Of a stretch of 21,768 nucleotides of DNA, positions 1-21,768 are shown one piece after another (within the stretch, counting starts at the first letter, position 1; each line of letters starts with the position of its first letter). The DNA is from a virus. The DNA lies in the IMG/VR virus record IMGVR_UViG_3300042518_001019, positions 1 through 21,768 of that record. One strand, given 5' to 3'. Position numbers and translations under genes: made by a program. The notes under the pieces are model-generated. The model had not been told where the DNA came from and did no database searches. It was given only the letters and a program-made list of their open reading frames with translations.

Positions 1-424
1 AGGCGTCGGCTTTGTTTGCTGTTAGGCCATGAATAAAGTGGTTGGGGCTTTCTTCCAGGCGTGTTGCCTTCGGTAAAAAATGCGGGTCACGTGGGCGAAT
101 GTTCCTAAGCTCTTTAAATAGCAAGTCACTTACCTGGATATGCGTCGGCGCTGTTGTTAGCACTAGCCCAGGGTTGTGCTTGTCATAGAACCAGGACGCT
201 GCCAGGCTTGCAATAAAAGTTTTGCCAACGGCGTGCGCTGCCCGTACTAGCACGCTGTAAGGCGGCTTTGTAAGCGCTGTTAAAATCTGCGCTTGTTGCG
301 GCGTGATACGAATGCCTTTAGCGGCGGCGTAAGCGATAGGGTCGGCCGGCAGTGCGGTGTTTAGTGCGGCCAGTTCTGCACGGGTGCGGCGTGCCATGGC
401 TAAAATTTGCCGGGCGGTCTTCAT
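1..424 (-). CDS. terL: Terminase large subunit, N-terminal 141 residues (runs off the left edge)
   Basis: Translating the minus strand from the ATG at 424 gives an open frame to the window edge. Residues 61-70 read RAAHAVGKTF, a Walker-A-like loop of the type seen in large terminase ATPases (R-x-x-x-x-x-GKT), followed by a hydrophobic helix and the stretch LVLTTAPTHIQVSDLLFKEL (residues 87-106), which fits the strand and helix after the P-loop where terminases typically have TAPT or TASS. The enzyme would use ATP to pump phage DNA into the prohead and cut it with a C-terminal nuclease domain that lies outside the window. Its ATG overlaps the stop of the small-subunit gene by the four bases ATGA (421-424), the usual terS-terL coupling. 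The gene is cut by the window edge, not visibly broken. Confidence 0.88.
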   Translation of the reverse strand, partial: MKTARQILAMARRTRAELAALNTALPADPIAYAAAKGIRITPQQAQILTALTKPPYSVLVRAAHAVGKTFIASLAASWFYDKHNPGLVLTTAPTHIQVSDLLFKELRNIRPRDPHFLPKATRLEESPNHFIHGLTANKADA

Positions 425-828
425 TTGCCTTCATCCTGGCGGGCCATACTGTTCTTGGCCATTTCGCCACGTATGGCGTTCATTTCTTTGCGTAGATCAT
501 CAAGCTCCCTGCGGTCTGTGATTTTCGCAAACATTTCGGGGTGCCGGCGTTCAAGTAGCCACGCCGACGCCTGCCATGCCACGCCGCTATGTTTTGCTAA
601 GTTGTCCAGGTTGTTTACGATGAATATGTTTTCAGCGGCGGCCATGCGTTTTACTAGACTTGCAAACAATCCCGTCTTGGCGTCTTTGCCCTTCTGGCGC
701 CAATTGTACAAAGTCTTTTGGTCAATGCCGGCTGTGCTGGCTGCAACCTTGACGGTAGCGCCCAGGGTAATTGCCTTGCATATAGCTTTGATTTTTGTCT
801 CGTTTATATCGGCTTTCTTTTTGGCCAT
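421..828 (-). CDS. terS: Terminase small subunit (helix-turn-helix DNA recognition)
   Basis: 135 residues, basic N-terminus (MAKKKAD). Residues around 14-50 form a helix-turn-helix of the kind in small terminases: AICKAITLGATVKVAA, then TAGIDQKTLYNWRQKGKDAK. The next segment is a mostly helical oligomerisation region (SLVKRMAAAENIFIVNNLDN, then WLLERRHPEMFAKI) resembling the 'WxLERRxPxxF' signature common in phage small terminases, and a coiled C-terminal tail rich in Arg, Glu and Asp. The protein would bind the pac or cos site and load the large subunit. The start is supported by an AAGGA ribosome site six bases upstream. Stop and terL start overlap (ATGA). Position directly before terL supports the call. 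Confidence 0.88.
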   Translation of the reverse strand: MAKKKADINETKIKAICKAITLGATVKVAASTAGIDQKTLYNWRQKGKDAKTGLFASLVKRMAAAENIFIVNNLDNLAKHSGVAWQASAWLLERRHPEMFAKITDRRELDDLRKEMNAIRGEMAKNSMARQDEGK

Positions 829-855
829 AGTTTCCTTTTTTAGCTGGGAAAATTG

Positions 856-1092
856 CTAGGGTTTTGTCACGTCGCTGCCAGGCGGGTCAAGTTCGCTTGA
901 CTTTATTTCCCCCGATTGCACCCGGCACCAAAGGCGCAAGGCTTCAAGCCCTTCGGCTAAATACATGGTGGCGGCTGCTTGGGCCCGTATGTAGTCGGCG
1001 GCGCAATAGCTGCTGTAGGTTTCATTGAACCAGTCGATAGGTTCTTGGCATTGGTTTTTAAACGTGGGCTTGTTTGCGTCGGGTCCGATCAT
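856..1092 (-). CDS. Hypothetical protein, 78 residues
   Basis: Not recognised. The ATG at 1092 overlaps the stop of the upstream KTSC gene by ATGA (1089-1092), so it is probably translated by coupling. The protein has four Cys residues (about 15, 30 and 56 among them), a mostly helical middle (ADYIRAQAAATMYLAEGLEA) and a short charged C-terminus. It lies 27 bp before the terminase small subunit, so it belongs to the packaging transcript. Small genes of unknown role are common just before terS. No signal peptide or membrane helix is visible. Confidence 0.6.
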   Translation of the reverse strand: MIGPDANKPTFKNQCQEPIDWFNETYSSYCAADYIRAQAAATMYLAEGLEALRLWCRVQSGEIKSSELDPPGSDVTKP

Positions 1093-1823
1093 CTTCTACC
1101 TCGTCGGGGCCCTGCGTGCGGGCTGTTAGGGTTGTTAATTAGGTGCTGGGCTGTTCTCATCATGCGGCGGCCTATTGCGCCACGATTGGAATAATGGCGC
1201 AAAACGGCCCAGTAAAATTTGCCTTTGCTTGGTGCCATCATTGCCCGGTTCATTACTGCCCTGGGCACGCTTGGGTAAACATAGCGGCCTGACATGTTGC
1301 GCCAACTGGGTTTAAGGACAACCATAGTCAAGTCGCCAACGTCTCGAATATCCTGCTCTCCGCCATAGTCGCCCCCGTAAAGACGAAAATTGAACGCTCC
1401 AATCCAAGAGCTATCACAATCAACGTCTTGCCCGTCTTGGTAGCCATAGCGAAGGGATAAGTCCCCATGTCGTTCAACGTCTCGTTTCCCGTATGGCCTT
1501 GGGTCTTGCCTGGTGGTTTCGGGTGGTAGCTGTTTGCCACGACGGCGGCGGCGTTGGCTGTCACGCTGGTAGTTGTTTTTCATGCCTGCAAGTTCAGTTT
1601 GCAAAATGCCGTAAAGGCGTTTGTACTCGCTGGCTTGGCTTTTTTGGGCTGCTGGTGTAACGGGTGTAAGGGCCCGGTCTTCCGGCGATGGTGGGCGAAT
1701 TTCAAGCTGCTGTTTTTTAGGCGGCTGCGGCGGCGGCTTGGGTTGGTTTACCGGCTTAGAATTGCCAAAAAGCAATTTGCCAAGAAACTTTCCCAGTGCT
1801 CCAAATATAGCTGGTCCTATCAT
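1089..1823 (-). CDS. KTSC-domain protein with Pro-rich and Arg-rich linker
   Basis: 244 residues. The C-terminal part (about 137-212) fits the KTSC domain: it starts DSSWIGAFNF, continues through a beta-rich region with LTMVVL and SGRYVYPSVP, and ends APSKGKFYWAVLRHY; KTSC domains have the pattern S-S-x-I ... Y-x-Y-x-x-VP ... A-x-S-x-G-x-Y/F. The domain here has an insertion between the first strands (DYGGEQDIRDVGD). N-terminal residues 1-20 are a Gly/Leu hydrophobic helix (AIFGALGKFLGKLLFG), then comes a Pro/Lys linker (24-36) and a run of five Arg (91-95). KTSC domains occur in phage and bacterial proteins and are proposed to bind nucleic acid; the exact job here is unknown. The stop overlaps the next gene by ATGA, and the ATG follows GP88 by two bases, so the genes form one transcript. 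Confidence 0.62.
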   Translation of the reverse strand: MIGPAIFGALGKFLGKLLFGNSKPVNQPKPPPQPPKKQQLEIRPPSPEDRALTPVTPAAQKSQASEYKRLYGILQTELAGMKNNYQRDSQRRRRRGKQLPPETTRQDPRPYGKRDVERHGDLSLRYGYQDGQDVDCDSSWIGAFNFRLYGGDYGGEQDIRDVGDLTMVVLKPSWRNMSGRYVYPSVPRAVMNRAMMAPSKGKFYWAVLRHYSNRGAIGRRMMRTAQHLINNPNSPHAGPRRGRR

Positions 1824-1825
1824 AA

Positions 1826-2539
1826 TTATTTACCTGGGTTTAAGCGCCTAAGATTTTTCTTATCGTCCCGTGTTGCCTGCAAGCTTCCAAACGTTTCAGC
1901 GCCTTGCTTTTTTCTAAAATGCTTTATGTTGTTGGCTTCAATCCCAATTTTGTTTGTAGGTAGCGTGATTGCTAGTAAGTCGCTTTTGGTTTGGTTCATG
2001 TAGCCGGCGGCGTTCAGGGCGGCGCTGTCGGGAAAAACTTCGGCGTGCCTGTCGTTTTCTCGATTAATTAAGTGGTCTTCTTTGCCGCCTAAACTGTAAA
2101 GGTACTTAAAGTTTTTAGGGCAATTGCCTTCGACCATGGCCTTAAAGCGGCTTACCTCTTTCGTGTAACAATAGAAGGTTACTGCTGGCACTAAGGCGGC
2201 AATGTCAAGCCATGCCTGGAGGTAGTCGTCACTATAAAAATCGCCGGCGTCATGAATGCGAACGTAAGTTATTTTTTTGTGGCTTTTAATGTCCGCAATC
2301 ATATCCTCTTGCCACTTCCACAAGTCGGATAAAGTACGCTCTAAGTTGTCTAGGTGTTTGGCTTTGACGTTTGGAAACAAATAGGTGCCATTACGGGCAT
2401 AGCATAGGTTTACGCAAGCGCAAGCCTGCGGGCATGCGTTGAACCATGTGCCGTTAGATAGCTTTACTTGCCAGGCGGGTAGCGTCCAGTTCCAAATGCC
2501 GTCTGGCTTTAATTCGCTATTCTGCGTTAGTAGTCCCAT
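1826..2539 (-). CDS. GP88-like phage protein with Cys-rich motif
   Basis: 237 residues resembling the 'gene product 88' (GP88) family found in actinobacterial and other phages. The N-terminal third holds a cysteine cluster, CPQACACVNLCYARNG (about residues 36-51), which fits the C-x-x-x-C-x-x-x-x-CYA pattern of that family and looks like a metal or Fe-S cluster site. Further on, YVRIHDAGDFYSDDYLQAW (about 92-110) and TFYCYTKEV are the family-like beta/alpha segments, reminiscent of a TIM-barrel radical-SAM fold; that fold is my inference. No function is established. The ATG at 2539 sits 17 bases after a GGTCATTTATTA element, and the GGGAGGGAGG stretch supplies a strong ribosome site. It is the first gene of the block leading into the terminase. 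Confidence 0.72.
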   Translation of the reverse strand: MGLLTQNSELKPDGIWNWTLPAWQVKLSNGTWFNACPQACACVNLCYARNGTYLFPNVKAKHLDNLERTLSDLWKWQEDMIADIKSHKKITYVRIHDAGDFYSDDYLQAWLDIAALVPAVTFYCYTKEVSRFKAMVEGNCPKNFKYLYSLGGKEDHLINRENDRHAEVFPDSAALNAAGYMNQTKSDLLAITLPTNKIGIEANNIKHFRKKQGAETFGSLQATRDDKKNLRRLNPGK

Positions 2540-2555
2540 ACCCCTACCTCCCTCC

Positions 2556-2915
2556 CTAATAAATGACCAGGGTGCAATATGCGGCGTCTTTGAGTGTTTT
2601 TGGTGGCAAGTAGCTGACTATTAAATGGTCGATGTGGTCGGTGTTGTCCTCGGCTAAAACCCCTATTAATTGCATTAGGTCAAGGCACGCCTTGGCGGTG
2701 TTGTCAATGTCCCTGGTACTGCGCCAACCTTTGCCGCCGTAAATGCTGATATGGACTTTGGCGGGGTAATTGCGATGGGGTTTTGTTGCGCCAATGGTAA
2801 GGGTGTTTTCTGTTAGCCAGTCGGTATAGCGTTTTGTTTTAAATGTGTGCCTGCCTCGGCGCTGGTAAAGGTGGTTGGTTGATGGTGGTATGGTTAGCGT
2901 GTAGGTGTGGGTCAT
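2556..2915 (-). CDS. rusA: RusA-family Holliday junction resolvase
   Basis: 119 residues, essentially the length of E. coli RusA (120). The motif STRDIDNTAKACLDLMQ with the later LAEDN places Asp69, Asp71, Lys75 and Asp90 one position from the known E. coli active-site residues Asp70, Asp72, Lys76 and Asp91, so the metal-binding catalytic set is complete. The N-terminus (TYTLTIPPSTNHLYQRRG) is also typical of the family. The enzyme cuts four-way junctions made during phage recombination and can debranch DNA before packaging. The start ATG at 2915 lies only 25 bases below a terminator-like hairpin and has a weak ribosome site, so its expression may depend on read-through. The gene ends inside the next candidate promoter element. 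Confidence 0.93.
   Translation of the reverse strand: MTHTYTLTIPPSTNHLYQRRGRHTFKTKRYTDWLTENTLTIGATKPHRNYPAKVHISIYGGKGWRSTRDIDNTAKACLDLMQLIGVLAEDNTDHIDHLIVSYLPPKTLKDAAYCTLVIY
2557..2568 (-). promoter_or_regulatory. Candidate phage-specific promoter element GGTCATTTATTA (copy 1)
   Basis: The minus-strand sequence GGTCATTTATTA overlaps the last codons and stop of rusA and lies 17 bases before the GP88 ATG. The same core, GGTCATTTAT, is found three more times in the window, always on the minus strand and ahead of a gene start. Here it is followed by GGGAGGGAGG, a ribosome-binding stretch. No sigma70-like -35 is visible at the right distance. Confidence 0.5.
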
Positions 2916-2939
2916 GCGTCTTTGATTGTTGTAAGAATT

Positions 2940-2977
2940 AAAAAGGCCCCCGCTGCCCCCGTTGCTTAAAAGGGGCC
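2940..2977 (-). terminator. Rho-independent terminator between the small secreted gene and rusA
   Basis: On the minus strand the arms GGCCCC (2972-2977) and GGGGCC (2945-2950) pair, with a loop of about 21 bases, and are followed directly by TTTTT (2940-2944). Stem is short (6 bp) but all G-C. It sits in a 117-bp gap. Because no strong promoter is visible between it and rusA, it may act as a partial attenuator that lowers rusA expression. Confidence 0.55.
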
Positions 2978-3032
2978 CGCCCTGCCGTCACTTGCCAGTA
3001 AAACAGTTTGGTGCGGGGGTGTTCGGGATTGG

Positions 3033-3209
3033 CTACTTGCAGCCGCCGGCGGCGGCCCTGCCTCGTCGGTGAAATAGTTTGCCGCCTCGTTCACGTTTGA
3101 CGGTGCGGGTGGTGGTCACTTGCACGCTAACACGTGGGGCACGGGCTGCGCTGCACTGGCCGTTAGAACAATCAGCGCCAAGCGCCAAGGTTAAAAGAAT
3201 CGCAATCAT
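3033..3209 (-). CDS. Small Cys-containing secreted-like protein, 58 residues
   Basis: This short frame starts at the ATG at 3209, with AGGAG seven bases upstream, and ends at TAG 3033-3035. Residues 1-11 (MIAILLTLALG) are a hydrophobic signal-like segment, then ADCSNGQCS gives two Cys (14 and 19). Residues 23-33 (APRVSVQVTTT) are beta-like, and the C-terminal half is Arg/Lys/Gly-rich (KRERGGKLFHRRGR) ending AGGCK. A signal peptide with a C-x-x-x-x-C motif and a basic tail suggests an exported or membrane-tethered peptide. I do not recognise a family. It follows the PD-(D/E)XK-like gene by 21 bp and is followed by the terminator. Confidence 0.62.
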   Translation of the reverse strand: MIAILLTLALGADCSNGQCSAARAPRVSVQVTTTRTVKRERGGKLFHRRGRAAAGGCK

Positions 3210-3230
3210 AAGAAACTCCTAAAAAAATCG

Positions 3231-3737
3231 TCACACACTTCCCGCCACGCTGGCGGGTTTTCGTTTGGTTGCCATAAATGGCTTTAATAATGGGTTGCCT
3301 TGTTCCAAGGCGTAGACTGGGCCATAACCTAAATCAATTAAGTTTTCTGGCCTGCGTAGTTCGTCTATGGTGCACCAACCAACAAAATGAACGGTTGGTA
3401 TTTGAACAATTGCCAAAACAAAAATATCGACGTCGGGGTTGTTTTGATCTAGGTTTCTTAGTAGTCGGGCTTTTAAGTTTGTGCTGGCTTTTATGTCGAT
3501 GCGTTTGCCTGCGGTTATGTTGTCGTAACCGTTTTTGCGGCTGATAAAAGTAAAATCGGGAAAAACATTAAATCGTTTAGCCCAGGCGTATTCTGCGGCG
3601 TACCCTGTCACGTCTGAAGTGGTTTGGTCGTGTGAAAGTTTTGGGCACTGAGCGCCGGCGGCGGCCGAAACGGCACTGCGTAACGCTGCGGTGTTATATA
3701 TCACGCCGACGTCGGCGGGGGATAAAGTTACTTGCAA
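3231..3737 (-). CDS. PD-(D/E)XK-nuclease-like protein (probable TTG start)
   Basis: 168 residues. The segment GYAAEYAWAKRFNVFPDFTF (about 45-64), followed by RIDIKAS (about 79-85), has the order of a PD-(D/E)XK active site: a helix with Glu after Gly, a Asp in a strand, then D-x-K in the next strand. Similar phage proteins with a G-x-x-AE...DIKAS pattern are annotated as nuclease-like. A role in DNA processing or recombination is inferred from the fold and from neighbouring HNH and RusA genes. The only in-frame start after an upstream stop is TTG at 3737, with no clear ribosome site, so the start is uncertain; a GTG lies about 11 codons inside. A perfect 7-bp hairpin (3241-3257) lies in its last codons. 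Confidence 0.6.
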   Translation of the reverse strand: MQVTLSPADVGVIYNTAALRSAVSAAAGAQCPKLSHDQTTSDVTGYAAEYAWAKRFNVFPDFTFISRKNGYDNITAGKRIDIKASTNLKARLLRNLDQNNPDVDIFVLAIVQIPTVHFVGWCTIDELRRPENLIDLGYGPVYALEQGNPLLKPFMATKRKPASVAGSV

Positions 3738-3831
3738 GGCTTGAATTTTTCAGATGTGGCGTGGCGTCCTGCCCGTTATGCCCGTAATTGTTTTTCTAAG
3801 AGGGTTAGGTACTCGCTCTTACGTGTGAGAA

Positions 3832-3859
3832 GTTTTACCATTTTTAAAATTAGTGTCAA
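3832..3859 (-). promoter_or_regulatory. Sigma70-like promoter upstream of the PD-(D/E)XK-like gene
   Basis: Minus-strand TTGACA (3854-3859) is a consensus -35, followed after 16 bases by TAAAAC (3832-3837), a partial -10. It lies directly after the HNH stop codon in a 127-bp gap and would start transcription about 90 bases above the TTG start, driving the nuclease, small secreted and perhaps rusA genes. A 21-codon frame starting ATG inside it has no ribosome site and is not called. Confidence 0.45.
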
Positions 3860-3864
3860 CAAAA

Positions 3865-4188
3865 TTAAGGGCGTGTTCTGATTTTTTTTAGAACAACGGC
3901 GGCGTCTTCTTTGACGTTTTTGTTATAGCTTTTCCAGTTTTTAAGATGGCCGACGAATAGATGGCAATTGCCGCCGTTCTCGCAAAGAGTAATAAAATTG
4001 GACGCTACAAGTTCTAGGTCGGGGCGCTGGTGGTAAGGCTCAATATGATGCACTTCCAGCTTGTCGGCGCTGCCGCATGCGGCACAAGTTGAATTTGTTT
4101 TTAACCATGCTTTGCGTACTGCCGGCCATTGCGGCGAACGTGCTGGCATACCGGCAAAATATTCGGTAAGTCGTTTTACAATGCTCAT
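3865..4188 (-). CDS. HNH endonuclease
   Basis: 107 residues from the ATG at 4188, which overlaps the DUF3310 stop by ATGA. The HNH motif is clear: CAAC (35-38) is the first zinc pair, EVHHIEPY (45-52) holds the catalytic His pair, NFITLC (64-69) the Asn and third Cys, and NCH (74-76) the last ligands. Phage HNH proteins act as nickases or packaging-associated nucleases, and this one lies far from terL by gene order but in the same transcript direction. A longer version starting upstream at 4302 is possible but would read through DUF3310, so the short form is preferred. It could also be a homing-type endonuclease, but no intron or intein is visible. Confidence 0.85.
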   Translation of the reverse strand: MSIVKRLTEYFAGMPARSPQWPAVRKAWLKTNSTCAACGSADKLEVHHIEPYHQRPDLELVASNFITLCENGGNCHLFVGHLKNWKSYNKNVKEDAAVVLKKIRTRP

Positions 4189-4406
4189 TGTTTTATTTCC
4201 AATAGTGCCTTGTGAATGTACCATTGCGCTTTGAGCAAGTTTTCTTCTAGCGTGTCTTTTAGTCTGGCACGCCATAAATATTTGATTGCCTGCCCTCGGC
4301 AAAAATCAATAAAGGCTTCTTTGCCTAGGGCGGCTTTAATGGCTTCAATGCACTCGACGCCGGCGGCGGTGTAATGCGGCGGGTGGTTTATTTTGCTGCT
4401 GTCCAT
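4185..4406 (-). CDS. DUF3310 family protein
   Basis: 73 residues with the family's hallmark segments: NHPPHYTAAGVECIEAI near the N-terminus, then FCRGQAIKYLWRARLKDTLEENLLKAQWYIHKAL. DUF3310 (SaV-like) proteins are widespread in phages, often described as nucleotide-kinase-like in annotations, but the function is unproven. The ATG at 4406 touches the upstream stop (TAATG), and the stop overlaps the HNH start, so it is coupled on both sides. Confidence 0.85.
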   Translation of the reverse strand: MDSSKINHPPHYTAAGVECIEAIKAALGKEAFIDFCRGQAIKYLWRARLKDTLEENLLKAQWYIHKALLEIKQ

Positions 4407-4768
4407 TAGTTGCGCTCGCTTTCGGCTTTAATGTCGTAAGCAATACAGGTTTTAATTACGTCTGATAAATTTTTAGCAACCTGTGGAGTTATTTGGGCTC
4501 CTAGTGTGGCGCTGTATGCCATTGCAAAAACTGCCGTTGTTGCTTCGGTTTCTGCTTGCTCGCTATACCAGTCTCGTTCAATTACGGCGTCGGCTATTCG
4601 CTTCATAGCCTCAAGGTCGGTAAATTTTTTTGTGAGAATATTTTCTAGAAAATCTAAAATAAATTCTTCAAACGGATTTATTTCGTCTTCTGTTTTCCAG
4701 TCGCTTCCGCCGTCGTCGGTTTCGTTGTCGTCGTGTTCGTGTTCTTCTTCCCAAAAATCTTTACTCAT
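4406..4768 (-). CDS. Acidic hypothetical protein, 120 residues
   Basis: Not recognised. The N-terminal 30 residues are strongly acidic with His (EEEHEHDDNETDDGG), then the protein becomes helical (NPFEEFILDFLENILTKKFT and a middle with AVIERDWYSEQ). An acidic tail of this kind can be a DNA-mimic or protein-binding region, but nothing in the sequence proves that. It is flanked by coupled genes: its ATG overlaps the metallophosphoesterase stop (ATGA at 4765-4768), and its stop overlaps the DUF3310 start. Confidence 0.6.
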   Translation of the reverse strand: MSKDFWEEEHEHDDNETDDGGSDWKTEDEINPFEEFILDFLENILTKKFTDLEAMKRIADAVIERDWYSEQAETEATTAVFAMAYSATLGAQITPQVAKNLSDVIKTCIAYDIKAESERN

Positions 4769-5649
4769 AACATCCTCGTTGATACATGTAAAAACCTGTT
4801 TTGCTCAGGCCACTTTGTAACTTGGTAAGTAAAGTCGATAGCCCAGCCGCCAATTGGTCGGGCTGCCCTGCCTTTAGAAACATGCCAGCCGTCTTTGTGC
4901 TCGTTCTTGTAGGCTGCACACCTAAGAAAAAACTGCTGCGCCATTTCCAGCTTGCCCGTGCTGGTAACTCTAATCGGGTTATTCTCGTCGGCGTTTCGTC
5001 GGTGAATATGCCCGCTTAGGTAGACGTCGCCGCCTTCATACATTCCCCTGGTGCGGCTGTTGTCAATCAGTCCCCTGGTAACTTCGCCGCCGCCGCCGTA
5101 TCCGTGGTGGTAGTGAATGCGTCGGCTTAAAACTGTTTTGTTTATGTGCGATTGAAACAATACCCAACCCCAATATTGGCCAACGGCCCCCCTAAAACCG
5201 TGGGGCCTTAAGCCATCAGCAAAGCGCTGAATAATGTCCGTGTCGTTTCTGGCCTGCACGCTTGTTTCGTGATTGCCTGGGCTAATTAGCGCAATGGTTT
5301 TTGCGTACGGCTTAAACCATTCGACGGCTGTTTCAAGTACGCTGTCCAGGTAGCAATTGCCTCGGTGCTCTGGCCTTAAAACGGATTGGTCACGCCTGGG
5401 GTCCCATTTGCCTTGCATCAAGTCGAACACGTCGCCGGCCATGATAATCATGGCGTTTTCTTTTTTGGCGGCTTCAAGATGGGATTTAAGAATTTCACGC
5501 TCACAATGGGCGCTGTCCCAGTGAAGGTCACTCATAGCGTAAACAGTGCGTGTTTCTTTTACTCTGCTGTAAGGCACAATTAAGCGGTGTACGTGGGTGT
5601 CGCTGCGTTCAATCCGCCATTCGTCTTTTACCGGCCTAACCTTTGGCAT
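4765..5649 (-). CDS. Calcineurin-like metallophosphoesterase
   Basis: 294 residues with the full set of metallophosphoesterase metal ligands in order: MSDLHWDS (Asp41, His43), AGDVFD (Asp73), SPGNHETS (Asn126, His127), IHYHHGYG (His around 181-182), and LSGHIHRR (His214, His216). Such phage enzymes are thought to act as nucleases or phosphoesterases on DNA or on nucleotides; the sequence resembles the Mre11/SbcD-type superfamily fold more than a small-molecule phosphatase, but the substrate cannot be told here. No transmembrane segment is present. The ATG at 5649 touches the stop of the upstream gene (TAATG) with GAGG nearby, and a candidate promoter element lies about 210 bases upstream. Confidence 0.85.
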   Translation of the reverse strand: MPKVRPVKDEWRIERSDTHVHRLIVPYSRVKETRTVYAMSDLHWDSAHCEREILKSHLEAAKKENAMIIMAGDVFDLMQGKWDPRRDQSVLRPEHRGNCYLDSVLETAVEWFKPYAKTIALISPGNHETSVQARNDTDIIQRFADGLRPHGFRGAVGQYWGWVLFQSHINKTVLSRRIHYHHGYGGGGEVTRGLIDNSRTRGMYEGGDVYLSGHIHRRNADENNPIRVTSTGKLEMAQQFFLRCAAYKNEHKDGWHVSKGRAARPIGGWAIDFTYQVTKWPEQNRFLHVSTRML

Positions 5650-5828
5650 TAAAACCTCAGATGGACCGGGTCGTCATTTTGCGTAAGCCAACGAAAAGCG
5701 TCGGGCTCATGCCATGTTTTGCCGGTTGGGTCGGTCCATGACCTTCGGCGTTGCGGGTCGGGCTTCCAGCGAAGTTCCATAAGCCGGCGACGTCGGGCCT
5801 CGTCCCGTAATGGTTCCCACTGGTCCAT
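5649..5828 (-). CDS. Small basic protein, 59 residues (ATG at 5828)
   Basis: The chosen start is the ATG at 5828, giving MDQWEPLRDEARRRRLMELR, with AGGGG six bases upstream. A longer frame opening with GTG at 5939 has no ribosome site and would run through the candidate promoter element and hairpin at 5861-5895, so it is less likely. The protein is Arg- and Trp-rich (KPDPQRRRSWTDPTGKTWHE) and ends HLRF. It looks like a small DNA-associated phage protein but I do not recognise a family. Its stop overlaps the phosphoesterase start (TAATG). Confidence 0.55.
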   Translation of the reverse strand: MDQWEPLRDEARRRRLMELRWKPDPQRRRSWTDPTGKTWHEPDAFRWLTQNDDPVHLRF

Positions 5829-5860
5829 GCCCGCCCCTGTAAAATGCTGTTGGCCCTTAG

Positions 5861-5872
5861 AGATAAATGACC
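5861..5872 (-). promoter_or_regulatory. Candidate phage-specific promoter element GGTCATTTATCT (copy 2)
   Basis: The core GGTCATTTAT (5863-5872) matches the other three copies exactly; the last bases differ (CT rather than TA). It lies 33-36 bases before the ATG at 5828 in a 116-bp gap. Its first four bases are also the end of a hairpin arm. Confidence 0.45.
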
Positions 5873-5895
5873 ACGGCGGGCGGTGTACCGTGGTC
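5869..5895 (-). repeat. Perfect 8-bp inverted repeat overlapping promoter element copy 2
   Basis: Minus-strand GACCACGG (5888-5895) and CCGTGGTC (5869-5876) are exact reverse complements with an 11-base loop. The hairpin ends in the GGTC of the promoter-like element, and ATTTAT follows. It could be an operator or an attenuator at the boundary between the DUF669 gene and the phosphoesterase block; only this copy of the element has such a hairpin. Confidence 0.5.
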
Positions 5896-5944
5896 TCCGT
5901 GTTAAGCAGCGCTGTGGTGCTTGGCGCTCCGCCCCTCACGGATA

Positions 5945-6388
5945 TTAGAAAGGCAAGTCTTCTATGAACTCGTCTTCCTTTTCTTTTTGCCCTGCTGGGT
6001 GCGGTAAATAGGCACGTATGCGGGCGTACGTTTTGCCTTGGTACGCTTCGTTGCTGGTTTCAATCTGCACCCTTTTTCCGACAAGCTCGGCGCTGTCGTT
6101 AGGGTTGTCCAGGCTGACGGCCTCGCATATTTTTATTAAGGTTTCTTGGGCAATGGCCATAGCCTTTACACTTGGGTTGCGTAGATTAAGGCGGTCAAAT
6201 ACCCTTAAGCCTGCTTGGGGGCCCTCATCGACTTCAAGCATCAACTGCAAATATTCGCCGGTGCCTGCCTTGGTCAATTTGGTTTCTTCGGTTTTTATTA
6301 CTGCGCTGTAGGTGCCTGGTGGCAATTCTACTGGTACCCTTTTTGACGGTGGCGTTGATGGTGAAAAATCTGTGTCGTTAAAAATCAT
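5945..6388 (-). CDS. DUF669-family ssDNA-binding-like protein
   Basis: 147 residues from the ATG at 6388, with AGGAG seven bases upstream and an ATGA overlap with the previous gene. The sequence fits DUF669 proteins of phage recombination modules: MIFNDTDFSP at the start, PPGTYSAVIKTEETKLTKAG and YLQLMLEV in an OB-fold-like region, and KICEAVSLDN in the middle. The acidic C-terminal tip DEFIEDLPF resembles the tip of single-stranded DNA-binding proteins (D-D-D-x-P-F), suggesting it recruits partner proteins in the same way. It belongs to the RecT-Gp157-organiser set and likely coats single-stranded phage DNA. The family's exact activity is not firmly established. Confidence 0.75.
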   Translation of the reverse strand: MIFNDTDFSPSTPPSKRVPVELPPGTYSAVIKTEETKLTKAGTGEYLQLMLEVDEGPQAGLRVFDRLNLRNPSVKAMAIAQETLIKICEAVSLDNPNDSAELVGKRVQIETSNEAYQGKTYARIRAYLPHPAGQKEKEDEFIEDLPF

Positions 6389-7143
6389 ACTAAATCTCCT
6401 GGTTTCCAGTCTCGAACAATCGGGCCCTCTGACCATGCCACGCTGGCAGTGTCAATCTTTGTTGGTTCGTCGCCAGGCAATAACCCGTAACGAACGCTCA
6501 TTCGTGAAATAAGATTGTCTAAAACGTTGCGGGGCTGCTGTGCGGCGCTCTGCAATTGAATAGTTATGTCTTCAACAAGTAGCGCCTTTTCAACGGCTGT
6601 TTCTGCCCTTGCTTTTACTTGCATTCGCCATTTGGGATTGCGGGTAAAGTATTCGGTGCTGCCCATTAGGGCCCTGTCCCTGCCGTCTTTGACGCCGGCA
6701 TAAACTCGGCCATCGGGGCACCGGCACCATACGGCTGCGGTGCGGCTGCTGCACCATACGCCATCTACAACGTCGGGCAACCATGGCACGGTAATTAGTC
6801 CGCTGTTTAAACAGTCCGTGCAAACGCCTCTTTCTTCGGCAACCTGGTAGGCGGTGCGCTTCATTTTTTCCCTGCGAAACATTAGCGCATGTTGCTCTAA
6901 GGCGTTTAAATGTTTCTCATGCGAAAATGGCGGTATTTCCTGACGTGCGACGCCGTCCGTCGCCGCCGTCATTTCCTCAGCGGTAAAGCCATAGCGCCGG
7001 AAAAATCCGATCCACGTGCCAACCATTTTGCCGTCGGCGTCGTTGTGCCAACCAAATAAAGTTCGGTGGTAGTCGGCCCAGCGGAACCATTCAGCCTTTT
7101 CGGCTTCGGCGTTTGCCTGGGTAATTAAGTTAGTTTCGCCCAT
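6385..7143 (-). CDS. Zinc-ribbon protein of the replication module
   Basis: 252 residues; the ATG at 7143 is preferred over an upstream TTG (7152) because GGAGG lies nine bases before the ATG. The middle carries CTDCLNSG and later CRCPD, consistent with a zinc ribbon of two Cys pairs separated by about 30 residues. The N-terminus (EWFRWADYHRTLFGWHND) is helical, and GFFRRYGFTAEEMTAATDGV resembles segments seen in phage replication-organiser neighbours. The gene overlaps the 3' end of the organiser by 14 bp and precedes DUF669, the position where a helicase loader often lies, but no Walker motif is visible, so I do not call it DnaC. Function unknown. Confidence 0.6.
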   Translation of the reverse strand: MGETNLITQANAEAEKAEWFRWADYHRTLFGWHNDADGKMVGTWIGFFRRYGFTAEEMTAATDGVARQEIPPFSHEKHLNALEQHALMFRREKMKRTAYQVAEERGVCTDCLNSGLITVPWLPDVVDGVWCSSRTAAVWCRCPDGRVYAGVKDGRDRALMGSTEYFTRNPKWRMQVKARAETAVEKALLVEDITIQLQSAAQQPRNVLDNLISRMSVRYGLLPGDEPTKIDTASVAWSEGPIVRDWKPGDLV

Positions 7144-7966
7144 TGTAAGCAACCTCCAAAACGTCTCGCTGCCTTGGGTCGGCGGCCATGGTGTTTAAAA
7201 GTTCCTCGGTGCTTTTTGGCGCCGCTGGGCCCCTTCGTTGCTGCTGGCGTAACTCTCGATCAGAAAACAAAAACAGGGGTTCCGTGCGGTCACGTTTTGG
7301 GTCAGCAATTGCGGCGGCGATTGCCGGCGCCGTTATGCCACGACGCAACGCCTCGGAAAAAACTTCTATTATTTTTGGAAAAGTTTCGTTGCCTGGGCGG
7401 CTGCCTTTAACGTAATGGTTCCATTCAAGGGTAAGCTCATGCGCCGGGTTTTCTGTGGGGGTGGGCACAACGGCCTGCCCCCCCTTGCCAAGAATAGGTA
7501 AGGATTGAATAGGTAAGCCAAGAATAGGTAGGTCGCTACTCTGAGAAGGTTTCTTGGTGGGGTCTAGTGGCGTACTAGGTTGGTTACTAGGTTGGCTACT
7601 AGGTTGGCTACTTAGTGGCGTACTATGTGGCACACTGGAAACGAACGATTTACCCTTGCGTGACATTATGCCTTTAACGTAAGTCGGGCAATGTTCTTCC
7701 CAGTCGTGAATAGCAAGTCGGGCGTCGGGGTGCCGATCTAGCCAACCCGTTTCGACCAGGGCAAGAATCATTTGATCGGGGTCGCCTGACCATTCCAGGG
7801 CGGCGGCAATATCTTCGTTGCTATGGCGTCCAATTGCCCCGTCCATGGCGTTAGCCATGGCAAAAACCCAAAGGCTTTCTAACAGGCCAACGGCCTGCCA
7901 GTGGGGCAATGCAAGTTTGCGTTTTAAGCGCATAAATTTTATGGACGCTGTCGTAGTTGCCTTCAT
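7130..7966 (-). CDS. Replisome-organiser-like protein with winged-helix N-terminus
   Basis: 278 residues; ATG at 7966 with AGGAGG seven bases upstream. The first 100 residues look like the N-terminal DNA-binding region of phage replisome organisers: KFMRLKRKLALPHWQAVGLL, then NEDIAAALEWSGDPDQM and LVETGWLDRHPDARLAIHDW. A low-complexity Ser/Gln/Pro linker with repeats (SQPS, SQPS, NQPS and a five-residue LPILG repeat) follows, then a helical C-terminal region (about 190-275) that would contact helicase or loader. The DNA under the linker forms two tandem-repeat arrays and looks like the replication origin, as the lambda origin lies in the O gene. The start of the next gene lies within its last codons. 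Confidence 0.72.
   Translation of the reverse strand: MKATTTASIKFMRLKRKLALPHWQAVGLLESLWVFAMANAMDGAIGRHSNEDIAAALEWSGDPDQMILALVETGWLDRHPDARLAIHDWEEHCPTYVKGIMSRKGKSFVSSVPHSTPLSSQPSSQPSNQPSTPLDPTKKPSQSSDLPILGLPIQSLPILGKGGQAVVPTPTENPAHELTLEWNHYVKGSRPGNETFPKIIEVFSEALRRGITAPAIAAAIADPKRDRTEPLFLFSDRELRQQQRRGPAAPKSTEELLNTMAADPRQRDVLEVAYNGRN
7492..7536. repeat. Iteron-like array A: three 15-bp direct repeats
   Basis: GAATAGGTA starts at 7492, 7507 and 7522, exactly 15 bp apart, with the following bases partly conserved (AAG in the first two). On the coding strand it encodes the LPILG repeat. Array B lies 25 bp away. Together they look like binding sites for the protein encoded by the same gene. Confidence 0.6.
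7561..7632. repeat. Iteron-like array B: six 12-bp direct repeats
   Basis: Copies start at 7561, 7573, 7585, 7597, 7609 and 7621. Three are near-identical (TACTAGGTTGGT/C), the fourth and fifth diverge (TACTTAGTGGCG, TACTATGTGGCA), and the first (GGTCTAGTGGCG) resembles the fourth. They encode a four-residue Ser/Gln/Pro repeat. Candidate origin within the replisome organiser gene. Confidence 0.65.
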
Positions 7967-7977
7967 GATTAAACCTC

Positions 7978-8484
7978 CTATTTAATGCGTAAATGTTGGC
8001 CACGGGGTAGGACGGTAACGCCTGCAACAATTTCGCCGCCCTTGATTTTTTCACGTATGACGTCAAGGTTTGGGCTAAGGGTAATTTTTTGACAATCGGC
8101 GGGTAGGTGCTCCGCTGGGACTGTAACCTCTAGCGGCTGCACGCCGCCGTTGTTACAGATCGACAAATTAAAGTTAGGCGTCTTTAATTTGTCGATGCTT
8201 TGCAGGCCAAAAAAGTACATTAATCGGCCCTTCATTGCCTTTACGGTGTTGCCGTCCTGGTCGCTTAGCTTGCGTATGCGTTCCGCTTCTTCCTTCCTGG
8301 CGGCGGCCGTCAATTCAAGCTCTCGAATAATGCGGCAATAGGCTTCGACTTTGTCCTCGATTTTGCCTTCTAGTTCGGCTAGAAGTTCATCAAGCACGGG
8401 GTCAAGTTCGCCGTCGCCGGCGTCGTCTTTAGTAGCCCAAAATTCCAATATCTTTGCGCCATGGGATAAATCTAAAATGCTCAT
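7978..8484 (-). CDS. Siphovirus Gp157-family protein
   Basis: 168 residues matching Gp157: a helical Glu/Arg-rich middle (ELEGKIEDKVEAYCRIIREL and AARKEEAERIRKLSDQDGNT), then LKGRLMYFF-like KGRLMYFFGLQSI with LKTPNFNLSICNNGG, the family's usual coiled coil followed by a beta segment. It sits directly after recT (TAATG overlap) with AGGAGG before its ATG. Gp157 proteins are frequent next to recT or DUF669 in siphophages; one is reported to confer resistance in Streptococcus phage work, but the role in replication or recombination is unsettled. Confidence 0.85.
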   Translation of the reverse strand: MSILDLSHGAKILEFWATKDDAGDGELDPVLDELLAELEGKIEDKVEAYCRIIRELELTAAARKEEAERIRKLSDQDGNTVKAMKGRLMYFFGLQSIDKLKTPNFNLSICNNGGVQPLEVTVPAEHLPADCQKITLSPNLDVIREKIKGGEIVAGVTVLPRGQHLRIK

Positions 8485-9383
8485 TACTTTGCACCTCCTG
8501 CAACGGTTACGGGTTCTTTAAAGGGGTTGTTTTCTGCGGCTTGTAAATCAATTTCATGGTTAAGATTAGCAATGACGGCCTCGGCGTCGTCTTGGCTTAA
8601 CTCGGTAGGCTTGCTCACGTTGTAAAGCGCTTTAACCTCGGCGCCCCATGCGGCCTTTTTTTCCTTGGTGTAGCCTAGTTCCTTCAAGAGAAAATTAATC
8701 TCTTTTAGTTGCTCCGGCGTGATTGCCATGCCGGCGGCGGGAATAATGACTTCACCATTTACGGGCGCTGGTGCCTTATCAGTAATTGGCGTTTCTGTGA
8801 TTAAACGGCTGCCATCGTCACAAATTGCCAAAACTTCTGTTTTGATTTTTGGCGCTTTAACCTCTTTGTCTTCAAACTCATCTGGTGCGTACACTCCTAA
8901 CATAACGGCGGGGGCATGACGGCGGGCCCAAATACGTGCACCCATGTAGCTAAGCATTTGATCGGGGTTTTTGTCCCAATGCTTATTGTCTGTGCGAACG
9001 TCTGAAAATTTTGCCGTTATTGTTCTGGCTTCTTCTTCGCCTTTAAGGGTGCCAATAACTGTAATTTCACGGTTATTACCTTCGCCTTTGTAGGTGTAGT
9101 TTAAGCTGCCATGAATAACGCCGCTGCCCTGGATAGCGGCGGCCACTAGCTTGCCTTCAAACATTAAATGGCCGTTGACAATGCTAGTAGCCTGCGCCAC
9201 TGCAAAGGGGCTCATGCCCCAACGAATGGCTTGCTCAATTACTAGCAAACAATCTGAAGGTGATTTTTGTAAATGATAAGGCACTAATTTTGCCCCTGCC
9301 ATTATCTCGGCCAGTTTAACGGCTTCGGCAAAGCCATTAATTTCAAGCGCCTTTTCGGGGCGTGCGGTTAAAGCTGTCTGCAT
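8484..9383 (-). CDS. recT: RecT-family single-strand annealing protein
   Basis: 299 residues with AAGGAG eight bases before the ATG. The sequence matches phage RecT proteins (Bet-like family): SPSDCLLVIEQAIRWGMSPF, AVAQATSIVNGHLMFEGKLV, AAIQGSGVIHGSLNY and GARIWARRHAPAVMLGVYAPDEFED. The N-terminal part binds single-stranded DNA and promotes annealing and strand invasion. The protein would pair with a nuclease during homologous recombination and replication; no RecE-like exonuclease is recognised in the window, but the PD-(D/E)XK-like and phosphoesterase genes could supply one. It overlaps the CsrA-like gene by 16 bases and abuts Gp157. Confidence 0.92.
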   Translation of the reverse strand: MQTALTARPEKALEINGFAEAVKLAEIMAGAKLVPYHLQKSPSDCLLVIEQAIRWGMSPFAVAQATSIVNGHLMFEGKLVAAAIQGSGVIHGSLNYTYKGEGNNREITVIGTLKGEEEARTITAKFSDVRTDNKHWDKNPDQMLSYMGARIWARRHAPAVMLGVYAPDEFEDKEVKAPKIKTEVLAICDDGSRLITETPITDKAPAPVNGEVIIPAAGMAITPEQLKEINFLLKELGYTKEKKAAWGAEVKALYNVSKPTELSQDDAEAVIANLNHEIDLQAAENNPFKEPVTVAGGAK

Positions 9384-9568
9384 TGTTCTAACTCCTTAAT
9401 GATTTTTTCTCGAATGACCATTACGTTCCTGGGTGCGTCTACAACAAGGCGGGCGGCGCCGGTGCTTACTCCTGCCACGCCGACCCAACAAGACAACCCG
9501 TTTACGTCGAGAAGGAAACGCTCCCCCTCTTTGATCTTTAAAACTAATCCGTTTAGTCTTCCTGCCAT
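9368..9568 (-). CDS. csrA: CsrA/RsmA-like translational regulator
   Basis: 66 residues from the ATG at 9568, with GGAGG seven bases before it; a longer frame starting at 9613 would begin inside the terminator stem. The strand pattern fits CsrA: LVLKIKEGERFLL aligns with LILTRRVGETLMI, VGVAGVSTGAARL with the middle strands, and DAPRNVMVIREKI with NAPKEVSVHREEI, including the conserved Arg (Arg53) of the RNA-binding edge. The two Arg of the first strand in E. coli (6 and 7) are here Ile and Lys, so binding may be weaker or altered. As a dimer it would bind GGA-bearing RNA at ribosome sites; the target here is unknown. It is the first gene after a terminator and overlaps recT. Confidence 0.82.
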   Translation of the reverse strand: MAGRLNGLVLKIKEGERFLLDVNGLSCWVGVAGVSTGAARLVVDAPRNVMVIREKIIKELEQCRQL

Positions 9569-9588
9569 TTGTCTGCCTCCTGCTGAAG

Positions 9589-9633
9589 AAAAAAAACGCC
9601 CGGCACCATTCAACGAACGGTATAAACCGGGCG
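9589..9633 (-). terminator. Rho-independent terminator before the CsrA-like gene
   Basis: Minus-strand CGCCCGG (9627-9633) pairs with CCGGGCG (9597-9603); the loop of 23 bases contains ACCG...TGGT, which can form an inner stem. Eight T follow immediately (9589-9596). It ends the 9650-10024 gene, so csrA-recT expression would need read-through, antitermination, or an unseen promoter. Confidence 0.8.
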
Positions 9634-9649
9634 CCCCGGTCTAGGTCGG

Positions 9650-10024
9650 TTAAAAGGGCGGTGGTACGTCAATCCACTGGCTGCCCTGTTCTGCGCCATA
9701 AACTAGCGCTTCGTCTAAAGTGTTCACGTGGTGCCAGACTGTGCGGCGGGTCCAATGCCATTGCACTTTGCAGTCAACAACGGCCATTTTGCTAATGCGT
9801 GCCAGAATGGAAAAACCTGGTAAGTCAAAACGTACCTGGTAGCAAAAATCTACATTTTCAAACGGCATTGCAAATTCTCGAATAGCTTCGGGCGCTGCTT
9901 CCATAATCAACTGGTGGGCGTTGTCTGCCTCTTGTTGGTCTTGTTCTGCAAGCTGGCGTTCCTTTGTTTGGCGGCGAATTTTTGCCGCTGCAATTTCATG
10001 GTCCAACCGTTCTAGGGCGTTCAT
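9650..10024 (-). CDS. Hypothetical early protein, 124 residues
   Basis: First gene of the leftward early transcript, not recognised. The ATG at 10024 follows TAGGAG. The first 45 residues are a charged coiled-coil stretch (EIAAAKIRRQTKERQLAEQDQQ), then a compact part with VDFCYQVRFDLPGFSILARI and QWHWTRRTVWHHVNTLDEAL. Its position, right after the divergent promoter and before a terminator, is that of an immediate-early gene; an anti-repressor or antiterminator role is possible but unproven. Confidence 0.6.
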   Translation of the reverse strand: MNALERLDHEIAAAKIRRQTKERQLAEQDQQEADNAHQLIMEAAPEAIREFAMPFENVDFCYQVRFDLPGFSILARISKMAVVDCKVQWHWTRRTVWHHVNTLDEALVYGAEQGSQWIDVPPPF

Positions 10025-10077
10025 CGTTTACTCCTAAGCAAGTGAAAAGTTTCTGCGGGCCAATGCCCGACGTTCTA

Positions 10078-10106
10078 ACTGTATACCGAGCGACGCATGG
10101 CGTCAA
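10078..10106 (-). promoter_or_regulatory. Leftward early promoter (sigma70-like)
   Basis: Minus-strand TTGACG (10101-10106) is followed after 17 bases by TACAGT (10078-10083); TATACA overlaps one step away. It would drive the 9650-10024 gene about 50-60 bases downstream. It faces away from the plus-strand gene at 10195, giving a divergent control region. Confidence 0.6.
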
Positions 10107-10144
10107 GTTATTTGACTCAAATTTATTTAATGAATTGGTATATG

Positions 10145-10178
10145 TAATTAAATAACATGGTGTACAATACTTTAATTA
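10145..10178 (+). promoter_or_regulatory. Rightward -10 element flanked by an inverted repeat (operator candidate)
   Basis: TAATTAAA (10145-10152) and TTTAATTA (10171-10178) are exact reverse complements, and TACAAT (10163-10168), a good -10, lies between them. A -35 is weak (no match at 17 bases). The stretch 10107-10156 adds another GTTATTT...AAATAAC pair. This fits an operator that controls the rightward gene at 10195 and perhaps the leftward promoter as well. Confidence 0.5.
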
Positions 10179-10194
10179 CAAGGAGTGTTTTGTT

Positions 10195-10392
10195 ATGATC
10201 GCCTGCATGAAAAAACCTGTACGACCTAGAATTTTTGTTGATTGTGACGATCTGGACGCCATTGCCGTTGCACTTATGAAGTTGCATACCGGCAAGACGC
10301 CCAAAGAGATGTTTTTGAAGCTTATTCGGGAACAACTTAAGCCTTACATGGCTGAGGCTAAAACGATCCTGGACAAGCGAAAAAAGCCTTAA
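10195..10392 (+). CDS. Small plus-strand protein, 65 residues (switch-region gene)
   Basis: Runs against the rest of the region. AAGGAG lies nine bases before the ATG and the promoter/operator lies just upstream, so it is a genuine gene. The protein is basic (MKKPVRPRIFVDCDDLD, then KLHTGKTPKEMFLKLIREQLKPYM and KRKKP at the end). The central part may be a short helical DNA-binding fold (ribbon-helix-helix or similar) but I cannot prove it. Position opposite to the early operon is that of a lysogeny repressor. The stop overlaps the last bases of the minus-strand gene ending at 10389. Confidence 0.65.
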   Translation: MIACMKKPVRPRIFVDCDDLDAIAVALMKLHTGKTPKEMFLKLIREQLKPYMAEAKTILDKRKKP

Positions 10393-10586
10393 TCGTCTTT
10401 TCCTTGCTGGGCTTGGTCTTTTGCAATTAATGTTGCTAATACCAACGTCCTGCGCTGGATTTTTCTGGCTATTCCTCTGGCTAGTGTTGCGTCGTATTTT
10501 TCGATGTGCTGGCGCTTTACTTCCAGTTCGGCTATTTGCTGCCAAGTATGCCATATACCCCCCACATTTTCGCTTAAAAATGCCAT
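10389..10586 (-). CDS. Hypothetical protein, 65 residues
   Basis: Tail-to-tail with the plus-strand gene, with a four-base overlap of their 3' ends. GGAG lies eight bases before the ATG at 10586. The protein is helical and basic (WQQIAELEVKRQHIEKYDAT, then RKIQRRTLVLATLI). No family recognised. A terminator-like CGGC hairpin with eight T lies between this ATG and 10625, in the 172-bp gap to the plus-strand gene at 10759; I see no firm promoter there, and the rest of the gap is AT-rich. Confidence 0.5.
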   Translation of the reverse strand: MAFLSENVGGIWHTWQQIAELEVKRQHIEKYDATLARGIARKIQRRTLVLATLIAKDQAQQGKDD

Positions 10587-10758
10587 AGTGTTTACTCCAA
10601 AAAAAAGTCGGCTTCCGTGCCGTCGTGCCCTTCCTTGAGTGGGTACTATGGCAAACGCCGAAAATAGATAAAAATTTATTTTTTATAGTTCTTAATCTGG
10701 TTAAATACTTGATAATAAGTTGCCTAAATAACTTAAGCTTTTTAAAGGGTTTTGCGCT

Positions 10759-11163
10759 TTGATTACGGACGACGAGCTAAATAAAATAATCGCCGCCCAC
10801 GGCTACGTTAGCAGCACGACGCCGCATTGGCCGGGCTGTTACCAGGTACACGCTGAATGCGCTGTGCGGTGGCTGGTGGCTACTGTGCGGGAATTGTCGC
10901 CGGTGGCGGCGAAACGGTTGAGCACGACGGCGGTTGCTGAAGAAACAAGAGAAAAAGAATTAGTTAAATTTATGGAATTGTTTTTGGAATTAATGCGAAT
11001 AACTATGAGCGACGCCTCAACGGCTTATTTAGAAGCTCATCGAATTATTAGAGATATTAAGGGCCTGCCGCCCGAAGATGTGATATTCCCGCCTCGACGC
11101 AAGAAAAAAGCCGCCGGCGACAAGCCGACTAAAATAGAACACGACGAAAAAGGGTTAATTTAA
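10759..11163 (+). CDS. Plus-strand protein, 134 residues (TTG start)
   Basis: The second gene on the plus strand. Start TTG at 10759 has AAAGGG nine bases before it; no ATG or GTG is nearby in frame. The N-terminal part (ITDDELNKIIAAHGYVSS and CYQVHAECAVRWLVATVREL) is helical, the middle is a charged helix (EETREKELVKFMELFLELMR), and the C-terminus is basic (PPRRKKKAAGDK). No family recognised. Its 3' end overlaps the GNAT gene by nine bases on the opposite strand. A role in lysogenic control or in host interference would fit the position, but this is inference. Confidence 0.6.
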   Translation: MITDDELNKIIAAHGYVSSTTPHWPGCYQVHAECAVRWLVATVRELSPVAAKRLSTTAVAEETREKELVKFMELFLELMRITMSDASTAYLEAHRIIRDIKGLPPEDVIFPPRRKKKAAGDKPTKIEHDEKGLI

Positions 11164-11610
11164 AACCATGTAGCGGGCTGGGCTGCCGTGGTAGTTGGCT
11201 TGGTAGGCTGTTTTAAATCCAAATTTTTCCCAAAAAATATGCGTGTTCATAACTGACGTTAAAGCCTTGGGTTTGCCTGCAATCTGTAACACTAATTGTG
11301 CCAGGGCTGTTCCGACGCCGTACCGTTGCCAGGCGGGCAAAATGCAAAGATCATGAATGTAATGGCACGCCGGCGGCGGTGCCGGTGTGTAGCACTGGTT
11401 CAACGGGTGCATTATGCCAAGGGTGAACGGGAATGAAATAACGTAGCCAATTAAGGCGCCGTCAATTTTAGCGGCGTAGCAACTGCCTGGGCTTGCAGTA
11501 ATTTTGGAATGAAAAGATTTATCGTCTTCAAAATATTGCACGGGGTAAGCCTGGGCGGCTATTTCCCCTATTGCAAAATAATGTTCTGGCTGAATTGGTT
11601 CAATTAACAC
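11155..11610 (-). CDS. GNAT-family N-acetyltransferase
   Basis: 151 residues with a GTG start at 11610 and AAGG upstream. The GNAT core is clear: YIHDLCILPAWQRYGVGTAL (about 84-103) contains the Q-R-Y-G-V-G acetyl-CoA loop, and HIFWEKFGFK (124-133) is the typical strand-helix signature near the C-terminus. It would acetylate a small molecule or protein. GNAT genes are occasional accessory genes in phages. The target cannot be told. It lies two bases after the winged-helix gene, probably co-transcribed. Confidence 0.85.
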   Translation of the reverse strand: MLIEPIQPEHYFAIGEIAAQAYPVQYFEDDKSFHSKITASPGSCYAAKIDGALIGYVISFPFTLGIMHPLNQCYTPAPPPACHYIHDLCILPAWQRYGVGTALAQLVLQIAGKPKALTSVMNTHIFWEKFGFKTAYQANYHGSPARYMVLN

Positions 11611-11612
11611 GA

Positions 11613-12086
11613 CTAGCGCCTTACCTCGTAGCCATCGGGGCCCGTGGCTATGGCCTTTCTATGGCCTAAATTTGCTAGTAATTCTTTAACAGTTGTGTCA
11701 TTGATAGGGTTTTCGTGCTCTTTAAAAAACTTTACAATTTGGGCCTGTTTTGCGGGCCCGTGCTCATGAAGATAATCAAGCAACCTTTGTTCTTTGGCGC
11801 TGTAAAACAGCGGCCTATTATCGTCTACCATAGCAATATCACCTCTGGGCAAAGGTGCGGGCGTAATTACCCGCATATTGTTATTAGCGTCTTTAGTTTC
11901 GTTATTAGGCCAATTTTGTGAAAAAATATCAGTAAATTCTTTTTTAATTTCCTCGGTAAGAATGGATACGATTAAGTTTCTTAACACGGGCGGGGCGTCC
12001 TTTCCTGGGAATGGCGGGTCACGAATAGTTAAGTGATTCGTGATGGTTTCAGTAAGCTTGGGGGATAGTAGCACACCTATTAACAC
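11613..12086 (-). CDS. Winged-helix protein next to attP (GTG start)
   Basis: 157 residues from GTG at 12086. The C-terminal third is a winged-helix-like fold: SAKEQRLLDYLHEHGPAKQA, then QIVKFFKEHENPINDTTVKE and LLANLGHRKAIATGPDGYEV (the last strand pair as wing). The N-terminal half contains a helix-rich region (LRNLIVSILTEEIKKEFTDI). It may be a regulator or an excisionase-like factor because it borders attP; its first codons overlap the left integrase arm repeat. Start choice is uncertain: the GTG has only a weak ribosome site (TAGGTG, itself part of the arm repeat). Confidence 0.6.
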   Translation of the reverse strand: MLIGVLLSPKLTETITNHLTIRDPPFPGKDAPPVLRNLIVSILTEEIKKEFTDIFSQNWPNNETKDANNNMRVITPAPLPRGDIAMVDDNRPLFYSAKEQRLLDYLHEHGPAKQAQIVKFFKEHENPINDTTVKELLANLGHRKAIATGPDGYEVRR

Positions 12087-12091
12087 ACCTA
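12070..12091. repeat. Left attP arm: two 10-bp repeats 12 bp apart
   Basis: AGCACACCTA (12070-12079) and AACACACCTA (12082-12091), spaced 12 bp start to start, in the same orientation as the right arm pair. They lie 33-55 bp from the tRNA-derived core and inside the first codons of the winged-helix gene. Confidence 0.7.
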
Positions 12092-12120
12092 AAGCATAAA
12101 ATTTTAATTTTTACCTGTGA

Positions 12121-13341
12121 TTATTGGATAGAGCAACGGTCTTCGGAACCGTAGGTTATAGGTTCGACTCCTATCGGGCGCATTTTTCTAGTGGTTTTTC
12201 TGCGGGTTTTTAAGGGTGGGGTATTTTCCCCTAGGTCTTTTTCTGATTGAGTAGCACACCTAAAAGCACACCTATTTAATTCATCTTCAAGGGCCCCTGC
12301 GGCGGCGTTTATGTCGTCGTTTTTAGCATGAGTATAGAAGTCCAACGTAAGCACGCTGGTGCTGTGGCGGGCTAATTTTTGAGTTATTTCTATGCGGAAC
12401 TTAGCGGCACACCATGTGATAAAAGTATGGCGCAAGCTGTGAAGGTCTAGGCGGTGGCTAGTAGTCACGCCGGCGGCGGCGGCGTCACGCCGTACCATAA
12501 CGGCGCTGCGGTCCCCCCACGTGCCTGGGAATAGCGGGCCGGCCAAAGTTGCTAATTCGGTTGAGAGCGCTGGGCCCAGGTCAATATCTGCCTGCTTGCG
12601 GTTTTTGGTTTCGCCGGCTAATAGGGTCAATCGGGATTGCTTTAAATGCGCTGGGGTAAGCGCCATTGCTTCCTTGCGTCTTATGCCGGTAGTTAGGATA
12701 AGCCGGTATAAAAGCGCTCGGCGATGGCCGCTTAAACCTCTAAACGTGGCCGGGCTGCTGGACGTCGTTGTTACCAGGGCGCTAGCTTGTTCAATGGTTA
12801 AAGCGCCTCTGTGGTAGGTTTTATTTGATCTAATTACGGGTAAGGTTATTCGGATAGCTGGCAGGCTAGCATGCCTTAAAAACTGATTTAGCGATTTTAA
12901 ATAATGGGCTTTTGTTTGTGCTGACCAACGTCGTTTCTCGGCGTCCCATTTTGTGAAAACACTGCGAACCTGTTCGGCGCTAATTGTTTTGCTTTGCAGT
13001 GCGCCGGCGGCGTCTAAAATACGCTTAACTTTTGCCACTACTTCCTTTTGGCGGGCCTTGGTAATGCCTGCAAGCGCCAGGGCTGCGGCCCAGTTGGCAA
13101 GATGGCCTGCAAGGGTTTTGGTTTTTGGCGTTTCGGTGCCGGCTATTATCCTGGCTAACATTGCGGCGGATTCGGGTTTAGTGGCGGCTAGTGGAATGGG
13201 GCGGCGGCTGCCTGGGAAAACATTGAAACCGTAGTAGATTTTTGACTTTTCGGTGCGTTTAGACGTCGCTTTCGCTGGGTGGCACTGTGCACCAAACTCG
13301 TCGTAATATCGTTCTCGTGACTGTCGTCGCATCGAAGCCAT
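12121..13341 (-). CDS. int: Tyrosine integrase with tRNA-derived C-terminus
   Basis: 406 residues. The catalytic set is present: Arg in LTTGIRRKEA (about 221), Lys around 246-249 (KNRKQADID), HSLRHTF (His301, Arg304), LARHS (His326) and the Tyr nucleophile in DFYTH (Tyr336). The N-terminal part (about 30-160) is a SAM-like core-binding domain (KSKIYYGFNVFPGSRR and a helical segment to residue 155). The final 19 codons (RPIGVEPITYGSEDRCSIQ) are the reverse complement of the tRNA-Arg fragment, so the reading frame ends within attP. It would insert phage DNA into the host tRNA-Arg. The 5' end overlaps the zinc-finger gene by 83 bp in another frame, an unusually long overlap. Confidence 0.93.
   Translation of the reverse strand: MASMRRQSRERYYDEFGAQCHPAKATSKRTEKSKIYYGFNVFPGSRRPIPLAATKPESAAMLARIIAGTETPKTKTLAGHLANWAAALALAGITKARQKEVVAKVKRILDAAGALQSKTISAEQVRSVFTKWDAEKRRWSAQTKAHYLKSLNQFLRHASLPAIRITLPVIRSNKTYHRGALTIEQASALVTTTSSSPATFRGLSGHRRALLYRLILTTGIRRKEAMALTPAHLKQSRLTLLAGETKNRKQADIDLGPALSTELATLAGPLFPGTWGDRSAVMVRRDAAAAGVTTSHRLDLHSLRHTFITWCAAKFRIEITQKLARHSTSVLTLDFYTHAKNDDINAAAGALEDELNRCAFRCATQSEKDLGENTPPLKTRRKTTRKMRPIGVEPITYGSEDRCSIQ
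12124..12182 (+). other. attP core: 3' part of tRNA-Arg(TCG) (not a functional tRNA)
   Basis: The plus strand carries the tRNA 3' portion: end of the D-arm (TGGATAGAG), anticodon stem ACGGT (12136-12140) pairing with ACCGT (12148-12152), loop CTTCGGA with anticodon TCG (12143-12145), T-arm ATAGG/CCTAT with loop TTCGACT, and acceptor CGGGCGC with discriminator A. The 5' acceptor and D-arm half are missing, so it is not a gene but the segment shared with a host tRNA-Arg. Site-specific recombination here would regenerate the host tRNA. Confidence 0.9.
12253..12274. repeat. Right attP arm: two identical 10-bp repeats 12 bp apart
   Basis: AGCACACCTA at 12253-12262 and at 12265-12274, the same unit and spacing as the left arm. 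They lie 71-92 bp beyond the core, inside the integrase gene, where they encode the residues RCAFRCA. Confidence 0.75.
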
Positions 13342-13606
13342 TAGCGTAAACTATTGGCCCCCTTGCGTCCTGCGGGTGCCAAAGTTCCTCCCTGTTTTCG
13401 TAGCGCTTACATAACACGTCTAATTTTTCCGGCGTGTTTGGGTGCGCTTTTGTAGGTTTTTGCGCCGGTGTTAAAGGTTCTAGCACGGCTTGATCGGGCA
13501 CGCAAGGGTAATTGCGCCAGTGGGTTTGGTAACATTTATCGCATAAATAGCGGCGGCGGGCAAAATTAACGCCGCAATGGCGGCACGTCGTTGTATCTTG
13601 GTTCAT
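13259..13606 (-). CDS. Zinc-finger protein overlapping integrase
   Basis: 115 residues from the ATG at 13606, with AGGA seven bases upstream and an ATGA overlap with the 50-residue gene; the 13627 start is less likely. Two C-x-x-C pairs are evident: CRHC (about 9-12) and CDKC (about 23-26), followed by a Pro/Lys stretch and a basic C-terminal half with VLCKRYENREELWH and TILRRVWCTVP. This looks like a DNA-binding or partner-binding zinc ribbon. It shares 83 bp with the integrase 5' end, and its C-terminal residues there are constrained by both frames. Possibly an excisionase or integration co-factor, but nothing proves it. Confidence 0.6.
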   Translation of the reverse strand: MNQDTTTCRHCGVNFARRRYLCDKCYQTHWRNYPCVPDQAVLEPLTPAQKPTKAHPNTPEKLDVLCKRYENREELWHPQDARGPIVYANGFDATTVTRTILRRVWCTVPPSESDV

Positions 13607-13755
13607 ACTAATCCTAAAAACATCCATAGAAGGGCGATAAGTTTACGCAAAATAGGGCGGTCTTGTGAGGCGCAATCACACGCTGAACTAGTCCAGTAAT
13701 ACGCTAAAACGGCGTTGCCGGCGGCCATGACGTAAATTAAAGCTCGGTCTGTCAT
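13603..13755 (-). CDS. Small hydrophobic protein, 50 residues
   Basis: The ATG at 13755 overlaps the holin-like gene's stop by ATGA and its TGA (13603-13605) overlaps the zinc-finger ATG, so it is coupled on both sides. Translation: MTDRALIYVMAAGNAVLAYY, then a short polar part with two Cys, then LRKLIALLWMFLGLV. Two hydrophobic segments of about 16 and 14 residues suggest a small membrane protein, such as an antiholin or holin partner. No family recognised. Confidence 0.55.
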   Translation of the reverse strand: MTDRALIYVMAAGNAVLAYYWTSSACDCASQDRPILRKLIALLWMFLGLV

Positions 13756-14000
13756 TGTCCGCCTGCCTTTGCCTGGGTGCGGTTTTTTATGTAACTGACT
13801 ACGGTGCCGCCGGCAACTAACAGCGCTACAACGTGCTCGATCATGGTGGTTATATTGCCGCCTATTCCTGCCGATTCACTAGGTGACAAAAAGCCTAAAA
13901 TGGTGGCGAATGCTAAGGCTTGCAAAATTAATGTTTGGTAAAACTCGGTTGTTTTCCAACCTGGTTTAACTGGGCTTGGGGTCGTTATTTCGTTTGACAT
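13752..14000 (-). CDS. Holin-like membrane protein, two helices
   Basis: 82 residues: a polar N-terminus (SNEITTPSPVKPGWKTTEF), then hydrophobic helix 1 (QTLILQALAFATILGFLS), a short loop with SESAGIGG, hydrophobic helix 2 (MIEHVVALLVAGGTVVSYI), and a basic C-terminus (KNRTQAKAGG). This architecture and length match class II holins, which open the cytoplasmic membrane for lysis. It overlaps the cysteine-protease-like gene by 35 bp and the next small gene by ATGA. No endolysin with a recognised muramidase or amidase motif is in the window. Confidence 0.75.
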   Translation of the reverse strand: MSNEITTPSPVKPGWKTTEFYQTLILQALAFATILGFLSPSESAGIGGNITTMIEHVVALLVAGGTVVSYIKNRTQAKAGGQ

Positions 14001-15312
14001 TGTCGGCCTCCTGTTCCTTAAGTTTTTTAAGGGCGTTTAAGATCATTTCTTCCATGCTTGGCTTGGCTGGGAATACTTTGCCATGTGCGGCTTTGAGCGC
14101 TGCCACGACGGCGGGAATAATGCCACGGGCGACGTAACCCAAAAAAAACGCTATGAATGCGGTTATGGTTACGGCCCTGGCTATTGCCAAGATATTGCCG
14201 GCGCCGGCGTCGGGGCCCTTCCTGCCGTCCTTGTCTTTTTGCGGGTCGTAGTTAGGCGCCTTTCTGCGAAGGGCTCCAATTAAGCCATCAAGCCCGTCGG
14301 AATAATCAGCCTGGGAATGAAGTACGCTGGCGCTGCCGTCGGCGTTGGGCGGCCCTTGCACAATAATTCGGGGCGTGCCTTCGGTGTTAAATCCTACGTC
14401 GGAAACGGCCCAGTGCGTCGGCGGGTAAGTTTGCACTAATAACACTGGCGCCCATGGGCTGCCCTCTAGGTCGGATTTGACTTTGCTGGCGGCGGCGGTG
14501 TCTTGGCTAATTATGGTTATTCGTAGCTTGTGGCTATCGTCGGTAAGTTCGCCGCCTTCAAGCGCCCTTAAGGCGTCTAAGCTGCTGATTTTTCGCCCAT
14601 TTAAATAGCAGCCATTTTGGCCTAGGCGGCTAGTATCGACGCCAAAAAGCGGGCTAATCGGCGCTTCTTCGGGGTCTTGCTCGGTTGGTTCTGGCGCCTG
14701 GTAAAATACCTTATTGGCGGGTGGTGGCGGTGGTGGTGGTGAAAGTAGGAAAACAGCCCAACCTCCGCCTCCTAATTTCCAGCGGCGTGTAAATTCTGCG
14801 GGGCTCATCCATTCATAATTAGTTTCGCCTGGGAAGTTATTATCTAAAACGGCGGCCCAGCGGGGCGTTAGGTGGACTAAATTTACCATGTGGGCAATTC
14901 TGCCACTGCCCGAATATCTTGGGGAATAGCCGTATGTAACGGCGGGCATTCGGCCAGTTTTTAGAGCTAGCTTTAATAGGCTTGGGTCGTCGCCCTGGTA
15001 TTGCAAGTAGGTAATGCCGGCGGCGTATTTTTGCACCATTTTGTCTACCTTCTCCGGCCATCCGCCCCCCTCCTCTTTTTTCATTTTGTTTTGAAAGCCG
15101 GTAAGTTGTTCGACGTTTTGCCAGCGGCCAGAATGTTCTAGGCTGGTAAAAACGCATAAGCCGGCGCCGTCCCTGCCGCCTACGTTTTTTAGTTGCTCTT
15201 TACCTGGTAAATCGATTTGAATTTGCTCGGCGCCGTCGGGGCTAGTGCGGCCGCCAACCTGAGAATCGGCGGCCAAGATGAATGTAAGAAAAAACGATAG
15301 GAATGCGGTCAT
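13966..15312 (-). CDS. Secreted C39/papain-like cysteine-protease-like protein with C-terminal membrane segment
   Basis: 448 residues from the ATG at 15312; an earlier GTG at 15357 would extend through the promoter element and is rejected. The N-terminus (TAFLSFFLTFILAADSQ) is a signal peptide. GAGLCVFTSLEHSGRW (about 50-64) places a Cys at the start of a helix, AHMVNLVHLTPRWAAVLDNN (about 140-159) supplies His141 and Asp157/Asn158, and the following WMSPAEFTRRWKLG is the usual end of C39-like peptidase domains. The Cys-His-Asp/Asn set suggests a papain-like fold. A Pro-rich linker (191-198) leads to a second domain with a thioredoxin-like feel (SSLDALRALEGGELTD), and about 392-425 is a membrane helix (TITAFIAFFLGYVARG). 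It may anchor in the envelope and cut wall or host proteins in lysis. Confidence 0.6.
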   Translation of the reverse strand: MTAFLSFFLTFILAADSQVGGRTSPDGAEQIQIDLPGKEQLKNVGGRDGAGLCVFTSLEHSGRWQNVEQLTGFQNKMKKEEGGGWPEKVDKMVQKYAAGITYLQYQGDDPSLLKLALKTGRMPAVTYGYSPRYSGSGRIAHMVNLVHLTPRWAAVLDNNFPGETNYEWMSPAEFTRRWKLGGGGWAVFLLSPPPPPPPANKVFYQAPEPTEQDPEEAPISPLFGVDTSRLGQNGCYLNGRKISSLDALRALEGGELTDDSHKLRITIISQDTAAASKVKSDLEGSPWAPVLLVQTYPPTHWAVSDVGFNTEGTPRIIVQGPPNADGSASVLHSQADYSDGLDGLIGALRRKAPNYDPQKDKDGRKGPDAGAGNILAIARAVTITAFIAFFLGYVARGIIPAVVAALKAAHGKVFPAKPSMEEMILNALKKLKEQEADNVKRNNDPKPS

Positions 15313-15336
15313 TATTGCGCCTCGTTTGGGTGTCAA

Positions 15337-15348
15337 TAATAAATGACC
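15337..15348 (-). promoter_or_regulatory. Candidate phage-specific promoter element GGTCATTTATTA (copy 3)
   Basis: Lies between the glycosyltransferase stop (15351-15353) and the cysteine-protease-like ATG at 15312, 25 bases before that ATG. The 12-base match to copies 1 and 4 is exact. Nothing else in the 38-bp gap looks like a promoter. Confidence 0.5.
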
Positions 15349-15350
15349 TG

Positions 15351-16415
15351 TTACCACTTATAACCGGCTTGGGACTGCCAGCCGGCCACGGTGAAATGCT
15401 CATCTAAGGGCATGTTGTAGCGTTGAGCAATAGCCTTGTAATCTTGGTATTGGTGGCTGCAATGCCATATAACACCTGGGCAACGCTCTGCCCTGTCGGT
15501 GTTCATTATTGGCCAACGCCACATTCCGGCGCCTACTCTGTCGGCCATGTCGTCCCAGAGAATTATTTCGGCGGCTATGCCGGTGACGGGCCTGGGGCGA
15601 AGGTGGTCTAGAACGTCGGGGCGGTGCCATTTTGCTACGTCAAAAATAATTGCTTCTGTGCGAAGTGGAAAAACGCTATGCCCTTCCCTGCATGGATTGC
15701 AGCCGGTTGGCTGCCCGGCGGCGTCCATGCCCTCGGCCACGTCGTAAAGCCATAGGGGAATATCAATTAAAAGGCGTTGGGATAGTTTTACTAGGTATTT
15801 CAGCCGGTGCACGGCGGCCCATTGCAGGCCAACGTAATAGCTAGCTAGGTCGCCGCCGGCGTGCCCGTAGCGTTCGGGGTTGGACCAAAGCGTGACGCCG
15901 GGGTTTTCTCGGGCCAGTGCGGATAGTTCGCCAAAAATAGTCCACGGTTGCGGGGTGCGTGCGGTGCCAGGGCTGCAATCGTCGGCGATTAAGATTGGTG
16001 TTTTGGGCCCGTTCATGTCTCGGATTAATTTTACCTGCAAGGCAACAAGTTTGGGCAGGTTGTAGCTTCCTATTACGACGCCGGCCGGCGGGGGTTCGGG
16101 CTCGTCGGGGTCGTAGTCGTTGCAGCCTAGACAAGACGGGACGCCGTCGGCGCTTGGACCTGTGCGGCACGTGCCGTGTTTTTCACATTGGCGAAGCCAT
16201 TTAGAAGGGCAATTGCAAGCGCCTCGGTCAAGAACTTTTCCAAGGTTAAGGCAATTGTCTCGGCGAATTATTTTAACCGATTTTATGCCGGTGTTTTTTT
16301 TGACGCCAAAAAGTTTTTGATAGCGCTCATCATAGGTGGCAAGCCAGCATAGCCGGCATTGGTCTGCTGACCACTCGAGCGAGGTTACACGGTTACAAGT
16401 GCATGGGCGTTTCAT
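15351..16415 (-). CDS. Glycosyltransferase-A-fold protein with Cys-rich N-terminus
   Basis: 354 residues. The C-terminal two thirds look like a GT2-type glycosyltransferase: GVVIGSYNLPKLVALQVKLI (about 112-131), then ILIADDCSPG (141-150), the nucleotide-sugar strand with the Asp pair, and later ERYGHAGGDLASYYVGLQWA. Residues 1-105 hold many Cys: CTC and CRLC (5-23), then CLNLG (55-59), CNCP (67-70), C77, C83 and CLGCNDY (95-101). This second cluster resembles a Cys-rich segment I associate with planctomycete proteins, possibly zinc-binding. The enzyme might glycosylate tail proteins or host surface sugars. Its ATG overlaps the preceding gene by ATGA, so it belongs to the tail transcript, just before the lysis module. 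Confidence 0.7.
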   Translation of the reverse strand: MKRPCTCNRVTSLEWSADQCRLCWLATYDERYQKLFGVKKNTGIKSVKIIRRDNCLNLGKVLDRGACNCPSKWLRQCEKHGTCRTGPSADGVPSCLGCNDYDPDEPEPPPAGVVIGSYNLPKLVALQVKLIRDMNGPKTPILIADDCSPGTARTPQPWTIFGELSALARENPGVTLWSNPERYGHAGGDLASYYVGLQWAAVHRLKYLVKLSQRLLIDIPLWLYDVAEGMDAAGQPTGCNPCREGHSVFPLRTEAIIFDVAKWHRPDVLDHLRPRPVTGIAAEIILWDDMADRVGAGMWRWPIMNTDRAERCPGVIWHCSHQYQDYKAIAQRYNMPLDEHFTVAGWQSQAGYKW

Positions 16416-17512
16416 TCGGTGATGGTGACCTGACTAATAGACAAAGGCTTGTTGAATGTAGAGTCGTAGACTTGCGGGAAAATGTGCGGCCAATAAAGTT
16501 TCACAAAAAGAACGGTCGAACTAAAAAAGTAAGGCCTGGCAACATAATGCACAGGTAGACGGTAATCAACAAGTGCGGTTACCTGTGTTGAAACCGAAGG
16601 GTAGCTTGCGTCTTCATAGCCCCAAATATTATTGTAATACGGTGATGAAGGGCTTGCGGGTAAGGGAAACCAGTTGTAAACAGGATAAATGATATACCCC
16701 CCGTCAAACTGTCTTCCGGATATTATGTCTAAAAACGTAAAATAACCTGAACCGTCGGTGGCTTGCTGGGGCTTACATACTCTTTTATCGGTCGGACTAT
16801 TAATGTAAGGGGCGTAAGCACCATCGCCGCATTTAATTGAGTTAGTTGTTATTACGTTTTGCCCACCTACAGGCAAGTAGTCTTCGCCAACGGGTACGTT
16901 GTTCCTATAACTTCCAGTGTAATCGCCAGCATCAGTAAAATTGGCGTGATAATTATACTGCGAAGGGTTTGCCGAGCTATACGCTGGTGTAGAGTTTATG
17001 CCTGCGTTGATTGTAACTCTTACAGTTATTGGGTTAACAGAAGCCGCCAAGTCTATAATATCAGTAACAAATGAAAAATACTCTCCGTAAAATGTTTCAT
17101 CTTGCTTAACATAAGTAATGCCATCGGTTGAAAAAAAAACGTCAATTGAAACATTCTCCACAACAATTAATTTCACATAGTAGGGGGTGCTTACAATGGT
17201 CGGGTAGTTAGGATATGTAGTGTTGTTTGTTGCAACGTCCAAGGACATTGCACCGGATTTGTAAGTTCTTACGTTCCCGACTGTTGTGTCTAATCCCAAA
17301 GCAAACGATGAGCTAGTGTAATTGAATGTACGATAAGTTGGTAAATAAGTGGTGTAGTTGTACGCTGTATGTAAAAAAGGAAAATCAATCTGACTTGGGT
17401 AGCTTGGCGCAATTACTGCCACGACACCGTGGTAAATTGATTTTGTAACGTGGCAGCACGGCACACATGGTTGCGCTTGCGTTCGTGCATTTCTAGTAAG
17501 ATCGAGCGCCAT
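16412..17512 (-). CDS. Tyr-rich tail or host-binding protein
   Basis: 366 residues, clearly enriched in Tyr, Ser, Thr, Asn and Pro (many Y pairs and NYTTY-type runs), with a more AT-rich composition than neighbouring genes. N-terminus has the CxxCC motif PCVPCC (about 16-21). The rest is beta-like with repeated YxxxY spacing; there is no signal peptide or membrane helix. Position among tail fibre genes suggests a receptor-binding or decoration protein, and the AT-rich composition suggests recent exchange. No family recognised. It has a weak ribosome site (AAAGAAAA). Confidence 0.6.
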   Translation of the reverse strand: MALDLTRNARTQAQPCVPCCHVTKSIYHGVVAVIAPSYPSQIDFPFLHTAYNYTTYLPTYRTFNYTSSSFALGLDTTVGNVRTYKSGAMSLDVATNNTTYPNYPTIVSTPYYVKLIVVENVSIDVFFSTDGITYVKQDETFYGEYFSFVTDIIDLAASVNPITVRVTINAGINSTPAYSSANPSQYNYHANFTDAGDYTGSYRNNVPVGEDYLPVGGQNVITTNSIKCGDGAYAPYINSPTDKRVCKPQQATDGSGYFTFLDIISGRQFDGGYIIYPVYNWFPLPASPSSPYYNNIWGYEDASYPSVSTQVTALVDYRLPVHYVARPYFFSSTVLFVKLYWPHIFPQVYDSTFNKPLSISQVTITE

Positions 17513-17524
17513 ATTTTTTCTTTT

Positions 17525-18730
17525 TTAAGGTACTGTTAAATAAACAGACGCATTAACTTCGGTGTTTACGCTGGTTTCTAATAAGCCTGGTCTAATAACT
17601 GTAAGGTCTACTACTTGGCCGCTGGTCACTGCCACGGTGCCGGATATGGCCGCCGTCGTACCTTCGCCCCAAGGGCTAATATTATTACCATTAAATCCTG
17701 ACCCGTAGTCATGATTCGCCCAGTTAAAAGAGTAATGAAAAGTTCCTGCCGCCGACGGAGTGAAAGACCATGTCATTGCAGACGTGCCAGACTGCAACGT
17801 ATTATTATTACTTGAAATTACTTTTGGGCTAGCCTCGGTTCCTGCCCCTGAGTTAGTGGCGGTAGTCCAACCAGAGCCTTGCGCATAGATCGACGCTGAA
17901 ACTGTAGGCGTTGGCGTAGGTGGAGGCGTAGGTGGAGGCGTCGGTGTTGGTGTTGGCGTCGGTGTTGGTGTAGGCGTGGGTGTAGGTGTAGGTGTAGGCG
18001 TGGGTGTAGGCGTTGGGGTGCCGCCGCATACGGTACATATATCTGAGAACGGGTACCAACCACGGGTGCCGCTGGAGTTGGTGCCGTAAAATTTATTTGC
18101 TCCTGGATTTGCCACGTCACCGACCAGATTAAGGACGACGCCGGCGGCCAGTGTTGCCCCGCCGGTGATTGAATACCTAGTAGTTATACTGTAGTTGCCG
18201 GTTTGCTGGCCTACGACGACTGCCGTCCCGCTGTCGGGGCATATTGTTGCATACGTAACGCTTAGTTCCCCGTTGGTGCAATCAATTGACTGAATAACTT
18301 CAAAGCAATTGCCGCCGCTGCCGCTGCTGTTTCCGCTGCTGTTTCCGCTGCCGGCGGTGCCGCTGCCGGCGGTGCCGCTGCCCCCTGCAACAAATTCAAA
18401 TGTTGCACCAAATTTGCTTGAATCGCCGCCGTGGCGAATACGCATAATAACCTGGGTGCCGTTGGCTATTATGGCGCCTGGTAGTCCTAGAGCGTAGGCC
18501 GTGTTTGTTTTTTCGTCGCCTTTTAGCCCTGGGCTTGCAACCTCATAATTGCAACCATCTCGGCTTAGTGCAAGCTGGCGCCATGAGTAACCAATTGGGC
18601 AAGTTGAGCCCGAATTAAGGGTAGTCCGGCCCGTTATTTCGGCAACGAACCACTGCGGCGTAGAAACAGCTATTTCGCTGCCTGCGCCGTCGTAATTAAT
18701 CACTATGCCTTCGCCTGCTCTTATGGTCAT
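17525..18730 (-). CDS. Adhesin-like tail protein with Gly-Ser and Thr-Pro linkers
   Basis: 401 residues in modules: N-terminal domain about 1-115 (TIRAGEGIVINYDGAGSEIA); a Gly-Ser linker 116-140 (GSGTAGSG repeats, GNSSGNSSG); a Cys-containing domain 141-235 (CFEVIQSIDCTNGELSV ... CTVCGG); a Thr-Pro linker about 238-276; and a C-terminal domain 277-401 (VSASIYAQGSGWTTATN ... AAGTFHYSFNWANHD) that reads like a beta-sandwich carbohydrate-binding or tip domain. Such flexible linkers are typical of cell-surface adhesins and tail tip fibres. The DNA under both linkers is repetitive. It sits two bases after the 65-residue gene, in the tail transcript. Confidence 0.7.
   Translation of the reverse strand: MTIRAGEGIVINYDGAGSEIAVSTPQWFVAEITGRTTLNSGSTCPIGYSWRQLALSRDGCNYEVASPGLKGDEKTNTAYALGLPGAIIANGTQVIMRIRHGGDSSKFGATFEFVAGGSGTAGSGTAGSGNSSGNSSGSGGNCFEVIQSIDCTNGELSVTYATICPDSGTAVVVGQQTGNYSITTRYSITGGATLAAGVVLNLVGDVANPGANKFYGTNSSGTRGWYPFSDICTVCGGTPTPTPTPTPTPTPTPTPTPTPTPTPTPPPTPPPTPTPTVSASIYAQGSGWTTATNSGAGTEASPKVISSNNNTLQSGTSAMTWSFTPSAAGTFHYSFNWANHDYGSGFNGNNISPWGEGTTAAISGTVAVTSGQVVDLTVIRPGLLETSVNTEVNASVYLTVP
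17903..18020. repeat. 6-bp tandem repeat encoding the Thr-Pro linker
   Basis: About 118 bp of GTAGGT/GTTGGC/GTGGGT-type units, about 20 copies of a 6-bp period, reading Thr-Pro on the minus strand with two Pro-Pro units. Likely to change length by slippage. Confidence 0.85.
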
Positions 18731-18732
18731 GG

Positions 18733-18930
18733 TTATACCTGGGCGTCAAAATGGTTTTTAAGTAATTTGCGTAGCTGTTGAATTTTTGTTTCAATCTCGG
18801 TGCCGTCTGCGAAAAAGTCTTGTTCGTTCATCGTCTTTTTTTTATTGCGATTTACGAAGGTGACGGAAAAGCCTGTGATTGGTAACCCATTTACACCGAT
18901 GTTGGTCTGTTCGCTAATTAAAATTTCCAT
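18733..18930 (-). CDS. Small tail-region protein, 65 residues
   Basis: Start ATG 18930 with AGGGGAT upstream. N-terminal half is beta-like (MEILISEQTNIGVNGLPITG, FSVTFVNRNKK); C-terminal half is a charged helix (TEIETKIQQLRKLLKNHF). It may be an assembly factor or spacer between fibre genes. No family recognised. It lies two bases from the adhesin-like gene and eight from the collar gene. Confidence 0.55.
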   Translation of the reverse strand: MEILISEQTNIGVNGLPITGFSVTFVNRNKKKTMNEQDFFADGTEIETKIQQLRKLLKNHFDAQV

Positions 18931-18938
18931 TTTATCCC

Positions 18939-19823
18939 CTAAGTTTTAATGATGTAATTCATGCCAATTGATGGTTGCATATTACTAATTGATGTAGGTG
19001 AAGCACTTCCTATTGTGTGGGTATGTTCGGTGCTAGCACTTGCAACAGGAGTAACACCAGCAGTATCATTTCCCATCACATAATTACCGCTAGTAAGTCC
19101 GGCGCTAGTTATGTTTGGGTTATAGCAATACATTGGCTTAATGTGCGAATGAACATGGGTAGCGTTTGCACTCATATTACCTGTTGAAAACTGCGAGATA
19201 TTGCTGCTGGCGACCGTATGCCCTTCCGTTCCAACCGTTCCCCCTAAAGTTCTATTTGTCAAGCCAGAGGCTTGGCCAACGCCAACAGGAACCCTTGAAC
19301 GCATATCTGGCAGGGCAAAAGTTGTTGAACCATTGCCCGCCCCATAAGTCGTACCGATTGCCGTAAACAATGCGCTGTAAGTGCTTCTTGAAACAATGTC
19401 GCCGTTAGCTAATAACCAACCGCTGGGGGCATTTGTGGTGACGACGCCGGCGGCGGCGCTTTGTGTAATTGCACCGGCAAACATTTGCATCGAACCCGAT
19501 GGCAATGTTGTGCCTGCCGTAACTGTTCCCCATGAAGAATCAGTGCCGTTTGTTGTAAGGTATTTGCCCGAATTGCTTGCCTGCGCTGGTAGAATTGCAT
19601 TGGCGGCGGCGTTTGCCGTTGTTTGCCCTGTGCCGCCGCTGGTAATTGCCAGGGTGCCGGTGTGGTCGCTGCGTGCTAAAGATGAAACTAAAACATTAGC
19701 ATTTCCGGCGGCGTTTCCGATCCATATTTTGCCGTCGGTTGCATTTATTCCAAGCTCGCCACTCGTTAAAGTAGGTGTATTTGTAGCCGTATAACTGCGT
19801 TTTGGCTTGATCGGATTGGGCAT
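18939..19823 (-). CDS. Short-tail-fibre-like protein with phage collar domain
   Basis: 294 residues. N-terminus has the attachment module PNPIKPKRSYTATNTPTLTS and GELGINATDGKIWIGNA. A repeat segment (TSGGTGQTTANAAANAI) follows, then the collar domain about 107-183: LPSGSMQMFAGAITQ, GWLLANGDIVSRSTYSALF, GNGSTTFALPDMRSRVPVG. The C-terminal end, MNYIIKT, is the usual ending of collar-type fibres. The protein would bind the host receptor at the fibre tip. Its N-terminal module is related to that of the next gene, so the two fibres may bind the same tail socket. The stop (TAG) abuts the next gene's ribosome site. Confidence 0.85.
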   Translation of the reverse strand: MPNPIKPKRSYTATNTPTLTSGELGINATDGKIWIGNAAGNANVLVSSLARSDHTGTLAITSGGTGQTTANAAANAILPAQASNSGKYLTTNGTDSSWGTVTAGTTLPSGSMQMFAGAITQSAAAGVVTTNAPSGWLLANGDIVSRSTYSALFTAIGTTYGAGNGSTTFALPDMRSRVPVGVGQASGLTNRTLGGTVGTEGHTVASSNISQFSTGNMSANATHVHSHIKPMYCYNPNITSAGLTSGNYVMGNDTAGVTPVASASTEHTHTIGSASPTSISNMQPSIGMNYIIKT

Positions 19824-19825
19824 GC

Positions 19826-20914
19826 CTAAAACGTGCCCCCGTCAACGGTGCTGCTGCTGCTAAGGTAGTCGGTGCCTGCCGTTGCCGCTGTTAAGCTAGT
19901 GCCCGACTTTTTAAATATGCTGCCGTCGCTGGCCGCGCTTAAGTCGCCGCCGGTGCCGCCCTTGGCTAAACTTATTGCAGTGGCCGACCATGTGCCGGTA
20001 GTAATTGTTCCCAGGGTAGTAATAGCTGTTTGGCCTGCCCAGGTTGATTTGATTGTTAGGTTGCTGCTGCCGTCGGTAGTAATGCTAACGCCGTCTACGT
20101 TGACGTTTAGCGTTGTGCCGCTGAAGCTTAAGCCGGTGCCGGCGGTGATAGCGCCTGACGACGAAAACAGGGTGAAGGTCAACGACGTGACGCCCAGGGT
20201 GATAGGGTTAGCCGTAGTTAAAACGTAGCCTTTTCCTGCGTTTACGGTGCCTTCCTCGATGAATGTAAAAGCGCCGCTATTAAATTCTGTGCTTGTGTCG
20301 CTGTCGGCGCTGCGTGTCCAACCTCCCGACGCAACGTCGTAAATGCCGTTATTTGACGCCGTGGTTTGGTTTTTGACTAATACCCTATCGCCGACAATAA
20401 CAGCCACGCCGTCAATTGTTTGCGTGCCGCTAAGGGTAATATTGGCAGTGGTTGAAACTCGGCACGACGCTTTGACGTCAAGGCCGCTGCGGGCTGCGTC
20501 TACGTATGCTTTAGTGGCGGCGTCCTGGGCGCTGGTTGGGTCTGCCAAGTTGGTTATTTTGTTGCTATTTAAAGTTACGTTAGCGGTTGGGGCGGCAAAT
20601 TCATCAAGGCGTTTTCCGACTACATAGGCGCTAATACCAGTGCCGGAAACGGTGCCAGTCAATACGGTGGCGCTGGTGAATGTGTTTGTCGTGCCGCTGA
20701 AGGTTTGCGTGCCGGTTAAGCTGGCAAAGGCGCCTGGGCCGGCCAGTGCCACAACGCTGGACGCCACGCCGCTGCCTGCGTCACCGTAGCCGTAATAAAG
20801 TACGCTGCTGCCGCTGCCGCCTGTTTCGTTTACGGCAAGCTCGCCGTTCATAAGGCTGCTGGGGGCCCCGGCGCCGCCGCTGTTACGTCTTTTAATTCGT
20901 ATGATATTTGCCAT
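19826..20914 (-). CDS. Large tail fibre protein, ending DGGTF
   Basis: 362 residues, ATG at 20914 with AAGGAAAA upstream. N-terminus ANIIRIKRRNSGGAGAPSSL and MNGELAVNETG is the attachment module also seen in the collar fibre. The middle has phage-fibre repeats (LTGTVSGTGISAYVVGKRLD, TKAYVDAARSGLDVKAS and NNGIYDVASGGWTRSADSDT), which are common in fibre shafts, and the end reads AATAGTDYLSSSSTVDGGTF. Rich in Gly, Thr, Ser and Ala, as for beta-fibre proteins. Role: fibre or receptor-binding protein. It ends one base before the collar gene's ribosome site. Confidence 0.85.
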   Translation of the reverse strand: MANIIRIKRRNSGGAGAPSSLMNGELAVNETGGSGSSVLYYGYGDAGSGVASSVVALAGPGAFASLTGTQTFSGTTNTFTSATVLTGTVSGTGISAYVVGKRLDEFAAPTANVTLNSNKITNLADPTSAQDAATKAYVDAARSGLDVKASCRVSTTANITLSGTQTIDGVAVIVGDRVLVKNQTTASNNGIYDVASGGWTRSADSDTSTEFNSGAFTFIEEGTVNAGKGYVLTTANPITLGVTSLTFTLFSSSGAITAGTGLSFSGTTLNVNVDGVSITTDGSSNLTIKSTWAGQTAITTLGTITTGTWSATAISLAKGGTGGDLSAASDGSIFKKSGTSLTAATAGTDYLSSSSTVDGGTF

Positions 20915-20924
20915 GATTTTCCTT

Positions 20925-21329
20925 TCAGAAATTTCCGCCGTCTAGGTAGTTACTATTCACCCATTGGGCTAGTGCGCTGTTAAATTTTAATAGCTGGCCG
21001 TCTTGAATATTTACTATGAGCACGTCGTTAAGTTCGTCAATTAGCCCATTAACGCCGCCTGGTGGGCCGGCTGGACCTGGGGGCCCTTGCACGCCCCTGG
21101 CCGACGCTGTTACTTGGGTGACGAGCTCTTGAACCTCGACGATGCGGCCGCCTTTTTCGACGACAACAAAATTGGGATAGTCTTTAATTGCTCTCGCCTG
21201 CGGGGCGGTTTCTTCCGGCATGGCGCTGATAATAAAGGCTTGTGTGTTTTGGTCGGTTACTTGTACGGCGCCGGCGCCGGCCGTAACCGTAACGGATTGG
21301 CCTATGTCCGCTATGCGGTTGGTGCTCAT
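20925..21329 (-). CDS. Collagen-like tail protein, ending DGGNF
   Basis: 134 residues. N-terminal 75 residues are beta-like (STNRIADIGQSVTVTAGAGA, VQVTDQNTQAFIIS). A short collagen-like repeat GPPGPAGPPGG (about 82-92) forms the triple-helical neck, then a helical/beta part leads to the C-terminus NSNYLDGGNF. The DGG-x-F ending also closes the large fibre gene, suggesting a shared C-terminal module. It overlaps the upstream gene by ATGA. Confidence 0.75.
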   Translation of the reverse strand: MSTNRIADIGQSVTVTAGAGAVQVTDQNTQAFIISAMPEETAPQARAIKDYPNFVVVEKGGRIVEVQELVTQVTASARGVQGPPGPAGPPGGVNGLIDELNDVLIVNIQDGQLLKFNSALAQWVNSNYLDGGNF

Positions 21330-21679
21330 CGTGTAACCCCTGCCCGTATTGTAAAGCTGCCGTAAAGGGGCTTGTTGATTGTTGTGCCGCTAATAAGGAT
21401 TAAATCGTACACGTAATTGCCGGCGGCGATTGCTGCCGTATCGGCGGCGCTGATAAACAAACTAATGGCGCCAGTGACGCCGCCCAGGGTAATGCCGCCG
21501 TTTTCCGTGGTAAGTTCTTTGATTATTACGGCGCTGGTTGCGGTGCTGCGTAACTGCATTTTTGCGGTAAAGCCCGTCAAATTAATAAGGCCGGCGGCGC
21601 TGTCCCTCAGAATAACAACCCGTTCATAGGTTGCGCCCTGGTCGCAAATTGTGTCGTAACGTCCTGCCGGTGCGCTCAT
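21326..21679 (-). CDS. Small baseplate/fibre-adapter-like protein
   Basis: 117 residues. ATG at 21679 with AGGGG seven bases upstream. The sequence (GRYDTICDQGATYERVVILRD, FTAKMQLRSTATSAVIIKEL, then NYVYDLILISGTTINKPLYG) resembles baseplate-upper-protein-type domains that begin with 'D-x-G-x-T-y' and a beta-sandwich, so an adapter between baseplate and fibres is likely. It is the first complete gene of the tail block here and follows a candidate promoter element by 13 bases. Confidence 0.6.
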   Translation of the reverse strand: MSAPAGRYDTICDQGATYERVVILRDSAAGLINLTGFTAKMQLRSTATSAVIIKELTTENGGITLGGVTGAISLFISAADTAAIAAGNYVYDLILISGTTINKPLYGSFTIRAGVTR

Positions 21680-21692
21680 AATTACCCCTTTC

Positions 21693-21704
21693 TAATAAAT
21701 GACC
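21693..21704 (-). promoter_or_regulatory. Candidate phage-specific promoter element GGTCATTTATTA (copy 4)
   Basis: It follows the stop codon of the truncated gene directly and ends 13 bases before the ATG at 21679. The 12 bases are identical to copies 1 and 3. GAAAGGGG after it is the ribosome site. Confidence 0.5.
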
Positions 21705-21768
21705 TTACGACGGGGTAAAAAGTAGCTGGAAGGGATAGGATTTATACGGTGGTATGCCCTCGGTGGCG
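21705..21768 (-). CDS. C-terminus of an unidentified structural protein (runs off right edge)
   Basis: The last 20 codons before TAA at 21705-21707 read ATEGIPPYKSYPFQLLFTPS. Position upstream of the tail genes in the same direction suggests a tail or baseplate protein. Too short for any family assignment. Confidence 0.55.
   Translation of the reverse strand, partial: ATEGIPPYKSYPFQLLFTPS

Follow-up and report, generated by a model that had tools for sequence, protein, structure and literature searches.

A conserved ten-base element before late gene blocks of an uncultured phage is probably a promoter for a phage sigma factor

What is the role of a ten-base sequence that recurs before separate gene blocks of a phage, always in one orientation? 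The window analysed here is the entire IMG/VR record IMGVR_UViG_3300042518_001019, 21,768 nucleotides in length. It is a fragment of a phage genome, the other half of which is known through relatives. The sequence-only reading of the window had described a 10-mer in four copies of the same orientation, three of them extending to a 12-mer. The 10-mer, ATAAATGACC on the plus strand and GGTCATTTAT on the coding strand, is exact at all four positions, with no antisense copy, and the shared 12-mer TAATAAATGACC is found at 2557, 15337, and 21693. No further match to ATAAATGACC is present in the window on either strand, even with one mismatch. A literature search for the 10-mer matched 73 papers, of which the five listed are unrelated. 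The four copies and the genes that they head are as follows.

2559..2568, minus strand: element copy D (GGTCATTTAT), 19 nt before the GP88-like gene, opening the GP88/small/large terminase block
1826..2539, minus strand: GP88-like gene headed by copy D (PF17338, 6.3e-48)
2..828, minus strand: terminase genes of the copy D block (large, partial, 2-424; small, 421-828)
5863..5872, minus strand: element copy C, 34 nt before a 59-aa ORF (5649-5828), which is followed by the calcineurin-like phosphoesterase gene
4765..5649, minus strand: calcineurin-like phosphoesterase of the copy C block (PF00149, 1.1e-6)
5945..10024, minus strand: early/replication block (SSB-like, replication initiator, Gp157, RecT, CsrA-like), with no element copy
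15339..15348, minus strand: element copy B, 26 nt before the gene at 13966-15312, the first of the presumed lysis block
13966..15312, minus strand: first gene downstream of copy B (448 aa), with no Pfam match
21695..21704, minus strand: element copy A, 15 nt before the gene at 21326-21679, the first of the tail block
21326..21679, minus strand: first tail-block gene (PHROG 1084 / 3304)

Each copy had been said to lie shortly before a start codon and to open a functional block. The measured gaps are 15-34 nt, and the copies do head the tail, presumed lysis, phosphoesterase, and GP88-terminase blocks. Copy D covers the last codons (LVIY-stop) of the upstream RusA-like gene at 2556-2915. The 3' end of the large terminase gene bears the next element (site E) in relatives. 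The early replication region was also correctly described as free of copies; 5945-10024 is empty even at one mismatch. The sigma70-like promoter assigned to this region is unproven, because a scan for the sigma-70 consensus found 7 matches versus 11 expected in shuffles and thus showed no excess.

Some other features of the window deserve mention. The early block encodes a CsrA-like RNA-binding regulator (window 9368-9613, minus strand; G001 965-1165; Pfam CsrA 5.6e-8 for the G001 copy). The gene or genes between the tail fibre and copy B are wholly different between the window (15351-17512) and G001 (35460-38141), a swap of the tail-tip cassette, and the window gene at 15351-16415 has relatives elsewhere (L067-L071). 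A Pro-Thr repeat (PTPTPTP) tract is located at 17903-18025, inside the gene at 17525-18730.

The expected count of the 10-mer is ~0.05 on both strands under a second-order Markov model. The low chance estimate of the sequence-only reading therefore holds as a number, but it is weak as proof. In 18% of dinucleotide shuffles of the window, some 10-mer reaches four or more copies, and in 12.5% an AT-rich one does. Since so many shuffles reach four and the motif was chosen post hoc, after inspection of the sequence, the count of four says little on its own. ATAAATGACC is the sole AT-rich 10-mer with four copies in the window; the other such 10-mers are GC-rich coding repeats. It is by its position, its confinement to a single strand, and above all its conservation in relatives that the sequence is judged to be far beyond chance.

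Relatives were found by searching with three window genes. In the longest stretches that the two have in common, the relative G001 is ~96% identical to the window. G001 is 42,807 bases long and is considered complete, circular or terminally redundant, because its ends are 253-base sequences 99.6% identical to each other. Exact copies of GGTCATTTAT are found in G001 (six), G023 (seven), G024 (five), G002 (four), and G025 (two), all in the sense orientation and none antisense, where ~0.01-0.07 copies per strand are expected by chance. The sequence-only reading had named numerous intragenic or antisense copies as the observation that would speak against a promoter. The complete G001 passes this test: it has no antisense copy, and only one of its six exact copies lies well inside a gene, where it is conserved at synonymous sites. 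In distant GP88-sharing phages, GGTCATTTAT is absent, save for one copy in an AT-rich record. Near-miss copies are scarce. G001 has one site with one mismatch (C) and one with two mismatches (I), and the element is intact at the same positions in relatives.

The copies occupy the same gene junctions across these genomes. Copy D is conserved in G001, G023, G024, G002, and G035, and it keeps its position in front of the block in G023 and G024 even though these two have no GP88 gene there. Copy C is exact in G023, G002, G025, and G035, and differs in the last base in G001 and G024 (GGTCATTTAC / GGTCATTTAA). Copy A is exact in G001, G023, and G031. Copy B is exact in six genomes despite differing upstream genes and downstream leaders; the window and G001 share the element at this site, with a different upstream gene and a different leader. 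Over eight aligned junctions (A-G and I), the identity of the element is 0.86-1.00, versus 0.24-0.78 in the flanking ten-base blocks. In an unbiased ranking of 8-mers before called genes, with gene calls from a simple script instead of a standard gene finder and thus approximate starts, GTCATTTA or TCATTTAT ranks first in G001, G023, G024, and G031 (log10 p of -9.0, -8.8, -6.8, and -14.4, respectively) and in none of six comparison genomes. At site B only, a mirror half follows the element (GGTCAT-TTATGT-ATGACC in G024; the sites are G024 3274, G023 336, and G001 38150). This half may form a hairpin or serve as an additional control site for the lysis block.

The architecture of the sites resembles that of a promoter. 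Over 21 distinct flanks, the 10 bp hold nearly all of the upstream information and no other upstream column is clearly informative, which argues that there is no -35 box. Downstream of the element, mainly Shine-Dalgarno purines stand out, and a separate Shine-Dalgarno sequence follows the element. Site G is intragenic, 129-130 nt before the next start codon, and all synonymous positions in it are kept in G001, G023, G024, and G031; it therefore fits a promoter, not a ribosome-binding element. At site F, the sense strand resumes after a gene block on the opposite strand. Sites D and E overlap gene ends, each in a different reading frame, so coding does not explain them. Sites A, B, C, and F lie outside genes. 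The copies precede middle and late blocks, not early ones, in one orientation, where the gene class is judged by function. The element at site I stops just 4-6 nt short of the start codon; judged from this spacing, a promoter there would have to produce a transcript that is leaderless or almost so, or the element would have another role there.

Other identities of the element were considered. A -35 box is improbable: with the element 15-16 nt from the ATG, the corresponding -10 box would coincide with the start codon. An antisense T4-like promoter, AATAAATG, was rejected since the conserved block stops at GGTCATTTAT and no genes lie in that direction.

A candidate for the protein that reads the element is encoded in the genome half missing in the window. 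In G001, a 158-aa sigma factor gene (14116-14589) is located between the portal and prohead protease genes, just before site I; the gene is also present in G023, G024, G002, and G031. Its product matches Pfam Sigma70_r2 at 4.9e-14, as well as PHROG sigma families, and other members match Sigma70_r2 at 2.4e-15 to 1.1e-14; the Sigma70_r2 matches pass the curated Pfam cut-off. A profile comparison with the PDB aligns the sigma with region 2 of solved sigma factors at 5e-11. The predicted structural model has a mean pLDDT of 72 and matches PDB sigma factors with low overall TM-scores, probably due to differing placement of the two domains in the model. The fold matches are, among those listed, sigma factors and sigma-containing transcription complexes. 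A region-4-like end is weak in some members (E-values of 0.007-0.009, below the Pfam cut-off) and undetected in others. This weakness agrees with the missing -35 box, whereas a remaining region-4-like end without any -35 box counts against the promoter reading. Like the element, the -10-binding part, GVTFGAYARLWVKGSIYRYVFGRRPQWE, is strongly conserved among clade members.

The distributions of the sigma factor and the element coincide. The sigma gene is present in 5 of the 32 first records, all five of which have the element. All contigs with a close sigma carry a sense GTCATTTA or, in G001, the two-mismatch form at site I, and those GTCATTTA copies sit at the terminase-end and/or protease-start junctions as far as each contig covers them. 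The element-bearing close relatives that lack the sigma gene are the window and G025, both fragments without that region. GP88-sharing phages without the sigma have essentially no element. The sigma and the multi-copy element co-occur in one clade, and since this clade is a single lineage, their co-occurrence does not represent many independent events.

It is likely, with a probability of about 0.83, that GGTCATTTAT (core GTCATTTA) is a single -10-type late-promoter element read by the host core RNA polymerase with the phage sigma. The sequence-only reading had suggested a middle or late promoter for a phage or modified RNA polymerase, and conservation together with the sigma gene lends support to it; as the sigma is encoded in the other genome half of relatives, the modified host RNA polymerase is the favoured form. 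From these sequence comparisons, we infer that this sigma reads this element, and likewise the start sites and the timing. The host sigma would transcribe the early genes (RecT, SSB, and replication), and read-through would yield the first phage sigma. On the host core, the phage sigma would start transcription ~6-8 bp downstream of each element and thereby activate the blocks for terminase, head, tail, and lysis. The operon that encodes this sigma (site E) would be among them, resulting in positive feedback: the sigma gene lies downstream of site E and could thus amplify itself after the initial read-through. If the geometry is that of phiEco32, leaders would be ~8-30 nt and the start at site I would be about at its ATG.

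Related architectures are known in other phages. The middle and late promoters read by gp36 of phiEco32 have the sequence tAATGTAtA, with transcription starting 6-8 bp downstream, as shown experimentally (PMC8948821). The system described here is similar in its phage sigma-70-family factor, its short single element without a -35 box, and its early genes left to the host sigma (PMC8948821). It differs in the sequence of the element, GGTCATTTAT, in its unrelated lineage, in its probably temperate lifestyle, and in its likely planctomycete host. The sigma gene is inside the head module, between portal and protease, and has a weak region-4-like end, which is absent in phi32_gp36. By analogy, the element is likely to work as the phiEco32 class does, but it is outside that promoter family, as the consensus tAATGTAtA is not matched. 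The late promoters of phage 7-11 are GTAAtg-16-aCTA, read by the sigma factor gp47 (PMC8948821). Phage 7-11 also has a phage sigma for late genes and sites at conserved genome positions. Its promoter is bipartite and its sigma has a clear region 4, in contrast to the single block here. The late promoters of T4, TATAAATA, are read by gp55 and need gp33 and the sliding clamp. They too consist of one compact, nearly invariant -10-like block without a -35 box, heading late genes, although the sequence differs.

The window also holds information on the host. The 3' half of a tRNA-Arg(TCG) gene (Rfam tRNA) is located at 12114-12178 on the plus strand, overlapping the end of the integrase gene at 12121-13341 on the minus strand. 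This tRNA half is likely attP, and with the integrase it suggests that the phage is probably temperate. The final 46 bases of the tRNA half recur without a mismatch in tRNA-Arg(TCG) genes from two planctomycete MAGs (L149 and L150); therefore, the host is probably a planctomycete. One of the MAGs is labelled Candidatus Kuenenia, and this label may be wrong, because the sigma-factor matches in this MAG are similar to the ones in the Planctomycetaceae MAG. The 10-mer is found 3 and 7 times in the two MAGs (4.4-4.7 Mb), on both strands. This is the background level, so the element is not a sign of a host promoter. No close cultured relatives were found in the phage collection, nor any prophage in a search of bacterial genomes with the portal alignment. 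A terminase search of 102 genomes of the likely host's order revealed only distant terminases (~32-40% identity), without the element. One of this order, L192 in genome G068, is a distant prophage with a 40%-identical terminase and a sigma-like stretch upstream (32% over 50 aa), and it may share the sigma arrangement.

An element acting in the mRNA leader, in translation control, RNA processing, or antitermination, would also be found on the sense strand next to Shine-Dalgarno sequences, and most copies are 15-34 nt before a start codon. The Start Associated Sequences (SAS), asymmetric repeats of cluster K mycobacteriophages (GGGATAGGAGCCC; 11-19 copies, mostly in one orientation, function unknown) likewise lie just before start codons (PMC3203893). 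SAS has a Shine-Dalgarno core at the ribosome-binding position, whereas GGTCATTTAT has no purine-rich core and no Shine-Dalgarno complementarity, and has one conserved intragenic copy. The phage does encode a CsrA-like protein, but the element contains no GGA and was rejected as a CsrA target. Across sites, the distance between element and start codon ranges from 4 to 46 nt, site G lies 129 nt from the next start with its synonymous positions conserved, and a sense transcript must start at site F. Together with the missing core, these observations make such an RNA element improbable.

A transcription-factor or repressor site in one orientation would allow a lysogen repressor to block transcription into late genes. 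The stoperators of cluster A mycobacteriophages are sites of this kind, and they also serve as operator at the early promoter/lysogeny region. The temperate nature of the phage, suggested by the integrase and the attP-like tRNA end, is consistent with this alternative, as are the asymmetric, dispersed sites aligned with transcription. The window encodes a winged-helix-like protein (11613-12086, weak Penicillinase_R match), and the mirror half (GGTCAT...ATGACC) is added in some genomes, although it is confined to site B. Unlike in the stoperator system, the early region, where a repressor should act first, has no exact or one-mismatch copy, which lowers the likelihood of this alternative. Furthermore, a phage sigma exists and tracks the element in the close clade. 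A repressor site is quite improbable. A chance repeat or coding coincidence, to which the post hoc choice, the shuffles, and the overlap of copies D and E with last codons could point, is practically refuted by the occurrence of the element, in sense only, at orthologous junctions across many diverged genomes, by the different frames of D and E, and by the location of A, B, C, and F outside genes.

Capsid and terminase searches yielded a wider family, in which sister groups share the order of head genes. L168, whose capsid is 55% identical, encodes a region-2 sigma, and TGTCATTTAT is found six bases ahead of its protease start. In L127, the sigma is 26% identical and the portal/protease junction bears TGCCATATAC; L158 and L161 have region-2 sigmas without such an element at that junction. 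All three of these last groups retain a diverged region-2 sigma in that position and show no clearly repeated element. L171, L173, and L174 have no recognisable sigma at that place and no element. This comparison of few sequences suggests that the pair of sigma and site I may be older than the regulon. A switch of the element was considered for the sister group G039. It has only TGCCATATAC at site I and no repeated element; thus, no change of specificity is claimed. In G045 and G044 (L180 and L190), which belong to a sister phage group, GAACGAACGAA repeats adjoin Shine-Dalgarno sequences before several genes. These GAACGAA repeats were rejected as a counterpart of the element, as they look like Shine-Dalgarno-spacer repeats.

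The element and its sigma provide a concrete, testable late-promoter consensus and a likely sigma factor for an uncultured phage lineage, in a probable host phylum for which hardly any phage transcription has been described. The sharp 10-bp element and the 158-aa sigma are amenable to an in vitro test. The sister groups, with an altered sigma and an altered or missing element, constitute a natural series for the joint change of sigma specificity and promoter sequence. Tentatively, and with the balance somewhat against it, a small sigma in the head module with its own promoter at the portal/protease junction may extend across phages of planctomycetes and perhaps of other hosts. The pair would have spread to all late blocks in the clade of the window as a -10-only class, one copy giving leaderless mRNA, and the sister sigmas would have lost region 4 or changed specificity. 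If this is true, the family shows the growth and loss of a phage sigma regulon.

Follow-up and report, generated by a model that had tools for sequence, protein, structure and literature searches.

A replication initiator gene with an unusual linker

Why should the gene for a phage replication initiator carry two different tandem repeat arrays in the stretch that encodes its linker? The question is raised by a viral sequence of 21,768 nucleotides (IMG/VR record IMGVR_UViG_3300042518_001019, positions 1 to 21,768; hereafter the window). Below, we argue that the linker-coding DNA at 7485–7632 probably forms a two-part replication origin within the phage's own initiator gene. The features of the locus are listed in Table 1.

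In a profile search, the protein matched the replication initiation protein family phrog_9474 at residues 8–93 with an E-value of 1.2e-19, which bears out an earlier note on this DNA that had described the gene as replisome-organiser-like. A second match was to phrog_13246, a replisome organizer family (E-value of 1.1e-07). Pfam yielded no match for the window protein, RepA_N included, and no RepA_N match for 17 relatives. A search of genome contigs found no relative.

An AlphaFold2 model of the initiator, for which the input alignment consisted of 17 relatives, predicts a winged-helix N-terminal domain and a helical C-terminal domain joined by a disordered linker, with pLDDT values of 34–42 over most of the linker. 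Both arrays lie in frame inside the DNA that encodes this linker. The top three rows returned by VIA-align for the model were RepA_N-type plasmid initiator chains (4pql, 5kbj and 4pta, with Z of 6.2, 5.9 and 5.3 and an rmsd of 2.6–2.9 over 79 residues), where a Z below 8 may mean a common arrangement only. The N-terminal domain of DnaD was also among the rows (Z of 4.2). At such middling Z values, the likeness of the model to RepA_N and DnaD chains is only suggestive, and Foldseek on its own returned nothing below an E-value of 0.001.

The initiator gene belongs to a replication and recombination operon, together with RecT, Gp157/Gam-like and DUF669/SSB-like genes. The gene that follows it possibly encodes a helicase loader. 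Shimadzu and nd4 carry a DnaC-like annotation on the gene that comes after the initiator. Profile searches with the window's 255 amino acid product gave no family match, and its AlphaFold2 model has a pLDDT of 40. The product contains C-x2-C pairs, and the gene is kept in relatives.

Table 1. Features of the initiator locus in the window.
Feature	Coordinates	Strand	Evidence or remarks
DUF669/SSB-like gene	5945–6436	−	phrog_6015 3.9e-21, PF05037
Next gene after the initiator, 255 aa, at the place of the helicase loader in related modules	6385–7152	−	Without family match
Replication initiator (replisome organiser) gene, 278 aa	7130–7966	−	phrog_9474 and phrog_13246 matches; relatives in viral contigs
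Helical C-terminal domain, aa 174–275	7142–7447	−	AlphaFold2 pLDDT 52–76
Disordered linker, aa 113–171, bearing both arrays	7454–7630	−	AlphaFold2 pLDDT <50
Array B, nine head-to-tail pentamers WWGNN (CWWNN on the coding strand)	7485–7529	+	
Array A, six 12-bp iterons, coding-strand core C-N-(T/A)-AGT, e.g. CCTAGTAGCCAA	7561–7632	−	
Winged-helix N-terminal domain, aa 1–104	7655–7966	−	AlphaFold2 pLDDT mostly 85–97
Gp157/Mu-Gam-like gene	7978–8484	−	PF05565 8.1e-23
RecT-like annealing protein gene	8484–9383	−	phrog_561 2.7e-58

Array A consists of 12-bp iterons

The earlier note had reported six 12-bp repeats, which we confirmed; the corresponding TRF call spans about 7565–7631. The three central units (TACTAGGTTGGN at 7573, 7585 and 7597) hardly differ from one another; the other three, on the outside, are degenerate. 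Being repetitive is not in itself diagnostic, because a stronger 12-bp array sits in a tail-type gene. This array, the strongest of its kind in the window, is a 12/18-bp repeat encoding TPTPTP at 17904–18013 in the tail-type ORF 17525–18730. Similar arrays are present in three related contigs.

Array A exceeds what its protein sequence would lead one to expect. None of 3000 synonymous resamples, drawn with the window's own codon usage, reached its period-12 score. The codon AGT is used for seven of the 14 serines in the linker; elsewhere in the gene it is used for none of nine, and across the ORFs of the window for 28 of 312.

The core of array A recurs in relatives, while the residue preceding the serine varies between Pro, His and Leu. 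In one relative, L012, the TAGT core persists at a spacing of 33–36 bp with differing amino acids in between. Another, L038, matches the window protein in the N-terminal part only, at an identity of 42%, and its repeat unit is CCTAGTAGCGAA. The excess of TAGT over synonymous resampling was significant in the window, L001, L011, L012 and L038. In L002, significance was limited to a looser core, and in L003 neither core fell below 0.05. The copy number of the 12-bp array differs among close relatives.

Array B consists of pentamers

The second array had been read in the earlier note as three 15-bp iterons (at 7492, 7507 and 7522). This reading has to be revised, as the element is periodic at 5 bp and consists of nine pentamers: TTGCC, AAGAA, TAGGT, AAGGA, TTGAA, TAGGT, AAGCC, AAGAA and TAGGT, all nine of which fit WWGNN. 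TRF reports a 15-bp array at 7487–7530 with 2.9 copies, and ACCTATTCTTGG occurs without mismatch only at 7488–7499 and 7518–7529. Tandem DNA units of 5 bp come back into the reading frame only every 15 bp, the least common multiple of five and three, and so necessarily encode a five-residue repeat. The residues encoded by array B are LPILG/LPIQS/LPILG.

The period-5 information at array B is 5.41, the maximum for the window, where the next highest value is 3.99 and the mean is 1.42 (sd 0.54). No resample out of 3000 synonymous ones reached the period-5 score (p 0.0003). For the run of nine CWW triplets, p was 0.0017, and runs elsewhere in the window have at most three on either strand. Periods of 4, 7, 8 and 11 gave no significant signal in the window. 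Plain lag-5 identity was not significant at the window's array B, where the register is degenerate and is seen by column information; the pentamer register is overt in L003, L011, L012 and L030. In three related phage contigs (40.7–42.8 kb), the contig-wide period-5 maximum likewise falls in the initiator gene, and array B is unique in the four records.

In a comparison to L003, with 77–80% protein identity (77% by tblastn), array B has 14 conserved codons, none of which shows a synonymous change, whereas 36% of conserved codons in the initiator gene are changed. The resampling results for both arrays, the AGT bias and these unchanged codons uphold the proposal in the earlier note that the repeats are under selection as DNA.

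A pentamer array very like that of the window was also found in L109, where a different N-terminal domain is fused to the same C-terminal end. It reads GTAAG, GATAG, GTTAG, GTAAG, GATAA, GTTAG and GTAAG.

Both arrays are widespread in the initiator clan

An alignment-based scan yielded 58 initiator loci. Tandem repeats scoring at least 15 were found in 77% of the initiator genes, compared to 2.7% of the other ORFs in the same loci. Lag-5 identity of at least 12 was found in 40% of 55 non-redundant genes and in none of 525 control windows. Array B was defined by a score of at least 12 at lag 5 or 6, and array A by a score of at least 9 at lags 10–12, 21, 22, 33 or 36. By this fixed criterion, which was chosen after viewing this first set of genes, both arrays were present in 38 of the 55 genes, compared to none of 333 control coding windows, and A preceded B in 35 of the 38. 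The criterion was then applied unchanged to a second set, which came from another query and retained genes sharing few 12-mers with the first set. Here, 27 of 37 genes contained both arrays, all but one of them (26 of 27) with A before B.

Pooling the non-redundant genes, both arrays were present in 65 of 92, and the one-turn iterons (A) were ahead of the 5/6-bp array (B) in 61 of the 65; these counts are not fully independent, as the phages are related via the initiator domain. The presence of two arrays in one gene, which the earlier note considered unusual, is instead the rule in this clan. The repeats are also conserved in relatives, as that note's reading implied: the arrays keep their place in the gene, and the core of A and the period-5 maximum recur. 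The window itself scores negative for B under the identity criterion, and its array B was recognised by column information.

Across the 92 genes, an excess over synonymous resampling was observed at lags of 5, 10, 15, 20, 25 and 30, at lags of 6, 12, 18 and 24, and at lags of 11 and 22. For lags 5, 10 and 11, the excess was found in 36, 45 and 33 genes, respectively, where 2.2 are expected. Lags such as 7–9, 13–14, 16–17 and 26–29 were near background.

Array B is usually strand-asymmetric: C-minus-G skew reaches the 95th percentile or more in 82%, and purine bias does so in 70%. This is supporting rather than decisive evidence because any short repeated unit tends toward extreme composition. 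We rejected AT-richness as a common property of B. In the window, array B is 60% AT and at the 93rd percentile of its own gene, but the median of the family is at the 46th percentile. We likewise rejected the idea that all phages share one consensus pentamer, as CWWAC-like and CTNNT-like types occur on either strand, in addition to purine runs. With two main pentamer types plus purine runs, only the register and the asymmetry are therefore general for B.

A further variation was observed in L073, L080, L070 and L069. The A units of these loci are GCATGC-like or ATGCGAAA-like at 11-bp spacing, and are followed by 6-bp pyrimidine-rich repeats that encode PSPSPS-like linkers.

Iteron classes and the winged helix

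Among ten TP901-1-type lactococcal loci, four classes of iteron match four classes of recognition helix, while the C-terminal end is near-constant. Such matching in the sequences would follow from reading of array A by the winged helix, although co-transfer by recombination could yield the same pattern. A precedent for joint replacement is found in pPR9, where the N-terminal domain of pSK41 Rep and its origin have been exchanged as one (PMC5703833). The iterons of the lactococcal loci (L099–L108) are 22–23 bp long, change with the recognition helix and are followed by an AT-rich 12-bp array. We discarded a Mantel test that compared the similarity of the arrays with winged-helix identity: both arrays follow relatedness, and A is not singled out.

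A proposed two-part origin

From these observations we infer binding, opening and origin activity along the following lines. The winged-helix N-terminal domain would bind the duplex iterons of array A, which lie about one helical turn apart. This binding would open or present array B, which lies downstream of A in the gene and would itself be opened or held single-stranded for helicase loading. The 5-nt register of B suggests one protein unit per pentamer. We propose that the low complexity and disorder of the protein linker follow from its being a by-product of DNA that has to serve as origin. GC skew, a check put forward in the earlier note, was uninformative: it is near-monotonic or flat in the window and three related contigs, and tracks gene orientation.

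More tentatively, array B may represent a distinct class of origin element. Its members would have a head-to-tail register on one strand, of 5 nt here and 6 nt in other phages. The initiator or the helicase loader would read this register on single-stranded DNA with one protein unit per repeat, in a manner like DnaA-trios with another step. This class could be common to a large part of the dsDNA phages with DnaD/RepA_N-like initiators, and could be the cause of their low-complexity linkers (PSPSPS, VDKTR, PNLTK).

We consider it rather doubtful that both arrays of the origin are double-stranded sites, A for the N-terminal domain and B for the C-terminal domain or the helicase loader, with alternate pentamers on one helix face and opening elsewhere. 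This arrangement would fit the observations that the signal at lag 10 matches that at lag 5 in strength and that B is not AT-rich as a rule. It fits less well with the strand asymmetry of B, a property of the lambda opening region (PMC5043065), and with the AT-rich repeats that TP901-1-type phages have at the position of B.

That the arrays have no function as DNA seems improbable. A disordered protein linker tolerates slippage, by which in-frame tandem repeats might spread neutrally, and the in-frame position of the repeats, the TPTPTP-type repeats that these phages carry in a tail-type gene and the variable copy number of the 12-bp array would all be consistent with this. Nevertheless, units of 5 bp and 11 bp do not fit the codon register and exceed synonymous expectation, the order of A and B is nearly fixed, the TAGT core of L012 is kept despite the differing amino acids between its copies, and the control coding windows, taken from the same loci, lacked the pair of arrays altogether.

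We think it equally improbable that the arrays are another cis site rather than an origin, be it a centromere for partition, a packaging site or an operator controlling initiator expression: iterons can act as centromeres or operators (for a centromere-type example, see PMC6669507) and initiator binding may autoregulate too, but the arrays lie between the DNA-binding domain and the C-terminal domain, a position also seen in lambda, SPP1 and pSK41 (PMC5043065, PMC6316719, PMC5703833), and a partition or packaging site is not expected to track the initiator gene across the clan.

Comparison with known origins

Origins inside initiator genes are already known from lambda, SPP1, TP901-1 and pSK41, so the lambda-like arrangement invoked in the earlier note has precedent. 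Like ori-lambda in the O gene, the proposed origin would place iterons ahead of a strand-asymmetric opening region midway along an initiator gene (PMC5043065, PMC7466680), and in lambda O and TP901-1 rep the iterons precede an AT-rich part, in the same order as A and B. Unlike the 12-bp direct repeats of the window, the lambda iterons are 18-bp inverted repeats that are 20–24 bp apart, and lambda has an AT-rich tract with no overt pentamer register where the window has a 5-bp array. Direct repeats and an unwinding element inside the replisome organiser gene are also described for SPP1 oriL in gene 38 (PMC6316719), and our analysis showed direct repeats within the replisome organiser gene rep of TP901-1. 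In both of these phages the unwinding element is A+T-rich, and we found no 5/6-bp array reported for them. SPP1 also differs by a second origin, oriR.

The initiator of the RepA_N plasmid pSK41 has a winged-helix N-terminal domain, as predicted for the window protein. The plasmid has Rep boxes in the middle of rep, and the linker that its ori encodes is dispensable as protein (PMC5703833). It differs in being a plasmid rather than a phage and in its RepA_N family, to which the window protein has no Pfam match, and we found no report of a pentamer array there.

A 5-nt motif, 5'-(G/A)ATCA, is recognised by RctB in the opening region of Vibrio cholerae ori2, and plasmid Rep proteins bind iterons as duplex as well as one strand of the opening repeats (PMC10797057). 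The V. cholerae motif and replicon are different from ours, and we did not find an unbroken head-to-tail 5-nt register described for them. Short repeats on one strand beside double-strand sites are also found in the DnaA-trios/DnaD recognition element of B. subtilis (CTACTATTACTTCTACTA), the TAG/AAG triplets of which resemble those in array B (PMC10201434). However, DnaA-trios have a 3-nt rather than a 5-nt step and belong to a chromosome origin. We rejected the identification of array B with this element, as its period is 5 and not 3.

A 5/6-bp second element as a general feature of intragenic origins appears to be new. A literature search, which reached few subscription papers and is thus weak evidence, found no report of a 5/6-bp array as a regular second half, nor did it find low-complexity linkers explained as a by-product of origin DNA. 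If true, a rule by which one-turn iterons are followed by a 5/6-bp array within the initiator gene would locate origins in many uncultured phages with no more than their sequence, and would account for the odd low-complexity linkers of such initiators. Reading of the 5-nt register on single strands, if it occurs, would amount to a phage-encoded way of marking the opened strand, beside DnaA-trios.

Elsewhere in the window, a small ORF at 3865–4302 has a weak match to an IscB model (E-value of 3.5e-4), and probably encodes an HNH-type nuclease.

Follow-up and report, generated by a model that had tools for sequence, protein, structure and literature searches.

A phage attachment site within the integrase gene of an uncultured planctomycete phage and its predicted effect on the integrase C-terminus

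The attachment site (attP) of the Myxococcus phage Mx8 lies within intP, the gene encoding its tyrosine integrase (PMC4701971, PMC6070905). Integration exchanges a 112-residue C-terminus of the Mx8 integrase for one of 13 residues, which reportedly lowers the activity of the enzyme (PMC4701971; also PMC6070905, PMC4383910). The suicidal integrases of archaeal elements (SSV, pTN3, pT26-2) also have a translated att site, the sequence of which varies while the frame is kept, and in these elements integration splits the gene (PMC8371274).

The DNA analysed here, referred to as the window, comes from a freshwater phage of planctomycete bacteria and comprises 21,768 bases of a linear IMG/VR record (IMGVR_UViG_3300042518_001019). 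There is strong support for a complete attP of a tyrosine integrase in this record, with arm sites and in the unintegrated form. Like that of Mx8, the site is embedded in the coding sequence of int, and the integrase (Int) is predicted to have its C-terminus swapped upon integration. It differs from Mx8 in its tRNA-Arg(TCG) core and planctomycete host, and in that Int is predicted to gain 26 residues, whereas Mx8 Int loses a long tail. As in the archaeal suicidal integrases, the att site is itself translated, contributing to the integrase with its frame kept, but in those enzymes the catalytic domain is split from the N-terminal part, whereas in the window Int the catalytic domain would stay with the N-terminus at attL and the C-terminal end alone would change. 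The features of the locus are as follows.

11613 to 11987, minus strand: winged-helix (Penicillinase_R-like) gene, 124 amino acids, GTG/ATG start conserved
12070 to 12079, plus strand: P-arm repeat 1 (AGCACACCTA), offset -53 from the core, measured at CACACCTA, in five of five phages
12082 to 12091, plus strand: P-arm repeat 2 (AACACACCTA), offset -41 from the core in five of five phages
12121 to 12123, minus strand: int stop TAA of the phage form, at the core edge; TTG (Leu) in the predicted attL
12121 to 13341, minus strand: tyrosine integrase gene int, 406 amino acids, assigned from PHROG, a structure model and relatives
12125 to 12182, plus strand: attP core, the 58-nt 3' portion of tRNA-Arg(TCG), shared unchanged by five phages
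12253 to 12262, plus strand: P'-arm repeat 3 (AGCACACCTA), within the integrase ORF
12265 to 12274, plus strand: P'-arm repeat 4 (AGCACACCTA), within the integrase ORF

A first-pass annotation had described four repeats in two pairs, 12 bp apart and in one orientation, around a 3' fragment of tRNA-Arg(TCG), and both observations were confirmed. All four repeats are on the plus strand with a start-to-start spacing of 12 bp within each pair, and the paired motif (RCACACCTANNNRCACACCTA) occurs exactly twice in the window, at the two arms, while 100 dinucleotide shuffles did not produce it once. For CACACCTA the window has six occurrences against 0.47 expected. The arms had been called symmetric, which holds for their number and orientation but not for their distance from the core (33 bp on the left versus 70 bp on the right). 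The tRNA fragment is equal to the 3' part of an intact, ARAGORN-called tRNA in two planctomycete MAGs. The annotation gave it as 12124-12182; the core shared among the five phages is 12125-12182, and identity with the MAG tRNA (attB) spans 12123-12188. ARAGORN called no full tRNA in the window, as expected because the segment is a fragment, and blastn against phage records returned short tRNA-Arg-like matches only.

Close relatives of the window Int were found in IMG/VR (L002, 98% identity; L003, 82-83%; L004, 76%), and a search with the exact core added one more (L011, 73%). The identical 58-nt core and the paired repeats are present in all five phages, with one repeat copy in L004 mismatched at the final base of CACACCTA. 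Relative to the core start, the offsets of the left pair are exactly -53/-41 in each of them, and the spacer between core and left arm has diverged to 42-64% identity with the window in L003, L004 and L011 (ungapped); a constant position across a diverged spacer is the trace expected of a protein-DNA complex of fixed geometry. Outside the arms, the same three phages are 17-36% identical to the window (ungapped). For the right pair the offsets from the core end are either +72/+84 or +84/+96, which differ by exactly one unit of 12 bp, and the linker between right arm and core varies in length by multiples of 12 among the five phages. In none of the five does this linker contain a stop in the int frame, while the other frames nearly always have stops, and int is open to the tRNA in all of them.

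Among 84,980 species genomes the exact core was found in only two, which are planctomycete MAGs with an intact ARAGORN-called tRNA-Arg(TCG), and four more genomes of the family have this tRNA with one mismatch. The intact gene of the two MAGs is the predicted attB: the phage core is identical to the 3' end of the host tRNA, and the gene would be restored upon integration. The annotation had proposed finding a host with this tRNA and then its prophage junctions; the two MAGs supply the former. The genome collection and 95 genomes of the host family yielded no lysogen of the window phage or of any close relative, so that the use of this attB is inferred from sequence. A close integrase was likewise found neither in the genome collection (profile scan) nor in the 95 host-family genomes. 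One of the two MAGs with the exact core is titled Candidatus Kuenenia stuttgartiensis (L013, CAMDHK010000019.1) but shares its family with the other, a Planctomycetaceae MAG, and strongly resembles it around tRNA-Arg(TCG); the title of this record looks wrong.

Phage genes lie on both sides of the site, one flank holding int and phage structural genes and the other the winged-helix and RecT-like protein genes, and both flanks are syntenic in the four relatives. Host DNA on the low-coordinate side, an outcome that the annotation had allowed for, is very unlikely, and together with the intact target tRNA in the two MAGs this strongly supports its claim of an unintegrated phage form. The contig is extremely unlikely to be a prophage end (attL or attR) beside host DNA, or the inner junction of a tandem lysogen: such an inner junction would indeed resemble attP, but phage genes are syntenic on both sides, the window flank on the 5' side of the tRNA has no match to the MAG host, and all five contigs that carry the core are in the attP form.

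The left pair is located upstream of the winged-helix gene, as would be the case if the repeats were sites for the winged-helix protein, or a promoter operator, instead of Int arm sites. We consider this very unlikely, as the other pair is within int, across the core, and distant relatives with other repeat sequences keep the same 12-bp spacing on both sides of a tRNA core. Identification of the repeats as Int arm sites of an attP, as first proposed, is strongly supported by the same layout in four relatives and by arms at both ends of distant integrated elements. Both arms had also been placed in coding sequence. This is correct for the right arm, which is within int and translates as RCxxRC about 20 residues past the catalytic Tyr. 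The left arm is very likely intergenic, probably lying between the int stop and the winged-helix start, because the conserved start of the latter (GTG at 11987-11985) is preceded by a conserved Shine-Dalgarno-like sequence and has an equivalent in all relatives. The winged-helix ORF stays open back into the left arm in the window, and L003 has no winged-helix ORF spanning this arm; a longer ORF start, which would make the arm coding, was ruled out by conservation and the position of the Shine-Dalgarno-like sequence. An inverted repeat (CACGAAT...ATTCGTG) is found upstream of the winged-helix gene. Over window positions 11155-12120, int, winged-helix and GNAT genes are consecutive on one strand, and integration would separate int from the other two.

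The window Int is a tyrosine recombinase (phage integrase) with the R..HxxR..H residues and the nucleophile Tyr, and the motifs HSLRHT...ARHS...DFYTHA are kept in all its relatives. It matches a PHROG integrase (1.5e-25) and also the HP1 integrase, and its Pfam match is slightly under the curated cutoff (24.9 versus 27.1 bits). A weak AlphaFold model (mean pLDDT 56.8) has a b-b-b-a N-domain (predicted elements E3-13, E27-38, E49-51 and H56-66, partly of low confidence) together with core-binding and catalytic domains, and its neighbours by fold (PDB) or sequence include XerA, lambda Int, Tn1549 Int and HP1. In its predicted arm-type and core-type sites, domain order and fold neighbours the system is like the lambda, Tn1549 and HP1 integrases, in which the att core is not known to form part of the int coding sequence; the window site is grouped with Mx8 because it overlaps int. 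A small protein with paired CxxC motifs is encoded at 13259-13627 on the minus strand, overlapping the int start by 83 nt; its PHROG match, a weak one, is to a family of HNH endonucleases. Its equivalents overlap int in all five phages, and it is a possible Int partner or directionality factor.

The core itself is int coding sequence, a point absent from the first-pass annotation. The gene runs antisense through the tRNA core, its final residues (MRPIGVEPITYGSEDRCSIQ) being the antisense of the tRNA fragment, and its TAA stop sits at the edge of identity with attB; since int reads through the core and stops there, integration would rewrite the Int C-terminus. Anatomy, conservation and the integrase family suggest that the N-domain of Int binds the paired, 12-bp-spaced arms and that its core-binding and catalytic domains bind the tRNA-derived core. 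This core would recombine with the host tRNA-Arg(TCG) gene, both partner sites having been seen, and the host tRNA would stay intact because the phage supplies its 3' end. If integration occurs there, int would be fused to the antisense of the 5' half of the host tRNA and to upstream DNA, changing CSIQ* to CSIQLSYGR.... The prophage Int predicted by joining the 5' side of the MAG tRNA to the window core has 432 amino acids and ends in CSIQLSYGRLIVYYRAKVIIFKLNFPFPSK, compared with 406 amino acids ending in CSIQ for the phage form, and a natural example of such a tail (IGFEPITFGSVDRCSIQLSYGCVWD) is found in the distant integrase L052, which is integrated at tRNA-Arg(ACG). Int would thereby exist in two state-dependent forms, circular and integrated, as the two joined sequences predict. 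We regard the explanation as a whole, an attP of a temperate planctomycete phage that integrates into tRNA-Arg(TCG) and has a state-dependent Int C-terminus, as very likely.

The host family was represented by 72 non-redundant distant integrases from 38 genomes, and in 48 of these an antisense tRNA lies no more than 500 nt from the catalytic end. At 35 of the 48 loci int continues without a stop into the tRNA; the other two frames do so at 3 and 4 loci, and 4.3 would be expected from composition. Any of the three frames relative to the tRNA can be the one in use among these integrases, and it is therefore openness, not the tRNA-encoded peptide, that is kept. Exact 9-nt repeats occur at a spacing of 12 in 26 of the 48 loci and at a spacing of 11 in six, whereas other spacings are rare or absent. 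In most cases the first copy begins 154-167 nt before the tRNA, and the repeat sequence varies among elements while the spacing is constant. These results suggest that overlap of attP with int, with exchange of the C-terminus, is common in planctomycete mobile elements. They bear in both directions on the alternative of an ordinary attP, in which the overlap of int with the tRNA would follow passively from the packing of int against its site and the changed C-terminus would have no function: reading of the tRNA-derived segment in all three frames indicates that its amino-acid sequence is not itself selected, yet frames are open far above chance.

In complete genomes, attR carries a tRNA 3' fragment and an arm pair that matches attL in sequence and orientation, as seen for the GGCGTAGT arm pairs at both element ends in G081 and the GGGAGCAGCA-type repeats at both ends in G018. 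Beyond the attR arm is an orphan reading frame that ends in a conserved segment (consensus xDPDLAxVVxAWPxLPEPIRRAxLALV). This segment has no Pfam match and is called a helix here on the basis of its sequence pattern, not a solved structure; a single query recovered it from 54 of 95 family genomes, and a profile search across the phylum from 40 of 246 genomes. Rejoining attL and attR gave an open, in-frame ORF across attP in all nine pairs, eight of which gained the helix (script-tested: G018 twice, G012, G092, G053, G038, G095 and G035; four on one contig, the other four on separate contigs of one draft genome each). In the ninth pair (G081) the extra C-terminal segment differs but is similar in pattern. 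G016, which was not joined automatically and in which the helix is apparently partly deleted, is outside this count, and an unrelated pair used as a negative control (G038 Met int with Lys attR) did not join. The helix is absent from all 35 attL integrases that run into a tRNA. Uninterrupted ORFs comprising integrase, tRNA-derived segment and helix are present in L152, L160 and L163, each of them either an attP form or the inner junction between tandem copies, and two of the three have a matching attL form in the same genome. A scan of viral contigs revealed no free phage with the full-length helix form (L149 is an attR-like fragment and L150 is unrelated). As reconstructed from these sequences, the circular form of the related planctomycete elements carries the conserved helix and integration leaves it at the other end. 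Loss of the helix makes these elements a closer match to Mx8 than the window phage is. Orphan helix ORFs adjoin tRNA 3' fragments in L119, L120, L122-L125, L132, L135, L136, L143, L144 and others. An attL/attR pair at tRNA-Cys in G092 (C1, 2053148-2231629) is about 178 kb apart, and this element is either large or encloses other elements.

Restoration of the helix in frame beyond attP in eight of the eight pairs that have it speaks against a passive by-product, as does the precedent of Mx8, where altered activity is reported (PMC4701971). In the window phages, however, the conserved helix is absent and Int ends at or near the core edge, as a by-product would predict, and we give that alternative a real but somewhat less than even chance. 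The predicted Int change in these phages is an added host-encoded tail, since there is no helix to lose. We lean slightly towards a planctomycete integrase lineage with attP inside int, in which integration cuts off the helix, the window phages being a helix-less offshoot that gains host residues. Int would in this lineage report its own integration state, with the helix severed upon integration into a tRNA and left behind at the far end of the element. The two Int forms probably differ in activity, by analogy with Mx8, which would stabilise the integrated state.

The window site itself is a further member of a kind already known. For the spread of attP within int in Planctomycetota, and for the conserved helix there, no description was found in the searchable literature, which leaves most subscription journals outside. 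An uncultured phage group is now tied to planctomycete hosts and to a precise predicted insertion site. The orphan helix ORFs mark attR ends and could be used to map mobile elements in planctomycete genomes, and the element pairs provide many natural test cases for whether an integrase can sense integration via its own C-terminus.
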